Source: Hyphomicrobiales bacterium
GTDB taxonomy: Bacteria; Pseudomonadota; Alphaproteobacteria; Rhizobiales; Beijerinckiaceae
Direction: 5' to 3'
Length of the DNA: 61,870 nt
Assembly: GCA_028290705.1 (NCBI GenBank)
Contig: JAQGJH010000107.1
Location: 1-61,870 of the forward strand
Made by a program: the position numbers and the translations under genes. Under the pieces are notes generated by a model. It did not search any database. It worked only from the letters and a program-made list of their open reading frames with translations, and was not told the DNA's origin. Below are positions 1 through 61,870 of the stretch, in pieces. Numbering within the stretch: position 1 is the stretch's first letter; every line of letters starts with the position of its first letter.

Positions 1-2
1 TC

Positions 3-134
3 GTCGAGGTGGACCTGCCGCGGCCAAGGCCGCTGTCGATGAAGCGGACGCCGGAGTTCGTCAAATACGTCGACCACATCTGGAAGCTGATCGAGGACGA
101 CGTGCGCGCCTCCGTGCTCGAGGAGCATGCCTGA
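3..134 (+). CDS. ABC transporter ATP-binding protein, C-terminal end (partial)
   Basis: This reading frame is open from the left edge and ends in TGA, giving the last 43 residues of a protein. The tail contains a VDLPRPRP stretch, then a TPEFVKYVDHIWKLIEDD helix. This is the usual end of nitrate/sulfonate/taurine-type ABC ATPases, where a basic LPRPR segment follows the nucleotide-binding domain. The Walker motifs lie outside the window, so the call rests on the tail alone. The complete ATPase at 35043-35846 carries a comparable DLPRPRNGEK segment near its own end. The gene abuts the convergent FkbM gene with no spacer. Confidence 0.6.
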   Translation, partial: VEVDLPRPRPLSMKRTPEFVKYVDHIWKLIEDDVRASVLEEHA

Positions 135-1169
135 TCAGTCGAGGATCTGGCCGCCGTCCCAGCTCATCGCGAGCCTCCCGGTCATGACCCGGAAGGCATC
201 GCTGTCGACGAGTGCGCGATAATAGTCGCGCAGCGACGCAGCATCGATGTCGTCGAGTCCGCTGCGCGCCTCGGCGAAGCGCCCGCCCGGAAACAGGCGG
301 TCGATCACGGCGCGTCGGGCGGCGGCATCGGGCTTGCGGGCGAGTTCCTCGGGTGCGATGCCTCGCGTCAGGACGTTGACGAGCGTTTCGCGGTCCATGG
401 CCGGAAGGCTCGCGAGCAGGCCGCCGACGAGATCGCGCGCGAAGGCGTGATCGGGATGATCGTCGCGGAAGGGCGCGCGGTTGGTGTGGCCGAGATGGGG
501 AACGACCAGCCAGTCGGCTTTCTCGCGCGGGAAACGGGCCAGAAGCTCGGCGTCGCGCCGGTCCACGTAGAAGCGGTTCAGCCCTTCGAACAGGACGAAC
601 TCATAGTCCTGCGCCAGCAGCAGGGGCTCCCAGGCCGCATGCGCTTCGGCCATGCTGCCGGGCGCGACGGCTTCGAGCAGGATGACGCGGGGACGCAGCC
701 TCGACCAATCGTTGCCGGCGAGCACGTCGCCTTCCGCGCCCTCGACGTCGATCTTCAGGAAATCGACGCGCGGGAGGCCGTGGTCACGCGCGATGGCGGC
801 CAGCGTCGTCATCGGCATGCGGCGGGAGACCACCCTGGCGCCCAGTTCGCGCGCCGCCTCGGCGGCATCCGCCATCGTGGTCGAGAAGCCGTGCAGCTTC
901 TCGACGTGGAAAAACTCGACCTCTCCTTCGCGGGAGCCGACGAGCGAGGCGAGCGCCACGTCACGCGGCCGCACATGCGCGTAGAGCGCCGCGAGATCGG
1001 CCTGCGGCTCCACCACGATGCCGCTCCAGCCGCGCAGGTAGAACCAGCACGACACGTTGTCGGCCACCGGGTGCCCCGCGCCGACGTCGATGTAGAAGCC
1101 CCGCTCCTGCCCGGCGAAAGCCAAGGCGAGATGGTAGTCCTCGAGATGCTGGGCGTAGGAGAGATCCAT
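135..1169 (-). CDS. FkbM family methyltransferase
   Basis: The 344-residue product looks like a SAM-dependent O-methyltransferase of the FkbM family. The N-terminus begins SYAQHLEDYHL and reaches a D-x-G-x-G motif at residues 28-32 (YIDVGAGHP), the SAM-binding glycine loop. A second family motif, FLKIDVEGAE, lies around residues 135-145, and a VVEP segment marks the ribose-binding acid. FkbM enzymes methylate sugars or polyketides; the acceptor here cannot be deduced. The roughly 130-residue C-terminal extension after the Rossmann domain is not recognisable. The gene is transcribed away from the acyl-CoA dehydrogenase, with 256 bases between their starts. Confidence 0.85.
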   Translation of the reverse strand: MDLSYAQHLEDYHLALAFAGQERGFYIDVGAGHPVADNVSCWFYLRGWSGIVVEPQADLAALYAHVRPRDVALASLVGSREGEVEFFHVEKLHGFSTTMADAAEAARELGARVVSRRMPMTTLAAIARDHGLPRVDFLKIDVEGAEGDVLAGNDWSRLRPRVILLEAVAPGSMAEAHAAWEPLLLAQDYEFVLFEGLNRFYVDRRDAELLARFPREKADWLVVPHLGHTNRAPFRDDHPDHAFARDLVGGLLASLPAMDRETLVNVLTRGIAPEELARKPDAAARRAVIDRLFPGGRFAEARSGLDDIDAASLRDYYRALVDSDAFRVMTGRLAMSWDGGQILD

Positions 1170-1425
1170 CGGCGTTCCGCTCGGGCAGGGAGAAGGCGCG
1201 CGAGCCTACAGCAGCGCGAGCCGCCTGCAAGCTTGGCCCGCGCTTGATTTGTTGCGCCGCATCCCCGATCCTGCGGGTGAAGCCGGCTCGAACCGGCGGA
1301 CAGCCCATCGCAACGAGGGCCGCAGGGAGGATGGGATCGCGATGCCCCGCGCGATCATGTTTTTTCCAGCTCTCGGCGGCAGCTTTCCGCCTCGCGTCCC
1401 GCACGGCACGAGGCAGGAGAGAGAG

Positions 1426-2577
1426 ATGGATTTCACGCTTCCCGAGGAATTGCGGCTGCTGAAGGACAACGTCCGGCGCTACGTCGACTCGAAGATGATC
1501 CCGGTGGAGCGCGAGACGCTGGCCAACGACGAACTGAAGCCGGAATGGCGCGAGACCTTCCAGCGCGGCGCCAAGGATCTGGGCATCTGGATGATGGACG
1601 TGCCCGAGGAACTGGGCGGCCCGGGCCTCGGCATCATGCCGCGCGTGATCGTCTGGGAGGAACTGGCGCGCACGATCGCGCTGCCGTCGCGCGGCGAAAG
1701 CATGATGGGGCCGAACGTGCGCGCCATCCTGTTCTCGCTCGAAGGCGAGATGCGCGAGAAATATCTCATGCCCGTGCTGCGCGGCGAGAAGCGCGCCTGT
1801 TTCGCCCAGACCGAACCCGATGCGGGCTCGGACCCCGGCTCGATGCGCACGACCGCGGTGCGCGATGGCGACGATTACGTGATCAACGGCGTGAAGCGTT
1901 ACATCAGCCATGCCGACAAGGCCGACTTCGCCCAAGTGATGGTGGCGACCGATCGCTCGAAAGGGTCGCGCGGCGGCATTTCCTGCTTCCTGGTCGACAT
2001 GAATACGCCCGGCGTGAAGATCACGACCAAGTACCAGACCATGATGGGCGATGCGCCCTGCGAGATCGTGTTCGACAACGTCCGCGTGCCGGCCAGCCAT
2101 CGCGTCGGCGCGGAGGGCGAGGGTTTCAAATTCGGCCAGAAATGGCTCGGCGTCGGGCGTATCAAGCACGGCGCGCGGGCTCTGGGCGTCGCCGAGCGCT
2201 GCCTCGAACTGGCGGTGTCCTACGCCAAGCAGCGCGTGACGTTCGGCAAGCCCCTGGCGGACCGGCAGGCGATCCAGTTCATGCTGGTGGATTCCTACGT
2301 GGAACTCAAGGCGGCCCGGCTGATGGTTCACGAGGCGGCGTGCAAGCTCGACGCGGGCGAGGACAATCGCGTCGACGCCTACATCTCCAAATCCAACGCC
2401 GACGAAATGGCGTTTCGCGTCGCCGACCGCTGCATGCAGATCCACGGCGGCATCGGGCTCACGACGGATCTGCCGATTGAAAAGATGTGGCGGCAGCAAC
2501 GCAGCTACCGCATCACCGAGGGGGCCACGGAGGTGATGAAAATGGTCATCGCCCGGCACGTGTTGAAGACGTATTGA
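1426..2577 (+). CDS. Acyl-CoA dehydrogenase
   Basis: The 383-residue flavoprotein has the normal length for an acyl-CoA dehydrogenase, which oxidises an acyl-CoA to the 2-enoyl-CoA and passes electrons to ETF. The start MDFTLPEELRLL is preceded by a purine-rich AGGCAGGAGAG site; an upstream in-frame extension has no such support. FAD and substrate motifs are visible: CFAQTEPDAGSD near residue 125, then the middle beta domain, then QIHGGIGLTTDLPIEK. A glutamate in RITEGATEVMK near the C-terminus occupies the position of the catalytic base in medium-chain enzymes. The substrate is unknown. A TctC binding protein follows 68 bases downstream and may share the transcript. Confidence 0.93.
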   Translation: MDFTLPEELRLLKDNVRRYVDSKMIPVERETLANDELKPEWRETFQRGAKDLGIWMMDVPEELGGPGLGIMPRVIVWEELARTIALPSRGESMMGPNVRAILFSLEGEMREKYLMPVLRGEKRACFAQTEPDAGSDPGSMRTTAVRDGDDYVINGVKRYISHADKADFAQVMVATDRSKGSRGGISCFLVDMNTPGVKITTKYQTMMGDAPCEIVFDNVRVPASHRVGAEGEGFKFGQKWLGVGRIKHGARALGVAERCLELAVSYAKQRVTFGKPLADRQAIQFMLVDSYVELKAARLMVHEAACKLDAGEDNRVDAYISKSNADEMAFRVADRCMQIHGGIGLTTDLPIEKMWRQQRSYRITEGATEVMKMVIARHVLKTY

Positions 2578-2645
2578 CGGCGGGTGCGTTTCGCCGTGCA
2601 ATGACCCGAGGGACCGGCGCAAGATCGGTTCATCGGGAGGACGAC

Positions 2646-3800
2646 ATGCCGGAACAGCTCGAACGCGGCGGATTGCGCGCGTTTCCGATCAAGATGCGGC
2701 CTCGCGCGGCGACATGCGTCGTGGTCTCGCTCACGCTTGTCCTCGGGGCATCCACGGGCACGCAGGCCGTCGCCGACCCGATCGCCGAGTTCTACACCGG
2801 CAAGACCATCCGGATGATCATCCGCTCGGGCGTGGGCGGCGGCTACGATCAATATTCGCGACTGCTCGGGCGGCACATCGGCAAGCACATTCCGGGCAAT
2901 CCTCACGTGCTGCCGGTGAACATGCCGGGCGGCGGCGGCATCGTGGCGGCGAATTACGTCGCCAATGTCGCGCCGCGCGACGGCACGATCCTGACGATCG
3001 TGAGCCAGGGGCTGGTGGTCGATCAGGCGCTCGGGCTGAACAAGACGTTCAAGGCGGATCTCCGCAGCTTCGGCTGGGTCGGCAATCTGAGCAAGTCGAA
3101 CCAGCTCACTGTCGCGTGGCACACGTCCAAGACGAAGACGCTGAAAGACGCCATGACGCACGAGACGCTGATCGGCGCGACCGGCGCGGGATCGATCTCG
3201 ACGCAATTGCCCGCCTTCTACAACAATGTGCTGGGCACGAAATTCAAGATCGTGCACGGATATCCGGACGGGTCGGACGTCAATATGGCGATGGAGCGCA
3301 ACGAGGTCGAAGGACGGGGCACGAACCCGTGGGCGAGCTATCGGGCGATGACGCCGCGCTACGTCACCGACAAGATGATCGTGCCGCTGATTCAGGCCGG
3401 CCTCAAGAAGGAGGACGACCTGCCCGACGTGCCTCTGCTGCTCGACGTCGTCAAGCCGGAGGACCGGCCGCTGGCCGAGTTCATGTCCAAGTCCGTGAGC
3501 GTCGGACGGCCCATCGCGACGACGCCGGGAACGCCGCCCGAACGGCTGCAGGCTCTGCGCCGCGCCTTCGACGCGGCCTTGAAGGACCCGGACTTCATCC
3601 GGGAGGCAGAAACGCAGCGCGCCGAGATCGAGTCGATGGACGGAGAGGAACTGGAACGCATTGTGCATGAACTCATCGGCGCGCCGCAGGAAACGCTCGA
3701 TCGTGTGAAGGTTGCATTGCAGCCCAAGGACAAGGATATGTCGGCAGCTCCGAAGCCAGCCAAGGCGGCGAATGGCAAACCGGAGGCCGCGAAAGAATGA
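2646..3800 (+). CDS. TctC-type (Bug) periplasmic substrate-binding protein
   Basis: The 384-residue protein is a tripartite tricarboxylate transporter receptor. A basic leader and a hydrophobic stretch (VVVSLTLVLGAS) with a possible cleavage after QAVA mark export. The mature part starts DPIAEFYTGKTIRMIIRSGVGGGYD and includes the NMPGGGG ligand-loop signature of the family. The ATG at 2646 follows GGGAGGACGAC, a good ribosome site. The last roughly 30 residues are rich in K, A and P and are not part of the fold. No TctA or TctB membrane subunit is encoded in the window, so this is an orphan receptor, as is common in proteobacteria with many Bug proteins. The likely ligand is an organic acid. 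Confidence 0.88.
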   Translation: MPEQLERGGLRAFPIKMRPRAATCVVVSLTLVLGASTGTQAVADPIAEFYTGKTIRMIIRSGVGGGYDQYSRLLGRHIGKHIPGNPHVLPVNMPGGGGIVAANYVANVAPRDGTILTIVSQGLVVDQALGLNKTFKADLRSFGWVGNLSKSNQLTVAWHTSKTKTLKDAMTHETLIGATGAGSISTQLPAFYNNVLGTKFKIVHGYPDGSDVNMAMERNEVEGRGTNPWASYRAMTPRYVTDKMIVPLIQAGLKKEDDLPDVPLLLDVVKPEDRPLAEFMSKSVSVGRPIATTPGTPPERLQALRRAFDAALKDPDFIREAETQRAEIESMDGEELERIVHELIGAPQETLDRVKVALQPKDKDMSAAPKPAKAANGKPEAAKE

Positions 3801-3812
3801 ACGGGGGAAGCA

Positions 3813-4529
3813 ATGACGCGCATGCTGGGTGAGATGATCGCGCGCGACTGGTCCTCGCTGGCCGGGCGGGACATGTTCAGCGTCTCGGTCACGGGTGATG
3901 GACAGGGCTCGCCCGAGGAGGAGACGGAGCGCGTCATCGCCGCGGCCATCGTCGAAATCGAGGCCGCGGGCTTCGCGCGCGACCACATCGTGCGCAGCCG
4001 CCTGTTCGCGCGCAACACCGAAATGCGGTCGCGCGCCAGCGATTGTCGACGCGCCTTGTTGATCGGCCCGCTGCGCGGCTCGAGTTCGAGCTTCTGCGAC
4101 GCAGAGCGCCTGCCCGGCCATGCGCGCATGAGCCTCGATCTCATGGCGATCCGGCCGCGCGATCCGCAGGCGCGCAAGGTCGTGCGGGACTACGAACCCG
4201 CCATCGCGCCGCCGATGTTCGTGTCGCTCGACAGGATGGTGTTCCTGTCGGGTCTGACCGACACGATGGCGGCGCTGGACGATCAGATCCCCGCCATCGC
4301 GCAGGCGATCCGGCATTCGCTGCGGCAGGCGGGATCGAAGATCACCGCAGCCAAACGCGTCGACGTGTTTCTGGCCAAGTCGGAGGATCCGGCGCGCGCC
4401 ATGAAGCTGATCGCTGCTGAATTTCCCGACCTTCCCTGCCCTCTCGGCCTGACCACGGTCGAGGGCTATTCGGCGCCCGAGAAGCGCATCGAAATCGAGG
4501 TCACGGCCGTCTCGATCGAAAGCGTGTGA
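3813..4529 (+). CDS. Tandem RidA (YjgF/YER057c) family protein
   Basis: The 238-residue product reads as two RidA-like halves in tandem. The first covers roughly residues 20-110 (FSVSVTGDGQGSPEEETERVIAAA). The second covers roughly 130-235 and has the family-like stretch MVFLSGLTDTMAALDDQIPAIAQAI followed by a conserved EIEVTAV strand. RidA proteins deaminate reactive enamines or imines, and relatives are found in degradation pathways of N-heterocycles and aminophenols. The gene starts 12 bases after the TctC gene, with GGGGAAGC as ribosome site, so they are probably co-transcribed. The usual catalytic arginine is not clearly placed in either half, so its activity is uncertain. Confidence 0.6.
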   Translation: MTRMLGEMIARDWSSLAGRDMFSVSVTGDGQGSPEEETERVIAAAIVEIEAAGFARDHIVRSRLFARNTEMRSRASDCRRALLIGPLRGSSSSFCDAERLPGHARMSLDLMAIRPRDPQARKVVRDYEPAIAPPMFVSLDRMVFLSGLTDTMAALDDQIPAIAQAIRHSLRQAGSKITAAKRVDVFLAKSEDPARAMKLIAAEFPDLPCPLGLTTVEGYSAPEKRIEIEVTAVSIESV

Positions 4530-4567
4530 ACGCAGCGGCCACCGTGCGGCTTGTACAAAAGTCTTAG

Positions 4568-4590
4568 GCGCGAGATAAACGTTCTCGCGC
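4568..4590. repeat. Inverted repeat upstream of the molybdenum hydroxylase gene
   Basis: A perfect 8-base inverted repeat (GCGCGAGA, 7-base spacer, TCTCGCGC) lies 60 bases before the start at 4651. No T-run follows it on either strand, so it does not look like an intrinsic terminator. It could be an operator or an mRNA hairpin. Confidence 0.35.
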
Positions 4591-4650
4591 GCGCGATGCT
4601 CCCTCGCAAGCGTCCGCGCACCCTTCAACAAAGACCGGGATGGAACACAG

Positions 4651-6984
4651 ATGGGTGAATTTGCGCTCGGACAGGCCGTGCCACGCTTCGAGGATCCTCG
4701 GCTCATCAGGGGCGGCGGACGTTACGTGGACGACCTTTCGATGCCCGGCATGGCGCATGGCGTCGTGCTGCGTTCACAATATGCCCATGCCAAGGTTCTC
4801 TCCATCGACACCAGCCGGGCGCTCGCGGCGCCCGGGGTTCTGGCGGTCCTGACCGGCCGGGACTGGCAGGAGTCCGGCTACAACGACCTGCCGATGCCGA
4901 AGGGGCGCAAGCGTCGCGACGGATCGCCGATGCACACCGGCAAGTTCCCGGCGCTGGTCACCGACAAGGTGCGGTGGGTCGGCGATTACGTCGCCTTCAT
5001 CGTGGCGGAGACGCGCTTCCAGGCGCTCGATGCGGCCGAACTGGTCGAGGTCGACTACGAGGTTCTGCCAGCCAATGTGGTGACGGGTGAAGCGGCCGAT
5101 CCCGGCAAGCCGCTCGTCTGGGACGATTGCCCGAACAACATCTCGTTCGTGCATCTGGAAGGCGACAAGGCACAGACCGAGGCGGCCTTCGCACAGGCCG
5201 ACCACGTCGTGCGGCGAAAGTTCGTGATCAATCGCGTCACCGCCGCCACCATGGAGCCGCGCGCCTGCGTCGGCCATTACGATCCGGCTGCCGACCGCTA
5301 CACGATCCACACGACGCTGCAGCGCGCGATCCATTATCGCGGCGCGCTGGCCCGCACGCTTCGGGTGCCGGAAAGCAAGGTGCATGTGATCGCGGGCGAC
5401 ATCGGCGGCAGCTTCGGCATGAAGTCGGGCGTCTACAACGAGGTCGGGCTGGTGCTGCTCGCCTCGAAGCTGACCGGCCGCCCGGTGAAGTGGAACAGCA
5501 CCCGGTCGGAAGCCTTCCTGAGCGACGCGCAGGCGCGCGACAACGTGACGGAAGCCGCGCTGGCGCTCGACAAGAACGGAAAATTCCTGGGCCTGCACGT
5601 CAAGACGATCGCCAACGTCGGGGCCTATCTGCAGCCCGGCGGAGACGGCGGCGCGACCAGCAATCTGGGAACCTTGGCCGGGGTCTACACGACACCTGCA
5701 ATCCACATCGACGTGACCGCCGTTTTCACCAACACCAATCCGATGAGGCCGTATCGGGGCAATGGACGGCCCGAGGCCGCCTACGTGCTCGAGCGCATGG
5801 TCGATCTCGCGGCTCGGGAACTGGGGCTCGATCCGGCGGAGATCCGCCGCCGCAACCTCATCCCGCCGGAGGCCATGCCCTACAAGACGCCTCTCAAGTT
5901 CCGCTACGACTCGGGCGAGTTCGAGAAGGGCATGGACATGGTGCTGGAGATGTCCGACTGGGCGGGCTTCGAAGCGCGCCGCGCCATGTCGCGCAAGGCC
6001 GGCAAGCTGAGGGGCATCGGCCTTTCCAACTCGATCGAGAAGGCCGCGGCGCCCGGGTTCGAGGGCGCGGAGATCCGCTTCGATCGTTCGGGCACCGTGA
6101 CGATCCTTTCGGGTGCGGTGACGCAGGGTCAGGGCCATGAAACGGTGTTCAAGCAGCTCGTCTGCGACCGGCTCGGCGTGAAGCCCGACGACGTGCATTA
6201 CGTGCAGGGCGACACCGATGCGGTCTTCTTCGGCGAAGGCACGGGCGGGTCGCGCACCGCGACCGTGGCGGGCTCGGCGCTTCACCTCGCGGCCGAGAAG
6301 ATCCTCGTCAAGGCGCACAAGATCGCGGCGAAGATGCTGGACGTGGACGACATCGAGTTCAAGGACGGAATTTTCACCAGCCGCGCCACCAATCGCAGCC
6401 TGTCGATCGGCGAAGTGGCGCGCGGCTCGACCAATCCTAAGAACCTGCCGGAAGGCATGGAAGCGGGCCTGATCGCCAATGCGGTCTATTCCAACGACCT
6501 GATGAACTACCCCAACGGCAGCCACGTCTGCGAACTCGAGATCGACGAGGAGACCGGCAAGGTCGAGATCGTCGGCTATCACGTGGTGGATGATGTCGGG
6601 ACCGTTCTGAATCCGCTCATTCTCAAGGGCCAGATCCATGGCGGCGTGGCGCAGGGCGTCGGCCAGATGCTGATGGAGGATCTCACCTACGATCCCTCCA
6701 CGGGCGAATTGCTGGCCGGGTCGTTCGTCGATTACGCCATGCCGCATGCGGATAATTTCTGCCCGATCGAGGTGAAGAGCAATCCGGTGCCGACGGCCAC
6801 CAACCCCTTGGGAGTCAAGGGTGCGGGCGAGGCCGGCTGCGTCGGCGCACTGCCGGCCGTCGCCAATGCGCTGGCCAATGCGCTGAGCGTCTACGGCATC
6901 GACGACGTGCCCATGCCGGCGACCGCGGTGCGCATCTGGCACATGATCCAGGAGGCGAAGGCGAGAGGTGTCGCTGCGGAATAA
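4651..6984 (+). CDS. Xanthine dehydrogenase-family molybdopterin-binding large subunit (orphan)
   Basis: The 777-residue protein is a complete large subunit of the molybdenum hydroxylase superfamily. It has the N-terminal domain (GQAVPRFEDPRLIRGGGRYVDDL), the GGSFGMKSGVY loop, a TQGQGHETVFKQ motif and the active-site glutamate in GVKGAGE near residue 727. Family members hydroxylate aromatic N-heterocycles, aldehydes or CoA thioesters using water. The CO dehydrogenase loop AYRCSFR is absent; the matching region reads RPYRGNGRPEAAYVLER. No iron-sulfur or FAD subunit is encoded beside it. It may borrow partners or use a fused or unlinked electron acceptor. The ribosome site is weak. It follows the tandem RidA gene after 121 bases. 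Confidence 0.9.
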   Translation: MGEFALGQAVPRFEDPRLIRGGGRYVDDLSMPGMAHGVVLRSQYAHAKVLSIDTSRALAAPGVLAVLTGRDWQESGYNDLPMPKGRKRRDGSPMHTGKFPALVTDKVRWVGDYVAFIVAETRFQALDAAELVEVDYEVLPANVVTGEAADPGKPLVWDDCPNNISFVHLEGDKAQTEAAFAQADHVVRRKFVINRVTAATMEPRACVGHYDPAADRYTIHTTLQRAIHYRGALARTLRVPESKVHVIAGDIGGSFGMKSGVYNEVGLVLLASKLTGRPVKWNSTRSEAFLSDAQARDNVTEAALALDKNGKFLGLHVKTIANVGAYLQPGGDGGATSNLGTLAGVYTTPAIHIDVTAVFTNTNPMRPYRGNGRPEAAYVLERMVDLAARELGLDPAEIRRRNLIPPEAMPYKTPLKFRYDSGEFEKGMDMVLEMSDWAGFEARRAMSRKAGKLRGIGLSNSIEKAAAPGFEGAEIRFDRSGTVTILSGAVTQGQGHETVFKQLVCDRLGVKPDDVHYVQGDTDAVFFGEGTGGSRTATVAGSALHLAAEKILVKAHKIAAKMLDVDDIEFKDGIFTSRATNRSLSIGEVARGSTNPKNLPEGMEAGLIANAVYSNDLMNYPNGSHVCELEIDEETGKVEIVGYHVVDDVGTVLNPLILKGQIHGGVAQGVGQMLMEDLTYDPSTGELLAGSFVDYAMPHADNFCPIEVKSNPVPTATNPLGVKGAGEAGCVGALPAVANALANALSVYGIDDVPMPATAVRIWHMIQEAKARGVAAE

Positions 6985-7131
6985 TTCGACACCAATTCCT
7001 TCACCAAGCCGCATCAATGAAGCGCGTTATTTTAGATAAAACCCCAGCTTTTCTTCGAACCGGAACAGGCGCAGTTAAGAAAGCAGGGGCAAATTCGGGC
7101 GAATGCAATTTCATGACGTGAGGATTGCCAC

Positions 7132-8286
7132 ATGAGCGCACAAGACGGCAATAAAGCCAGGCACACACGACCTCTCCCCCTGCCGCCCGTTGCGGAAGGG
7201 GGCCGGGAATGGCTTCGGCAACTGACGGAATGTCTCGCACCGTCTGAATGCAGCGGCGCCGTTTTCGCGTCTCCCAACGATGTCGTCGGCGAATTGCCGA
7301 CGATGCGGCTGCGCGGCTTCGGAAGCCTGCGGCAGAAAGACGGCGCGCCCGTGCTGATCGTGACGCCCATGACGCTGCACGATTCGGGGATGGCCGACCT
7401 GATGCGCGGCCACTCCGTCGTCGAGGCCTTGCGGGCTTCGGGAGCGGGACCGATTTATCTGACGGACTGGAAGTCCGCGGATGCAAGCCTGCGGGACTGC
7501 GGGCTCGACGCCTATGTGTCGGACCTGAACGTCGCGATCGACGACCTGGGCGGGACCGTGGACGTCGTTGGACTGTGCCAGGGCGGGTGGCTGGCGCTCG
7601 TCCATGCCGCGCGCTTCCCCGAAAAAATTCGCCGCCTCGTGCTCGTCGGCTCCCCCATCGACACGGGCGCGTCGCCCTCGCCCATGACGCAACTGGCGGA
7701 CCGCGCCCGTGCCACCGAAAAACGCGGCGACGAAAAAGTCTCGGGGCGCGACGTCTTTGCCCCGCTGGGCGCCGGCTATGGCGCGGAGCAGGCGGCCATC
7801 TTCGCCCTGCAGCGCAATCCTGCATCCTTCGCGGATGCGGACATGCGCGCGATCTCGGCTTATGAGCGATGGAGTCGCCGCGCGCTCGACCTGCCCGCGC
7901 CCTATGCGCAGGCGGTCGCGACGCATCTCTTCGCCGCCAACAGCCTCGCCAAAGGCACGCTCACCGTGCTGGGAAAGCGGCTGCGGCTGAAGTCCGTGAA
8001 GATACCGATCTTCACGCTCTGCGGCGAGATGGACGAGGCGACGCCGAAAGCCCAGACGCTGGGCGCTCTCGCGCTGGTCGGGACGCCTCGTTCGCGCGTG
8101 CGCAGCCTCAGCGCACCCTGCGGACATTTCGCACTGTTCACCGGCGCCCGCGTCCTGCGGCAGGAGTGGCGGACGATCGCCACCTGGCTCACCTCGCAGG
8201 CGCCGCTGGGCGGCAGGCCCCCGGCACGCGTCGGCGCTGCCGAGGACGCTCCCGCCGCGCTCACACCATCGGCGGCAGCGCGCTGA
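7132..8286 (+). CDS. Alpha/beta hydrolase with a PHA-synthase-like cysteine box
   Basis: The 384-residue protein has an alpha/beta-hydrolase core with nucleophile elbow GLCQGGW around residues 147-153. This is the G-x-C-x-G-G form typical of polyhydroxyalkanoate synthases rather than the G-x-S-x-G of lipases. A candidate acid lies in CGEMDEATP and a candidate base in CGHFALFTG. The YLTDWKSADASL stretch also resembles the PHA synthase/depolymerase region. The length fits a class III PhaC or a PhaC-related depolymerase better than a class I PhaC of about 590 residues. Function is therefore open: polymer synthesis, intracellular depolymerisation or an unrelated thioesterase. The last 26 bases overlap the convergent racemase-like gene. 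GAGGATTGCCAC supports the ATG. Confidence 0.65.
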   Translation: MSAQDGNKARHTRPLPLPPVAEGGREWLRQLTECLAPSECSGAVFASPNDVVGELPTMRLRGFGSLRQKDGAPVLIVTPMTLHDSGMADLMRGHSVVEALRASGAGPIYLTDWKSADASLRDCGLDAYVSDLNVAIDDLGGTVDVVGLCQGGWLALVHAARFPEKIRRLVLVGSPIDTGASPSPMTQLADRARATEKRGDEKVSGRDVFAPLGAGYGAEQAAIFALQRNPASFADADMRAISAYERWSRRALDLPAPYAQAVATHLFAANSLAKGTLTVLGKRLRLKSVKIPIFTLCGEMDEATPKAQTLGALALVGTPRSRVRSLSAPCGHFALFTGARVLRQEWRTIATWLTSQAPLGGRPPARVGAAEDAPAALTPSAAAR

Positions 8287-8995
8287 GCAGGCAGCCGTAG
8301 CCGCTGCGCGGCTCGTTGACGTGGAGGCGGCGCTGGAACTCCCAGACGCGCGCCGTCACGGGGTGGACGACCGGCACGCCGAGATCGCGCTCGAGCATGT
8401 CGACGATGTGCAGCGTGCGCCAGCCGGAACCCAGCATGTAGATGGCATCCGCGCCCTTGTGCTTGAGGAAGCTCTTCTTGATGTGCGCATAGACCTGTTC
8501 GCCCGAGAGTTCCTGCACCTTGTTGAACGGCACGTCGACGCCGTCCATGCAGCGCACCTCGAAGCCAGCGTCGCGGAAGTAACGCGCGAAGGTCTCGTTG
8601 ATCTCGCCCTGGAAGTAGGTCGCGCCCACGATGGACTTCGCGCCCAGGGCGCGCAGCGCCGCGATGTGGTTCTGGCCGGCGGTGAAAATCGGAGTCTTGT
8701 ATTTTTCCTCCCAGCCTCGCACCAGGCGGGTTTCCTCCTCGCGGCCCAGCACCATGAAGGGCGGCGCGCCATTGGGATGGATGGCGTCGCAGTCCTGCTC
8801 GGCGCAGAGGGCGACCTGCTGTTCATAAGCCGCCATCATGGTCTTGAACTCGTCGGTGGTGCCGCGGCGAATGTTCGTGAAGAGCGGGATGACGCCGATG
8901 CCTTCGGGCAGCAGGCGGATGAACTCCTCGGTCGCACCAGGCCTCAGCGTCGGATGAATGATGCCCGCGATGCCGCGCCAAGCCGAAAAAGCCAT
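8261..8995 (-). CDS. Aspartate/glutamate racemase - arylmalonate decarboxylase superfamily protein
   Basis: The 244-residue protein has the two-domain racemase fold layout found in maleate isomerases and arylmalonate decarboxylases. It starts MAFSAWRGIAGIIHPTL after a strong AGGGAGGATCC site; codons further upstream are not needed. The two places where catalytic cysteines normally sit read HPNGAPPFMV and YMLGSGWRT, without cysteine, so classical two-cysteine racemisation or isomerisation is unlikely. Conserved segments such as YFQGEINETFARYFRDAGF suggest an intact protein, not a decayed one. It probably belongs to a cysteine-free subfamily of unknown reaction. It overlaps the convergent hydrolase gene by 26 bases. 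Confidence 0.7.
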   Translation of the reverse strand: MAFSAWRGIAGIIHPTLRPGATEEFIRLLPEGIGVIPLFTNIRRGTTDEFKTMMAAYEQQVALCAEQDCDAIHPNGAPPFMVLGREEETRLVRGWEEKYKTPIFTAGQNHIAALRALGAKSIVGATYFQGEINETFARYFRDAGFEVRCMDGVDVPFNKVQELSGEQVYAHIKKSFLKHKGADAIYMLGSGWRTLHIVDMLERDLGVPVVHPVTARVWEFQRRLHVNEPRSGYGCLLSALPPMV

Positions 8996-9100
8996 TGGAT
9001 CCTCCCTCGTGTGCGGCCACTCGCGTCTTGATGACGCCTGTTCGTGGCCCCCGCCATTGTCGCGCAAGCGCGCGCCGGTTGGAAGGGGAGTGCGCGCCCG

Positions 9101-10627
9101 TCAGGCGGAGCGCTGGCGCGGCTCGGCCGTATGCTCGCGCAGGCCATTGCCGTGTTCGTCGACCTCGCGCAGCAGCACTGGATAGCCCCAGAGATCGGCG
9201 AGATACCCCAAAACCTCGCCGGCATCGCGGCCGGCCAGCAGCCTGCCGTCGCGCACGGAATGCTGCAGGATGAGCCGACGGTCGCCTTCGAGATCGACCG
9301 ACACGACCTCGATCTGCGGATCCGTGTGGCCGAGATCGTATTCGCGCGCGAAAGCGCGGCGCAGGCGTCGATACCCACGTTCGTCGTGAATGGCCTCGAC
9401 GCGCAGCGTCGGCTCCTTGGGGTCGTCGACGAGCTGGAACATGCGCCAGTCGCGCATGACGCGCGGCGAGAGGAATTGCGAGATGAAGCTCTCGTCGCGA
9501 TAATTGGCCCAGATATCCTTCAGGGCATTGACCGGATCGTTGCAGCCGGCGAGTTGCGGGAACCAGTCGCGATCCTCTTCGGTGGGCTTGACGCAGATGC
9601 GCTCCAGATCCGTCATCATGGCGAAGCCGAGCGCATAGGGATTGATCGCGCCGAAGCGGCGATCGTCAAAGCCCGGCTGGAAGACGACATTGGTGTGCGA
9701 GCCCAGGAATTCGAGGAAGGCTCCGTCGGTGATGTTCCCGCACTCGTGCAGCCGGTTCATGATCTTGTAATGGACATAGGTGGCCGTGCCTTCGTTCATC
9801 ACCTTGGTCTGCCGCTGCGGATGGAAATATTGCGCCAGCAGACGGACGATGCGCAGCAGCTCGCGTTGCCAAGGCGCCAGGCGCGGCGCGGTCTTCTCCA
9901 GGAAGTAGAGAATGTTCTCCTGCGGCAGTTCGAGCAGGTCGGCGAGACGCTCCTCCGGGCTGCGCATCACCGTCTTGGGCATGCCGGCCGGGAGGGTCTG
10001 CCAGAGCTCGTTGTAGATTTTCTCGTCATGGGCGCGGCGTTCGGCGGCGCGCGCCTGCTCTGTTCGGAAATCGGTCTTGCGGCGGCGCGGCGAGCGATGC
10101 ACGCCATGCGACATGAGCGCATGAGCCGCGTCCAGCAGGCTCTCGACCGCGCGTTCTCCGTAGGTCTCCTCGCAGTGCGCGATATAGGTCTTGGCGAATT
10201 GCAGATAATCCAGAATGCCGGTGGCGTCCGTCCATTCCTTGAACAACGTGTTGTTGCGGAAGAAGTGGTTGTGCCCGAAGGCTGCATGCGCAATGACGAG
10301 CGTCTGCATCAACGCCGTATTGCCTTCCATCACGTAGGAAATGCAGGGACTGGAATTGATCACGATCTCATAGGCGAGGTCCTGAAAGCCCTTGCGATAA
10401 TGACCTTCGTGCTGGACGAAACGCTTGCCGAAGGACCAGTGGCTGTAGTTGATCGGCATGCCGGAGGCGGCATAGCCGTCGAGCATCTGCTCGGCCGTGA
10501 TGATCTCGATCTGGTTGGGGTAGACTTCGAGCTTCATCTCGCCGAGGGCGATTTCCTCGACGCGATCGTGGATGCGCTGGATCGTGTCGAAGCTCCAGTC
10601 GGCTCCTTCGAACAGAAGCGCGCTCAT
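9101..10627 (-). CDS. SpoVR family protein (YcgB-like)
   Basis: The 508-residue protein matches the SpoVR/YcgB family in length and motifs. Examples are INYSHWSFGKRF, YEIVINSSPCISY, AHAAFGHNHFFRNN and NEGTATYVHYKIMNRLHE near the middle. Histidine-rich segments such as HAAFGHNHF suggest metal binding, but the biochemical role is unknown. In Bacillus the homologue affects spore cortex formation; in non-sporulating proteobacteria it is a stress or stationary-phase protein linked to PrkA. The ATG lies inside the stop of the upstream DUF444 gene (ATGA overlap), indicating translational coupling. It is the last gene of the prkA-yeaH-spoVR operon. Confidence 0.93.
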   Translation of the reverse strand: MSALLFEGADWSFDTIQRIHDRVEEIALGEMKLEVYPNQIEIITAEQMLDGYAASGMPINYSHWSFGKRFVQHEGHYRKGFQDLAYEIVINSSPCISYVMEGNTALMQTLVIAHAAFGHNHFFRNNTLFKEWTDATGILDYLQFAKTYIAHCEETYGERAVESLLDAAHALMSHGVHRSPRRRKTDFRTEQARAAERRAHDEKIYNELWQTLPAGMPKTVMRSPEERLADLLELPQENILYFLEKTAPRLAPWQRELLRIVRLLAQYFHPQRQTKVMNEGTATYVHYKIMNRLHECGNITDGAFLEFLGSHTNVVFQPGFDDRRFGAINPYALGFAMMTDLERICVKPTEEDRDWFPQLAGCNDPVNALKDIWANYRDESFISQFLSPRVMRDWRMFQLVDDPKEPTLRVEAIHDERGYRRLRRAFAREYDLGHTDPQIEVVSVDLEGDRRLILQHSVRDGRLLAGRDAGEVLGYLADLWGYPVLLREVDEHGNGLREHTAEPRQRSA

Positions 10628-11910
10628 GACGAGGCCTCCGCGTCGGCCCGACGTTTGAACAGCTCGCGAAACACCGGATAGATCTCCTGGCGGCTGGTGA
10701 CGCGGCGCATGGTGGGCCCGGGGTCCAGATGCGCGTAGGTCTTCCACAAAGTGGACATGGGCGAGTCGCTGTGGGGTTCGTCGACCTCGAGATAGGCGAA
10801 GTACTGGCTGAGCGGCAGAAGTCCTTCGCGCATGAGCGCCAGCGACTTCTCGCTGTCGCCGCTCTCGTTGTCGCCGTCCGACGCCTGAGCGATGTAGATG
10901 TTCCAATCGGCTACGGGATAGCGCTCCTCGATGATGCGGAGCGTCTCCTTCAAGGCCGACGACACGCGCGTGCCGCCGGTCTCGCGGCTCTCGAAAAAGG
11001 TTTTCTCGTCGACCTCGCGGGCCTCGTCGGTGTGGCGGATGAAGACGATCTCGACCTGCTTGTAGCGGCGTTCGAGGAAGACGTAGAGCAGCATGAAGAA
11101 GCGCTTGGCGATGTCCTTCATGTGCTCGGTCATGGAGCCCGACACGTCCATGACGCAGAACATCACCGCCTGGGCGATCGGCCGGGGGGACGGCTCGAAG
11201 CGGCGATAGCGGATGTCGATCGGGTCGATGTAGGGAATCGAGCGGGTGCGCAATTCGAGCGCTTCGAGTTCCGCCCGCAAGGCTTCGCTCTGCTCTTCGT
11301 CGTCGCCGAGTTCGGCATCGGTCGCGGCCTGCCGGGCGCGCTCGATCTCTTCGGGCTTTGGACGCTTCAAGGCCATGCGCCGCGACAGCGCATTGCGCAT
11401 CGTGCGGGTGAGCGCGAGATTGGCGGGGGAACCGCCGCGCTGGTAGCCGGCGCGACGCAGGCCCGTGGAATCGGTGAGCGACAGCTTGCGGCGTTCGAGA
11501 TCTGGCAGTTCGAGATCTTCGAGGAACAGGTTGAGGAACTCCTCGGCCGACAGCGCGACTTTGAACTCGTCCTCGCCGCCGCCGCCTCCGCCCGCGTTGG
11601 AGCCCGACCCCTTGCCCCGGCCGGACCCCGAGCCGCTTTGCCGCGCAATACGGTCGCCCTCCAGAAACTCCTTGTTTCCAGGGAGAACCCGCGAATGAGC
11701 GCCGTCACCTCCCGTGTGGAAGGACGGTTCCTCGATGCCCCGCGCCGGGATGATGACGACCCCGGCGTCGCCGATCTCGCGGATGGGTCGCGACGACGAA
11801 AGATTACGAACGGCTTCGCGCAGGATCTTTCCTGCCCGCCGGAGGAAGCGCTGCCGGTTCGGCAGGCTTTTTCCGGAGGGATTCAGGCGGCGGTCGATGA
11901 CATACATCAT
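10624..11910 (-). CDS. yeaH: YeaH/YhbH family protein (DUF444, von Willebrand A-like domain)
   Basis: The 428-residue protein is a DUF444 member. The N-terminus (YVIDRRLNPSGKSLPNRQRFLRR) is typical, followed by a glycine/serine linker around residues 90-110. A vWA-like domain carries the metal-site motif MDVSGSM near residue 230 and TDEAREVDE further on. The C-terminus has WNIYIAQASDGDN, also typical. The family is always found next to the PrkA kinase and SpoVR, and the E. coli yeaG-yeaH pair responds to nitrogen starvation and stationary phase. Here it lies 9 bases after prkA and overlaps spoVR by 4 bases. Two adjacent ATG codons could start it. Confidence 0.92.
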   Translation of the reverse strand: MMYVIDRRLNPSGKSLPNRQRFLRRAGKILREAVRNLSSSRPIREIGDAGVVIIPARGIEEPSFHTGGDGAHSRVLPGNKEFLEGDRIARQSGSGSGRGKGSGSNAGGGGGGEDEFKVALSAEEFLNLFLEDLELPDLERRKLSLTDSTGLRRAGYQRGGSPANLALTRTMRNALSRRMALKRPKPEEIERARQAATDAELGDDEEQSEALRAELEALELRTRSIPYIDPIDIRYRRFEPSPRPIAQAVMFCVMDVSGSMTEHMKDIAKRFFMLLYVFLERRYKQVEIVFIRHTDEAREVDEKTFFESRETGGTRVSSALKETLRIIEERYPVADWNIYIAQASDGDNESGDSEKSLALMREGLLPLSQYFAYLEVDEPHSDSPMSTLWKTYAHLDPGPTMRRVTSRQEIYPVFRELFKRRADAEASS

Positions 11911-11919
11911 GCATCTCCG

Positions 11920-13866
11920 TCACGCGGACTGCTTGACCCGCATGTACCATTCCACGAGGCGACGGACCTGACGCTCGGTGTAGCCGCGCGCCATCATGCG
12001 CGCGACGAAATCGCTGTGTTTCTTCTCGCTCTCGCCGTCCTTCTTCGATCCGAAGCTGATCACCGGCAGAAGATCCTCGACCTGGCTGAACATGCGCCGC
12101 TCGATGACTTCGCGGATCTTCTCATAGCTCGTCCAGGACGGGTTCTTGCCGCCGTGCGCCGCGCGCGACCGCAGCGAGAACTTGACCACCTCGTTGCGGA
12201 AGTCCTTCGGGTTGGCGATGCCGGCCGGCTTCTCGATCTTGGTCAGCTCCTGGTTGAGCAATTCGCGATCAAGCAATTGGCCCGTGTCGGGATCCTTGAA
12301 GTCGAGATCCTCGATCCAGGCGTCGGCATAGTCGACGTAGCGATCGAACAGGTTCTGGCCGTAGTCGTGGTAGGATTCGAGATAGGCCTTCTGGATCTCG
12401 TGGCCGATGAACTCCGCATAGCGGGGCGCGAGCTCGGCCTTGATGAATTCCAGATAGCGCTTCTCCGTGTCGGGCGGCAGTTGGTCGCGCCGGATCGCCT
12501 GTTCGAGAACGAACATGAGATGCACCGGATCGGCGCCGATCTCCACCGAGTCATGATTGAACGCGGCGGCCAGAACCTTGAAGGCGAAGCGCGTGGAAAT
12601 GCCATCCATGCCTTCGTCGGGCCCGGCCGCATCCTTGTACTCCTGCAGGCTTCGAGCACGCGGATCGGTCTCGCGAAGGCTCTCGCCATCGTAGACGCGA
12701 AGCTTGGAGAAAGCGCTCGAATTCTCGTGCACGCGCAGGCGCGACAGGACAGAAAAACGCGCCAGCATTTCGAGCGTGGCCGGCGCGCAGGGGGCGGCGG
12801 CGAGCTCCGAGCCGCGAATGAGCTTGTCGTAGATCCGCTGCTCTTCGGTGGCGCGCAGGCAGTACGGCACCTTGATGAGATAGATGCGATCCAGGAACGC
12901 TTCGTTGTTCTTGTTGCTACGGAAGCTCTGCCATTCCGACTCGTTCGAATGCGCCAGGATGATGCCCGAGAATGGAATGGCTCCGATGTTCTCGGTGCCG
13001 ATGTAATTGCCTTCCTGGGTCGCGGTCAGCAGCGGATGCAGCATCTTGATCGGCGCCTTGAACATCTCGACGAATTCGAGAATGCCCTGGTTGGCGCGGT
13101 TGAGGCCGCCCGAATAGGAATAGGCGTCGGGATCGTTCTGGGCGAGCGACTCGAGCTTGCGGATGTCGACCTTGCCGACCAGAGATGAAATGTCCTGGTT
13201 GTTTTCGTCGCCCGGCTCGGTCTTGGCGACGCCGATCTGACGAAGGCGCGAGGGCATCAGCTTGATGACCTTGAACTTCGAAATGTCGCCGCCGAATTCG
13301 TCCAGGCGCTTCAGGCACCAGGGCGACATCAGGCCGCTGAGGCGACGGCGCGGCACGTTGAACTGCTGCTCGAGCTCGGCGCCCATGGTGTCGGGATCGA
13401 ACAGCACGAGCGGCGATTCGAACACGGGACTGATCTCGTTGCCGGCCTTCAGCACGTAGATCGGCTTGACCTCCATGAGCGCTTTCAGACGCTCGGCCAG
13501 CGACGATTTTCCGCCGCCGACCGGGCCGAGCAGATAGAGGATCTGCTTGCGCTCCTCGAGGCCCTGGGCGGCGTGACGGAAGAACGCGACGATGCGCTCG
13601 ACCGTCTCTTCCATGCCGTAGAATTCCGCAAAGGCCGGGTAGGTGCGGATCGTCCGGTTCGAGAAGATGCGCCCCAGCCGGGCATCTTTGCTCGTATCGA
13701 CGACGACGGGTTCACCGATGGCGGCGAGTATCCGCTCCGGCGCGCTGGCGTAGGCCAGAGGCTCCGTACGGCAGAGTTCCAGATATTCCGGGACCGACAT
13801 CTCGGCTTCGCGGCGGTTCTGGAAGTTTTCCGAGTAACGGGTCAGGAGATCGTGCGCAAAGGTCAT
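11920..13866 (-). CDS. prkA: PrkA serine protein kinase / AAA+ protein (YeaG)
   Basis: The 648-residue protein has the usual PrkA size and arrangement. An AAA+ domain has the P-loop GPVGGGKSS at about residues 114-122, and a C-terminal kinase-like domain follows. The motif ILAHSNESEWQSFRSNKNNEAFLDRIYLIKVPY is highly typical of PrkA. The ATG at 13866 has GAGG six bases upstream; an ATG two codons earlier would place the ribosome site inside the gene. In enteric bacteria this kinase is induced at stationary phase and under nitrogen starvation. It heads the operon with yeaH and spoVR. The 216-base region before it contains a GATGCAC inverted repeat and a TTGACA hexamer. Confidence 0.95.
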   Translation of the reverse strand: MTFAHDLLTRYSENFQNRREAEMSVPEYLELCRTEPLAYASAPERILAAIGEPVVVDTSKDARLGRIFSNRTIRTYPAFAEFYGMEETVERIVAFFRHAAQGLEERKQILYLLGPVGGGKSSLAERLKALMEVKPIYVLKAGNEISPVFESPLVLFDPDTMGAELEQQFNVPRRRLSGLMSPWCLKRLDEFGGDISKFKVIKLMPSRLRQIGVAKTEPGDENNQDISSLVGKVDIRKLESLAQNDPDAYSYSGGLNRANQGILEFVEMFKAPIKMLHPLLTATQEGNYIGTENIGAIPFSGIILAHSNESEWQSFRSNKNNEAFLDRIYLIKVPYCLRATEEQRIYDKLIRGSELAAAPCAPATLEMLARFSVLSRLRVHENSSAFSKLRVYDGESLRETDPRARSLQEYKDAAGPDEGMDGISTRFAFKVLAAAFNHDSVEIGADPVHLMFVLEQAIRRDQLPPDTEKRYLEFIKAELAPRYAEFIGHEIQKAYLESYHDYGQNLFDRYVDYADAWIEDLDFKDPDTGQLLDRELLNQELTKIEKPAGIANPKDFRNEVVKFSLRSRAAHGGKNPSWTSYEKIREVIERRMFSQVEDLLPVISFGSKKDGESEKKHSDFVARMMARGYTERQVRRLVEWYMRVKQSA

Positions 13867-13970
13867 TTCCATCCTCGATCCGAACGGTGACTGCAATACG
13901 ACTCAATCAATCAAGGCTTGCGGGTACGGCCTCGCTTGTCAACGCGACCTCTTCGTCAGGGTTTCACCCC

Positions 13971-13988
13971 GATGCACTCCGGTGCATC
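13971..13988. repeat. Inverted repeat in the prkA control region
   Basis: A perfect 7-base inverted repeat, GATGCAC and GTGCATC with TCCG between, lies 105 bases upstream of the prkA start. A TTGACA hexamer lies between it and the gene on the minus strand, but no convincing -10 element follows it. The repeat could be an operator for the stress operon. Confidence 0.3.
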
Positions 13989-14082
13989 ACCGCAGTATCA
14001 ATGTTTTGGCGGCCTTATGGTGGCGCACTTCCATCACAAGTTCGAATGAAACTTCGTTCATGAGCGCCGCTTCACGCGGTTT

Positions 14083-15024
14083 TCACACGCGCGAAGCCCG
14101 GATACGCTGCGAAATGAAGCGAAACGGCCGTCCGTCGATGAAAGCCAGCCCGAGCCCGATGAGCGCCATGCCGACAAAATGACGCGGCTCCAGGCGCTCG
14201 CCCAGCACCATTGCGCCCATTGTCACGGCACTGACGGGAATCAAAAACGTGACGAGTAGCAGATTTGTCGCACCCGCTGCCGCGAGGATCCGGAAGTAGA
14301 CGACATAAGCCAGCGCGGTGGACAGAGCCGCGAGCCCGAACAAAGCGCCCCAGACCGGCAGGCTTGGCGGCGGCAGGGTCCAGGGCTGATCGAAGACGAG
14401 GGCAATCGGCACCAGGATCAGACCCGAGGCCGTCACCTGCCCGGTCGCGGTCAGCAGCGGCGTGACGCCCATGCGCGCAAAGCGCCGCCCGTAGACTCCC
14501 GCACAGGCATAGGAGACACCCGCGAGAACGATGGCGAGCTGCGCGAAGACGTCGGTGCCCAAGCCCGCCAGCAGCATCTGCGGGCCGACCATGGTGGCGA
14601 CGCCAAAGAACCCGACGAGGACGCCCAGAAGGCGTCCGCCGGCCATCTTTTCGTCCGAGGTCGCGAGATGGGCCACCACGATCGTGGACAGCGGCGTCGT
14701 GGCGTTGAGGATGGAGGCAAGGCCGCTCGGGATGTGGCTTTGACCCCAGAAGATCAACGCGAAGGGAATGACATTGTTGATGACGCCCATGACCGCGAAA
14801 GCGAGCCAGATGTGGCTCCCGGATGGCAATCGGAGGCCGACGAGCGGCAGTGCGGCGTTGAGAATGAGTGCGGCCCCGGCGGCGCGTACGGCCGCGACCG
14901 TCAGGGGCGGCACTTCCTGCACGGCGACGCCGGCGAAGAAGAAAGACCCTCCCCAGAGGATCGACAGGCCGATCAGCATCGCCCATTGGGCCGGCGACAT
15001 CACCCGCCTGCAACTCTCTGCCAT
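14083..15024 (-). CDS. EamA/DMT superfamily membrane transporter
   Basis: The 313-residue protein has ten hydrophobic segments and the two-fold EamA repeat of drug/metabolite transporters. The N-terminal LSILWGGSFFFAGVAV and the second-half ALSTALAYVVYFRILAAAGAT are typical of exporters in the RhaT/YdcZ-like DMT group. The start MAESCRRVMSP is chosen because GGAAGGG lies just upstream; the ATG eight codons later is possible. The substrate cannot be predicted. A terminator-like hairpin and a second hairpin lie 77-136 bases upstream on the same strand, so expression might be attenuated or the gene might have its own downstream promoter. Confidence 0.88.
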   Translation of the reverse strand: MAESCRRVMSPAQWAMLIGLSILWGGSFFFAGVAVQEVPPLTVAAVRAAGAALILNAALPLVGLRLPSGSHIWLAFAVMGVINNVIPFALIFWGQSHIPSGLASILNATTPLSTIVVAHLATSDEKMAGGRLLGVLVGFFGVATMVGPQMLLAGLGTDVFAQLAIVLAGVSYACAGVYGRRFARMGVTPLLTATGQVTASGLILVPIALVFDQPWTLPPPSLPVWGALFGLAALSTALAYVVYFRILAAAGATNLLLVTFLIPVSAVTMGAMVLGERLEPRHFVGMALIGLGLAFIDGRPFRFISQRIRASRV

Positions 15025-15374
15025 TCCCGCCCTTCCGACGCGCCGGCGAATCCGGCCGGCGGCGCAGCTTCCCACGAAGGCGTCGGCAGAGGAACGCCTG
15101 AAAAGGCCCGCTTCCCGAACGGGAAGCGGGCTAGTCAGGGAGGAAACGCCCAAGAGGGCGCACCGCACGCGGAACGGCTTCCGAAGAACGTCCGCGCGAG
15201 CGGCCCTTGCCAGCAAGGATCGCGCCAGAGAGATCGCGCGGGGCAGATCAAGGCCAAGCTCACGCTAAGTAACTTTGCATTAAGTATTTGCCGAGCGTCC
15301 GAAACTGGACATTAATGAGCTCCAGCCAGACGCCCGGCTTCCTGATGGCGTCTCGACGATCACAGGGGGGTGCC
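15025..15374. other. 350-base gene-free stretch with minus-strand hairpins
   Basis: No convincing coding frame is present. On the minus strand two hairpins occur in tandem: CGCCC-TCTT-GGGCG followed by TTT (15147-15160), then a perfect 11-base stem followed by CTTTT (15101-15131). The right part, 15260-15300, is more AT-rich than its surroundings and may hold the promoter for the secreted protein at 15375. A short untranslated RNA ending at 15101 on the minus strand is possible. Confidence 0.4.
15101..15131 (-). terminator. Intrinsic terminator-like hairpin, minus strand
   Basis: The stem is 11 perfect base pairs (arms 15106-15116 and 15121-15131) with a GTTC loop on the minus strand, followed by CTTTT. 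The plus-strand side has no T-run, so it is directional. No gene ends just before it on the minus strand; it lies upstream of the EamA gene. Confidence 0.55.
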
Positions 15375-15791
15375 ATGCGTTCCATCAAGCTTGCCATCGC
15401 GGCCGCGGGTTTTCTCGGCCTGTCTTTCCTGCCGGGCCAGGTCTCCGCCGCGCCTCTGGCACTCAGCGGCTCGGCCGTCGAGCGCAGCGCCGACCTTGTG
15501 CAGGATGTTCAATATCGCGGCGGCCGCGGTGCGGTTCGGGGCGGCGTCGTACGGGGCGGCCCGCGCTACGCCTACCGGGGCGGATATCGGGGTGGCTACC
15601 GCGGGTATCGTGGCGGTTACCGTGGCGGCAACGGCGGCGCGGTCGCGGCCGGCATCGTGGGCCTCGGCCTGCTGGGCGCCATCGCGGCGGCGGAAGCCAA
15701 TCGCCAGCCGAACTGCTGGGTCGAGCGTCGCTCGATGTATAATCGCTACGGCAATTACACGGGCACGCGACGCGTTCGCGTCTGCAACTGA
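15375..15791 (+). CDS. Small secreted glycine/tyrosine/arginine-rich protein
   Basis: The 138-residue protein begins with a clear signal peptide (MRSIKLAIAAAGFLGLSFLPG, likely cut after VSAA). The mature part has a low-complexity block around residues 50-90 built of GGYRG and GGR repeats. A hydrophobic glycine/alanine segment (AVAAGIVGLGLLGAIAAA) follows, and the C-terminus has two cysteines (PNCWVERRS and VRVCN). Similar proteins of unknown function are common in Rhizobiales and are thought to sit in the periplasm or envelope. CAGGGGGG upstream of the ATG is the ribosome site. A strong terminator follows 24 bases after the stop. No enzymatic role can be inferred. Confidence 0.8.
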   Translation: MRSIKLAIAAAGFLGLSFLPGQVSAAPLALSGSAVERSADLVQDVQYRGGRGAVRGGVVRGGPRYAYRGGYRGGYRGYRGGYRGGNGGAVAAGIVGLGLLGAIAAAEANRQPNCWVERRSMYNRYGNYTGTRRVRVCN

Positions 15792-15815
15792 TCCGATGCC
15801 TTCAGACGAGAAAAA

Positions 15816-15836
15816 GGCGCCCGATGGGCGCCTCTT
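15816..15836 (+). terminator. Intrinsic terminator
   Basis: A 7-base stem (GGCGCCC / GGGCGCC) with a GAT loop is followed by TCTTTCATTT and preceded by AAAA. It lies just after the glycine-rich secreted protein and could act in both directions for the convergent small gene at 15892. Confidence 0.75.
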
Positions 15837-15891
15837 TCATTTAAGGGGATCCCTCAAGGGCTGCCGATGCGGAAGCCCCCTTACGGATCGG

Positions 15892-16152
15892 TCAGCGATT
15901 GCTGTAGCAGCGCGGATCCTGGCGATAGGACGGGTCCGAGCAGGCATCGCTGCCGACGCCGACGCCGCTCGAGGTCCCCGGACCCCGCTGGTAGGATGAG
16001 CCACGGCGATACTGGCCATATTCGGAGGGGTCGCGATCCACGTAGGTTTCGACGTAGCCGCGCTGCTGCGCATGGGCCGGAGCGACCATGGCGGCGGTCG
16101 CAGGCAGGAAAGCCGCGGCCGCGGCCAGGGCGAGAATGGTCTTGGACATCAT
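15892..16152 (-). CDS. Small exported protein of unknown function
   Basis: The 86-residue product has a signal peptide (LALAAAAAFLPATAAMVAPAHA, likely cleavage after AHA). The short polar mature part is rich in Y, R, G and S, with cysteines in SDACSDPSYRQDPRCYSNR. The family is not one I recognise; such peptides with SYRQDPRCY-like ends occur in Rhizobiales. AAGGAG lies eight bases upstream of the first of two adjacent ATG codons, so the first is chosen. It is transcribed divergently from ilvD and convergently with the glycine-rich protein. Confidence 0.7.
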   Translation of the reverse strand: MMSKTILALAAAAAFLPATAAMVAPAHAQQRGYVETYVDRDPSEYGQYRRGSSYQRGPGTSSGVGVGSDACSDPSYRQDPRCYSNR

Positions 16153-16394
16153 GAGATCGTCTCCTTAGGTTCGGCTCGGCAACGGGCCAGAACGCTGCAA
16201 GTTCGAAGCGGCGGAACAAGGAATCGTGAGCCGTCCGGCTGATCCAGAATTCCGGAGCCCGGTTTCAGGGCTTTTTTGACGCCTCGGGCGGCCTCCGCTA
16301 TTGAGCCTTGGTGACGCGCTCGCGCGCCATTGCTCCCACGGTCCAGCCTCGATCCCGCGCATCCGCGCCGTCGATCTCAATCCGGTGATTGCTC

Positions 16395-18242
16395 ATGCCC
16401 GCCTATCGCTCCCGTACCACCACCCACGGCCGCAACATGGCCGGCGCGCGCGGCCTGTGGCGCGCCACAGGCATGAAGGACGCCGACTTCGGCAAGCCGA
16501 TCATCGCGGTGTGCAATTCGTTCACGCAATTCGTGCCGGGCCACGTGCACCTGAAGGACCTCGGACAGCTCGTCGCGCGCGAGATCGAAGCCGCTGGCGG
16601 CGTCGCCAAGGAGTTCAACACGATCGCGGTCGACGACGGCATCGCGATGGGCCATGCGGGCATGCTCTACAGCCTGCCGTCGCGCGAGATCATCGCCGAC
16701 AGCGTCGAGTACATGGCCAATGCGCATTGCGCCGACGCGCTCGTGTGCATCTCCAACTGCGACAAGATCACGCCCGGCATGTTGATGGCGGCGCTGCGCC
16801 TGAACATTCCGGCGGTCTTCGTGTCGGGCGGGCCGATGGAAGCCGGCAAGGTCAACATTCGCGGCAAGCTGCAGTCGCTCGATCTCGTCGACGCCATGGT
16901 GGCGGCGGCCGACGACCGGATCTCTGACGAGGACGTGGCGACGATCGAACGCTCGGCCTGCCCGACCTGCGGCTCCTGCTCGGGCATGTTCACGGCGAAT
17001 TCCATGAATTGCCTGACCGAGGCACTGGGCCTCTCCCTGCCGGGCAATGGCTCGGTTCTGGCGACGCATGCGGATCGCCGACGCCTGTTCTGCGAAGCCG
17101 GCCACACGATCGTCGATCTGGCGCGTCGCTATTACGAGCAGGACGACGCCTCCGTGCTGCCGCGCAACATCGCGACCTTCTCGGCTTTCGAGAACGCCAT
17201 GACGCTCGACATCGCCATGGGCGGCTCGACCAATACGGTGCTGCACCTGCTCGCGGCCGCCCATGAGGGTGAAGTGCCCTTCACCATGGAAGACATCGAC
17301 CGCCTGTCGCGCCGCGTGCCGGTGCTCTGCAAGGTCGCGCCGTCGATCGCCGACGTGCATATGGAAGACGTGCACCGCGCCGGCGGCATCATGGGCATCC
17401 TGGGCGAACTCGAGCGCGGCGGCCTCATCGACACGAGCGGCCCGACGGTGCACAGCGCCACCATGAAGGACGCGCTCGACCGCTGGGACGTGAAGCGCAC
17501 GTCGAGCGAGAGCGTGCGCACGTTCTACATGGCCGCGCCGGGCGGCGTGCCGACCCAGGTCGCATTCAGCCAGGAGCGCCGCTACGAGTCTCTCGACGAC
17601 GATCGCGACACGGGCGTCATCCGCAACGTCGAGCACGCCTTCTCGCGCGACGGCGGGCTGGCTGTTCTCTCCGGCAACATCGCGCTGGACGGCTGCATCG
17701 TGAAGACCGCCGGCGTCGACGAAGGATCGCTGGTCTTTGCCGGACCGGCCCGCATCTTCGAGAGCCAGGACGACGCGGTCGACGCCATCCTGCGCGGCAA
17801 GATCGTGGCGGGCGACGTCGTGGTGATCCGCTACGAGGGTCCGCGCGGCGGGCCGGGCATGCAGGAAATGCTTTATCCGACGAGCTACCTGAAATCGCGC
17901 GGTCTCGGTAAGGCCTGCGCGCTGATCACCGACGGGCGCTTCTCCGGCGGCACGTCGGGCCTGTCGATCGGCCATGTCTCGCCGGAAGCCGCCGAGGGCG
18001 GCGCCATCGGGCTCGTCGAGGAAGGCGACCGGATCGAGATCGACATTCCGGGCCGGACCATCCGCATCGCCATCTCTGACGACGAACTCGCCCGTCGCCG
18101 GGCCGCGATGGACGCCAGGGGCGCCAAGGCCTGGAAGCCGGTGTCGCGCGACCGCAAGGTCTCGACGGCGCTGCGCGCCTATGCGGCGATGACGACGAGC
18201 GCCGCACGCGGCGCCGTTCGGCACGTGCCCGGCGAAGACTAG
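16395..18242 (+). CDS. ilvD: Dihydroxy-acid dehydratase
   Basis: The 615-residue enzyme matches E. coli IlvD in length (616). It dehydrates 2,3-dihydroxy-isovalerate and 2,3-dihydroxy-3-methylvalerate to the 2-oxo acids in valine, leucine and isoleucine synthesis. Typical motifs are [23 protein letters not shown] at the start, [49 protein letters not shown] and the late [19 protein letters not shown]. The three cysteines in CNSF, NCDKIT and PTCGSC fit a 4Fe-4S or 2Fe-2S dehydratase cluster. The ATG at 16395 is chosen by family alignment; a TTG two codons earlier is unnecessary. The gene is monocistronic, followed by a hairpin and then an MFS gene. Confidence 0.97.
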
Positions 18243-18249
18243 AGGATCG

Positions 18250-18276
18250 CCGGCCGGCTGCTCCGCCGGCCGGTCT
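18250..18276 (+). terminator. Probable terminator after ilvD
   Basis: A 9-base perfect stem (CCGGCCGGC / GCCGGCCGG, loop TGCTCC) begins 7 bases after the ilvD stop and is followed by TCTT. The T-run is short, so efficiency is uncertain. Confidence 0.55.
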
Positions 18277-18318
18277 TCCACTCGCTCGGCCGAGAACAAG
18301 ACGAACAAGGCGCCCGGC

Positions 18319-19581
18319 ATGACGTACAAGATCCCGCCCCTCATCAAGCGCAACATGGCGCTGTTCGCGCTGTCGCAGAGTTTTACCGGCGCGGGCATGC
18401 AGTTCGTCTACGGCCTCGGCCCCCTGATGATCATCAGCGTCAGCGGTTCGGCCGATCTCGCGGGCCTTTCGGTGGCGCTGATCGGGCTCAGCCGCTTCCT
18501 CGTCTCCTATCCGATCGGCCAGATCACCGACAGGTTCGGTCGCAAGCCCGGCATCCTGCTCGGCCTCTCGCTGGCGCTGGTCGGCACTCTGGTGGTCGGC
18601 GGCGGCATGGACGTGCGCAGCCTCTGGCTGCTGGTCGTCGGCATGCTGATCTTCGGCATGGGGATGAACGCCGCGCAGCAGATGCGCGTCGGCGCGACCG
18701 ACATGTTCCCCCCGCAACTGCGCGGTCAGGCGCTCGGCTATGTGGCGCTGGGCGCCATGGCGGGACTGGTGCTCAGCCCGCTGCTCGTCGGCATTTCGGA
18801 GCGGCTGGCGCAGACCAGCGGATCGGACCCCATGGTCCTGCCCTGGCTGATGCTGCCGGCGCTGATCGTCATCGGCATGGGACTGGTGTATTTCGTGCGC
18901 CCCGATCCGAAAGAGATCGGCATGAACCTCGCCAAATATTATCCGGGCTACAAGGAAGCGCCGCGCGCGCCGGGCCAGGGCGCGGCCGACTTCTCCATGC
19001 GGGGGCTGCTGAGGCACCTGCCGACCCGGCTGGCGATCGCCACCAATGCGGCCGCGCAGGGGAACATGTCGATCGTCATGGTGCTGACGTCGCTGGTGCT
19101 GGCGCATCACGGCCACTCGCTGACGATGATCGCGACCTCGCATCTGTTTCACTCGATGGGCATGTTCGCTTTCACGATTCCCATCGGCAAGCTGGCCGAC
19201 CGGATCGGGCGCGAGCGCGTCATGTATCCGGGCGTGGCGCTGACGATCCTGGGAGCGGCGCTGGTGGCCTTCACGTCGGGCTACGGGCTGATCACGCTCG
19301 GGACCTTTCTGGTCGGCATCGGCTGGGCCGCCGCCAATGTGGCGTCGACCGCGCTGCTGGCCGACGAGGTGGAAACGGGCGCGCGCGGACGCGCCATCGG
19401 GACCAATGATTCCTGCGCGGGCGGCGTCAGCCTCGTGCTGTCGCTGATCACCGGGCCGCTCATCAGCCATTACGGCCTGCCGGCCGCGGGCCTGTTCGCC
19501 GCCATCGTGGCCGCCGTGCCGCTGCTCATGTATCTGGCGGCGCGCCTCGGCGCCTCCCGGCAGGCGCTGTACAAGAACTGA
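18319..19581 (+). CDS. Major facilitator superfamily transporter
   Basis: The 420-residue protein has about twelve hydrophobic segments in two halves. It carries the MFS cytoplasmic loop-2 motif as GQITDRFGRKPGILLG near residue 75 and a matching GKLADRIGRERVMYPG in the second half. A polar central loop (DPKEIGMNLAKYYPGYKEAPRAPG) separates the halves. The substrate is not identifiable. The ribosome site is weak. It sits between ilvD and an EamA transporter, 47 bases before the latter, so the two may be co-transcribed. Confidence 0.9.
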   Translation: MTYKIPPLIKRNMALFALSQSFTGAGMQFVYGLGPLMIISVSGSADLAGLSVALIGLSRFLVSYPIGQITDRFGRKPGILLGLSLALVGTLVVGGGMDVRSLWLLVVGMLIFGMGMNAAQQMRVGATDMFPPQLRGQALGYVALGAMAGLVLSPLLVGISERLAQTSGSDPMVLPWLMLPALIVIGMGLVYFVRPDPKEIGMNLAKYYPGYKEAPRAPGQGAADFSMRGLLRHLPTRLAIATNAAAQGNMSIVMVLTSLVLAHHGHSLTMIATSHLFHSMGMFAFTIPIGKLADRIGRERVMYPGVALTILGAALVAFTSGYGLITLGTFLVGIGWAAANVASTALLADEVETGARGRAIGTNDSCAGGVSLVLSLITGPLISHYGLPAAGLFAAIVAAVPLLMYLAARLGASRQALYKN

Positions 19582-19628
19582 CGTTCATCCGCGGGCCACG
19601 TGCCGGCCGGTCGAGCGACGGAGCCGAC

Positions 19629-20522
19629 ATGACGCTACCGATAGCCACCCTGCCGCCGCGCCACGTCTTGCTGGCGGTCGCCGTCATGGCCGTCTGGGGG
19701 ACCAATTTCGTCGTCATCAAATCCGCGCTGGAGCATCTGCCGCCGCTGTTCTTCGCGACGCTGCGGTTTGCGCTCGTGGTCGTCCCGGCGGCCTTTTTCC
19801 TGCGCCGGCCGAACGTGCCCTGGCGTGAACTCGCAGCCTATGGGGTGCTGATCGGCGCGGGGCAGTTCGGACTGCTCTACATGGCCATCGACGGGAGGAT
19901 CTCGCCCGGCCTCGCCTCGCTGGTGGTACAGACGCAGGTGTTCTTCACCATCGGCCTGGTGATGTTCATCGATGGCGAACGGCTGAAGCCATTCCAGTAT
20001 GCGGCCCTTGGGCTGGCGGTGGCGGGTCTTGCGACCATCGGCTGGCACACTGATGGTACGACGACCATCCCCGGCCTGGTGCTGGTCCTGCTGGCTGCGC
20101 TGAGCTGGTCGCTGGGCAATCTCGTGGCGCGGTGCGCCGGCCGGGTCGACATGCTGGCTTATGTGGTCTGGGGCAGCATGTTCTCGGCGCCGCCGCTGCT
20201 GGCCATGTCGCTTCTGGTCGAGGGCTGGCCCGCCATCGCGCGGGGGTTCGTGGAGGCCGACGTCTGGACGTGGCTCGCGGTGGCGTGGCAGTCGGTCGGC
20301 AACAGTCTGTTCGGTTATGCGGCCTGGGGATGGCTGCTGGCGCGCTACCCCGCCGCCAGCGTGTCGCCCATGGCGCTGCTGGTGCCCGTGTTCGGCATCG
20401 CGGCCTCGGCCTTCTGGCTCGGCGAGGACCTGCCGGTGTGGAAGCTGACCGCGGCCGCGCTGGTGCTGGGCGGACTGGCGGTGAACCTATTTTGGCCGAT
20501 GCTGGCCCGCCGGTCGAGTTAG
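19629..20522 (+). CDS. EamA family transporter (YdcZ/RhaT-like DMT)
   Basis: The 297-residue protein contains ten membrane segments with the duplicated EamA domain. AVWGTNFVVIKSALEHLPPLFFATLRF in the first helices and FGYAAWGWLLARYPAASVSPMALLVPVFGI in the second half are typical of amino-acid or metabolite exporters of the DMT superfamily. GGAGCCGAC precedes the ATG. Its stop overlaps that of the convergent small gene by 4 bases. The substrate is unknown. Confidence 0.9.
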   Translation: MTLPIATLPPRHVLLAVAVMAVWGTNFVVIKSALEHLPPLFFATLRFALVVVPAAFFLRRPNVPWRELAAYGVLIGAGQFGLLYMAIDGRISPGLASLVVQTQVFFTIGLVMFIDGERLKPFQYAALGLAVAGLATIGWHTDGTTTIPGLVLVLLAALSWSLGNLVARCAGRVDMLAYVVWGSMFSAPPLLAMSLLVEGWPAIARGFVEADVWTWLAVAWQSVGNSLFGYAAWGWLLARYPAASVSPMALLVPVFGIAASAFWLGEDLPVWKLTAAALVLGGLAVNLFWPMLARRSS

Positions 20523-20884
20523 GGCGCAGGACGCTCGTAGTTCAGCGATCTCGCCAATCGGCTCGGCGCCGCATGTTCGATCGCGACGGTGAGGTCGACC
20601 AGCGCCGACATGGCGTTCATGCGCGCCTCGGTCAACGCCGGAGAGGTCGTGCGGTCGCCGTCTTCTGCCAGCACTGCCGCGTGGGTGAAGTCGAGACAGG
20701 ACCAGATCGCCATCTGGCAGCTCCGCTCGATGTCGGGCGTGGGCTCCACCAGGCGACGGATGTCCGACATGCGCTCGAGGACTTCGATGTCGAGCAGGCG
20801 CCAGTTGTGCCGATTGGCCGCCGTCGCCTCGATACTGGACCGGACGATCGCCACGAGCCCGTGAAGTATTTCCCCTAGCAGCAC
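20519..20884 (-). CDS. Hypothetical protein
   Basis: I do not recognise this 121-residue protein. It appears mostly helical, acidic to neutral, without signal peptide or membrane segment. A TPDIERSCQMAIWSCLDFTHAAVLAEDG stretch in the middle contains its two cysteines. Translation would begin at GTG with GAGGGCG eleven bases upstream. It overlaps the convergent transporter stop by 4 bases and lies 55 bases after the receiver-like gene on the same strand. The two could form a small regulatory operon, but nothing in the sequence proves this. Confidence 0.45.
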   Translation of the reverse strand: MLLGEILHGLVAIVRSSIEATAANRHNWRLLDIEVLERMSDIRRLVEPTPDIERSCQMAIWSCLDFTHAAVLAEDGDRTTSPALTEARMNAMSALVDLTVAIEHAAPSRLARSLNYERPAP

Positions 20885-20939
20885 TGAACGTTCGCCCTCG
20901 CGGATGATGCGCAGCTTGCATCACTTCCCGCGTGCGGCG

Positions 20940-21404
20940 TCAACCTTGAGGCTGGCCGTGTCCGGCGAAATGCAATTCGGCTCCGCTCCTATGGTGATGA
21001 GGACGATCGTGTCTGACCGGGCTCGCACACGCGATCCGGATGGCGTCGCGCAATTCGGCGCCGGTGAAATCGCGTGAGATGCAGCCGTCGAGTTCCGGCA
21101 TGCGCGGCACCGCATGGTCCGTGGCGATGACGACGCGAATTCCCGGGCAGAAATCATGCGCCAGAGCGGCCAGCGCCCTGCCGACCTCGGCTTCGTCGTC
21201 GACGGACATGACCAGCAAGGGATGGCCCGTGCGCAGCAGCGGATGATCGCCGCCCATGTTCAAGATGATCTCCAGCGCCTCGCCGGGCGTATGTGCGGGA
21301 TGGACGATGTAGCCGAACGTCTTGACGATCTCGGTCGCGGTCCAGCGTCTCGCGGCATCCGGATCCGACACGATGGCGAAAGGCTCGCAGGCGAAGAGTC
21401 CCAT
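20940..21404 (-). CDS. Hypothetical protein with a degenerate receiver-like domain
   Basis: The 154-residue protein has the pattern of a CheY-like receiver. It starts with FAIVSDPDAARRWTATEIVKTFGYIV, then a hydrophobic strand LLVMSVDDEAEV where the phospho-acceptor aspartate would sit, then IRVVIATDHAVP and a final helix AELRDAIRIA. The acceptor site is shifted or absent, and the acidic pair at the start is reduced, so it may be a non-phosphorylated pseudo-receiver. The last 25 residues (HDRPHHHRSGAELHF) are unusual, and the true end may differ. No histidine kinase lies nearby. Confidence 0.45.
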   Translation of the reverse strand: MGLFACEPFAIVSDPDAARRWTATEIVKTFGYIVHPAHTPGEALEIILNMGGDHPLLRTGHPLLVMSVDDEAEVGRALAALAHDFCPGIRVVIATDHAVPRMPELDGCISRDFTGAELRDAIRIACASPVRHDRPHHHRSGAELHFAGHGQPQG

Positions 21405-21607
21405 TGGCTCAACCCTTTCAGGCTTGTGCGATCATGCTTTCGAAAGGTCAACGCCGGACGGGACGTTTTGGCGCAGGCAGATCGGTTCCATGGTTACCAG
21501 AGGGTTGAGACGTCGCACGGCGGCAGGGGCCGACGTGCCGATTGAAGGTCACGGGACGATGGTTCATGGTTCTGTTCAACAAGAACCCAAAGCGGGAGAC
21601 GGAGAAC

Positions 21608-22192
21608 GTGACGGCCAAGACTGAGCGGCGCAGCGGCAGGCGAAAGGAACCGGCCGGCCCGGACGTATTCACGCCTCCCCTGACGGTGTCGCATCCCGCG
21701 CTGCTCGACCCGACAGGCGACAGCGCCTTTCGCCAGACCCTCTACATGATGGTCACATCGTTCGGCCGACTGCAGACATGCCGGGACGCGTTCGGCCGGT
21801 CGGTCGACCTGACCGGCTCGCAATTCACCGTGCTGATCGGCGCGGCCTACACGCAGGGCGAAAACGGCGTGACGATCCGGCAACTCGCCGACCACGTCCA
21901 ACTCGCGGCCACGCACGTGACGACGGAGGTCGGCCGCATGTGCCGCCTCGGACTCCTGAAGAAGCGCGTCAACGCGCTCGACCGCCGCAGCGTGCTGGTG
22001 CAATTGACGGCGAAGGGCGAGCAGCGGCTGATCGAATTGTCGCCCTTCGTCAGGGCCGTGAACGACCTGCTTTTTTCAGGCATCGGCCGGCAGCAGTTTC
22101 GTGAACTCGACGCTTTCCTGACGCGTTTCGTCGACAATACCGAGCTGGCGCTGGAAGAAATCCGTCGCCGGGAAAAGGCGCCGGAGGCATGA
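21608..22192 (+). CDS. MarR family transcriptional regulator
   Basis: The product of about 194 residues has the MarR winged-helix core. The recognition region is VTIRQLADHVQLAATHVTTEVGRMCRLGLLKKRVNALDRRSVLVQLTAKGEQRL, with the DRRS wing motif characteristic of the family. I place the start at GTG 21608, which has GGAG just upstream; an ATG at 21566 would add 14 residues with poor ribosome-site support. It ends within the alternative start of slyX. MarR proteins usually repress a nearby operon and respond to phenolic or aromatic ligands; the adjacent catabolic island is a possible but unproven target. Confidence 0.85.
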   Translation: MTAKTERRSGRRKEPAGPDVFTPPLTVSHPALLDPTGDSAFRQTLYMMVTSFGRLQTCRDAFGRSVDLTGSQFTVLIGAAYTQGENGVTIRQLADHVQLAATHVTTEVGRMCRLGLLKKRVNALDRRSVLVQLTAKGEQRLIELSPFVRAVNDLLFSGIGRQQFRELDAFLTRFVDNTELALEEIRRREKAPEA

Positions 22193-22215
22193 GCCGGGAT
22201 GGAGAGACGACCGCC

Positions 22216-22458
22216 ATGACGGACCCGAACGGCAGCGGCGCCGAGGCACTGGAAGCACGGCTGGATGCACTGGAAATGCGCCTCGCCTACCAGACCGAAG
22301 CCATCGAGGACCTGAACTCCACCATCACGGAACAGTGGAAGCAGATCGATGCCCTGAACCGCCGACTCGTGCTGCTGACCGACCGGCTGCAGGAGGCCGA
22401 GGCGCGCGCCGCAGCGGGACCGGCGGCCGAGGACGAGCCCCCGCCGCCGCACTATTAG
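22216..22458 (+). CDS. slyX: SlyX protein
   Basis: The 80-residue protein has the SlyX pattern: a single coiled coil (LEARLDALEMRLAYQTEAIEDLNSTI, then LNRRLVLLTDRLQEAEAR) and the diagnostic proline-rich end EPPPPHY. The family start is MTD, which picks the ATG at 22216 with GGAGAG nine bases before it; an ATG at 22189 overlapping the MarR stop is the alternative. Function is unknown, although it has been linked to FKBP-type isomerase loci in enterics. The gene overlaps the end of the convergent FMN reductase by 4 bases. Confidence 0.88.
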   Translation: MTDPNGSGAEALEARLDALEMRLAYQTEAIEDLNSTITEQWKQIDALNRRLVLLTDRLQEAEARAAAGPAAEDEPPPPHY

Positions 22459-23042
22459 ACGCCATAGGGCGGCCGCGCGGCGGCGCGCTGCGCCTTGAGG
22501 GCCTGCGCGTACCATTCGAACTCATCGAGGAACCGATCCGCGGCCTTATCGATCCAGGGCTCCGTGGCGTCTCCGGCCTCATCCAGCGCCTTGCCGATCG
22601 ATGGAATGGCAAGGTTCGTGGGCAGGCTCGGCATGCCGAGTTCGGTCAGGATGGTGCGCAGCGCGACCGCCGCGCGGACGCCGCCGAACCGGCCTTGTGA
22701 ATAGGACATGATGCTCGACGGCCGCCAGAAATATTCCTCGAGAAAATGATCGAGCAGGTTCTTGAGCGCGGGCGGGACGGACTGGTTGTATTCGGCCGTG
22801 CAGAGAATGAACCCGTCTGCACGGCGATAGAGTGTTGCGAGATCCTGCAGCACGGCGGGCGCCTGCCCCGGGGCATATTCCTTGTACATGCGATCGAGGA
22901 GCGGGAGCTTCTTCTCCATCGGGTCGACCAGCACGGCCTCGTGGCCGCGCTTCTCCAGCGCCTTGACGATATAGCGTGCGGCCTTGATGCCCTGCCGCTC
23001 CGTGCGTACGGAGCCGAGAAGAACCGGAACCACGAGTTTCAT
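22455..23042 (-). CDS. NAD(P)H-dependent FMN reductase
   Basis: The 195-residue flavodoxin-fold protein shows the FMN phosphate loop GSVRTERQG at residues 10-18 and the family motif TAEYNQSVPPALKNLLD around residue 90. These mark the NADPH-dependent FMN reductase / arsenate-resistance ArsH-like superfamily. It reduces FMN, or quinones, with NAD(P)H. GGAGGTTGGC precedes the ATG; in-frame codons further upstream are not needed. It is the last gene of the eight-gene minus-strand operon that begins at 30213. In that context it could supply reduced FMN, a substrate of UbiX-type prenyltransferases. That link is inference. Confidence 0.85.
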   Translation of the reverse strand: MKLVVPVLLGSVRTERQGIKAARYIVKALEKRGHEAVLVDPMEKKLPLLDRMYKEYAPGQAPAVLQDLATLYRRADGFILCTAEYNQSVPPALKNLLDHFLEEYFWRPSSIMSYSQGRFGGVRAAVALRTILTELGMPSLPTNLAIPSIGKALDEAGDATEPWIDKAADRFLDEFEWYAQALKAQRAAARPPYGV

Positions 23043-23106
23043 GCCAACCTCCGCGCGCGTGACCCAAGCACCCAAGGTGCGCGGAGACGGCGCGTGCGCC
23101 AAGCCC

Positions 23107-24012
23107 TCAAACGAGATCGTGTTTGCGCAGGAAGCTCAGCATGGCGTCGCGGCATGCTTGCGGGTTCTCGATCTGCAGCAGGTGGCCGGTTTCGTGGATG
23201 GCCTCGTAGTCGTAGCCGCCCTCTTGCGCCAGCGCCCGGTTGGCGACGCCGGTCGGAGGCGCGCCGCGCCATTCGGGATCGGCGCCGATCATCTTGACCG
23301 GACCGCCATAGGCGGAGGCCGGCGGCCACAGCTCGAGCGTCAGCGCCGCCAGATAGATCGAGGCTTCGAGTTCGCGCCGGCAGGTCAGCGTCTGGCGTCC
23401 GGCGCCGTCGTCGCGCAGCACGGCGCGGGCCATGTCGGCGCGCGCCTGCGGAAGCCAGCGGCTCTGGCCGCGGCTCTCGTCGAAGAGCTTGTTGAGATCG
23501 GCGACGGTGTCGAACGTGTCGGGCCTGTTGAGCGCGAAATCGACCAGCTTGGTTTCGAAGACCCGCATGGCCTCGTAATGCTCGTGGCCGCGCGGCGGCA
23601 CGTTGGGCGGATCGAACAGGACTAGCGCCTCCCAGACCCATTCCATTTCCACCGCATGTTTCATGGCGGCGCGCGACGACATGGAGTGGCAGACGCCCAC
23701 GGTCTTCTTGCGGCCGAGCTCCTTATCGATCCCGCGGCGGATCGTGCCGATGTCACGGGCGAGCTGCAGATAATTATGCCCGTCCGCGCCGCTCGGAACG
23801 TTGCGGCCGTGGTTGCGCATGTCGAAGAGCACGACGTCGAAATCTGCCAGCAGCGGCTCCCAGAAGACACGGTATCCATCGACCGCGAAGCCATTGCCGT
23901 GGGTGATCGCCAGACGCACGCCATCGGGCTTGCCCAGGCGTCGGCATTGCACCGAAACGCCGTCGTCCATCTCGATGGTGAAGGCGTGTTCCGATTGCGC
24001 CGCCGCGTTCAT
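23107..24012 (-). CDS. Alpha/beta hydrolase
   Basis: The 301-residue protein is an alpha/beta-fold hydrolase. The oxyanion region is THGNGFAVDGYRVF, the FDMRNHGRN loop follows, the nucleophile elbow is GVCHSMSS around residue 107, and the base lies in HETGHLLQIENP near the end. The elbow has a serine after CH instead of the classical G-x-S-x-G. Hydrolases of this kind cleave esters, lactones, C-C bonds or CoA thioesters in aromatic degradation. It lies 27 bases after the enol-lactonase-like gene and 64 bases before the FMN reductase, so it is in the same operon. Confidence 0.85.
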   Translation of the reverse strand: MNAAAQSEHAFTIEMDDGVSVQCRRLGKPDGVRLAITHGNGFAVDGYRVFWEPLLADFDVVLFDMRNHGRNVPSGADGHNYLQLARDIGTIRRGIDKELGRKKTVGVCHSMSSRAAMKHAVEMEWVWEALVLFDPPNVPPRGHEHYEAMRVFETKLVDFALNRPDTFDTVADLNKLFDESRGQSRWLPQARADMARAVLRDDGAGRQTLTCRRELEASIYLAALTLELWPPASAYGGPVKMIGADPEWRGAPPTGVANRALAQEGGYDYEAIHETGHLLQIENPQACRDAMLSFLRKHDLV

Positions 24013-24039
24013 GTGGTTGCTCCGATGCGAGGCTGCGCC

Positions 24040-24828
24040 TCAGTGCCTGGCGAGAAAGGCGTCCAGCACCTGCTGGAAGCCCTGAGGATTCTCGAGCGCG
24101 GTGATGTGTCCCGCGTCGGGAATGATCGCGTGTTCCGCGCCTGGAATCTTGGCCGCCGCCGCCGCCAGCGCCTCGGGCGGCGCGCCCTTGTCCTTGGCGC
24201 CGCCGAGGATCAGCGTGGGGGTGCGGATGAGGTGAAGCCGGGGCCCGAAGGCCAGCGTCTTCAGGGCTTCGCAGCAACCCTCGTGGCCGACCGGCGTCGT
24301 CGTGCGGATCATGTTGCGCACCTTGTCGAGAACCGGCGGATTTGCGGCGCGCGTCTCGGGCGTGAACCAGCGCTCGATGGTGGGTTCGACCACGCCCTCC
24401 ATGCCCTTTTCGCGCGCCAGATCGATGCGGTGCTGGAAATAGGCGGCGTAATCGGGCGGCGCGTCGGGCCGAGAGTCGCAGGCCGTGAGGCTGATCAGCC
24501 GTTGGGGATGTTCGATCGCGAGACCGTAGCCGATCATTCCCCCGATCGAGAGGCCGACCCAATGCGATTTTTCGACGCCGAGCTTGTTCCAGAGGCCCAG
24601 CACGTCGTCGATCAGCATCGGGAACGTATAGGGCCCCGGCACGGGAGGGCTTTGGCCATGACCGCGATGATCATAGCGCAGGACGCGGAAACGATCCGTC
24701 AGGCTGGCCGCGACATCGTCCCAGAGCGTCAGATTATTCGCCAGCGCATGCGACAGCGTGATCCAGGGAGCGCCTTCGCGTCCCTCGACCACGCAATTGA
24801 GCTGCACGCCGTTGGTGTCGATCAGCAT
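24040..24828 (-). CDS. Alpha/beta hydrolase, 3-oxoadipate enol-lactonase-like
   Basis: The 262-residue protein resembles PcaD, which opens 3-oxoadipate enol-lactone in the beta-ketoadipate pathway. Visible are LSHALANNLTLWDD for the oxyanion hole, RYDHRGHGQS, the nucleophile elbow GLSIGGMIG near residue 98, and a catalytic histidine in IPDAGHITALENP. GGGAGACGCAGG precedes the ATG. Enol-lactonases and related ester hydrolases cannot be separated by sequence inspection, and no other pca gene is nearby, so the substrate is probably another ring-opened product of this pathway. It is co-transcribed with the cupin (35 bases) and the second hydrolase (27 bases). Confidence 0.82.
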   Translation of the reverse strand: MLIDTNGVQLNCVVEGREGAPWITLSHALANNLTLWDDVAASLTDRFRVLRYDHRGHGQSPPVPGPYTFPMLIDDVLGLWNKLGVEKSHWVGLSIGGMIGYGLAIEHPQRLISLTACDSRPDAPPDYAAYFQHRIDLAREKGMEGVVEPTIERWFTPETRAANPPVLDKVRNMIRTTTPVGHEGCCEALKTLAFGPRLHLIRTPTLILGGAKDKGAPPEALAAAAAKIPGAEHAIIPDAGHITALENPQGFQQVLDAFLARH

Positions 24829-24863
24829 CCTGCGTCTCCCGTGCAAAAGTCCCTGGCGTCGGC

Positions 24864-25331
24864 TTACTTGTTGTCGCCGACGTATTCCAGCTCGTCCGTC
24901 ACCTTCAACTCGATCAGGACGTTTTCCTCAGCCGACTGCTCGCACAGCATGGAGCGATGCGCGATGCCCTTGGGGATCACCAGCATGTCGCCGGGCAGCA
25001 TGGTCTTGGTGCCCATCTCGGTTTCCCACTTCAGCGCGCCCTTGATGCAGATGATCACTTCATGCGCGTCGATGTTGCGATGCCAGAAGCCCATGTCTTC
25101 CTTGCTGCGCTTCGAAATGTCGATCTTGCAGCCATCCGACGTGTAGACGCGCAGCGGCGTGCCGTCGGCCTTGTTGAAGTTGCTGGGCTGATACTTGTCA
25201 TCGAAAATGTTGAGCATGCGGAAGATCTCCGCGCGCTCGAGAACGCCCGCATTGCGGACCGGCGGCTCGTCATGCGCGATGACGACGTTCTTGCCGCCGA
25301 TGGTGATGAGTTCGCGGAATTTCTCGGACAT
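24864..25331 (-). CDS. Cupin domain protein
   Basis: The 155-residue protein has one cupin barrel. The metal-site motif 1 is in GFWHRNIDAHEVIICIKG (two histidines and a glutamate, residues about 93-103) and motif 2 is in PGDMLVIPKGIAHRSM with the further histidine. These residues are those that bind iron or manganese in small dioxygenases and isomerases such as 3-hydroxyanthranilate and homogentisate enzymes. The overall sequence does not let me name a reaction. GGGAGCCAACC precedes the ATG. Its place between the metallo-hydrolase and two alpha/beta hydrolases suggests a ring-cleavage or sensing role. Confidence 0.8.
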   Translation of the reverse strand: MSEKFRELITIGGKNVVIAHDEPPVRNAGVLERAEIFRMLNIFDDKYQPSNFNKADGTPLRVYTSDGCKIDISKRSKEDMGFWHRNIDAHEVIICIKGALKWETEMGTKTMLPGDMLVIPKGIAHRSMLCEQSAEENVLIELKVTDELEYVGDNK

Positions 25332-25368
25332 GGTTGGCTCCCTTTGCTTGATAGATTTCGTTGACGTG

Positions 25369-26403
25369 TCACGCGCGCCGGAGCGCGCGATAGCGGATCG
25401 TCCCCGCACCATCCTCGATGACCTCCAGCTCGCCCAGGGCAAGAAGATGATTGAGGTGTGCGAGCGCTTCGCCCATGGCGAAATAGACCTGTTGCCCGTC
25501 CAGAACGAAGCCGAACAGGTGCTTCATGCATTCGGCCCCGGTCATGCTGTCGCAATCATCGAACAAGGCGCGGATGAAGTCGAGCCGCGAGGCGTGATGC
25601 GCCTCGAGTTCGTCGATCCGGCCATGCAGGCCGCGGAACGGAGGACGATGCGAGGGCAGCACGAGCACGTCGTCGGGAATGGCGGCGCGCAGGCGTTTCA
25701 GGCTTTGCCCATACAGCGCCAGGGGGTCGCCGAGCGGCTCCCAGTGCACGACGCTGATGTTGGGCGTGATCTTGGGCAGGATCTGGTCGCCCGCGATGTA
25801 GACGCCAAGCTCGGCGCAATGGAAGCCGGCGAGCGCCGGCGAATGGCCGCCGCCGACGTGGACGCGCCAGACACGGCCGCCGATCGCGAGCACCTCGTCC
25901 TGCGCCAGCGCGGCATAGCCCGCCGGCAGCTCGACGCAGGCGGAGTAGAGGATGAAGCCCTCGTTGTAGACGTCGATCTGTTCAGGCGAAAGTCCGTGTC
26001 GCACGAAGAAGGCCGACGAGGCGGCGAGATCGTCGGTGAAGAGATCGCGCACCGCGAGCTGCGCGGCCATCCATTCGGGCGAGGTCATGCGGGGGCGCAG
26101 GTTCCAGCGTTGCGCGATCCAGGCGCAATTTCCAGTGTGATCCGGGTGAAAATGCGTGACCAGCAGACGGGTGATGGGACGGCCCCCGAGCGCGGCCGCC
26201 CAAGCGGCCTCGAGCTGGGCGCGAACCTCGTCGCTGCCGTAGCCGCAATCCACCATGGTCCATCCGTCGCCATCCTCGATCAGCCAGAGGTTGACCTGGC
26301 GCAGCCCGCGGAACGGCAAAGGCGAGTCGATGCGCAGGACGCCCGGCGCCACCGTCTCGAACAGAGGCGCGCCAGCTGTCGCGGATGCGGCCGGATGGTT
26401 CAT
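25369..26403 (-). CDS. Metallo-beta-lactamase-fold hydrolase
   Basis: The 344-residue protein carries the binuclear zinc motif THFHPDHTG around residue 86, a later VGGGHSPALAGFH histidine, an AGDQIL aspartate and PSHRPPFRG. It belongs to the MBL-fold hydrolases (glyoxalase II / BaeB-like) that often act on thioesters or lactones. The ATG overlaps the stop of the iron-sulfur subunit (ATGA), showing tight coupling to the molybdenum hydroxylase. A role in hydrolysing a CoA ester or lactone after hydroxylation is plausible. The C-terminal winged-helix-like part (ECMKHLFGFVLDGQQVYFAMGEALAHLNHL) is common in the family. Confidence 0.88.
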   Translation of the reverse strand: MNHPAASATAGAPLFETVAPGVLRIDSPLPFRGLRQVNLWLIEDGDGWTMVDCGYGSDEVRAQLEAAWAAALGGRPITRLLVTHFHPDHTGNCAWIAQRWNLRPRMTSPEWMAAQLAVRDLFTDDLAASSAFFVRHGLSPEQIDVYNEGFILYSACVELPAGYAALAQDEVLAIGGRVWRVHVGGGHSPALAGFHCAELGVYIAGDQILPKITPNISVVHWEPLGDPLALYGQSLKRLRAAIPDDVLVLPSHRPPFRGLHGRIDELEAHHASRLDFIRALFDDCDSMTGAECMKHLFGFVLDGQQVYFAMGEALAHLNHLLALGELEVIEDGAGTIRYRALRRA

Positions 26404-26912
26404 ACCGCGCCTATGTCGCGCTGCGGCGGCGCATGGGCCTCGACGACGTCCATGACGGCGTCGACGATGTTGGCATAGCCGGTGCACCGGCACAGATGGC
26501 CACAGAGCACGTCGACGACCTCGTCGCGGCTCGGCTCCGGATTGCGGCGCAGGAAATCCGTGAAGGACATCAGAATGCCCGAGGTGCAGAAGCCGCACTG
26601 CAGCGCGTGGTGACGCCGGAAAGCTTCCTGCAGCGCATTCATGCGGCCGTCTTCATCGGCGAGCGACTCGACGGTTTCGATCGTGGCTCCGTCCATCTGC
26701 ACCGCGAAGGCCAGGCAGGATCGCGCCGCGACGCCGTCGATGATGACCGTGCAGCAGCCGCAGACGCCGTGCTCGCAGCCGACATGCGTGCCGGTCGCGC
26801 CCAGTGTGTGGCGAATGAAGTCGGTCAGCAGCAGGCGCGGCTCGGCATCGCCCGTCACCTTGCGTCCGTTCAGCGTGAGGGTCACGCGCTGCTTCGGCTT
26901 TTGTTCGATCAT
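26400..26912 (-). CDS. Molybdenum hydroxylase 2Fe-2S small subunit
   Basis: The 170-residue protein is the iron-sulfur subunit of a xanthine-dehydrogenase-type enzyme. The plant-ferredoxin-type cluster site is GCEHGVCGCC followed by a later RSC, and the second cluster site is QCGFCTSG plus CRCTGY. These are the two 2Fe-2S clusters that carry electrons from the molybdenum centre to FAD. The gene overlaps both neighbours by ATGA, in the order large - medium - small, which is typical of three-subunit hydroxylases such as nicotinate, isoquinoline, furoyl-CoA or caffeine-type enzymes. Confidence 0.95.
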   Translation of the reverse strand: MIEQKPKQRVTLTLNGRKVTGDAEPRLLLTDFIRHTLGATGTHVGCEHGVCGCCTVIIDGVAARSCLAFAVQMDGATIETVESLADEDGRMNALQEAFRRHHALQCGFCTSGILMSFTDFLRRNPEPSRDEVVDVLCGHLCRCTGYANIVDAVMDVVEAHAPPQRDIGAV

Positions 26913-27721
26913 GAGCGCAGCTCCGAAATCACCGCGGGGGCGAGGCGACGCACGAGGTCGCGCCGCATGCGCTGGCTGGCGTGCAGATCCTCGTAGGTCT
27001 CGAGTTCCCAGGCGAGCGCTTCGATCTCGCTCATCAGGTCGCCGCCGTTCGACGCGTAGCGCCGGACCACGGGCCTGTCGGCAGCGCCGCCGATGCCCAC
27101 GAGAATTTCGGAAGGTGAGAGACTGACGGCCCCCACGGCCACGATGGCGTAGTCGCCGTGCCGCCGCGCGACCTCGCGGAACGCCGCCTTGCCGCTGCCC
27201 GTGGGGAACCGCACCGCGACGATCATCTCGTCGGCCTCACGCGCGGTCGAGAGCATGCCGGTCTGGAACTCATCGGCCTTGAGCACGCGGCGGCCGCGTG
27301 GCGATTGCAGCACCACCTCGCCGCCCAGCATGGCGAGCGACAGCGGGATTTCCGAACTCGGGTCCGCATGCGCGATGGACCCGCAGACTGTGCCGCGGTT
27401 GCGCGTCTGGAAATGACCGACCCACGGCATCGCAATGGCGAGCAGCGGCACGTGCCGGGCGAGATCGGGCCAGGACAGAAGCCTGTTCTGCGTCACGGCT
27501 GCGCCGACCTCCAGCATGTCGCCATCGAGGCGGATGTGCGAGAGATCCGCAATGTGGCGGATGTCGACCAGCGCCAGCGGCTCGAGCAGCCGGAAGTTCA
27601 GCATGGGAATGAGTGACTGGCCGCCGGCGAGAATGCGCGCGTCGTCGCCATAGCGCGCCAGCGCCTCCACGGCTTCGTCCACAGATGCGGGGCGCAGATA
27701 TTCGAAGGAACGCGGCTTCAT
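26909..27721 (-). CDS. Molybdenum hydroxylase FAD-binding medium subunit
   Basis: The 270-residue protein is the FAD subunit of the same complex. FAD-binding motifs are LAGGQSLIPMLNFRL near residue 32 and NRGTVCGSIAHADPSSEIPL near residue 110, followed by the CO-dehydrogenase flavoprotein C-terminal region. It starts with MKPRSFEYLRPAS directly in an ATGA overlap with the large subunit and ends in an ATGA overlap with the small subunit. This arrangement supports equal production of the three subunits. Confidence 0.93.
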   Translation of the reverse strand: MKPRSFEYLRPASVDEAVEALARYGDDARILAGGQSLIPMLNFRLLEPLALVDIRHIADLSHIRLDGDMLEVGAAVTQNRLLSWPDLARHVPLLAIAMPWVGHFQTRNRGTVCGSIAHADPSSEIPLSLAMLGGEVVLQSPRGRRVLKADEFQTGMLSTAREADEMIVAVRFPTGSGKAAFREVARRHGDYAIVAVGAVSLSPSEILVGIGGAADRPVVRRYASNGGDLMSEIEALAWELETYEDLHASQRMRRDLVRRLAPAVISELRS

Positions 27722-30213
27722 CGGGCGTCTCCCGCGCCGGCTTCCGGCTCGTCGCGCGTCAGCATGTCGTGGATGCGGCGCGGCGTCGCCGGCAGGCGCA
27801 CGTCGGTCACGCCCAGCGCATCCGCGACGGCGTTGGCGATGCAGACCGGCACGCTCATGCAATTGCCTTCGCCCAACCCCTTGGCGCCGAGCGGCGTGAA
27901 GGGCGACGGGCTCTCCATGTGGATGATTTCGAGCGGCGGGACTTCGCACACGGTGGGGATGACGTAATCGGCGAACGTGCCGGTCTGGAAGCCGCCGCCC
28001 TCGTCGTAGATGAACTCCTCGTAGAGCGCGGTGGCGATGCCCTGCACGAAGGCGCCGTGGATCTGGCCTTCGGCGATCAGCGGATTGAGCAGCGCGCCGG
28101 CATCGTGCATCGAGACATAGCGGTCGACGCGGACCTGGAACGTCATGGGATCGACCTCGATGCCGCACATGTCGAAGACGAAGCCATAGGTCAGCGAGGT
28201 GTTGATACCGTCGCCGCTGGTCGGCGGCTCGAGCTCGGGAGGCGACCAGACCGCCGTCTCGCGCAGGCCAGGCTCGACGCCCTCGGGCAGCATGATGGGA
28301 GACCAATGCGCCGTCCCGGCCACGCGTCCAAAAGCCAGTGCGTTGTCGGGATTGCTGCGCGAGCGCACCTTGCCGCCGGACAGGACTACGTCTTCGGGCA
28401 GAACGTTGAGCTGCTTCGCGCCGATCCGCGCCAGCTTGTCGCGGATCTTCTGCGCGGCGAGATGCGCCGCGACCGCGGTGCCCGGCGAAAAGCGGCAGGA
28501 GTAATTGCCGCTCGCGATCGACCACTGATCCTTCTGGGTGTCGATCTCCAGATTGACGGTGATTTCGTCGGGCGACAGTCCGAGCTGGTCGGCGACGATC
28601 TGCGACAGGACGGTGATGTGCCCCTGCCCCTGCGCGGGCGTGTCGGCCGTGACCGAGACCGCGCCCAGCGGATCGATGTTGACGGTCGCCATGGAGACCG
28701 CGCCGTTTTTCGGGCCGGACCGCTCGCGCGCGGCGAGCGGCAGAAGTGTCGACAGATAGCCCATGTTGGACATGCCGGGCTCGACCACCGCCGCATAGCC
28801 GATGCCGTAGAGTCGGCCCTGCGCGCGCGCCTCGTCGCGGCGGCGGCGAAGATCCTCGAGCCGGCCATCGCCGGTCGCAATCTCGATCGCCTGCGGGTAA
28901 TCGCCGGAATCGTAGAGCGCTCCGGCGGCGGTGCGATATGGGAACGAGCCCGCCGGAATGAGATTGCGGCGCATGACGTCCAGCGGATCCATGCCGAGCT
29001 CGACCGCGATGCGCTGCACGATGCGCTCAAGCGCCAGATAGATCTGGGGACCGCCGAACCCGCGATTGAGCGCCGCCGGGGCCTTGTTGGTCAGAACGAT
29101 GCGGTTTGCGACCGCGAGATTGCGGATGTCGTAAGCGCCGGTGAGCGCGCCATGCATGCGATAGAGCGGGCCGGGCATGGGCGCGCGCAGATAGGCGCCG
29201 TAGTCTTCGAGCTGATCGAGACGAAGGCCGGCAATGCGTCCGTCGTTCATCACCGCGGCCTCGACCTTGGTGATGCGGTTCGGCCCCGTGCTGGCGGCCA
29301 GAAGGTGCTCGAGGCGGTCCTCGACCCATTTGACCGGGCGGCCGACGATGCGCGCCGCAAGGCCCATGAGCACGATGAAGGGGAAGACCGAAAGCTTGAT
29401 GCCGAAACTGCCGCCGCTGTCGGGAGGCGTGCGCAGGCGGAGCTTGCTGCCGGGAATGCGCAGCGCCCTCGCCATCACCGGATGAGCGCTGAAAGGCCCC
29501 TGGAAATTGGCCAGTACGTCGTAGCTCTGCTCGGCGCGCCGATATTCCGCGACCACGACGAAACATTCCATCGGCGTGTAGGAGTGACGCGGAAATTCGA
29601 CGTCGAGCTTGACGATGCGATCGGCCGACGCGAAGGCGGCATCGGGATCGCCATAAACGAAGTCGCGCCGCGACAATTCATTGGAGCCGACTGCCTCGTG
29701 CACCAGAATGGCGTCTGGTCCGACGGCCTCCAGCGGATCGATCACGACCGGCAACGGCTCGTAGTCGATCTCGACGAGTTCGGCCGCATCCTCGGCGACA
29801 TAGCGGTCGCTCGCGACGATGAGCGCGACGGGCTCGCCGACGTAGCGCACGCGCTCCACCGCGAGCGACCATTGCGGAATCGGCTCCTTGACGGCGACCA
29901 GAAACGGATCGGACAATTTGGCGATGTCTTCGCCCGTGATGACGGCGCTGACGCCCGGCAGGTCGAGCGCAGCCGCGACGTCGATGCCGCGGATGAGTGC
30001 GTGCGGGTGCGGCGAGCGCAGAACGTGAGCCACCAGTGTGCCGGGCGGCACCGGCAGATCGTCGGCATAGCGGCCTGCGCCCGTGAGCAGCGCCTCGTCC
30101 TCACGGCGGCGGAGCGGCTTGCCGACATGTTTCGACCCCGACCGAGCGTGAGCGCCTGCGGCTTCCCGTGCGGATGGCTCCTTGCGGGCCGCTTGATCCT
30201 GGACGTCGGTCAT
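27718..30213 (-). CDS. Molybdenum hydroxylase molybdopterin-binding large subunit
   Basis: The 831-residue catalytic subunit contains the molybdopterin-cytosine-dinucleotide domains. GKPLRRREDEALLTGAGRYADD lies after a charged 30-residue N-terminal extension; GGSFGIKLSVFPF and TPAQGQGHITVLSQ follow. The active-site glutamate is in AKGLGEGN near residue 782. The second-shell loop reads LNRGFGGPQ, not the cysteine loop of CO dehydrogenase. It would hydroxylate an aromatic ring, aldehyde or aromatic CoA thioester. It is the first gene of an operon reading through the medium and small subunits, MBL hydrolase, cupin, two hydrolases and FMN reductase. A promoter overlapped by a palindrome lies about 80 bases upstream. 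The ribosome site is weak. Confidence 0.93.
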   Translation of the reverse strand: MTDVQDQAARKEPSAREAAGAHARSGSKHVGKPLRRREDEALLTGAGRYADDLPVPPGTLVAHVLRSPHPHALIRGIDVAAALDLPGVSAVITGEDIAKLSDPFLVAVKEPIPQWSLAVERVRYVGEPVALIVASDRYVAEDAAELVEIDYEPLPVVIDPLEAVGPDAILVHEAVGSNELSRRDFVYGDPDAAFASADRIVKLDVEFPRHSYTPMECFVVVAEYRRAEQSYDVLANFQGPFSAHPVMARALRIPGSKLRLRTPPDSGGSFGIKLSVFPFIVLMGLAARIVGRPVKWVEDRLEHLLAASTGPNRITKVEAAVMNDGRIAGLRLDQLEDYGAYLRAPMPGPLYRMHGALTGAYDIRNLAVANRIVLTNKAPAALNRGFGGPQIYLALERIVQRIAVELGMDPLDVMRRNLIPAGSFPYRTAAGALYDSGDYPQAIEIATGDGRLEDLRRRRDEARAQGRLYGIGYAAVVEPGMSNMGYLSTLLPLAARERSGPKNGAVSMATVNIDPLGAVSVTADTPAQGQGHITVLSQIVADQLGLSPDEITVNLEIDTQKDQWSIASGNYSCRFSPGTAVAAHLAAQKIRDKLARIGAKQLNVLPEDVVLSGGKVRSRSNPDNALAFGRVAGTAHWSPIMLPEGVEPGLRETAVWSPPELEPPTSGDGINTSLTYGFVFDMCGIEVDPMTFQVRVDRYVSMHDAGALLNPLIAEGQIHGAFVQGIATALYEEFIYDEGGGFQTGTFADYVIPTVCEVPPLEIIHMESPSPFTPLGAKGLGEGNCMSVPVCIANAVADALGVTDVRLPATPRRIHDMLTRDEPEAGAGDAR

Positions 30214-30289
30214 CGGAACTCGTTTCTTCCCACGGCGGAGGTCTTCAGCCTGCCTGTCCGGCGCAAACACGAGGGGTCGCGCTCAAACG

Positions 30290-30315
30290 TATTTCCGTAT
30301 TATAATGCCGAAATA
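30290..30315. promoter_or_regulatory. Operator-like inverted repeat, site A
   Basis: A 26-base palindrome: left arm TATTTCCGTATT, AT spacer, right arm AATGCCGAAATA; 10 of 12 arm positions are complementary. It lies in the divergent region between the molybdenum hydroxylase operon and the GNAT-Rrf2 pair. It covers the -10 element of a minus-strand promoter. Related repeats with the same 10-base gap between the GG/CG and CC pairs occur at 35915-35940 and 41379-41404. Confidence 0.6.
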
Positions 30316-30326
30316 GGCCAAGACAA
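30299..30326 (-). promoter_or_regulatory. Sigma-70-type promoter of the molybdenum hydroxylase operon
   Basis: On the minus strand TTGTCT (30321-30326) is followed after 16 bases by TATAAT (30299-30304), placing a start point near 30292 and a leader of about 80 bases before the ATG at 30213. The TATAAT block is itself nearly symmetrical, so a plus-strand promoter for GNAT could use it as well, though no good -35 is seen there. Confidence 0.5.
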
Positions 30327-30396
30327 GCAATCAGACGGCAGCGCGCGTGCGGCAAATGCTTCGGCGCCGCGGCGCCGGCCAGGCGGAGAAACGACC

Positions 30397-30861
30397 ATGC
30401 AGGCGGGTGTGCAGGCCAGCCATAACCAGATCACGATCGACGACGTCTGTCTGGCCGACATCCCGCAGATCATCGAGATCGACTCCGAGATCACCAAAAT
30501 CGCCAAGCCGGAGCTTTGGTACAGCTATTACGCGCCTGCGGGCCGCAGCCAGCCCCGCTGGTTTCTCGTGGCTCATGAGGACGCGCGCGTGGTGGGCTAT
30601 ATCCTTGGGGAAGTTCGCGCGTGGGAATTCGGCTCGCCGCCCTGCGGCTGGATCTTCGCCATCGGAGTCTCGCCCGACCAGCGGATCGGCGGAATCGGCA
30701 CCCGGTTGCTCGACGCCATGATCGAGCGTTTCCGTCCGACCGGAGTGAAGACGATCCGCACGATGCTGCATATCGACGAGAACGTGTTGATGTCGTTCTT
30801 CCGGAGCCAGGGACTGGCCGCCGGGCCGTTCATCCAGCTCGAGGCAAGTATCGACCTGTGA
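30397..30861 (+). CDS. GNAT family N-acetyltransferase
   Basis: The 154-residue protein has the GNAT fold. It opens with ITIDDVCLADIPQIIEIDSEI, has the central strand ARVVGYILGEVRAWEFG, and carries the acetyl-CoA pyrophosphate loop in VSPDQRIGGIGTRLLDAM around residues 92-108. The substrate is unknown. The start is the ATG preceded by GGAGAAACGACC; the long open frame further upstream is only an antisense shadow of the large hydroxylase subunit. It lies 31 bases before the Rrf2 gene and is probably co-transcribed with it from the site A region. Confidence 0.87.
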   Translation: MQAGVQASHNQITIDDVCLADIPQIIEIDSEITKIAKPELWYSYYAPAGRSQPRWFLVAHEDARVVGYILGEVRAWEFGSPPCGWIFAIGVSPDQRIGGIGTRLLDAMIERFRPTGVKTIRTMLHIDENVLMSFFRSQGLAAGPFIQLEASIDL

Positions 30862-30892
30862 CCTCCCGCCCCTCACGCCAGCGAAACCCGAC

Positions 30893-31384
30893 ATGAAACT
30901 CAATCAATCAACACGTCTGGCGATCTGGTCGATCGTCGAACTGGCATCACGGCCAGGGGAGCAGGTGCCGGTCAACGAGATTGCGCAGATCTATGGCATT
31001 TCGCAGCATCATCTGGCGAAAGTGCTGCGGACGCCCTCGCGGGCGGGGATCGTCGGTTCGACGCGCGGGCCGGGCGGCGGATGCGAATTCACCGGAAATG
31101 CGAACCGGCTGACCCTCTACGACATCGTGCAATTGTTCGAAGGAGACCGCGAGGAGGAAGAGACGCCGGAAGTGCCCTCCACGCCGGTGGCCGCCGAAGT
31201 GGCGCGCGTCCTCATGGAAATCGACCGCATCACGACCGCGACGCTGAAGTCCGTCACGCTGCAGACGATCATCAGAAATGCTGAACGCAAGGAAGAGCGC
31301 CGCAAGGAAGCGAGCCGGAAGACAGCGCCGGCCGGCGAGACCGACATGGCGGACGGGGTCGAACCGGCGAGCGAGAAAGCCTGA
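30893..31384 (+). CDS. Rrf2 family transcriptional regulator
   Basis: The 163-residue protein begins with the Rrf2 winged-helix domain. STRLAIWSIVELAS is followed by VNEIAQIYGISQHHLAKVLRTPSRAGIVGSTRGPGGG as recognition helix and wing, then TLYDIVQLFEG. The three-cysteine cluster that binds iron-sulfur in IscR or NsrR is missing; the only cysteine follows the wing glycines (GGGC). It may therefore sense something other than iron-sulfur status, or be constitutive. The C-terminus is charged and probably disordered. Being the only DNA-binding protein inside the island and next to operator site A, it is the best candidate regulator of sites A, B and C. Confidence 0.85.
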   Translation: MKLNQSTRLAIWSIVELASRPGEQVPVNEIAQIYGISQHHLAKVLRTPSRAGIVGSTRGPGGGCEFTGNANRLTLYDIVQLFEGDREEEETPEVPSTPVAAEVARVLMEIDRITTATLKSVTLQTIIRNAERKEERRKEASRKTAPAGETDMADGVEPASEKA

Positions 31385-31390
31385 AGAAAA

Positions 31391-31415
31391 GGCCGGAGCT
31401 TTCGCTCCGGCCTTT
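31391..31415 (+). terminator. Intrinsic terminator between rrf2 and ubiD
   Basis: A perfect 9-base stem (GGCCGGAGC / GCTCCGGCC, TTTC loop) is followed by TTTG on the plus strand and by CTTTTCTTC on the minus strand, so it can serve both convergent genes ending at 31384 and 31425. Confidence 0.8.
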
Positions 31416-31424
31416 GTGGGTTCA

Positions 31425-32960
31425 TCAGACGACCTTCGGCTCCTTGGCGTCCAGGCCGAGTTCCTTCCAGCGCTTCATGACGGCCGCATGGTCGTCCTTG
31501 CTGGGCCAGACGGTCGGCGGGAAACGCGCGCCGCCAAGATCCGGATCGGGATCGTAGTCGAGGTTGATCGTGGCGTCGATCAGCATGCGGTTCCACTTGC
31601 CGGTGCCGAACAGAGCCGCGTTTCGGTCACGCCGGCGGGTCGACGGATCGAGACCGGCCCCGAAGGTCGCCGGCATGATGACGATGTCGTTCTCGCCGGC
31701 ATTGACCCGATAGGCGATGGCCCAATCCACCGCTGCGTAGTCGTGGATGTCGATGTCGTCGTCCACCACGGTGATGTGCTTGTAGCGCACGTGCGCGGCC
31801 GAACTTCCCCAGATCGCGTTGGCGGCCTGCTTGGCCTGTCCGCGATAGGACTGTTTCATCTGCACCAGAAGATTGATGCCGGCGTGGACGGGCGGGCACC
31901 AGACGTCGGTGATGCCCGGGACACCGGCGCGATCGAGCACGTTCCAGGCGGTTGCGGCGCGCATGATCGACGAGCAGACGGCGTTTTCCGAATAGGAGCC
32001 CGGCATCGAGCCTTCGATGCTGCCGCGCAGGATCGGATCGTTGCGGTGCGTGATGCAGGTGACGCGCGCGGTCGGCTTCGGCGACTTGTCGCCCGCCACA
32101 TAGCCGGTGAATTCCGCGAACGGCCCTTCCATGACGTAGGATTCGGGGTCGAGGCCGACCATGCCCTCGATGACGATCTCGGCCGTGGCCGGCACGTGCA
32201 GATCGACGGTCTCGCATTTCACGAGCTCGACCGGCGCGCCTCGAATGGCGCCCATGACGTCGAACTCGCTGACGCCCTTGGCGACCGGCTGACCGGCGCA
32301 GAAACCGAGCGACGGCTCCCAGCCGATGACGAAGGCGATCGGCATTTCCTTGTGGCCGGCATTCTGCCAGGCGGTGAAGTGATGGCCGATATGCTGGGCG
32401 CGCCACATCAGCATCGGGATTTCGGTCGCGCTCGCGACCATGCCGCGATAGATGCCGACGTTCACCACGTTGGTGACGGGATCCTTGGTGATGCAGGCCG
32501 CATAGGTGAGGATGTAGCGGCCGCCGTCGACGCGATTCCAGATCGGCGACGGAAAGTCGTAGAGATTGACCTGATCGCCCTTGAGGATGTTCTCCTTGAC
32601 CGGGCCGGTCTCGACGATCCTGGGCTCGATCCGCTGCGAAAGGATGTCGCGGCCAAGCTTCACAAGTTCGCGGCGATGCGTGTCGGCCGGAAGGCCGAGC
32701 ATCATGCACAGGCGCTTGTAGCTGGACAGGCCGCAGCCGAAGACGCGGCGGCAGCGCGCGTCGACGGCATTATAGTCCTTGATGTTGTTGAACAGCAGAG
32801 CCGGACCGTCGCCGGCGCCCTGCGCCAGACGCATGATGGTGCCGAGCTCGACGTTCCAATCCACCTCGGCGTCGATTTCCTTGATCTCACCGGCCTCGCG
32901 GAGCGCGTCGATCCATCCTCGCAGGTCGCCGTATGCGACTGGCTTGCGTTCAATGCTCAT
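31425..32960 (-). CDS. UbiD family decarboxylase (copy 1)
   Basis: The 511-residue enzyme is a UbiD-type prenylated-FMN-dependent (de)carboxylase. Signature elements are VNVGIYRGM (N-x4-R), the metal histidine region AQHIGHHFTAWQ, the glutamate in TAEIVIEGMVG and MEGPFAEFTGY. These are the expected cofactor and metal ligands, so the enzyme should be active if prFMN is provided. GAGGAGTCCGAAC precedes the ATG. It follows the ABC transporter binding protein by 188 bases on the same strand and is likely the last gene of that operon. It would remove or add CO2 on an aromatic or alpha,beta-unsaturated acid taken up by the transporter. Confidence 0.92.
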   Translation of the reverse strand: MSIERKPVAYGDLRGWIDALREAGEIKEIDAEVDWNVELGTIMRLAQGAGDGPALLFNNIKDYNAVDARCRRVFGCGLSSYKRLCMMLGLPADTHRRELVKLGRDILSQRIEPRIVETGPVKENILKGDQVNLYDFPSPIWNRVDGGRYILTYAACITKDPVTNVVNVGIYRGMVASATEIPMLMWRAQHIGHHFTAWQNAGHKEMPIAFVIGWEPSLGFCAGQPVAKGVSEFDVMGAIRGAPVELVKCETVDLHVPATAEIVIEGMVGLDPESYVMEGPFAEFTGYVAGDKSPKPTARVTCITHRNDPILRGSIEGSMPGSYSENAVCSSIMRAATAWNVLDRAGVPGITDVWCPPVHAGINLLVQMKQSYRGQAKQAANAIWGSSAAHVRYKHITVVDDDIDIHDYAAVDWAIAYRVNAGENDIVIMPATFGAGLDPSTRRRDRNAALFGTGKWNRMLIDATINLDYDPDPDLGGARFPPTVWPSKDDHAAVMKRWKELGLDAKEPKVV

Positions 32961-33148
32961 GTTCGGACTCCTCGACTTCAGTGGCCCGCCGGCGCCTGGG
33001 CGCGCGACATCATGGTTGCGATCTTCTTGCTCTTGCGCATGCGGTTGCGCCATCTCGCATGACGGCGGGCTTCCCATGCGCCCGACGTCCGTTTCTGCAG
33101 TGCGCCGAGCGGCCCGGCGCACCTGCTCACGTCCCGTTTATGTCACGC

Positions 33149-34183
33149 TCACTTGGGCGCGTAGGTTTTCCAGATCGGCTCGAAGGACGCGTCCACGGCC
33201 GTTTCATACGCCGGAGCGGGCTCGTCGATCAACTTGTTGCGCAACAACAAATCCATGTTGTTGTCGATCATGACCTTCGGAAAGGCGGGACGGAAGGCGT
33301 TGTGGCTCGCCTTGATGGAAGCCTGCAGCGCGGTCTTGTCCATGCCGACCAGAACCTTGGAGGCGAGTTCGGTCGCCTCCGCCTCGTTCTTCGGATCCGA
33401 GATGAAGTTTTGAGCCTTGACCATGGCCCGGACCATCTTCTCGGCGGCGGGGCGGTTCTTGGCGAGATATTCGCGGGTCGTCTGCAGGGCGATGAATCCG
33501 AGATCGTGGAAGATCTTCGGCCCTTCGCCCGCCGTCACGTCGACGACGTAGACCCAATCCTTCATCTGCTCGACCGCGATATAGCCGGAGGGATCGACCA
33601 GGGCGTTGGCATCGAGTTCACCGGCCCTGCCGGCGGCGAGCTGGCGATCGGCGCCACGGACGGGCGTCAACACCGCATCCTTGTCGGGATCGATGCCCTT
33701 TTCCATCAGCATGTATCGCGTCGATACGTCGGTGAAGCCGCCGCGCGCGAGCGTGCCGATGCGCTTGCCCTTCAGGTCCTCGATCGTTGGCTTGCGGCCG
33801 AGCTTGTCGGCCAGGTCTTTGCGCATCACGATCGAGCCGGTGTAATCGGCGATGACGGTGCCGATCGCCACCAGCGGCTGACCCTGCTTGATGGCCTTCA
33901 GCATGTCCTGCGGCGCGGCGACGAGAAACTGCGCCGACCCGCCGATCAGGGCAGCTGTGGCGGGCGGGCCGCCGGTGAAATATTCCAGACTGACGTCGAG
34001 GCCCTCTTCCTTGAAGTAGCCCTTGCCTTGCGCGACCATCATGGGAAGGGACGAGATCGAGCGATTGGCGACGGCGACCTGCACCTTGGTCTGCGCCAAT
34101 GCGGGAGCCGCGAAGGTGAGCGCCAGACCCATCATGGCTGCGCCCAAGGCGAATGCGGAAGACGGCCGATTTTTCATATGCAT
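33149..34183 (-). CDS. NitT/TauT-type ABC transporter substrate-binding protein
   Basis: The 344-residue exported protein has a signal peptide (ALGAAMMGLALTFAAPALAQ, cleavage after ALA). The mature fold is of the NMT1/SsuA type: VQVAVANRSISSLPMMVAQGKGYFKEEGLDVSLEYFTGG, then GKRIGTLARGGFTD. GGGAGGAAAGAA precedes the chosen ATG. It is encoded between the permease (77-base gap) and UbiD copy 1. Relatives bind sulfonates, taurine, pyrimidines or aromatic acids such as phthalate; association with UbiD favours an aromatic carboxylate, which is inference. Confidence 0.9.
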   Translation of the reverse strand: MHMKNRPSSAFALGAAMMGLALTFAAPALAQTKVQVAVANRSISSLPMMVAQGKGYFKEEGLDVSLEYFTGGPPATAALIGGSAQFLVAAPQDMLKAIKQGQPLVAIGTVIADYTGSIVMRKDLADKLGRKPTIEDLKGKRIGTLARGGFTDVSTRYMLMEKGIDPDKDAVLTPVRGADRQLAAGRAGELDANALVDPSGYIAVEQMKDWVYVVDVTAGEGPKIFHDLGFIALQTTREYLAKNRPAAEKMVRAMVKAQNFISDPKNEAEATELASKVLVGMDKTALQASIKASHNAFRPAFPKVMIDNNMDLLLRNKLIDEPAPAYETAVDASFEPIWKTYAPK

Positions 34184-34260
34184 TTCTTTCCTCCCAGGCT
34201 TTTCAGTTGCGGCGTCGCTTGGCGAGCCGCAGGACCGCACGCGCGGCGGGGATTGACGCG

Positions 34261-35046
34261 TCATCTTTGGTCGGCCGGGCGCCAGTGCAGCATCCGGTTA
34301 CGGAGCATAACGAACAAGCGGTCGAAGGTGAACGTGACCAGCATCAGCACGATCAGCGGCATCAGCATTGCGGTGACGTCGAACGCGCCCGCGGCCGTAT
34401 CGATCATGTAGCCGATGCCGGCGCGGGCGGAAATGAACTCGCCCACGATGGCACCGATCATCGCGAACGAGATCGAAACCCGCAGCGCCGAGAAGATCCA
34501 CGGGATGCAGTTTGGCAGCAGCAATTTGAAGAAAGTCTGCATGCGCGAGGCTCCGACGGTGCGCAGCAGGTTCACCAGCACGGGGTCGGTCGAACGAATG
34601 CCTTCGAACACGTTGATCATCATCGGCACGACCACCAGCGAGAACGCGAGCGCGAACTTGGACGCAAAGCCGATGCCCAGATACATGACGATGAGCGGCC
34701 CGAGCGCCACGCGCGGCAGACAGTTCAGCGCCATGATGAAGGGTTCGATGATGGCGCCCACCAGGCGGCTGACGCCCAGAACCATGCCGAGGAGGATGCC
34801 GACGACCGCGCCGAGCGCGAGCCCCGCCACGGCTTCGCTGAGCGTGACGCCAAGATGCCTGGGCAGTTCGCCGGACGTCAGCGACTCCCAGAATTCCGCC
34901 GCGATCCGGAACGGACTGCTTGTCCAAGTGACGTTGCTCAGGCCGAGGCGTGCGCTCACCTCCCAGAGGATGATGAAGCCGATCAGCGTCACGAACTGCG
35001 AAATGCGGATCACGGCCGCATCATTGCTGCGGGATGCGGCGTTCAT
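34261..35046 (-). CDS. ABC transporter permease (NitT/TauT type)
   Basis: The 261-residue inner-membrane protein has about six membrane helices and the binding-protein-dependent transport loop (VGASRMQTFFKLLLPNCIPWIFSALRVSISFAMIGAIVGEF). The EAA-like segment is in the usual place, roughly residues 165-195. The start overlaps the ATPase stop by 4 bases. It forms a complete importer with the ATPase at 35043 and binding protein at 33149. Confidence 0.93.
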   Translation of the reverse strand: MNAASRSNDAAVIRISQFVTLIGFIILWEVSARLGLSNVTWTSSPFRIAAEFWESLTSGELPRHLGVTLSEAVAGLALGAVVGILLGMVLGVSRLVGAIIEPFIMALNCLPRVALGPLIVMYLGIGFASKFALAFSLVVVPMMINVFEGIRSTDPVLVNLLRTVGASRMQTFFKLLLPNCIPWIFSALRVSISFAMIGAIVGEFISARAGIGYMIDTAAGAFDVTAMLMPLIVLMLVTFTFDRLFVMLRNRMLHWRPADQR

Positions 35047-35846
35047 TGCGCCACCTGCATGGCATTGGCGGCTTCGTCGCGCAGCGCCGACCACAGCAGG
35101 TCGTGATATTCGATGAAACGCGGATCGGACCGCAGTTTCTCGCCGTTGCGGGGGCGCGGCAGGTCGATGACGTGATCGGCGATGATCCGCCCCGGACGGG
35201 CGCTCATGACCACGACGCGATCCGACAGCGAGATGGCCTCGCCCAGGTCATGCGTGACGAACAGGACGCTGCGGCGATGCCGCTCCCAATATTGCAGAAA
35301 GATCTCCTGGATAAGGACCTTCGTCTGCGCGTCCAGCGCACCGAAGGGTTCATCCATCAGGATGAACTCTGGCTCGGCGACGAGCGTGCGCGCGAGCGAG
35401 ACGCGCTGGCGCATGCCGCCCGAAATTTCGCTCGGGTAGTGATCCTCGAACCCCGCAAGCCCCATCTGGGCGAGCACGTCACGGCAACGGGCGCGCCTCT
35501 CGTCACGCGACTCGCCCTTCACCTCGAGACCCAGTTCGGTGTTTTCGATGACGCTGCGCCACGGCAGCAGCGCATGCTGCTGGAAGACGTAGCCGACCTT
35601 CGTGTTGAAGGATCGCACGGGGGCGCCCAGCACCTCGAGTTCGCCGCTCTGGACCGGCAGCAGATTGGAGATGAAGTTGAGCAGCGTGCTCTTGCCGCAA
35701 CCGCTCGGCCCGACGACCGAGACGAACTCGCCCTCGCGAACGTTCAGATCGACGTTGTCGAGGATCGGCCGCATGGTCTTGCTGCGGTCGAGCAGCGCAT
35801 AGCTGAGCCCCCTGATAGACAGGCTGAGTGCCTTGTCGCGTGTCAC
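35043..35846 (-). CDS. ABC transporter ATP-binding protein (NitT/TauT type)
   Basis: The 267-residue ATPase has Walker A GPSGCGKST around residue 47, Q-loop VFQQHALLPW, signature ISGGMRQRVSLAR, Walker B FILMDEPFGALD and the H-loop FVTHDLGEA. It begins at GTG, chosen because GGGAGGGATC stands immediately before it; no better ATG exists upstream in frame. It is the first gene of the importer operon, divergent from UbiD copy 2, with the operator-like site B 69 bases upstream. Confidence 0.93.
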   Translation of the reverse strand: MTRDKALSLSIRGLSYALLDRSKTMRPILDNVDLNVREGEFVSVVGPSGCGKSTLLNFISNLLPVQSGELEVLGAPVRSFNTKVGYVFQQHALLPWRSVIENTELGLEVKGESRDERRARCRDVLAQMGLAGFEDHYPSEISGGMRQRVSLARTLVAEPEFILMDEPFGALDAQTKVLIQEIFLQYWERHRRSVLFVTHDLGEAISLSDRVVVMSARPGRIIADHVIDLPRPRNGEKLRSDPRFIEYHDLLWSALRDEAANAMQVAQ

Positions 35847-35914
35847 GATCCCTCCCGAGCGGCAGTTGCGGAGACAGAACGGTCCCCGCAGCATCCAATG
35901 GTCGCTGGCCGACC

Positions 35915-35940
35915 TATTTCGGTATTCAAACACCGATATT
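35915..35940. promoter_or_regulatory. Operator-like inverted repeat, site B
   Basis: Left arm TATTTCGGTATT, CA spacer, right arm AACACCGATATT; 9 of 12 arm positions are complementary. The left arm matches the left arm of site A at 11 of 12 positions. It sits between the divergent ABC transporter operon and UbiD copy 2. Confidence 0.6.
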
Positions 35941-36102
35941 AAGAAACCGCAACCGGCTGAGCTGTTCCGAAACGGTGAAAATTGCCCAAGGATCTGCTTC
36001 GCGGTGGCACACCAAGCCTCGCGCCAGCGGCGAGCATTCGTACAAAGCGCCGTGCGAAGGCCATGTTCGTGCTTGGCTCCCATCGCGGGGAGACGCGGGA
36101 CC

Positions 36103-36128
36103 TATTCCGGACACTGCATACCTTATTC
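36103..36128. promoter_or_regulatory. Possible weak operator, site D
   Basis: TATTCCGG, ten bases, then CCTTATTC repeats the GG-N10-CC spacing and flanking TATT of sites A-C, but its two arms are poorly complementary. It lies 100 bases before the UbiD copy 2 start. It may be a chance match. Confidence 0.2.
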
Positions 36129-36228
36129 GGCTTTACCGACATCCGGCTGCGTGCTAATTCGAAGGCAAGACAGGCGTGCGGAAAAGCGCCGGTCATCAAC
36201 GAGGTCGATCGGGAAGAGGGACAGGGCC

Positions 36229-37809
36229 ATGGAGCGCAAAGTCGAGAGCATTACGGCGCCGGAGCGGACGAAGCATCTGCGCGACCTCCGCAGCACGCTC
36301 GAATGGCTCGACGCGCAAGGCGACCTGATCACCACCGACAAGGAAGTGGATCCGGACCTCCAGGTCACCGGCCTGCAGAAGCTGATGGACGGCGGCAATC
36401 CCGTCCTCTTCAATCACGTCAAGGGCAAGCCCCACCATCGCGTGCTGACAAATCTGTTCGGCAGCATGGAAATCATGAACAAGATGTTCGGCTGGGATAA
36501 CGATCGGGACCGGACCGAGAAGCTGGCGCGGGCGCTCGCGAAGCCGATGCCTCCGGTGGAAATCGATCAGGCGGACGCGCCCTGCCAGCAGGTGGTGATC
36601 GAAAATCCGAAGGACGTGAACGAATATCTCGTGCCGATCCGTCATACGGAGCTCGAGTCGGAACTGACGGTGGGATCGGGCATCCGCCTCGTCTCCGGCA
36701 AGGCGTTCGGCGACGGCACAGACGTCGGTTACAACCGCATGAACTTCCGCTGGGGCAATGTCGGGACGTTCCAGATTTCGCCCGGCTCGCACATGTGGCA
36801 GGTCACCAGCGAAGCCTATCGCCGCAAGGAACGCGTGCCGATCACCATGTGCTTCGGCGTGCCGGCGGCCTGCACCCTGCTGGCCGGAGCCGCGTTCGAT
36901 TACGTGATCCTTCCGTATGGCTGCGACGAACTCGGCGTCGCCGGTGCGGCGCAGGGCTTTCCAGTCCGCGTCGTCAAGGCCCGCACGGTCGACGCCTGGG
37001 CCATCGCAGATTCCGAGGTCGTGATCGAAGGCTACATCGATCCGCGCGACACGCGCTTCGAGACGGCCGAGAGCGAGGCCGACAAGCAGCAGGGCCGCCA
37101 CCATTTCCACCCGGAATGGGCCGGCTACATGGGCAAGGCCTACAAGGCCCCGACGTTCCACATCACCGGCATCACCATGCGCAAGCCTGAGTCGAAGCCC
37201 ATCATCTACTGCCTGGGCGCGCATACGCTCGATGAGCACAACATCGACACGTCGATCCGCGAAGCCGCCATGTACGAGCTGTGCAACCGGATGCAGCCCG
37301 GCATCATCCAGGACGTCAACATTCCGTATTGCATGACGGACTGGGGCGGCGTGATCATCCAGGTGAAGAAGCGCAACCGCATCGAGGAAGGCTGGCAGCG
37401 CAACTTCATCTCGGCATTGCTGTCGACATCGCAAGGCATGCGCGTCGCCATCGCGGTGAGCGAGGACGTCGATCTCTACAGCATGGATGAAGTGATGTGG
37501 TCGATCACCACGCGCGTCAATCCGCGCACCGACATCCTCAATCCGACGCCAGGCGGGCGGGGCCAGACGTTCATGCCGGCCGAGCGCATGACGGCGGGCG
37601 ACAAGGAATGGACCGCCACCAACACGAGCTATGAAGGCGGCATGGGCATCGACGCCACCGTTCCTTACGGCTACGAGAGCGACTTCATGCGTCCCGTCTA
37701 TCCGGTCCACAAGGTCAAGCTCGAGGACTTCCTCGAGACGGATCAGATCAAGACCATCAAGGGGCACATGAAAGGCTGGACGGAGCTGCTGGCCAAGACG
37801 GGACGCTGA
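36229..37809 (+). CDS. UbiD family decarboxylase (copy 2, divergent subfamily)
   Basis: The 526-residue protein is a UbiD homologue. It has GYNRMNFRWGN (N-x4-R), the histidine in SPGSHMWQV and the glutamate in DSEVVIEGYID, so the cofactor and metal site looks complete. The EGPFGE-like segment of classical UbiD proteins is replaced by a charged insertion (SEADKQQGRHHFHPEWAGYMGK). It therefore belongs to a different subfamily from copies 1 and 3. GGGAAGAGGGACAGGGCC precedes the ATG. A CoA ligase and an enoyl-CoA hydratase follow in the same direction. This resembles decarboxylation of an aromatic acyl-CoA such as phthaloyl-CoA, but direct acid decarboxylation is equally possible. Confidence 0.88.
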   Translation: MERKVESITAPERTKHLRDLRSTLEWLDAQGDLITTDKEVDPDLQVTGLQKLMDGGNPVLFNHVKGKPHHRVLTNLFGSMEIMNKMFGWDNDRDRTEKLARALAKPMPPVEIDQADAPCQQVVIENPKDVNEYLVPIRHTELESELTVGSGIRLVSGKAFGDGTDVGYNRMNFRWGNVGTFQISPGSHMWQVTSEAYRRKERVPITMCFGVPAACTLLAGAAFDYVILPYGCDELGVAGAAQGFPVRVVKARTVDAWAIADSEVVIEGYIDPRDTRFETAESEADKQQGRHHFHPEWAGYMGKAYKAPTFHITGITMRKPESKPIIYCLGAHTLDEHNIDTSIREAAMYELCNRMQPGIIQDVNIPYCMTDWGGVIIQVKKRNRIEEGWQRNFISALLSTSQGMRVAIAVSEDVDLYSMDEVMWSITTRVNPRTDILNPTPGGRGQTFMPAERMTAGDKEWTATNTSYEGGMGIDATVPYGYESDFMRPVYPVHKVKLEDFLETDQIKTIKGHMKGWTELLAKTGR

Positions 37810-37879
37810 TGCGTCCTGCTCGCGCGGCGTAACGAGACCGGCTCCGCAGCCGGCGACAGACCAAGGGGACGGAAAAGCG

Positions 37880-39454
37880 ATGTCAAACGTCTTCGGCCAG
37901 CATGAACTGGCCCTTCCCTTCCGCTCGACGGCCGACCTGCTGTCGAGCTATCGCACGCGCGATCCAAACAAGAAGGCGATCGTCGATCTCGACCAGGGAA
38001 CGTCGATCACCTTCGGTTCGCTCGACCAGGCAACGATCGACGTCGCGACCGAGATGAAGCGGCGCGGTGTGGGGCATGGCGACAAGGTCGTGGTCCTGTC
38101 CGACGAGGTGCTCGAAAAGCTCATCGTCTGGCTCGCCTGCTGGCGCATCGGCGCGGTGGTCTGCCCGCTCAACGTCGAGCTGAACAGCGAGCACGTCTCG
38201 TCGCTGACGGCGCTGATCGGACCGAAACTCATTCTCGTGCACAAGGATCTCGACAAGGCGGCGTTCACCGTCGGGGCAGCCGCGCCCGTGTCGGTGTTCG
38301 GCGCATGGAGCGACGACCCTGCGAACGCCGATCCGGCCGACGAGTTCTTCCGTGCCGTACCCCGGGGGGCCGATGCGTCGGGACTGCCGGAGCGCAATGC
38401 CGCCGAAGACGTGTCCTGCATGTTCTGCACGTCGGGCACGACCAGCAAGCCCAAGATCGTCGTGTACGATCATGCGGCCTATTGGCTGAGCGGATTGTCC
38501 ACTCTGGACATCCTCGGCCTGACCGAGAAAGACAACACGCTGGAGTATCGCTCCTTCGGCTGGAACTCGGCGCAGATTCTCAGCCTGCTGCCGTTCCTGC
38601 AGGTCGGCCTGACCATGCACATGGCGAAGCGCTTCTCACACAGCAAGTTCTTTGAATGGATCCAGAAATACGAGCTGACATTCGCGGCCGGCGTGCCGAC
38701 CGTCGTCAACATGCTGCTCAACAAGCCGCTCGGCTACACGGCCAAGGATCTGCCGAGCCTGCGCCTCATGACCTGCAGCACCGCGCCTCTGTCGGGCGAG
38801 CAATGGGCGCGGTTCGAGGAAATGTACGGCGTCACGCTTCTGCAGCTTTATGGAATGTCGGAGGCCGGCTGGATCTGCGGCAACCGGCATTACAAGCGCA
38901 AGATCGGCACCGTCGGACCGCCGGCCAAGCATCAGGAATTCGCCATCGTGGACGAGCAGGGCAACGTCTGCCCGCCAGGCGTCGAGGGTGAAGTGACGAT
39001 CGGCGGCCCGCAGACCGCCATCGGACTTCTGAAGGACGACGGCACGATCGATCCGGTCCGCGGCCTGCGCATCAAGACCGGCGATCTCGCGGAAATGGAT
39101 GCCGAGGGTTTCGTGCGCGTCACCGGACGCACCAAGGATCTGATCATTCGCGGCGGCATGAATATCTCGCCCGTCGAAGTCGACGAGGTTCTGCTCGCCT
39201 GCCCGGGCGTGGCGGATGCCGCATCCGTCGGCGTGCCGGATCCCATCTACGGCGAAGAGGTGGTGGGTTTCGTCGTTCTGAAGGACGGCGCAACCGAGGC
39301 GGAGGTGATGGACTTCTGCGCGTCGAAGCTGCCGCATGCGAAACGTCCCAAGCAGGTCTTCGTGACGGACCAATTGCCCAAGAGCGATCGCGGCAAGGTG
39401 CTGCGCGACAAGCTGCGTGACGAATGGACCCGACGCACCGACGCGAAGAGCTGA
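37880..39454 (+). CDS. Acyl-CoA synthetase (AMP-forming acid-CoA ligase)
   Basis: The 524-residue enzyme belongs to the ANL adenylate-forming family. The P-loop-like motif reads CTSGTTSKPKIVVYDH near residue 180, the A5 motif LYGMSEAG near residue 322, A7 IKTGDLAEMD, A8 GRTKDLIIRGGMNISPVEVDE and A10 PKSDRGKVLRDKL with the catalytic lysine. It activates a carboxylic acid to its CoA thioester through an acyl-AMP. AAGGGGACGG precedes the ATG. It lies 70 bases after UbiD copy 2 and 7 bases before the enoyl-CoA hydratase, so the three are one operon. The acid is probably aromatic, judging by context only. Confidence 0.92.
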   Translation: MSNVFGQHELALPFRSTADLLSSYRTRDPNKKAIVDLDQGTSITFGSLDQATIDVATEMKRRGVGHGDKVVVLSDEVLEKLIVWLACWRIGAVVCPLNVELNSEHVSSLTALIGPKLILVHKDLDKAAFTVGAAAPVSVFGAWSDDPANADPADEFFRAVPRGADASGLPERNAAEDVSCMFCTSGTTSKPKIVVYDHAAYWLSGLSTLDILGLTEKDNTLEYRSFGWNSAQILSLLPFLQVGLTMHMAKRFSHSKFFEWIQKYELTFAAGVPTVVNMLLNKPLGYTAKDLPSLRLMTCSTAPLSGEQWARFEEMYGVTLLQLYGMSEAGWICGNRHYKRKIGTVGPPAKHQEFAIVDEQGNVCPPGVEGEVTIGGPQTAIGLLKDDGTIDPVRGLRIKTGDLAEMDAEGFVRVTGRTKDLIIRGGMNISPVEVDEVLLACPGVADAASVGVPDPIYGEEVVGFVVLKDGATEAEVMDFCASKLPHAKRPKQVFVTDQLPKSDRGKVLRDKLRDEWTRRTDAKS

Positions 39455-39461
39455 GGTGCGC

Positions 39462-40241
39462 ATGAGCGAAGCAGCCTACGACGGATTTCGGCTCGATCTC
39501 GACGCCTCGCGCGAGCGGGCCGACATCGTGCTCTGCCGTCCTCCCCTCAACGTCATTTCGATGGCGCAACGCGATCAGTTGCGCGAGGTTTTCGAGCAAC
39601 TCGATTGCGACGATCGTGTGCGCGTCATCGTGCTGCGCGCCGAGGGCCAGCATTTTTCGAGTGGCGGACAGATCAGCGGCTTTCTCGACACTTCGCCTGA
39701 AGTCGTTTCACGACTGGCCTGGAACATCGCCGCGCCTGCCCGTTGCCACAAGCCGGTAATCGCCGCGAACCGCGGCTATTGCTTCGGCGTCGGGTTCGAA
39801 CTTTCGCTCGCCTGCGACTTCCGCCTCGTCTCGGACACCTGTCAGTATGCCTTGCCTGAGCAGAAGCTCGGGCAAATTCCCGGCTCGGGTGGTTCGGCAC
39901 GTCTGCAGAAGATGATCGGCATCACACGCACCAAGAACATCGTGATGCGCTCGCAGCGAATCGACGCCGTCAAGGCCGTCGACTGGGGCATTGCAACCGA
40001 GCGTTTTGCAGATGCGAATCTCGAGGCCGCCACGGACGCGCTCGTCGACGAGTTGCGGGCTTTCTCGCCACTTGCTCAACGCACGGCCAAGAAGTTGCTG
40101 AACGACACGGAAGACACGAGCCTGTCGATCGCCATCGAACTCGAGGGCCATTGCTACAGCCGGCTGCGATCATCCGATGATTTTCGCGAGGGCGTGCTCG
40201 CCTTCGGAGAGAAGCGCGCGCCAAAGTTCACCGGCACGTAG
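39462..40241 (+). CDS. Enoyl-CoA hydratase/isomerase family protein
   Basis: The 259-residue crotonase-fold protein has an oxyanion-hole segment HFSSGGQISGF near residue 67 and a second, GYCFGVGFELSLACDFRL, near 107. PEQKLGQIPGSGGSARL follows and retains the catalytic glutamate position in PEQKLG. A member acting as hydratase, isomerase or hydrolase on a CoA thioester is expected. The ATG lies 7 bases after the CoA ligase stop. It is convergent with the TctC gene, 44 bases away. A role in converting the CoA product of the preceding ligase is inferred. Confidence 0.9.
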   Translation: MSEAAYDGFRLDLDASRERADIVLCRPPLNVISMAQRDQLREVFEQLDCDDRVRVIVLRAEGQHFSSGGQISGFLDTSPEVVSRLAWNIAAPARCHKPVIAANRGYCFGVGFELSLACDFRLVSDTCQYALPEQKLGQIPGSGGSARLQKMIGITRTKNIVMRSQRIDAVKAVDWGIATERFADANLEAATDALVDELRAFSPLAQRTAKKLLNDTEDTSLSIAIELEGHCYSRLRSSDDFREGVLAFGEKRAPKFTGT

Positions 40242-40285
40242 CAGAACTCCGGGGCTCACTTGCCCCGGGTTCCACATTCCAAAGA

Positions 40286-41320
40286 TCAGTTGGTCTTGAT
40301 CGCTTCGCGCGCCTTCTTCAGCACGTCTGGCTTGACGTTGTAGAGGCGGTTGACGAGCTGCGCCATCTTCTCCCCGGGCATCGGCTGATTGAGCTCGATC
40401 TTGAGCTTGTCAGCCTCCGCCTGAACGTCCTTGTCGGCCATCATGGCGTCGAAGGCGCCTCGCAGGGCCTTGAGACGATCGTCGGGAATTCCCGGGGGTC
40501 CGAAGATCGCGCGGCCCATGGATGACTGGGCGAAAATCAATTGCAGGACGTCGCGCTGTTCGTCCGTTTTCGCCAGTTCGACGACGGTCGGAACGTTCGG
40601 CAGGTCCGGGTGCCGCTCCAGCGCCAGCTGTACCAGAATGTTGATCTTCTTGTCGCGCAGCCAATCGGGTTTGTTGGCCAGCACTGACGAGAAGTTCATG
40701 CCGCCGATGCCGAACGTTTCGCCGCGCTCCATCGCCAGAGAAGTGGCTGCGCTTCCGCCATATCCGGGAATGAGCTTGAACTTCGTCCCAAGAATCCGGT
40801 TGAGCGCCGTCGGGTAGAGCACGGATTGATCGGTCGCGCCGCCGCCCCCCACGATGAGCTCGGTCTTCATGAGATCGTCGGCATTCTTGACCGGCGCCGT
40901 ATGCCAGGCGAGCGAAACGCCGACGTCCGCGTTCATGCTGCCGATCCACGAGAGCTTGCGCGCATCGTAGCGCGCGCCCGATGCGCCGAAGAGGTCGGCG
41001 GTGCCGATCGACCCGGGTCCGAGCCCGATCACGGTTCCGTCGCTCGGCTGTTGCGTCGCCATGCTGTTGGCCATGACGACGCCGGCGGCGCCGGGCATGT
41101 TCTGCGGCACGACGTTGGGATTTCCAGGCAGGAACTTCGAGAGGTGGCGGGCGAAGAAGCGCGCGTAGACGTCGTATCCGCCACCCGGCGGATGACTGAT
41201 GAGCATGCGGACGTCTTTGCCCTTGTAGAAGTCCGCCACCGTTTCGGCGCGCGCCTGCGTGGTCCACGCAAATGCGACACCCAGGATCAACGCGGCACGA
41301 AGCGCCGAGGCCTTGGTCAT
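40286..41320 (-). CDS. TctC-type (Bug) periplasmic substrate-binding protein
   Basis: The 344-residue receptor has a signal peptide (LRAALILGVAFAWTTQARA) and the TctC pattern ADFYKGKDVRMLISHPPGGGYDVYARFFARHL with the loop NMPGAAG. It is clearly related to the receptor at 2646 (same opening and GGGYD motif). GGAGGAGATC sets the ATG at 41320; the ATG 4 codons earlier would overlap this ribosome site. Its membrane subunits are not in the window. It is transcribed divergently from UbiD copy 3, with operator-like site C between, and probably binds the acid handled by that module. Confidence 0.88.
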   Translation of the reverse strand: MTKASALRAALILGVAFAWTTQARAETVADFYKGKDVRMLISHPPGGGYDVYARFFARHLSKFLPGNPNVVPQNMPGAAGVVMANSMATQQPSDGTVIGLGPGSIGTADLFGASGARYDARKLSWIGSMNADVGVSLAWHTAPVKNADDLMKTELIVGGGGATDQSVLYPTALNRILGTKFKLIPGYGGSAATSLAMERGETFGIGGMNFSSVLANKPDWLRDKKINILVQLALERHPDLPNVPTVVELAKTDEQRDVLQLIFAQSSMGRAIFGPPGIPDDRLKALRGAFDAMMADKDVQAEADKLKIELNQPMPGEKMAQLVNRLYNVKPDVLKKAREAIKTN

Positions 41321-41378
41321 GATCTCCTCCATGGTCTTTTGTTCTGGGCTCGTCGCTCTGTCGCGCGGCCTTTTTTTC

Positions 41379-41404
41379 TTATCTGGAATTATGATACCAG
41401 TATT
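41379..41404. promoter_or_regulatory. Operator-like inverted repeat, site C
   Basis: Left part TTATCTGGAATT, AT spacer, right part GATACCAGTATT. The core CTGG and CCAG are complementary with a 10-base gap, as in sites A and B; the outer arms are less symmetrical. It includes a TATGAT -10-like hexamer for UbiD copy 3 and lies 58 bases from the TctC start. Confidence 0.5.
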
Positions 41405-41446
41405 CGGATAGGGGTCGAGTCAAAACAAAACGAGGGAGTGTCGAAC

Positions 41447-43108
41447 GTGACAGCGAAGAACAACCCACCGGCGCGCAGCTATCCCGATCTTCACGATCAT
41501 ATCGCTTCTCTCGACGCTGCCGGGATGCTCGTTCGCGTCGACCGCTTGATCAACAAGGATACGGAAATGCACCCGCTGGTGCGTTGGCAGTTCCGCGGCG
41601 GCATCCCCGAACACGAACGCAAGGCATTCCTCTTCACCAACGTCACCGACAGCAAGGGCAAGCAGTACGACATCGACGTCGTGGTCGGTGCGCTGGCGGC
41701 CAATCGCGAGATCTATCGCATCGGGCTCGGCTGCGATCTCGACAAGATCGAGCAGACCTGGAACCGTGCGACTGCATCGCCGATTCCGCCCAAGGTGGTG
41801 GAGAATGCGCCCTGCCAGGAGATCGTCATCCAGGGTGAGGAACTCGATCGCGAGGGCATGGGACTCGACGCCATTCCGGTGCCGATCTCGACGCCCGGCT
41901 GGGACAACGCGCCCTACACGACCCTGTCCCAATACATCACCAAGGATCCTGACAGCGGCGTCCAGAACATGGGCAATTATCGCGGGCAAGTGAAAGCGCG
42001 CCGCCGCCTCGGCATGAACCCGTCGCTCGAGCTGCGGCCCGGCATCTACCAGCACTTTCTGAAGTACAAGGAACGCGGCGAGAAAATGCCCGCCGCCGTC
42101 ATTCTCGGCGCGCCGCCCGCCATCACCTTCACGTCGACGCAGAAGATTCCCGAGCGCCTCGACGAGCTCGAGGTTGCCGGAGCACTCGTGGGTTCGCCCA
42201 TCAACGTGGTGCGTGGCGTGACGGTCGACCTGATGGTGCCGGCCGAAGCCGAGATCGTGATCGAAGGCTATATCGAGACGGAGTGGCTCGAGCCCGAGGC
42301 GCCATTCGGCGAGTCGCACGGTCACGTCAACCTGCAGGAATACAACGCCTACATGGTGGTGACGGCGATCACCCGGAAGCGCAAGGCGATCCTGACGTCG
42401 ATCATCAGCCAGGTTACGCCGAGCGAGTCGAGCCTGATCAAGCGCATTTCGCTGGAGCCGCTTCTGCTGCAGCAATTGCGCGACGTCCTGGGCCTGCGCT
42501 GCGTCAAGCGCGTGGTGATGCACGAGCCGCTGACGAACCTGCGGAAGCTGGTGACGCTGATCATCGAGAAGAACACGCCACGCGTCGAAACATGGCGCGC
42601 GCTGCACGCCATGGCGACGCAGCATCGTGCCATCGGCAAGTTCATCATTGCGGTCGACGACGACATCGATCCCGACAATGCCGACGCTCTCTGGTGGGCC
42701 ATGGCCTATCGCTGCAATCCGGCGCTCGACATGGAGGTCGTGAAACACCGCGATCAGGGCCATGGGCCGCGCAGCCAGCGCAATGGCGGCGAGGATGCGT
42801 CGGTGCTGTTCGATGCGACGCTGAAGGAGCCCTTCCCGCCGATCTCGCTGCCCAAGCGCGAGTATATGGAAAAGGCGCGCGAGATCTGGGAAGAGTTGAA
42901 GCTGCCCGCGCTGAAGCCGCAGGCGCCGTGGTTCGGCGTCTCTCTCGGCGAGTGGGCGCCCGAATTCGACGTGATGGCCGAGCGCGCCACGCGCAGCGAA
43001 TACTGGACGACCGGCGAGATCATTGCGCAGCAGCGGCGCAACGACGTCCCGATGAACACCGAGACGCGCACGTTGCGCGACAAGGATGGCGACAAGGGGC
43101 CAACTTGA
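41447..43108 (+). CDS. UbiD family decarboxylase (copy 3)
   Basis: The 553-residue protein is a UbiD-type decarboxylase with NMGNYRGQV (N-x4-R), the histidine in GIYQHFLKY, the glutamate in EAEIVIEGYIE and EAPFGESHGH in the usual EGPFGE place. It thus keeps the prenylated-FMN and metal ligands. The start is a GTG with GAGGGAG eight bases upstream; a GTG three codons earlier is possible. It is more like copy 1 than copy 2. IPP isomerase begins 61 bases downstream on the same strand, behind a hairpin that covers its ribosome site. Decarboxylation of an aromatic or unsaturated acid is expected. Confidence 0.92.
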   Translation: MTAKNNPPARSYPDLHDHIASLDAAGMLVRVDRLINKDTEMHPLVRWQFRGGIPEHERKAFLFTNVTDSKGKQYDIDVVVGALAANREIYRIGLGCDLDKIEQTWNRATASPIPPKVVENAPCQEIVIQGEELDREGMGLDAIPVPISTPGWDNAPYTTLSQYITKDPDSGVQNMGNYRGQVKARRRLGMNPSLELRPGIYQHFLKYKERGEKMPAAVILGAPPAITFTSTQKIPERLDELEVAGALVGSPINVVRGVTVDLMVPAEAEIVIEGYIETEWLEPEAPFGESHGHVNLQEYNAYMVVTAITRKRKAILTSIISQVTPSESSLIKRISLEPLLLQQLRDVLGLRCVKRVVMHEPLTNLRKLVTLIIEKNTPRVETWRALHAMATQHRAIGKFIIAVDDDIDPDNADALWWAMAYRCNPALDMEVVKHRDQGHGPRSQRNGGEDASVLFDATLKEPFPPISLPKREYMEKAREIWEELKLPALKPQAPWFGVSLGEWAPEFDVMAERATRSEYWTTGEIIAQQRRNDVPMNTETRTLRDKDGDKGPT

Positions 43109-43121
43109 CGGGATCTGTCTG

Positions 43122-43163
43122 CTCCCCTCTGCTGTTGGTCCGCCCGAAGTTGGCGGAGGGGAG
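43122..43163 (+). promoter_or_regulatory. Hairpin covering the idi ribosome-binding site
   Basis: CTCCCCTC at 43122-43129 is perfectly complementary to GAGGGGAG at 43156-43163. The stem can extend inward to 13 pairs (three G-U) with a 16-base loop. The 3' arm is the GGAGGGGAG ribosome site of the gene at 43170. No T-run follows, so translational control is more likely than termination. Confidence 0.5.
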
Positions 43164-43169
43164 ATCGAC

Positions 43170-43787
43170 ATGAGCCAGGCGTTCGACAGCATCGAGGGTC
43201 AGCGAGCATCCTCGCGTCCGACGAGCCGCGAGGTGGTTCTGCTGGATGCGGATACGGACGCTCCCATCGGGACGATCGGCAAGCATGCAGCGCATCAGGC
43301 GGGGCTGTATCACGCGGCGATTTCGGTCATCCTGGTCGACCGGTCCGGACGTCAATTGCTGCAGCAACGCGCGTTCACGAAATATCATTGCCCCGGCGTC
43401 TGGTCGAATGCGTGCTGCAGCCACCAGATGGCGGGCGAGACATCGCTGGCGGCGGCGCAGCGCCGGCTCTACGAGGAGTTGCGACTTCGGACCGTCCTGC
43501 GGCCTCTTGCGCGCGTGCGCTACAGGGCGCGGGTGGGACGCCTGATCGAGCACGAATGTGTCGACGTGTTCGTGGGTCTCTGCAACACGAGGCCGCGTCC
43601 AAACCCGAAGGAATGCGCCGACATCGCCTGGACGCCGGTCGGCGATTACGAGGCCTTCGCGCCGCTGACGCCCTGGTCGGAACATTATTTTGCGCTGTTC
43701 GGCTGGGAGTGGCCGCGTGAACGCGCCATGGGCGACGCCGGCGACGCGCCGCGCGATTTCGGGCCCGTTCAGGTGCTGGCGCACTAG
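43170..43787 (+). CDS. idi: Isopentenyl-diphosphate delta-isomerase, type 1
   Basis: The 205-residue Nudix-fold enzyme interconverts IPP and DMAPP. Signatures are GLYHAAISVILVD, the catalytic cysteine region WSNACCSHQMAGE (residues 78-90, cysteine next to SH), the helix AAAQRRLYEELRL and the acidic metal/catalytic motif IEHECVDVFVG. The usual proline after the CxH motif is glutamine here. Bacteria using the MEP pathway make both isomers and do not strictly need this enzyme. Its position behind UbiD copy 3 may mean local DMAPP supply for prenylated FMN. Its ribosome site is sequestered in a strong hairpin. Confidence 0.92.
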   Translation: MSQAFDSIEGQRASSRPTSREVVLLDADTDAPIGTIGKHAAHQAGLYHAAISVILVDRSGRQLLQQRAFTKYHCPGVWSNACCSHQMAGETSLAAAQRRLYEELRLRTVLRPLARVRYRARVGRLIEHECVDVFVGLCNTRPRPNPKECADIAWTPVGDYEAFAPLTPWSEHYFALFGWEWPRERAMGDAGDAPRDFGPVQVLAH

Positions 43788-43829
43788 CCTGTCGACAAGT
43801 CGAACACGCGCGCATTCGTCTCCCGCCAT

Positions 43830-43843
43830 TAACCGATCGGTTA
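43830..43843. repeat. Perfect 14-base palindrome upstream of gapR
   Basis: TAACCGATCGGTTA lies 46 bases before the gapR start. Such AT-flanked perfect palindromes are typical repressor operators. No matching copy was noticed elsewhere in the window. Confidence 0.4.
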
Positions 43844-43889
43844 CCTCGATGGGTGAGTTTCGACCCGTCTGAGTAAGCAGGAGACAAGC

Positions 43890-44153
43890 ATGAGTGGACC
43901 GGGCGGAGTCGCGGGCGATCAATTGCGGGCGTTCGTCGAACGCATCGAGCACGTCGAGGAAGAGATCAAGGCTCTCAACGAGGGCAAGAAGGAGATCTAT
44001 GCCGAAGCCAAAGGCGAAGGCTACGACGTGAAGATCCTCAAGGAAGTGATCCGCATTCGCAAGCAGGACGAGCGCGAGCGTGACGAAAAGGAGTCGCTGC
44101 TCGACCTCTACCTGCATGCCATCCAGGGTGCGGGCGTCGCCAAGGCGGCCTGA
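43890..44153 (+). CDS. gapR: GapR family nucleoid-associated protein (DUF2312)
   Basis: The 87-residue protein is almost entirely helical and matches the DUF2312/GapR family. QLRAFVERIEHVEEEIKALNEGKKEIYAEAKGEGYDVKILKEVIRIRKQD is the conserved core. In Caulobacter GapR clamps overtwisted DNA ahead of replication and transcription and is essential or important. It is nearly universal in Alphaproteobacteria, which supports the taxonomic placement. CAGGAGACAAGC precedes the ATG, and a strong terminator follows 7 bases after the stop. Confidence 0.93.
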   Translation: MSGPGGVAGDQLRAFVERIEHVEEEIKALNEGKKEIYAEAKGEGYDVKILKEVIRIRKQDERERDEKESLLDLYLHAIQGAGVAKAA

Positions 44154-44160
44154 AACGACA

Positions 44161-44187
44161 AGCCTGCGCGCCGGCGCGCAGGCTTTC
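44161..44187 (+). terminator. Intrinsic terminator after gapR
   Basis: A perfect 12-base inverted repeat (AGCCTGCGCGCC / GGCGCGCAGGCT) is followed by TTC. It also lies 14 bases past the stop of the convergent cueR and can act for both genes. Confidence 0.75.
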
Positions 44188-44200
44188 ATGCCGTGGATTC

Positions 44201-44602
44201 TCAGCCGTTTTCACGCGCCGCGCCGAGGCCATCCAGGATCGGACAATCGGGTCGCGAGTCGCCGTGGCAATGAGCCACCAATTCACGCAATGACCCCGCC
44301 ATCGCCTGCATCTCGGCAATGCGGCTCTCCAGATCCTGGAGATGCGCCTGCGCCACCCGGCGCACGTCGCGACTCGGCCGTGCATCGTCGCGCCACAGCG
44401 CCAGCAGGGTGCGGATTTCCTCGATGGAAAAGCCCAGTCGCCGCGCGCGGCCGATGAAGCGCAATTCATGGACCTCTCGATCGCCATAGTCGCGGTATCG
44501 ATTGTCGCGCCGCAGGGCCGGACGCAACAATCCTATGGCCTCGTAATGGCGGATCATCTTGGCGCTGACGCCTGCCTCCTCGGCGGCGGCTCCGATATTC
44601 AT
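44201..44602 (-). CDS. cueR: Cu(I)-responsive MerR family regulator CueR
   Basis: The 133-residue regulator has the MerR helix-turn-helix ([28 protein letters not shown]), a long dimerisation helix and the copper-sensing loop [11 protein letters not shown], with two cysteines eight residues apart as in CueR. It binds Cu(I), and probably Ag(I) or Au(I), and activates copper efflux by untwisting a promoter with a 19-base spacer. Exactly such a promoter lies between it and copA, divergently transcribed. The C-terminus is GLGAARENG. Regulation by copper is strongly supported. Confidence 0.95.
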
Positions 44603-44625
44603 CGCAAATCTCCCGGCGACAACGC

Positions 44626-44656
44626 TTGACCTTCCAATGGTGGGAAGGTGTATCCC
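44626..44656 (+). promoter_or_regulatory. CueR-controlled copA promoter
   Basis: TTGACC (44626-44631) and TATCCC (44651-44656) are separated by 19 bases, the overlong spacing of MerR-type promoters. Between them ACCTTCC-N7-GGAAGGT (44629-44649) forms the classic CueR operator. The copA start lies 57 bases downstream. Confidence 0.9.
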
Positions 44657-44712
44657 TCGATCATGTCCGAAGGAAGGCTTGGCCGCGGGCCAGGCCAGCA
44701 GGAGTTCCGCCG

Positions 44713-47217
44713 ATGAACGTCAAAACATCCTCTCCGGGCCATTCATGCGGTTGCGGACACGATCATGGCGACGCCTCGCAGGCGTCCGGCAAGGACCCGG
44801 TCTGCGGGATGACCGTCGATCCCGCCACGGCCAAACACACAGCGACGCATGAAGGAGTCGAGCATGTCTTCTGCTGCGCAGGCTGCAAAGCCAAGTTCGA
44901 GGCCGATCCGTCGAAATATCTGGCGACCGCCGACGGCCCCGCGAAGGACCCCGTCTGCGGGATGACGGTGGAGCCCGCCAAAGCGAAGCACAAGACGCAG
45001 CATGCCGGCGTCACCTATTTCTTCTGCTCGTCGGGCTGCGAAGCCAAATTCGAAGCCGATCCGCAGAAGTACCTGACGCCGCAGCCAGCCGAGATCATGC
45101 CGGAGGGCACGATCTTCACCTGCCCGATGCATCCGGAAATTCGACAGGTCGGTCCCGGCGCCTGCCCGATCTGCGGCATGGGTCTCGAGCCTGAAACACC
45201 GAGCCTGGAGAGCGGCCCGAACGAGGAACTGATGGACATGCAGCGGCGATTTCTGATCGCCCTGCCCCTCACACTGCCGATCTTCGTTCTGGAAATGGGC
45301 GCTCATCTCACGGGTATGCACTGGCTGCCGCAGCAGACGTCCAATCTCGTGCAGTTCGCGCTGGCCACTCCCGTGGTTCTCTGGGCCGGATGGCCCTTCT
45401 TCGTTCGCGCCTGGCAGTCGTTCCAGACGCGCAACCTGAACATGTTCACGCTGATCGCCATCGGGACGGGTGTCGCCTACGTGTACAGCCTCGTGGCGAC
45501 GTTCGCGCCGCAGCTGTTCCCGTCGGCGTTCCGCCATCCAGACGGGTCGGTGCCGATCTACTTCGAGGCTGCGGCCGTCATCACCGTGCTGGTTCTTCTG
45601 GGCCAGGTTCTCGAATTGCGCGCGCGTGAGCAGACAGGCAGCGCCATACGGGCGCTTCTCGACCTCACGCCCAAGACCGCCCGGGTCATTCGCGACGATG
45701 GCCGCGAAGAGGACGTGAGCCTCGATCACGTTCATGTCGGAGACCGGCTGCGGGTGCGGCCGGGCGAGCAGGTCCCGGTGGACGGATCATTGATCGAAGG
45801 CCGAAGCGCCGTCGACGAATCCATGGTGACGGGCGAGTCCATGCCGGTGACGAAGGAGTCGGGTTCGCGCCTGATCGGCGGAACGATGAACCGCACCGGC
45901 GGCTTCGTCATGAAGGCCGAAAAGGTCGGGCAGGACACGATGCTGTCGCGCATCGTCTCGATGGTGGCCAATGCGCAGCGCAGCCGGGCGCCCATCCAGC
46001 GCCTCGCCGATCGCGTCGCGGGCTGGTTCGTGCCGCTCGTCCTTCTGGCGGCCGTCCTGGCCTTTGCCTCATGGTCGCTGTTCGGGCCCGAGCCGCGCTT
46101 CACGTTCGGGCTCGTGGCCGCCGTCTCGGTGCTGATCATCGCTTGCCCCTGCGCCCTCGGGCTCGCCACACCCATGTCGATCATGGTCGGCGTCGGACGC
46201 GGTGCGCAGGCGGGCGTGCTGATCAAAAATGCCGAGGCGCTGGAGCGGTTCGAGAAGGTCGACACGATCGTGATCGACAAGACCGGCACGCTGACGGAAG
46301 GCCGGCCCAGCGTCACCGCGATAGCGGCTGCACCGGACTTTTCCGAAGAAACACTGTTGCGTCTCGCCGCTAGTCTCGAACGCAGCAGCGAGCACCCGCT
46401 GGCTGCTGCCATCCTGGCGGCCGCGCAGCAGCGCGGTCTCACGCTGACCGATGCGAAGGATTTCGACTCGCCTGTCGGGAAGGGCGTCATCGGAACCGTC
46501 GACGGCCGGCGCGTGCTGATCGGCCACGCCCGCTTTCTCGATCAACAGGGGATCGACACGCGCGATTTCGAGGCGCGCGCCGAGACGTTCCGGCGCGACG
46601 GCGCGACCGCTGTCTTCATCGCGGTCGACGGGCACGCCGCGGGCGTGATCGCCATTGCGGATCCCATCAAGGAAACCACGCGGGCGGCGCTTGCGGCGTT
46701 GCGATCGGACGGCATCCGGATCGTCATGCTGACGGGCGACAACCGCACGACGGCGCTGGCGGTGGCGCAGAAGCTCGGCATCGACGAGGTGGAGGCCGAG
46801 GTTCTACCCGAATCCAAGCAGAGCATCGTCGATCGCCTGAAGCGGGAGGGTCGCGTCGTGGCGATGGCGGGCGACGGGGTCAACGATGCGCCCGCGCTCG
46901 CAGCGGCTGACATCGGCATCGCCATGGGCACGGGCACGGACGTGGCGATCGAAAGCGCCGGCGTCACCCTGCTGCAGGGAGATCTGCAGGGGCTGGTGCG
47001 TGCGCGCCGGCTCTCGAAGGCGACGATGAGCAACATTCGCCAGAACCTGTTCTTCGCCTTCGTCTACAACGCCGCCGGCGTGCCGATCGCGGCGGGCATT
47101 CTTTATCCGACGTTCGGCATTCTGCTCTCGCCGATCATCGCAGCCGCCGCCATGGCGCTCTCGTCGGTCAGCGTCATCGGCAATGCCCTGCGTCTGCGCG
47201 TCACGTCCCTCGACTGA
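44713..47217 (+). CDS. copA: Copper-translocating P1B-type ATPase with two N-terminal YHS domains
   Basis: The 834-residue pump exports Cu(I) from the cytoplasm. In order it has a CGCGHDHGD metal-binding leader, two YHS domains ([16 protein letters not shown] at about 27 and again at about 77, each with a later C-x2-C or CSSGC), then a heavy-metal-binding [25 protein letters not shown] segment. P-ATPase elements follow: TGES loop, membrane CPC in [13 protein letters not shown], phosphorylation site [16 protein letters not shown] and [10 protein letters not shown]. The usual N-terminal HMA (GMxCxxC) domain is absent, replaced by YHS repeats. AGGAG precedes the ATG. It is controlled by the CueR promoter, and DUF305 follows after 32 bases. 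Confidence 0.95.
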
Positions 47218-47249
47218 TTTTCGAACCTTCTCATCTCACGGAGAGACCC

Positions 47250-47630
47250 ATGAAAACCTTGCTGACCTCGATCTTCGCTCTCTCGCTCGTCGCCGCGCCG
47301 GCCGCCGCGCAGATGAACCCTTCGCATGGACATGCCGGCCATGGGGCCGCCGCGACGTCATCGGCTGCGAAGCCCGCCGCATCTGACGAGGCCTACCGTC
47401 AGGCCAACGAGAAGATGCACCGCGAGATGAGCGTTCCGCTGACCGGCGACGCGGATCGCGACTTCGTCCAGGGCATGATCCCGCATCATCAGGGCGCGGT
47501 CGACATGGCTCGCATCGTGCTGCAATACGGCAAGGATCCGGAAATCAAGAAGCTCGCCGAGGAGATCATCGCCGCGCAGGAGAAAGAAATCGCGCTTTTC
47601 CGGGCCTGGCTCGCCAAATCGGGGAAATGA
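47250..47630 (+). CDS. DUF305 family periplasmic protein (copper-associated)
   Basis: The 126-residue protein has a signal peptide ([18 protein letters not shown]), a histidine-rich linker ([10 protein letters not shown]) and the DUF305 core [28 protein letters not shown]. The [12 protein letters not shown] motif is the hallmark and probably binds metal. Cyanobacterial CopM is a related periplasmic copper-binding protein. Its location 32 bases after copA suggests the same copper-induced transcript. It ends exactly where the convergent exporter gene ends. Confidence 0.9.
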
Positions 47631-49169
47631 TCAGGCCGCGCGGCCGTGCGCGCCATGCGCAGCGTGTCGCAGGAGCACCCAGGCGCAAGCCGCTCCCGCG
47701 ACCGCGATGATGACTCCGGCGAGAGACGTGAGCGCGAAGGATTGCGAGAAAGCGTCGCGCGCCACGAACAACAATGCATCGGCCTGCGTGGCGGGCAGCG
47801 CGGCGGCTGCCCCGACCGCGCCACCCAGGGTGTCGCGCGCCGCCGCCTCTGCCTCGGCCGACAATGAAACCGGCAACGGCCCCGACATGGCGGTTCTGTA
47901 GATCGCCACACCGATGCTCCCCAGCAGCGCTATGCCCAGCACACCGCCGAATTCCGCGCCGGTTTCTGAAATCGAGGCGGCTGCGCCGGCACGCTCGGGC
48001 GGGACCGAGCCGAGCATCAGGTCTGTCGTCAGCACGAAGATCGGTCCGAGGCCAATCGAGAAGATCATCGAGCCTGCGACCAGCATCGACAGGCAGCCGC
48101 CGCGCGGCATGCAAGCCAGAACGGCGAGCCCGAAGGCGATGAGCAGAAGTCCTGCCGAAATGACGAGAGCGGGCCTGAAGCGCGCGACCACCACGGGGGC
48201 GAGCATGGAGCCGAGGGTCACCGAGAGGGCATAGGGCAGCGACCAGAGACCGGCGGTCAGCGGCGAGAAGCCGAGCACCAGTTGCAGGTATTGGCCGATG
48301 TAGAAGAACGCCCCGAAGACGACGAAGCAGCCCAGGACGTTGACGCCGAGCGCCGTCGCGAAGGTGCGGGACCTGAACAGGTCCAGATCGAGAAACGGAT
48401 CGACCAGCTGCGTCTGGCGTCGCACGAACAAGGCTGCAATCCCAACTCCGACGGCAATGCTCCCCAGCGACGTCCAGGACAAGCCGTGTTCGGCAATTTT
48501 CTTGAGTCCATAGATGCTCAGGAGAACCGCCGTCAGCGACAAAATTGCGCTGACGAGATCGGGACGGACTGCCTTCGCATCGCGAAACTCAGGCAGAAGC
48601 GCCGGCCCTGCGGCGAGCAGAAGCAGCATCACGGGAACGGCGAGCAGGAAGACCGAACCCCAGCTGAAATATTCGAGCAGCACGCCGCCGAGCACCGGCC
48701 CGACGGCGCCGCCGGCGGCATAGCTGGTGCCCCAGACGCTGAGCGCGAAAGTGCGTTCGGCGGGATCGTGAAACATGTTGCGGATGAGCGAAAGCGTCGA
48801 GGGCGCGATGGTCGCGCCCGCCACGCCGAGCAGCGCGCGCGCCAGGATGAGGAGGCCGGGCGTGCTGGCGAACGCCGCGAAGATCGATGCGGCTCCGAAG
48901 GCCAGCGCACCCAGAAGCAGCAGGCGCCTGCGGCCGATGCGGTCGCCCAGCGTGCCCATGGGGATGAGCATGCCCGCCACCATGAATCCGTAGATGTCCA
49001 CGATCCAGAGCAGTTGCGTAGCCGTGGGTTTGAGATCCTCGGTGAGTTTCGGCACCGCCAGATTCAGCACCGTCAGGTCCATGGCGTAGAGGAAGCATGG
49101 CAACGCCAGCACGGCGAGGCCCAGCCATTCTCGTCGTGTTGCCTTCCCGGGGACGCTTGGATCGCTCAC
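47631..49169 (-). CDS. MFS transporter, DHA2 (EmrB/QacA) family
   Basis: The 512-residue protein has about fourteen membrane segments and DHA2 hallmarks: FLYAMDLTVLNLAVPKLTEDL with the motif-D aspartate in helix 1, GTLGDRIGRRRLLLLG (motif A) and an AGGAVGPVLGGVL motif C near residue 150. Such proteins export drugs, dyes or antibiotics with protons. Translation starts at GTG inside the sigma factor stop (GTGA overlap), so it is coupled to that gene. Coupling to an ECF42-like sigma factor suggests induced detoxification. The substrate is unknown. Confidence 0.9.
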   Translation of the reverse strand: MSDPSVPGKATRREWLGLAVLALPCFLYAMDLTVLNLAVPKLTEDLKPTATQLLWIVDIYGFMVAGMLIPMGTLGDRIGRRRLLLLGALAFGAASIFAAFASTPGLLILARALLGVAGATIAPSTLSLIRNMFHDPAERTFALSVWGTSYAAGGAVGPVLGGVLLEYFSWGSVFLLAVPVMLLLLAAGPALLPEFRDAKAVRPDLVSAILSLTAVLLSIYGLKKIAEHGLSWTSLGSIAVGVGIAALFVRRQTQLVDPFLDLDLFRSRTFATALGVNVLGCFVVFGAFFYIGQYLQLVLGFSPLTAGLWSLPYALSVTLGSMLAPVVVARFRPALVISAGLLLIAFGLAVLACMPRGGCLSMLVAGSMIFSIGLGPIFVLTTDLMLGSVPPERAGAAASISETGAEFGGVLGIALLGSIGVAIYRTAMSGPLPVSLSAEAEAAARDTLGGAVGAAAALPATQADALLFVARDAFSQSFALTSLAGVIIAVAGAACAWVLLRHAAHGAHGRAA

Positions 49170-50434
49170 GTGTCGTGCCTGCCGTCGCGGCTCTGGGGCG
49201 CGCTGAGGTTGTCGATATGGATGCGAATCTGGGCGGCTTCGGCCGGCGTATTGGCCAGCGCAATGGCGCGGTCGAACGCCACGCGGGCCTCTTCGGACCG
49301 GCCCAGCCGAAGCAGCATCGCGCCCCTGACGCCGTGAAAATGAAAATAGCCCGAGAGACGCGCCGCCAGTGGCTCGATCATGTCGAGTGCGGCCTGCGGT
49401 CCGCGCACCTTGGCGACGGCGACCGCGCGGTTGAGCGTGACGACGGGCGAGGGCTGCGCATGTTCGAGCGCCGAGTAAAGGAGTTCAATCTGCGTCCAAT
49501 CCGTCTCGGCCGCCGTGCCGGCGCGCGCGTGCAGCGCCGCGATTGCCGACTGGATCTGATAGGGACCCGGCCTCGCGTGCCGCATCGCCTTGTCGATCAA
49601 CGCGACGCCTTCGTCGATCATGCGCCGATCCCATGACGTGCGGTCCTGATCTTCCAGCAGAACGATGGCCCCCTCACGGTCGAAGCGCGCCGGCAATCGG
49701 GCGTGCTGCAGGAGCATGAGGGCTGCGAGACCCATGATCTCGGGCTCGGCTGGAAACAGCCTCAGAAGCAAGCGTGTCAGACGGATCGCTTCGTCGCACA
49801 GCGGGGCGCGCTGCGAGACTTCGCCATGGCTGGTGGAGTAGCCCTCGTTGAACAGCAGATAGAGCATGGCGGCGACGGATGCGAGGCGCTGCGCGCGCTC
49901 GACGGCGCCCGGCGCTTCGAAGGGCACGCCGGCGGCTGAAATGCGCGCCTTGGCGCGCGTGATGCGCTGCTCCATCGCGGCTTCGCTGACCAGAAAGGCG
50001 CGCGCGATCTGGCGCAGCGGCAGGCCTGAGACGATGCGCAGCGCCAGTGCGATCTGCTGCGTCGCCGGCAGATCGGGATGGCAGCAGACGAACATGAGAC
50101 GCAGGATATCGTCGCGATAGTCGGCCGCGTCGAGCCGCTCGGCGGACGCGGCTTCCTGATCGTCGAGATCCGACAGGACGGCCTCGTCTGGGAGCGCCGC
50201 GAGACGGCTGCGCCGCCGCACGTGATCCAGCGCCGCGTTCCGCCCGACGAAGATGAGCCAAGCCGCGGGATCGCGCGGCGGACCATTCTGCGGCCAATGC
50301 TTCAGGGCGCGCAGGCATGCTTCCTGAAAAGCTTCCTCGGCGATATCCATGTCGCGGAAATATCGCAACAGGGCGGCGAGCGCCTGCGGGCGCGCAGAGG
50401 TCAGAGCCGAGTCGATCCATCCGAGATCCGTCAT
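49166..50434 (-). CDS. ECF42-like RNA polymerase sigma factor with C-terminal extension
   Basis: The 422-residue protein starts with a sigma-70 region 2 (DMDIAEEAFQEACLRALKHWPQNGPPRDPAAWLIFVGRNAALDHVRRR) and region 4 (LPATQQIALALRIVSGLPLRQIARAFLVSEAAMEQRITRAKARI). A roughly 200-residue TPR-like extension typical of ECF42 follows, with LLFNEGYSTSHGE, MLLQHAR and GYFHFHGVRGAML. In this group the extension is needed for activity, and the sigma factor is paired with YCII/DGPF proteins. Here the DGPF gene overlaps its start by ATGA and an exporter overlaps its end. No anti-sigma factor is visible. Confidence 0.93.
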   Translation of the reverse strand: MTDLGWIDSALTSARPQALAALLRYFRDMDIAEEAFQEACLRALKHWPQNGPPRDPAAWLIFVGRNAALDHVRRRSRLAALPDEAVLSDLDDQEAASAERLDAADYRDDILRLMFVCCHPDLPATQQIALALRIVSGLPLRQIARAFLVSEAAMEQRITRAKARISAAGVPFEAPGAVERAQRLASVAAMLYLLFNEGYSTSHGEVSQRAPLCDEAIRLTRLLLRLFPAEPEIMGLAALMLLQHARLPARFDREGAIVLLEDQDRTSWDRRMIDEGVALIDKAMRHARPGPYQIQSAIAALHARAGTAAETDWTQIELLYSALEHAQPSPVVTLNRAVAVAKVRGPQAALDMIEPLAARLSGYFHFHGVRGAMLLRLGRSEEARVAFDRAIALANTPAEAAQIRIHIDNLSAPQSRDGRHDT

Positions 50435-50808
50435 GTCGCGGACGTCGCTCCACCGGGATGAAAGATCGAGATCGGCCTGATCTCGTAGGCGCCGCCCGGA
50501 TTGGCCTTGGCGAGATCGCGCGCGGCGTCCAGCGCCTCTTCGAGCGACGCGCAGTCCACGACATAGAAGCCGAGCAATTGCTCCTTGGTTTCCGCGAAGG
50601 GACCGTCGAGCACCAGCGGCGGCTCGCGATCCTTGCGAAGCGTCGTCGCAGCCGTGGTGGGCAGCAGTCGCACGACGGGACCGAGTCGGCCCTCGCTCGC
50701 GAGCTTGTCGTGCACGAGCGCAAGCCGCGCCATGACTGCGTCGTCCTCCTGCTTGGTCCAGGCGCCCACGATGTCTTCCGAGTGGTAACAAAGAATGGCG
50801 TATTGCAT
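50431..50808 (-). CDS. YCII/DGPF domain protein
   Basis: The 125-residue protein has the YCII-related fold of DGPF proteins. It opens MQYAILCYHSEDIV, has the eponymous variant VLDGPFAETKEQLLGFYVVDC near residue 67, and ends YEIRPISIFHPGG. Its function is unknown, but it is nearly always encoded with ECF42 sigma factors and may be their sensing partner or target. It heads an operon with the sigma factor and the DHA2 exporter, each joined by 4-base overlaps. Confidence 0.9.
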   Translation of the reverse strand: MQYAILCYHSEDIVGAWTKQEDDAVMARLALVHDKLASEGRLGPVVRLLPTTAATTLRKDREPPLVLDGPFAETKEQLLGFYVVDCASLEEALDAARDLAKANPGGAYEIRPISIFHPGGATSAT

Positions 50809-51136
50809 GTTCGACCCTCATGACAAGAACGCTGGATCATGCCTGGAACCGACATGATTTCGAGACAAATCTGAAGGCCTGGTTGCATCGGCCGTGCGTG
50901 ACCGAACGATTGCCCGCGCGATTGACCTGACGGACCGGTTCTCCTAGTTTCGGCCCGTCCAAGGAGAGTCCTTCGTGAGGGCTGAGAGGCTGGCCGCGCA
51001 AGTTTGCGCAAGTCGGCGATCCTTCGAACCTGATCCAGATCACGCTGGCGAAGGGATGGGTCCGGCCGAGACGGCGTCTCATTTCCCACGTGATCTTCAC
51101 CCGGGGTCCCGCCCTACGCGCGACCGGAGGAGCGAC
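50809..51136. other. Control region between the YCII operon and thiO
   Basis: The 328-base gap holds the divergent promoter region of the YCII operon on the left and, on the right, the TPP riboswitch with its expression platform. A short GAGAC-GGC-GTCTC hairpin at 51068-51080 may be part of that platform. No gene is seen. Confidence 0.6.
50954..51060 (+). ncRNA. TPP riboswitch (THI element)
   Basis: The conserved THI-box parts are all present: GGGCTGAGA (50979-50987), CCTTCGAACCTGATCCAGATCA and GCTGGCGAAGGGA ending near 51056. Helix P1 can be formed by CCCGTCC (50954-50960) and GGATGGG (51054-51060). Binding of thiamine pyrophosphate should switch off the downstream thiO-thiS-thiG-thiE genes. 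The ribosome site of thiO (GGAGGAG) lies 65 bases further on, so control is probably at translation initiation. Confidence 0.93.
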
Positions 51137-52147
51137 ATGAAGGTCACGGTGATTGGCGCAGGAGTCGCGGGGCTCACGACCGCGTTGGCGCTCGTGGAGC
51201 GCGGCGTCGAGGTTCTCGTGCTGGAGCGCGGCGCAAGCGTCGGCGTGGCGTCGTGCTCGCGATTTGCCGGCGGCATGCTGGCTCCCTGGTGCGAACGCGA
51301 GAGCGCGGAAGATCTCGTGGTCACGCTCGGGCGCGAAGCGCTGGACTATTGGCCACAACATGCGCCGGACGTGATCTCACGCGGCAGCCTCGTGCTGGCG
51401 CAGCGCCGCGACGAGCCGGATCTCGAGCGCTTCGCGCGCCGGACGAGTCGCGGCCAAGTCGTCGACGCGGGGCAACTCGCGGAGCTCGAGCCCGATCTCG
51501 CGGGGCGCTTCCGGACAGGTCTGTTCTTCGCGCAGGAAGCGCATCTCGATCCACGCCGCGCGCTCCCGGCTCTGGCCGCGAAGCTCGAGCGGCTCGGTGT
51601 CGAGATCCGGTGCGGCGTCGACGCCTCGGTGCGGGATGCGCCCGGCGACGCCGTCGTGGATTGCCGTGGATCCGCGGCTCGCGACGTCATTCCCGATCTG
51701 CGCGGCGTGAAAGGTGAGATGCTGATTGTGCATTGCCCCGAGATCGAGCTGTCGCGACCCGTGCGCCTCGTGCATCCGCGCTTTCCGCTCTATGTGGTGC
51801 CGCGCCGGGAGGGCATTTACATGATCGGCGCGACCATGATCGAAAGCAGCGAGCGCGGCCGCGTCACGGCGCGCTCGATGGTCGAACTGCTCAATGCGGC
51901 CTACGCGCTGCATCCGGCTTTCGCGGAAGCCGAAATCGTCGAGATCGGCAGCGACGTGCGGCCTGCCTTCCCGGACAATCTGCCGCGCCTGCGCCGCAAC
52001 GGCCGCGTGTTGCAGGTGAACGGGCTTTTCCGCCACGGCTTCCTGCTCGCGCCGGCGCTCGCCCGCATGGCGGCCGACGTGGTGCTGGACGACGCATTTT
52101 ACCCGGAGGTCATGCATGAAGGTCATCGTCAACGGTCAGTCGCGTGA
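51137..52147 (+). CDS. thiO: FAD-dependent glycine oxidase ThiO
   Basis: The 336-residue flavoenzyme oxidises glycine to the imine used for the thiazole ring of thiamine. The N-terminus has the FAD-binding VTVIGAGVAGLTTALAL (G-x-G-x2-G at 7-12), followed by CSRFAGGMLAPWCERE, typical of ThiO. GVKGEMLIVHCPEIELSRPVRLVHPRFPLYVVPR and VLQVNGLFRHGFLLAPALA match the later substrate and FAD contacts. GGAGGAGCGAC precedes the ATG. Its last 32 bases overlap thiS. Expression should be repressed by TPP through the riboswitch upstream. Confidence 0.95.
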   Translation: MKVTVIGAGVAGLTTALALVERGVEVLVLERGASVGVASCSRFAGGMLAPWCERESAEDLVVTLGREALDYWPQHAPDVISRGSLVLAQRRDEPDLERFARRTSRGQVVDAGQLAELEPDLAGRFRTGLFFAQEAHLDPRRALPALAAKLERLGVEIRCGVDASVRDAPGDAVVDCRGSAARDVIPDLRGVKGEMLIVHCPEIELSRPVRLVHPRFPLYVVPRREGIYMIGATMIESSERGRVTARSMVELLNAAYALHPAFAEAEIVEIGSDVRPAFPDNLPRLRRNGRVLQVNGLFRHGFLLAPALARMAADVVLDDAFYPEVMHEGHRQRSVA

Positions 52148-52313
52148 GCTTTCCGCACGCACGCTTGAAGACGCGCTGGTCGAACTCGGTTTTGAGAACG
52201 CGGTCGTGGCCACGGCGGTGAACGGCGACTTCGTGCGCAAGGGCGCGCGCGCTGTTCAATCGCTGGCGGACGGAGACCGGCTCGAAGTACTCGCGCCCAT
52301 GCAGGGAGGCTAG
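52116..52313 (+). CDS. thiS: Sulfur carrier protein ThiS
   Basis: The 65-residue ubiquitin-like protein ends in the required Gly-Gly (PMQGG), which is adenylated and converted to a thiocarboxylate that donates sulfur to the thiazole. [21 protein letters not shown] and [11 protein letters not shown] are family-typical. It starts inside the end of thiO (32-base overlap) and is followed by thiG after one base. Confidence 0.95.
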
Positions 52314-52314
52314 A

Positions 52315-53085
52315 ATGAAGGTCTATGGCGTTGAACTCGAATCGCGGCTGCTGCTGGGCACGGCGCTTTACCCGTCGCCGAAGATTTTGGCCGATGCCGT
52401 GAACGCGTCAGGTGCGCAGATCGTCACCGTGTCGCTTCGGCGTGAATCGGGACGCGAACGCGCCGGCCAGGATTTCTGGCGCCTGATCCGCGAGCTCGGC
52501 GTGCGGGTGCTCCCCAACACGGCCGGCTGTCACACCGTGGCCGAGGCCGTCGCCACGGCCCAGATGGCCCGCGAGGTTTTCGATACATCCTGGATCAAGC
52601 TGGAGGTGATCGGCGACCACGACACCTTGCAGCCCGACGTGTTTGGCCTGGTGGAGGCCGCGGGACTTTTGGCGCGCGATGGGTTCGAGGTTTTCCCCTA
52701 CACGACTGAAGATCTCGGCGTGGGCGAGCGCCTGCTCGATGCGGGATGCAAGGTGCTGATGCCCTGGGGCGCGCCGATCGGCACCGGACGCGGTCTCGCG
52801 AACCCTTACGCGCTGCGTTCCTTTCGGGCGCGTTTCGCGGACGTGCCGCTCATCGTCGACGCCGGCATCGGCCTGCCCTCGCATGCCGCCCAAGCCATGG
52901 AGTTGGGCTTCGACGGCGTGCTGCTGAATACGGCCGTAGCCAAGGCCGGCGATCCAGTTCTGATGGCGCGCGCATTTCGCGACGCCATCGCGGCGGGTCG
53001 TGCAGCTTTCGTGGCCGACCCTATGGAGCAACGCGACATGGCCTCGCCTTCGACCCCGGTTTTCGGTATGGCATTCAGCACATGA
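52315..53085 (+). CDS. thiG: Thiazole synthase ThiG
   Basis: The 256-residue TIM-barrel enzyme condenses deoxyxylulose phosphate, the glycine imine and ThiS-thiocarboxylate to the thiazole phosphate. The Schiff-base lysine is Lys95 in [30 protein letters not shown] and [20 protein letters not shown] are strongly conserved, and the phosphate site lies in [33 protein letters not shown]. The gene begins one base after thiS and overlaps thiE by ATGA. Confidence 0.97.
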
Positions 53086-53687
53086 CAAATCTCGATCCCT
53101 TCTACCTCATCGTCGATTCCTGCGCGTGGCTCGAGCGGCTGCTGCCCGTCGGCGTGAAGCTCGTGCAATTGCGCATCAAGGAGCAGCCGGACGATGTAGT
53201 TCGCGCGGAGGTGCGCGCCGCCCGCACCTTATGCGCGGCTCACGGGGCGCAACTGGTCGTCAATGATTACTGGCGCATCGCGCTCGACGAAGGCTGCGAT
53301 TTCATCCACCTCGGACAGGAGGATCTCGCCGAGGCGGACGTCGCGGCGATCCGCGCCGCCGGATGCCGGCTCGGCGTCAGCACGCACGATCACGACGAAC
53401 TGGATCTCGCGCTCTCGATCGCGCCCGACTACATCGCGCTGGGCCCCGTCTTTCCGACGATCCTCAAGCAGATGCATTGGGCGCCGCAAGGCGTTCCGCG
53501 CGTCGGCGAGTGGAAGGCCAGGGTCGGCGACGTGCCCCTGGTCGCCATCGGAGGCATGACGCCGGAGCGCGCCCGCGACGTGCTGGATGCCGGCGCCGAC
53601 AGCGCGGCAGTGGTGACGGACATTCTGCGTCATCCCGACCCGGAGGGGCGCACCCGGCAATGGCTGGCGGCAACACGGCGGATCTGA
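53082..53687 (+). CDS. thiE: Thiamine phosphate synthase ThiE
   Basis: The 201-residue TIM barrel joins the thiazole phosphate and the pyrimidine diphosphate to thiamine phosphate. Motifs are [60 protein letters not shown] and [25 protein letters not shown]. The pyrophosphate-binding K, R, N and D positions are present. The start is in an ATGA overlap with thiG. The gene is convergent with DUF2256, 9 bases away. thiC, thiD and thiF are not in the window. Confidence 0.95.
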
Positions 53688-53696
53688 GGTCCTGGC

Positions 53697-53852
53697 TCAT
53701 GCGCGGGATGTTGGACCCGCGCTCCGGCAGCGGTCCGAGCAATATCTGACCTCGTCCCAGACCTTTTCCCATTTCTTGCGCCACGCAAAAGGCCTGCCGC
53801 AGGCCTGGCATGTCTTTTGCGCGAGGTCGCCCTTCTTGCGCATCTTCGCCAT
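53697..53852 (-). CDS. DUF2256 domain zinc-ribbon-like protein
   Basis: This 51-residue protein is a DUF2256 member. The core TCQACGRPFAWRKKWEKVWDEVRYCSDRCR has four cysteines in two pairs (C-x2-C and C-x3-C), suggesting a zinc site. DUF2256 is usually encoded next to, or fused with, PhrB-type photolyases, as here: the photolyase lies 114 bases away in the opposite direction. Its function is unknown but probably linked to the photolyase. The start is the ATG with AGGATGG upstream. Confidence 0.88.
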   Translation of the reverse strand: MAKMRKKGDLAQKTCQACGRPFAWRKKWEKVWDEVRYCSDRCRSAGPTSRA

Positions 53853-53966
53853 CGAGCCATCCTGCCGTTTGCGATGAACCATGCGACGCGCCTGCGCGTA
53901 GACGCGAAGTCCCGTCATGGCGGATACGCCGGCGGCGGAGGAATGGATCGCGCAGGATATTGATTG

Positions 53967-55532
53967 ATGAAGACGCTCCGCCTCATGTTGGGCGACCAGC
54001 TCACACGCGACATGTCGAGCCTCGACGGCCTCGCGGACGGAGACGTGATCCTGCTCGTCGAAGTGGCCGAGGAAGCCACTTACGTGCCGCATCACAAGCA
54101 GAAGATCGCCTTTCTGTTTTCTGCGATGCGGCACTTCGCCGAAGACCTGCGCGGCCGTGGCCTGGACGTCGATTACGTCGAGCTCGACCACCCGGAGAAC
54201 AGCGGCTCCTTCACCGGTGAATTGGGGCGCGCGATCGCTCGCCATAGACCTGATCGCATCATCATCACAGAGCCCGGCGAATGGCGGGTGCGGGAGATGA
54301 TGCTCGGCTGGAGCGAGCATTTCGGACTGCCGGTGGAGATCCGCGAGGACGACCGCTTCTTCTGTTCGCGCGGTCGCTTCGCGCGTTGGGCCGAGGGGCG
54401 CAAATCCTACAGGATGGAATTCTTCTATCGCGACATGCGACGTGAGACCGGGCTGCTGATGCAAGGCGACGATCCGGAAGGCGGCGCGTGGAATTACGAT
54501 CGCGAGAACCGGCGGGCGCTCCCGGCGCGCCATCGGCCGCCGCCGCGGCGACGCTTCGAGCCAGATGCGACCACCCGGAAGGTGATGGATCTGGTGGCCG
54601 CACGGTTCACGCGGAATTTCGGCGATCTGGAAAACTTCGGCTGGGCCGTCACGCGCGAGGATGCGCTGGAGGCCATGCAGCATTTCCTGCAGCAATGCCT
54701 GCCACTTTACGGCGATTACCAGGACGCGATGAAAACGGGCGAGCCGTTTCTCTATCATGCCATTCTGTCGCCCTACCTCAACGCGGGATTGCTCGGCGCG
54801 CGCGAACTCTGCATGGGCGCTGAACGCGAGTACAAGGCGGGGCGTGCGCCGCTCAATGCCGTCGAAGGATTCATCCGGCAGGTTCTGGGCTGGCGCGAGT
54901 ATGTGCGCGGCATCTACTGGCTGCGCATGCCAGACTACGCCCGCACCAACGCGCTGCAGGCATCCCGGCCTTTGCCATGGTTCTACTGGTCGGGCGAGAC
55001 GGAGATGAACTGCATTGCACAAGTGGTTGCCGAGACGCGCGCCAATGCCTATGCGCATCACATCCAGCGGTTGATGGTGACGGGCAATTTCGCACTGCTG
55101 GCCGGCGTCTCGCCACCCGAGATCGAGGAATGGTACCTTGCGGTCTATGCCGATGCGTATGAGTGGGTGGAGCTTCCGAACACGCATGGCATGATCATGT
55201 TCGCGGACGGCGGGCTGCTCGCCTCGAAGCCCTATGCAGCATCGGGCGCCTACATCAACCGCATGTCGGATTATTGCGGCGGATGCGTCTACGATCCAAA
55301 GTTGAAGAGCGGAGAAGGCGCGTGTCCGTTCAATCCCCTTTACTGGCACTTTCTCATCGAGAACCGCGAGCACCTTCAGGGCAATCCGCGCATGGGTATG
55401 CCTTACCGCACGCTCGATGCGATGAGCGACGAGAAGCGCGCCACCATCTTGCGTGAAGCCGGGGCATTTCTCGACGCGCTGAATAAACCGGCCACGGCGC
55501 CGCAGGCCCCGCAGGGCTCGCTCGACCTCTGA
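53967..55532 (+). CDS. Iron-sulfur bacterial (6-4) photolyase / cryptochrome, PhrB-type
   Basis: The 521-residue protein belongs to the FeS-BCP family. The N-terminal Rossmann domain ([16 protein letters not shown]) is followed by a helical FAD domain with [21 protein letters not shown]. The four cluster cysteines C349, C437, C440 and C453 sit at the spacing of Agrobacterium PhrB (350, 438, 441, 454). PhrB repairs (6-4) photoproducts with blue light and carries FAD, a lumazine chromophore and a 4Fe-4S cluster. The ribosome site is weak. It is divergent from DUF2256. Confidence 0.93.
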
Positions 55533-55761
55533 GCGGCGCGCCCCTTCATGCATGTGCCGCATCAGCCTGACGCATCGTCACGTGCGACGCATCGCGATCC
55601 TGACCCTGCGTCAGCCTGAACGAATGTGCCTTATTGCTGCGGCCCAGAGGTTTCTCTTCACGCTGCCTTCATGGAACATTAATCCAAAGAGCTTCAAATC
55701 ATCTCCATGTTCGCCTGCTTCGCGGTTCATCGTCGTCCCTTTTCATCCGGAATCACTTTTC

Positions 55762-57369
55762 ATGTCCGACGACGCCATCCATCTGGCTGAACGTTTGCAG
55801 TTCATCATGTTCGACGATCGATCACGTCGGCTGTTGCGCGAGTTGCAGCCGTTGCTGAAGCGCGTCGTGCCCGGCGCGCTGGACACGTTCTACGAACAGG
55901 TGCGCGCCACGCCGGCGACCAGACGCTTTTTCTCGGACGAAAGCCGCATATCCGGGGCCAAAAGCCGGCAGGAGAAGCACTGGGACGATTTGGCGAGCGC
56001 CGAGTTCAGCGATGCCTACGCACGTAACGTCGACGCCATCGGTCAGGCCCATGCGCGGATCGGGCTCGAGCCACGCTGGTACATTGGCGGCTATGCGCTG
56101 GTCATGGACCGTCTGATCAAGGCCATCGTGACGGATCGCGAATCGACTGCGCTCAAGAGGCTGCGCAACGACCCCGCGGAATTCGGCGAAGTCCTGGGCG
56201 TGCTGGTCAAGGCCGTCCTGCTCGACATGGATCTCGCCATCAGCACCTATCTGGACCTGCTGCGCATCCAGCGCGAACAGGCGGAGCAGGAGCGCGCGAG
56301 CAACATGCGCCAGCAGATGGAGGCGCTCACGGCCCTGACGGCCTCCCTCTCGCAGATGGCGAGCGGCGACTTGATGACACGCATCGATCAGGATCTCTCG
56401 CGTGATTTCACCCAGGTGAAGCAGGATTTCAACTCGACGGCCGAGAAGCTGCAGGACGTGATCGGCGCCGTCATCTATTCGATGGTGACGATCGAGAGCG
56501 GCAATCGCGAACTGGCGCAGGCGTCGGACGATCTGGCGCGGAGGACCGAGCAACAGGCCGCATCGCTGGAGCAGACCACGGCGGCCCTGTCGCAGATCAC
56601 CGACGGAGTTCGCGCCACGACCGATGGCGTCAGGCATGCCCGGACAGTGGCCGAAACGGCCACGAAGGACGCGGCCCATACCAGCGAGATCGTGTCGCGC
56701 TCCAAGGCCGCGATGGACGCGATCCAAAAGGCCACGGCGCAGATCGGGCAGATCACCGACGTGATCGACGAAATCGCGTTTCAGACAAATCTGCTCGCGC
56801 TCAATGCCGGCGTCGAAGCCGCTCGGGCAGGAGAAACCGGGCGGGGCTTCGCGGTGGTGGCGACCGAGGTTCGCTCGCTGGCGCAGCGCGCGTCCGATTC
56901 CGCGAAGGACATCAAGGGCCTCATCGATCATGCAACAGCGAGTGTCGCCGAGGGCGCGAGCCTCGTGTCGAGCACCGACGACGCGCTGAGCCGCTTCGTT
57001 CTCCAGGTCGCCGAGATCTCGAGCGTCATCGGCAGCATTGCCGAGACGGCGCAGGACCAGGCGACCGGCTTGTCGGAGGTCAATCTTGCGATCGGCGATC
57101 TCGACCGCGCCACGCAGCAGAACGCCGCCATGGTCGAGCAGGCGACCGCCGCAACACAGTCGCTCTCCAAGGAGGCGTCAAAACTCGCCGGGCACCTCGA
57201 GTTCTTCAAGGTCACGAGCGCCAAGGGGGCTGCGCGAAGCCCCGTTGAAAATAAAAAATCGAGGTCCGCGCCACCTCCTGTGCATGCGCAGAAACGCCGC
57301 GCCGCAGCAGGGTCGACCGAGAGAATTCCGCAGCGTGAACCCGAAAGCGCAGGCTGGGAAGAGTTTTAG
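55762..57369 (+). CDS. Globin-coupled methyl-accepting chemotaxis protein (soluble oxygen sensor)
   Basis: The 535-residue receptor has no membrane segment. Residues 1-170 form a sensor globin with the proximal haem histidine His97 in [16 protein letters not shown]. After a HAMP-like linker comes an MCP signalling domain with the hairpin tip [42 protein letters not shown]. The last residues GWEEF form a CheR/CheB-tethering W-x2-F motif. It resembles HemAT aerotaxis transducers and should sense O2, CO or NO and control flagellar rotation through CheA/CheW encoded elsewhere. The flagellin gene follows 256 bases downstream. The start ATG is chosen by domain alignment. Confidence 0.93.
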
Positions 57370-57625
57370 TGCTGAGCTGAAACATAGGTAGGATTCAACT
57401 AGGAATTCGCTCCACGGAGCGCTGGATGTCGGCTCGTCAACGTGACTGCATCTCGACCGAGGCTCGGCCCTGAAACGCGGCAGGAATCGTTAAGCTCTCG
57501 CTGCTTGACTATACGTCAGCAGCGGGCTGAGTGATTTCCTCTCAATCTCATGGCATGACGCCGAACCTCTGCACCGGTGAAAACCCGGTATGTCCCCAGT
57601 ATCAGTTTCCTTTGGGACATTTCAG

Positions 57626-58549
57626 ATGACCAGTCTTCTCACCAACGCGTCCGCCATTACGGCACTTCAAAACCTGACTTCGACCAACAAGACGATGCAG
57701 ACGACGCAGGACCGTATTTCCACGGGCATGCGCGTCTCGACGGCTGCCGACAATGCAGCCTATTGGTCCATCGCCACCACCATGCGATCCGACAAGGCGG
57801 CGATCTCGACCGTGTCGGATGCGCTCGGTCTCGCCTCGGCCACCATCGACGTCGCATCGTCGGCCATCGATTCCGCCGGCAAGGTGGTCAGCCAGATCAA
57901 GGAGAAGCTCGTCGCGGCGCGCCAGGTGGGCGTCGATCGCACGAAGGTGCAGGCCGAGATCAAGCAGTTGCAGGACCAGATCAAGAGCGTCGCCGATTCA
58001 TCGGTGTTCTCGGGTCAGAACTGGTTGTCCGTCGACTCGTCGGCGACCGGCTACAATCCGACGCGCAGCGTCGTGGCCTCGTTCATCCGGTCGGGCGGCT
58101 CCGTGTCGATCGGAACGATCGACGTCGATCTCTCGACGACGGCTCTTTACGACGCCAGCGCCACCGGCGAGGGCATCGTCGACAAGTCCCGCACCGTCAG
58201 CGGGACGACCGCCTCGGTCTCCACGCTGGACATTTCCACTCTGACCGACTCCGTCGCGGATACGACCACACTCAACAACTACATCAGCGTCGTGGAGGCT
58301 TCCTTGACAGAACTGACGACGGCCGGTGCAAACCTGGGCGCGGCGAAGAACCGCGTCGGCCTGCAGTCGGACTTCGTCGGCGATCTCATCGATTCGCTGA
58401 CAATGGGCATTGGCAAGCTTGTCGACGCGGACATGAACCAGGAATCGACGAAGCTCCAGGCCCTCCAGGTCCAGCAGCAGCTCGGTATCCAGTCCCTGTC
58501 CATCGCCAACCAGAGCAGCCAGCAGATCCTCGCCCTGTTCAAGGGCTGA
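57626..58549 (+). CDS. Flagellin
   Basis: The 307-residue protein has both conserved ends of flagellin. The N-terminal D0/D1 region includes NASAITALQNL and DRISTGMRVSTAADNAAYWSIAT; the C-terminal region has IDSLTMGIGKLVDADMNQESTKLQALQVQQQLGIQSLSIANQSSQQILALFKG. The variable middle is short, as in rhizobial flagellins. It forms the flagellar filament. The ATG at 57626 is the family start; the open frame begins earlier with no support. No sigma-28 or sigma-54 promoter is convincing in the 256 bases upstream. No export chaperone gene or other flagellar gene is near. Confidence 0.95.
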   Translation: MTSLLTNASAITALQNLTSTNKTMQTTQDRISTGMRVSTAADNAAYWSIATTMRSDKAAISTVSDALGLASATIDVASSAIDSAGKVVSQIKEKLVAARQVGVDRTKVQAEIKQLQDQIKSVADSSVFSGQNWLSVDSSATGYNPTRSVVASFIRSGGSVSIGTIDVDLSTTALYDASATGEGIVDKSRTVSGTTASVSTLDISTLTDSVADTTTLNNYISVVEASLTELTTAGANLGAAKNRVGLQSDFVGDLIDSLTMGIGKLVDADMNQESTKLQALQVQQQLGIQSLSIANQSSQQILALFKG

Positions 58550-58561
58550 TCTCGCGCGTCT

Positions 58562-58593
58562 GCCCGGAGTCTCGTGAACCGAGGTGTCCGGGC
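58562..58593 (+). other. Hairpin after the flagellin gene
   Basis: GCCCGGA (58562-58568) and TCCGGGC (58587-58593) enclose a second stem CTCG/CGAG. It begins 12 bases after the flagellin stop but has no T-run. It may stabilise the flagellin mRNA 3' end or reduce read-through to the channel gene. Confidence 0.35.
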
Positions 58594-58675
58594 GCCCGAC
58601 GGATTGACGCGAGCGCCGCTGCTGGTATCAACGTGCGGCGGCGCTCACCTCGGGCGCCGATCGAGCGATGGTGCG

Positions 58676-59461
58676 ATGGCGCAAGCGACCCGAGCCAATC
58701 TCCGCGACCGTCTGCGCGAGCTCTATTTCGGCGCGGGGCCGGCCGGGCGCAAGTTCCGGTATGGGCTGATCGTCTTCGACCTCGTGACGCTGGCGATCTT
58801 CATCATCGCGTCCGTGGCGCGCGAGCAATGGTGGCTGCTGCCGCTGGATGCGCTGCTGGGGTCGCTTCTCACTCTGGAACTCGCCGCACGCGTGTATGCG
58901 GATCGAAACCGCCGGGAAGCCCTGATCAATTTTTCGACCCTGGCGGATCTCATCGTCATCGCGTCGCTGTTCCTGGCGCTGTTCATCGACAATCTGGGCT
59001 TCCTGCGGGTCGTGCGCTCCTTGCGGCTCCTGCGCTCATTCCAGCTGTTGCGCGATCTGCGCGCCGTCTCGCCGTGGTTCCGGCGCAACGAAGACGTCCT
59101 GCAGCGCAGCCTCAACCTCGGGGTCTTCATCTTCGTCATCACGTCGATCGTCTACGTGACGCAGAACGACTTCAATCCGAGCATAGCTTCCTATGTCGAC
59201 GCCCTTTATTTCACCATCACGACGCTGACCACCACCGGCTTCGGCGATATCACGCTGATCGGCCCGGGCGGTCGCATTCTGGCGGTGATCATCATGGTGG
59301 TGGGCGTGGGTCTCTTCCTGCGGCTTTTGCAGGCCGTGTTCCGCCCCTACAAGGTTCGGCACGAATGCCCGGATTGCGCCCTACAGGTGCACGACATCGA
59401 TGCCGTGCATTGCAAGCACTGCGGCCGCGTGCTGTTCATCAAGAACGAAGGCGAAGTGTGA
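58676..59461 (+). CDS. Voltage-sensor ion channel (K+-type) with C-terminal zinc ribbon
   Basis: The 261-residue membrane protein has six segments. S4 is strikingly regular, with arginines at 111, 114, 117, 120, 126 and 129. The pore helix and filter read TTLTTTGFGDI, with T-T-G-F-G-D at 186-191, a variant of the K+ filter TVGYGD. After S6 the C-terminal 35 residues form a zinc ribbon with two C-x2-C pairs (C231, C234, C246, C249). The start at 58676 has a weak ribosome site. Potassium selectivity is likely but the filter variant leaves some doubt. It stands alone, 126 bases after flagellin. Confidence 0.88.
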   Translation: MAQATRANLRDRLRELYFGAGPAGRKFRYGLIVFDLVTLAIFIIASVAREQWWLLPLDALLGSLLTLELAARVYADRNRREALINFSTLADLIVIASLFLALFIDNLGFLRVVRSLRLLRSFQLLRDLRAVSPWFRRNEDVLQRSLNLGVFIFVITSIVYVTQNDFNPSIASYVDALYFTITTLTTTGFGDITLIGPGGRILAVIIMVVGVGLFLRLLQAVFRPYKVRHECPDCALQVHDIDAVHCKHCGRVLFIKNEGEV

Positions 59462-59470
59462 GCGCGGCCG

Positions 59471-60487
59471 TCAGTTGCGCAAAGGCAGGATGAGTTCGTC
59501 GCGGATCTGTTCGACGGCCGCGACTGTGGGGACGAACTTCAGCAGGAAGAATTCGATGCCCATGTCGGCATAGGCCTGCAATTGCGCGCGGACCTCCGCT
59601 GGTGAGCCGACGCAACCGGTCTTCATGGCGGGAGCGATGCGTGACTGGATCTTGCGCTCGTCTGCATCGGGACCAAGCGTCAGCAAGGCCATGGCGTTCC
59701 GCCGCGCGTCCTCACGCGTTTCTCCGAAGGCCACGAACGGATTGAGCGCGTACCTGACCTTGCGGCCGAGCCGCGCCGCCTTCTCGTCCATGGCGGCGAT
59801 GGAGCCGCGAAGGCTGTCCATCACCTGCTCGATCGAAGTCGCATCCTTGTCGTAGTCGAGAAACCACCAATCGCCGCAGCGGGCCACCATGTCGAGCCCG
59901 CGCGGACTCCGGCTGGCCGTGAAGATCTCGGGGAGCGTAGGACCGGCGGGCTTCAGTCGCAGTTCCGCTGCTGCAATGTCGAAGATGCGTCCCTTGAAGG
60001 AATGGGGAGTCTCGCTCCAGACGCCACGCAGCACGTCGACGAATTCCTCCGCACGGGCATATCGATCCTCGCTGCCGAGTTCGATGTCGCCGCCGAACAT
60101 CCGGGCTTCCTCGACGTTCCAGCCGGTGACCAGATTGATCACCATGCGGCCGCGCGCGATGCGATCGAGGGACGCCGCCATCTTGGCGACCATCATGGGA
60201 TGCCACAGGCCGGGATGCACCGCCACCATGGCTTTCAGGTGTCGGGTCTGCGCCGCGATGGCGGAGGCCAGCACCCAGGCTTCGAGATCCGCGCCCAGAT
60301 GACGCTCGGCGAAGAGCGCAATGTCGAAGCCTGCTTCATCCGCCGCCAGCAGAACGTCACGCGCGAGTTCATAGGCGGGATCGGCCGTGCCGGGCGCGAG
60401 CGGCGCAAGCGCGCCTACGACCGAGCTGTGGATCTCGGGTGAGCCGACCGTGACGTGCGGGAGCGGCGCATAGAGACCAAACTGCAT
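59471..60487 (-). CDS. LLM-class flavin-dependent monooxygenase
   Basis: The 338-residue protein is a bacterial-luciferase-like TIM barrel using reduced FMN from a separate reductase. Signs are LLAADEAGFDIALFAERHLG, FKGRIFDIAAAELRLKPAGPTLPEIFTASRSPRGLDMVARCGDWWF and the conserved GRMVINLVTGWNVEE. It resembles SsuD/NtaA-type monooxygenases acting on sulfonates, nitrilotriacetate or aromatic compounds; the substrate is unknown. GGAGGAATGCGAC sets the ATG. It is convergent with the ion channel, 9 bases apart, and lies 97 bases downstream of the MscS gene on the same strand. Confidence 0.9.
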   Translation of the reverse strand: MQFGLYAPLPHVTVGSPEIHSSVVGALAPLAPGTADPAYELARDVLLAADEAGFDIALFAERHLGADLEAWVLASAIAAQTRHLKAMVAVHPGLWHPMMVAKMAASLDRIARGRMVINLVTGWNVEEARMFGGDIELGSEDRYARAEEFVDVLRGVWSETPHSFKGRIFDIAAAELRLKPAGPTLPEIFTASRSPRGLDMVARCGDWWFLDYDKDATSIEQVMDSLRGSIAAMDEKAARLGRKVRYALNPFVAFGETREDARRNAMALLTLGPDADERKIQSRIAPAMKTGCVGSPAEVRAQLQAYADMGIEFFLLKFVPTVAAVEQIRDELILPLRN

Positions 60488-60584
60488 GTCGCATTCCTCC
60501 AAGATGGCCGGCGGGCGCCCAACGTCCCAATGGCAATCATAGACGTTTCTGGAGGGATGCAAGCGCCGTCCGCGAGATCCTGCC

Positions 60585-61694
60585 CTAGCCGGCTGCGGCG
60601 AGCCTTGCGTCAGGCGGCGCGTTGGTGAACTCCGTGCGCATGCGCGGCAGGGCGGAAGGATAGCGCTGCTGGATAAAGTCGATCATCTGTTCGCGGATCT
60701 CGCAGCGCAGGTCGAACGTGCGGCCGGAATTCGACGCGCTGACGAGCATGCGGACCTCCATGGTGTTCTCCCGAAAGTCCGTCACCTGCAGGTTGACGAC
60801 CTTGCCATCCCAGAGGCTGGATCTTTTCACCGTCTCCTCGAGCCGCCGCCGAAGTTCGCCGACCGGCACGGTGAAATCGACGTAGAGCATCACACTGCCG
60901 ATCAGCGCCGCGCCTTCGCGCGTCCAGTTCTGAAACGGCTTTTCGATGAAATGGCTGAGCGGCACGATCATGCGCCGCCAGTCCCACAGGCGCACCACGA
61001 CGTAGCTCGAGGTGATTTCCTCGACATTGCCCCACTCGTTCTCAACCAGAAGAGCATCGTCGATGCGGATCGGCTGGGTGATGGCGAGCTGGATGCCCGC
61101 GATGAGGTTCTTGAGCATCGGCTGCAGCGCGAGGCCGATCACGATGCCGGCTGCGCCAGCGGACGCCAGCAGGCTGACGCCGTATTGCCGAACGCCGTCG
61201 AACGTCATCAGGGCGGCCGACAAGGTGAGAACCACAATGCCAGTTTCGGCCACGCGCTGCAGGATGCGCGACTGCGTCACGTGCTTGCGGGCGAGAAGAT
61301 TGTCTTCCGAATCCAGCTTGAACCGGCGCAGGTGCAGGACCAGCCAGATGTGCAGAGCCGTGATGGCCAGCCAGCCGATCAGGATGATCAGACCCACGAT
61401 CATGAAATGGCGCAGGCCTTCGGCCTGGCCGGCGCTGAGCGGCGCCACGCTGGCGGCATAGGCGGCCGACAGGATGACGAGCGCCAGCCGCGTCGGACTT
61501 CTCGTGCGACCGACCAAGGAGCGGCGGAAGAGGTTTTGATCGCTGACGAGCCGCAGCAAGCCGCGGAACATCAGCGCATGGACCCACCAGGCGAACATGA
61601 CCGCCAAAGCCACGATGGCGAGGCTCACGGCCCATTCGGGGATCCAGGACAATTGCTCGTCGAGGCGCTGCAGAAATGGGGAATTGACGTCCAT
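60585..61694 (-). CDS. MscS family mechanosensitive ion channel
   Basis: The 369-residue inner-membrane protein has about five N-terminal hydrophobic segments. The MscS pore helix region is LLASAGAAGIVIGLALQPMLKNLIAGIQLAITQPIRIDD, followed by the beta domain (EEITSSYVVVRLWDWRRMIVPLSHFIEKPFQNWTR). The glycine/alanine-rich packing face is clear. It opens under membrane tension in osmotic downshock. GGAGGTCCGG precedes the ATG. The closest next gene on the same strand is the monooxygenase. Confidence 0.93.
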   Translation of the reverse strand: MDVNSPFLQRLDEQLSWIPEWAVSLAIVALAVMFAWWVHALMFRGLLRLVSDQNLFRRSLVGRTRSPTRLALVILSAAYAASVAPLSAGQAEGLRHFMIVGLIILIGWLAITALHIWLVLHLRRFKLDSEDNLLARKHVTQSRILQRVAETGIVVLTLSAALMTFDGVRQYGVSLLASAGAAGIVIGLALQPMLKNLIAGIQLAITQPIRIDDALLVENEWGNVEEITSSYVVVRLWDWRRMIVPLSHFIEKPFQNWTREGAALIGSVMLYVDFTVPVGELRRRLEETVKRSSLWDGKVVNLQVTDFRENTMEVRMLVSASNSGRTFDLRCEIREQMIDFIQQRYPSALPRMRTEFTNAPPDARLAAAG

Positions 61695-61793
61695 CCGGAC
61701 CTCCGCTTGCCTGGGGGTGAGCGACCCACCCCTGATTGTGCGGTGCACGCGGGGCGAACGGCTGCGGGCGCGCGGTGGTTCCGGACGCTCGCG

Positions 61794-61870
61794 TCAGTCC
61801 CGGTTTTTGCGGACGTAGAGTTCGAGCTTGTGACGCACGATTTCATAGCCGAGTTCAGACGCGACCCGGG
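61794..61870 (-). CDS. C-terminal end of an unidentified protein (partial)
   Basis: A reading frame enters from the right edge and stops at 61794. Its last residues are ELGYEIVRHKLELYVRKNRD. The piece is too short to assign a family. It is on the same strand as MscS and ends 99 bases before that gene starts. Confidence 0.5.
   Translation of the reverse strand, partial: RVASELGYEIVRHKLELYVRKNRD

Follow-up and report, generated by a model that had tools for sequence, protein, structure and literature searches.

The window analysed here is a stretch of 61,870 nucleotides, and its positions 22455-43787 hold a catabolic island in which three intergenic regions between divergent genes each carry an inverted repeat. 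Which regulator would recognize these repeats, and for which pathway, is the question that the locus raises. The earlier note had taken them for one shared operator governing one regulon, and on sequence evidence this is backed by how the sites rank, by their specificity across the genome, by their conservation and by a blind prediction. Our analysis makes it quite likely that the three sites are operators of the Rrf2 regulator encoded at 30893-31384, which with a GNAT acetyltransferase would form a pair of the BadL-BadM type controlling the island. A palindrome so far without a name would thereby be assigned, as a predicted operator, to a defined class of regulators.

Three related sites in a catabolic island

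Predicted operator A (30290-30315, TATTTCCGTATTATAATGCCGAAATA) lies between coxL on the minus strand and the GNAT-Rrf2 pair on the plus strand, predicted operator B (35915-35940, TATTTCGGTATTCAAACACCGATATT) between the minus-strand ABC importer operon and the plus-strand UbiD2 operon, and predicted operator C (41379-41404, TTATCTGGAATTATGATACCAGTATT) between the minus-strand TctC gene and the plus-strand UbiD3 operon; no strand is assigned to the sites themselves. The hydroxylase arm, all on the minus strand, encodes a CoxL-type molybdenum hydroxylase large subunit (27718-30213; PF02738/PF20256/PF01315, and 13 NCBIfam matches, none at its cut-off), a CoxM-type FAD subunit (26909-27745, start approximate; PF00941, 162 bits), a CoxS-type [2Fe-2S] subunit (26400-26912; PF01799, 97.9 bits), a metallo-beta-lactamase-fold hydrolase (25369-26598, start uncertain; PF00753, 88.2 bits), a cupin protein (24864-25442; weak PF07883, 24.3 bits, under the cut-off of 27.2), a PcaD-like alpha/beta hydrolase (24040-24846; TIGR02427, 227.7 bits, under the cut-off of 255.85), a further alpha/beta hydrolase (23107-24012; PF12697) and an NADPH-dependent FMN reductase (22455-23102; PF03358, 101.9 bits). 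Also on the minus strand are UbiD1 (31425-33122, true start probably about 32960; PF01977), an NMT1-type solute-binding protein (33149-34264; PF09084), an ABC permease (34261-35094; PF00528), an ABC ATPase (35043-35846, start inferred, the frame being open to 36083; PF00005) and the TctC receptor (40286-41332; PF03401, 34.5 bits). The plus strand carries UbiD2 (36229-37809), an acyl-CoA ligase (37880-39454; PF00501, 232 bits), an enoyl-CoA hydratase/isomerase (39417-40241; PF00378), the UbiD3 decarboxylase (41447-43108; PF01977) and a Nudix/IPP isomerase-like protein (43086-43787; PF00293). This last gene had been called IPP isomerase; its product belongs to the Nudix proteins and falls slightly short of the curated cut-off of each IPP isomerase model (125.6 versus 127 and 99.1 versus 105.8 bits). 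The earlier gene list had also overlooked the GNAT gene (30397-30861, plus strand), which is what site A faces, the Rrf2 gene coming second. A MerR gene is found at 44201, just outside 22455-43787.

Read directly from the sequence, the three inverted repeats are real, their (G/C)G-N10-CC spacing is exact and 11 of the 12 left-arm positions are identical between A and B, all as had been described, and matrix ranking makes them the three best matches of the window. The self-complementarity of A (11 of 13 pairs) is equalled or bettered at 6 of 61,845 window positions, A included, and that of B (9 of 13) at 167; for C (7 of 13) 2,832 positions do as well, so that C is a weak palindrome taken alone. 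Symmetrised matrices made from single sites and ranked over the same 61,845 positions place B second and C third when built from A, A second and C fourth when built from B, and A second and B third when built from C. When the columns of the A matrix were permuted with the palindrome preserved (n = 500), no permutation matched the score of B within the B region, 40 reached that of C in the C region and none reached both. A matrix trained on the three sites and their relatives gives them 29.8-40.6 bits, the next-best place in the window having 9.1 bits. A second block before UbiD2 (36102-36135, no strand), conserved in 4/4 aligned sequences, scores 9.0 with this matrix and 4.3 with the blind matrix introduced below, and is a possible weak operator or promoter candidate. 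Searching the whole genome with a plain string pattern was of no use: with one mismatch allowed it gave 213 forward and 215 reverse matches, and the reversed control gave 112 and 161.

By alignment (of six loci in the case of A), A is conserved in L039-L041 and degenerate in L046 and L048, B is conserved in L039-L041, and C in L039 and L041. Within the genome of origin (3.02 Mb, 74% complete, so that additional sites could be missing from such scans) model R1 matched A, B and C only, in line with the earlier remark that no such sites had been noticed outside the island. Two findings that would have told against a shared operator, random scatter of the motif in this genome and absence of conservation in related loci, were looked for and not seen. 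Outside its training sites R1 matched before UbiD3 in G026, a counterpart of site C that the model predicted although it had not been built from it, before CoxL in G073, and before had-oah-dch-bcrC in G086 and G078; G086 has two further weak matches (10.7 and 9.3 bits). At E<=10 R1 gave no match in G066, G068 and G070, although each has the Rrf2 gene, and it gave weak matches (12.3-12.8 bits) in G065, G072 and G077, genomes without an Rrf2 orthologue, near which no island gene was found except a 27% ECH match in L097. The sole match of a plasmid search was 38 bases of an ABC gene, in three Aminobacter records.

The GNAT-Rrf2 pair and its motif in other genomes

Both members of the proposed regulatory pair are identified by profile, the GNAT acetyltransferase in the BadL-type position by PF00583 (46.8 bits, cut-off 20.7) and the BadM-type Rrf2 regulator, a proposed repressor on the plus strand, by PF02082 (79.9 bits) and TIGR00738 (83.1 bits, above cut-off); a PDB search with the GNAT gave no match. 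A GNAT homologue adjoins the Rrf2 gene in all 28 related loci (8 + 20), which are 27 places since L073 and L119 are one, and likewise in close kin L067-L071, whereas none of the six paralogue loci (L080-L085) has it. In the tree the island Rrf2s form a clade of their own on a long branch (support 98/98), and the GNAT partner is kept in all 11 island-type loci. Fe-S-type Rrf2 regulators carry three Cys. The island protein has only one, C64, and is not of that kind; the Rrf2 family also includes NsrR, IscR, RirA, CymR and RsrR, to which its PDB matches are weak (about 38 bits at best), and it falls far under the cut-off of the NCBIfam equivalogs of other Rrf2 regulators.

A blind matrix was obtained by searching de novo for a palindromic motif in 25 regions upstream of GNAT genes; the window and its close kin L039-L041 contributed none of these, distant island-type loci five. 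The resulting motif, TAAATTGGTATTATAATACCAATTTA, ranked A (34.1 bits), B (28.6) and C (18.3) as the top three of the window, with 8.5 bits for the next. Control training was done on three sets of 15, 12 and 25 regions, only the last equal in number to the GNAT-upstream set; these reached log-likelihoods of 91-95 versus 222.8, and their matrices ranked A, B and C between 1,749 and 43,130. The blind matrix found no operator before the GNAT-Rrf2 pair of L074, L129 and L131, and a weak one (13-15 bits) in L077, L123 and L136. Model R2, made of 15 sites with no island-type site among them, matched the window at E<=10 with filters off at A, B and C only, with A at the top and weak E values for B (0.35) and C (2). 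In genome searches R2 found A alone in the genome of origin, missing B and C, and had no match in G026, G029, G064 and G073. Two R2 palindrome matches, G024:C1 and G022:C1, are flanked by genes for ribosomal protein S9 and for a sugar transferase; neither genome has an Rrf2 orthologue, and the matches were rejected as false positives or sites of another regulator; at a third, G024:C3 (L173), none of the query proteins matched.

Relatives of the Rrf2 gene adjoin bcr, hba and badI-like genes, and from this gene context we infer kinship of the window's Rrf2 and GNAT with BadM, the benzoate-pathway repressor, and BadL. According to PMC6191541, BadL-BadM of Rhodopseudomonas palustris is a PF00583 GNAT and an Rrf2 repressor within an aromatic-acid cluster, which is how the island pair is placed as well; the island differs in that its predicted targets are UbiD and molybdenum-hydroxylase genes and its Rrf2 falls in a separate clade. 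Among genomes of related Rrf2 loci bcrC is present in 17 of the 20 examined, and in 4 of 20 loci (L148, L150, L151, L152) an operator stands about 110-160 nt before it, a distance inside the stretch of the badD gel-shift probe (-191 to +21) given for R. palustris in that paper. In control DNA of 223,377 positions, one position scored at least 18 bits and none at least 22. As judged from motif likeness, benzoyl-CoA reductase operons of other genera have this operator type in front of them; in the genome of origin (74% complete) no bcrC, and no operator before such genes, was found. Benzoate-pathway control would in this way be linked to a separate decarboxylase island, for which a BadM-related repressor has apparently been reused, and a TAAATTGGTANNNNNNTACCAATTTA-like consensus could serve to find BadM-type regulons in other genomes. 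Among the open-licence matches listed, no title or opening of an abstract connected UbiD or phthaloyl-CoA genes to control of the BadM type.

Predicted control of the island and its alternatives

A sigma-70-like promoter, TTGTCT-16-TATAAT, is predicted toward CoxL at 30299-30326 (minus strand) with its -10 box inside operator A; one such pattern was found, against a mean of 0.0 (sd 0.2) in shuffles, and its -35 reads TTGTCT or TTGTCA in the aligned L039-L041. Toward TctC a promoter-like TCGACC-16-TATCAT (41391-41418, minus strand) likewise has its -10 inside operator C (one found; shuffles mean 0.1, sd 0.4). By analogy with R. palustris, the Rrf2 dimer may repress by occupying promoters or their vicinity; at A and C the predicted -10 box is covered by the operator. 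By the same analogy, an amino-aromatic acetylated by the GNAT would probably relieve this putative BadM-type repressor, releasing the dimer from DNA, so that all six of the divergently arranged transcription units, with some 20 genes between 22455 and 43787, would be switched on together.

Chance would offer another origin for the sites, as AT-rich palindromes in AT-rich intergenic DNA, and the poor symmetry of C alone (7/13 pairs) and the 40/500 permuted matrices that reach its score in its region fit with this; we nevertheless consider it exceedingly improbable, given that all three sites are conserved in relatives, specific genome-wide, ranked highest blind, and, for C, matched unprompted at the corresponding place in G026. 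Regulators of the LysR, IclR, GntR or MarR type often have AT-rich palindromes and divergently arranged genes, and the island's layout would suit an unlinked member of these encoded elsewhere. Such an owner of the sites seems improbable, since the motif arises de novo upstream of GNAT-Rrf2 in many genera and not in the three control sets, and since the Rrf2 gene is the sole regulator among the open frames scanned in 22455-43787.

A reading to which we give considerable weight, if somewhat less than an even chance, keeps the sites as Rrf2 operators with a ligand other than acetylated aminobenzoate, the GNAT modifying another molecule or a CoA thioester of the pathway being sensed. The long-branch clade of the island Rrf2s would allow a change of ligand specificity, and 13 of 18 island-clade genomes show neither boxB nor bcrC; the GNAT partner kept in 11 island-type loci argues instead for a conserved acetylation step. 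Relevant to predicted Rrf2 control as such, 8 of the 18 island-clade genomes lack an Rrf2 orthologue, and therefore other regulators can run the island.

Decarboxylases and the predicted pathway

The proposal that the island serves an aromatic or heteroaromatic acid fits its CoA ligase, importer genes, molybdenum hydroxylase and UbiD2, which is 66% identical across 509 residues to phthaloyl-CoA decarboxylase (Pcd; PDB 8pmk, 8oz5, 8p02) and scores 823 bits to 8pmk, its best non-Pcd match having 153 bits. UbiD2 is a sequence-family member that groups beside the characterised Pcd, not with it, in a separate 18-row clade (100/99; the tree has one characterised sequence, on a long branch). Judged by sequence, a relative of Pcd stands at the centre of the island. 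All 8 Pcd-side loci are in genomes with boxB (fragments in G078), whereas neither boxB nor bcrC was found in 13 of the 18 genomes with the island decarboxylase clade; neither gene for benzoyl-CoA consumption was found in the genome of origin (74% complete).

Once induced, the island would take up a mono- or dicarboxylic acid with an aromatic or heteroaromatic ring and attach it to CoA, and prFMN-dependent UbiD enzymes would remove a carboxyl group. The nearest solved structure to UbiD3, and its best PDB match, is 6h6x, a structure of HmfF. Compared by parts list, the Hmf furoate/furandicarboxylate pathway shares a CoA ligase, a molybdenum dehydrogenase, a hydrolase and a UbiD with the island, which has in addition the Pcd-like UbiD, the cupin and the metallo-beta-lactamase-fold protein. 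More tentatively, as a reading that we hold less likely than not, we suggest that an alphaproteobacterial island with a new CoA-dependent route for a (hetero)aromatic ortho-dicarboxylic acid acquired, in a single capture event, an acetyl-signal switch of the BadL-BadM type. In that route the CoxLMS hydroxylase, the cupin and lactonase-like hydrolases would attack the ring after Pcd-like decarboxylation, with no benzoyl-CoA reductase or epoxidase.

No UbiX was found in the genome of origin (74% complete) or in G061, and G026 and G029 have one each, on other contigs. An uncharacterised degradation route appears likely in Alphaproteobacteria, Xanthobacter tagetidis included, which PMC6624754 describes as a thiophene degrader and whose UbiX gene (G069:C8:26300) lies beside its island.

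Putative operators and transcription units of the island

Direct reading of the sequence bore out the positions of the three inverted repeats reported in the earlier note, A (30290-30315), B (35915-35940), and C (41379-41404), each of which lies within one of the three divergent intergenic regions of the 20-gene island (22455-43787). Six transcription units start from these regions, two per region, and we infer from strand and spacing that each forms a single operon. On the minus strand, the A region leads into CoxL, CoxM, CoxS, an MBL protein, a cupin, a PcaD-like hydrolase, a second alpha/beta hydrolase, and an FMN reductase; on the plus strand, the nearest gene encodes a GNAT acetyltransferase (30397-30861), with the Rrf2 gene (30893-31384) second. 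The B region is flanked by genes for an ABC ATPase, permease, NMT1 protein, and UbiD1 (minus) and for UbiD2, a CoA ligase, and ECH (plus), and the C region by those for TctC (minus) and for UbiD3 and Nudix (plus). Directly adjoining the island are a MerR regulator and a metal-transporting P-type ATPase (44201-47217), and a sigma-70-like protein with a DUF6596 domain is encoded at 49166-50821.

Alignment with related loci revealed that A and B are kept in L039, L040, and L041 and C in L039 and L041, with a degenerate version of A in L046 and L048. The flanks vary more than the sites themselves, the contrast being strongest in L040 and L041. A second block upstream of UbiD2 (36102-36135), TATTCCGGACAC...TTCGGCTTTACC, is kept in 4/4 aligned sequences and weakly resembles the operator. 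Within A lies a predicted -10 box, TATAAT, kept in L039-L041 and preceded on the minus strand, at a distance of 16 bases, by TTGTCT. TATCAT lies within C, and promoter prediction at B found none. The -10 boxes inside A and C are consistent with a repressor, and repression fits as the putative mode of action at these two sites.

Specificity of the sites

A matrix built on A alone ranked B second and C third among 61,845 window positions. In 500 palindrome-preserving permutations, the score of B was reached by none and that of C by 40, and C therefore depends on other evidence. When the model R1, built from 19 sites of the window and its relatives, 15 of these also in reversed form, was run against the own genome, the hits at E<=10 were A, B, and C, three in all; since these were among the training sites, the result speaks to specificity rather than discovery. 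Outside its training set, R1 had hits upstream of UbiD3 (G026) and of CoxL (G073), and it found no match in three other relatives (G066, G068, G070), though all three possess the Rrf2 gene.

A palindromic motif was learned by expectation-maximisation from 25 loci, each represented by a 480-base stretch at the 5' end of its GNAT gene, with the window and its close relatives excluded. The resulting motif was TAAATTGGTATTATAATACCAATTTA, scoring at least 17 bits in 19 training regions and 13-15 bits in three, with no site in the GNAT 5' region of L074, L129, or L131. Its top matches in the window were A, B, and C, with fourth place at 8.5 bits, and the motifs learned from three control sets were unrelated to it. 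Five training loci (L074-L077 and L120) are distant island-type loci and hence partly orthologous to site A. The model R2 comprised 15 sites without these five; with filters off, its sole three places in the window were A, B, and C (17.2, 8.2, and 5.9 bits; E 0.00039, 0.35, and 2), and with default filters it recovered A alone in both the window and the own genome, missing B and C. The A-based ranking, the specificity of R1, conservation, and the blind motif support, computationally, the earlier claim of a single regulon, with misses in G066, G068, G070, L074, L129, and L131.

The palindrome CTGGTAT(C/T)AT(A/G)ATACC(A/T)G was seen at 1501-1526 of both L169 and L170, flanked by the genes for ribosomal protein S9 and a sugar transferase. 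Both genomes belong to the window's genus and lack the Rrf2 gene; the palindrome is perhaps the site of another regulator.

Proposed kinship with BadL-BadM, and benzoyl-CoA reductase operons

In Rhodopseudomonas palustris, aminobenzoates acetylated by the GNAT protein BadL bind to BadM, a repressor of the Rrf2 family, and this frees badDEFGAB (PMC6191541). A GNAT homologue adjoins the Rrf2 gene in 28/28 related loci (8/8, L072-L079; 20/20, L119-L138), which are 27 distinct loci because L073 and L119 are one place; the paralogue loci L080-L085 have a GNAT neighbour in 0/6. Of 29 genomes searched, 14 (own counted) have a strong Rrf2 orthologue (E<1e-25), or rather 12, as G026/G062 and G029/G063 appear to be identical assemblies. 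Among 397 genomes of the order, 21 matched at E<=1e-20, own counted. The gene is carried by 4/51 genomes of the window's genus, making the island accessory there; three are the genus genomes already found with UbiD2, and the fourth, G459, has contig and coordinates identical to those of L039's genome.

Neighbors of the related pairs include genes for benzoate-CoA ligase, benzoyl-CoA reductase, 4-hydroxybenzoyl-CoA reductase, and a badI-like protein, the last two assigned from fragments scoring below their cut-offs. The benzoyl-CoA reductase gene bcrC was found in 17/20 genomes searched (16 above cut-off), and two of the three lacking it (G273, G266) have the window-type island. The motif lies upstream of bcrC in L148, L150, L151, and L152 (4/20 loci scanned; 31.8-36.4 bits), where, as in L115, it separates the benzoyl-CoA reductase operon from a divergently oriented 2-oxoacid oxidoreductase alpha gene, whose enzyme perhaps supplies electrons for ring reduction. 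It also precedes had-oah-dch-bcrC in L143, L146, L117, and L115; in L145, the available stretch stops within had. These eight bcr-linked sites were absent from de novo motif training. Strong operator-like sites apart from the GNAT-Rrf2 pair were seen within hba/benzoate-ligase clusters at L139:2726 (34.8 bits) and L140:2457 (33.8 bits).

In a 35-row Rrf2 tree, with contexts assigned by the analyst, eight rows unlabelled, and long branches flagged by the program (L077 included), the 11 island proteins form one clade (98/98) opposite 12 'bad'-context rows (74/77). The single clade suggests that the island captured Rrf2 once. The putative regulon at A-C is best read as one of BadL-BadM type transferred to a different pathway. 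One cysteine at residue 63-67 (by residue number) occurs in 11/11 island-type Rrf2 proteins versus 1/12 in bad context. In Xanthobacter tagetidis (L111), a second, divergent Rrf2 (38%) lies beside the first and has an operator-like site of its own, scoring 18.8 bits (8366 and 8507-8863).

UbiD2 and the product of the pathway

UbiD2 shares 66% identity with phthaloyl-CoA decarboxylase (Pcd), known from anaerobic phthalate degraders using CoA transferase or ligase (PMC13040137). In the UbiD2 tree, 18 island sequences form a clade (100/99) apart from Pcd, which groups with L056-L063. Both boxB and bcrC, the two genes by which benzoyl-CoA consumption was judged, were unseen in 13/18 island-clade genomes, many of which are incomplete MAGs, the X. 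tagetidis and Propylenella records being named strains. The other five (G068, G070, G075-G077) have boxB, and the Pcd-side loci are in boxB genomes in 8/8 cases (boxB fragmented in G078). Benzoyl-CoA is therefore perhaps not the usual product of the island, or the island itself consumes it.

Known UbiX chemistry suggests a possible role in prFMN synthesis for two of the island's genes, those for the IPP isomerase-like protein and the FMN reductase. A UbiX search of the own genome (74% complete) found none, and X. tagetidis has one UbiX, adjoining its island UbiD1. A control motif search of UbiD2-upstream regions gave GAATTGCTTAGAATTCTAAGCAATTC, and AATAATACTTAGAAA is common to 2/8 Pcd-side loci upstream of UbiD2, about 182 nt before the gene in L058 and about 76 nt in L060.
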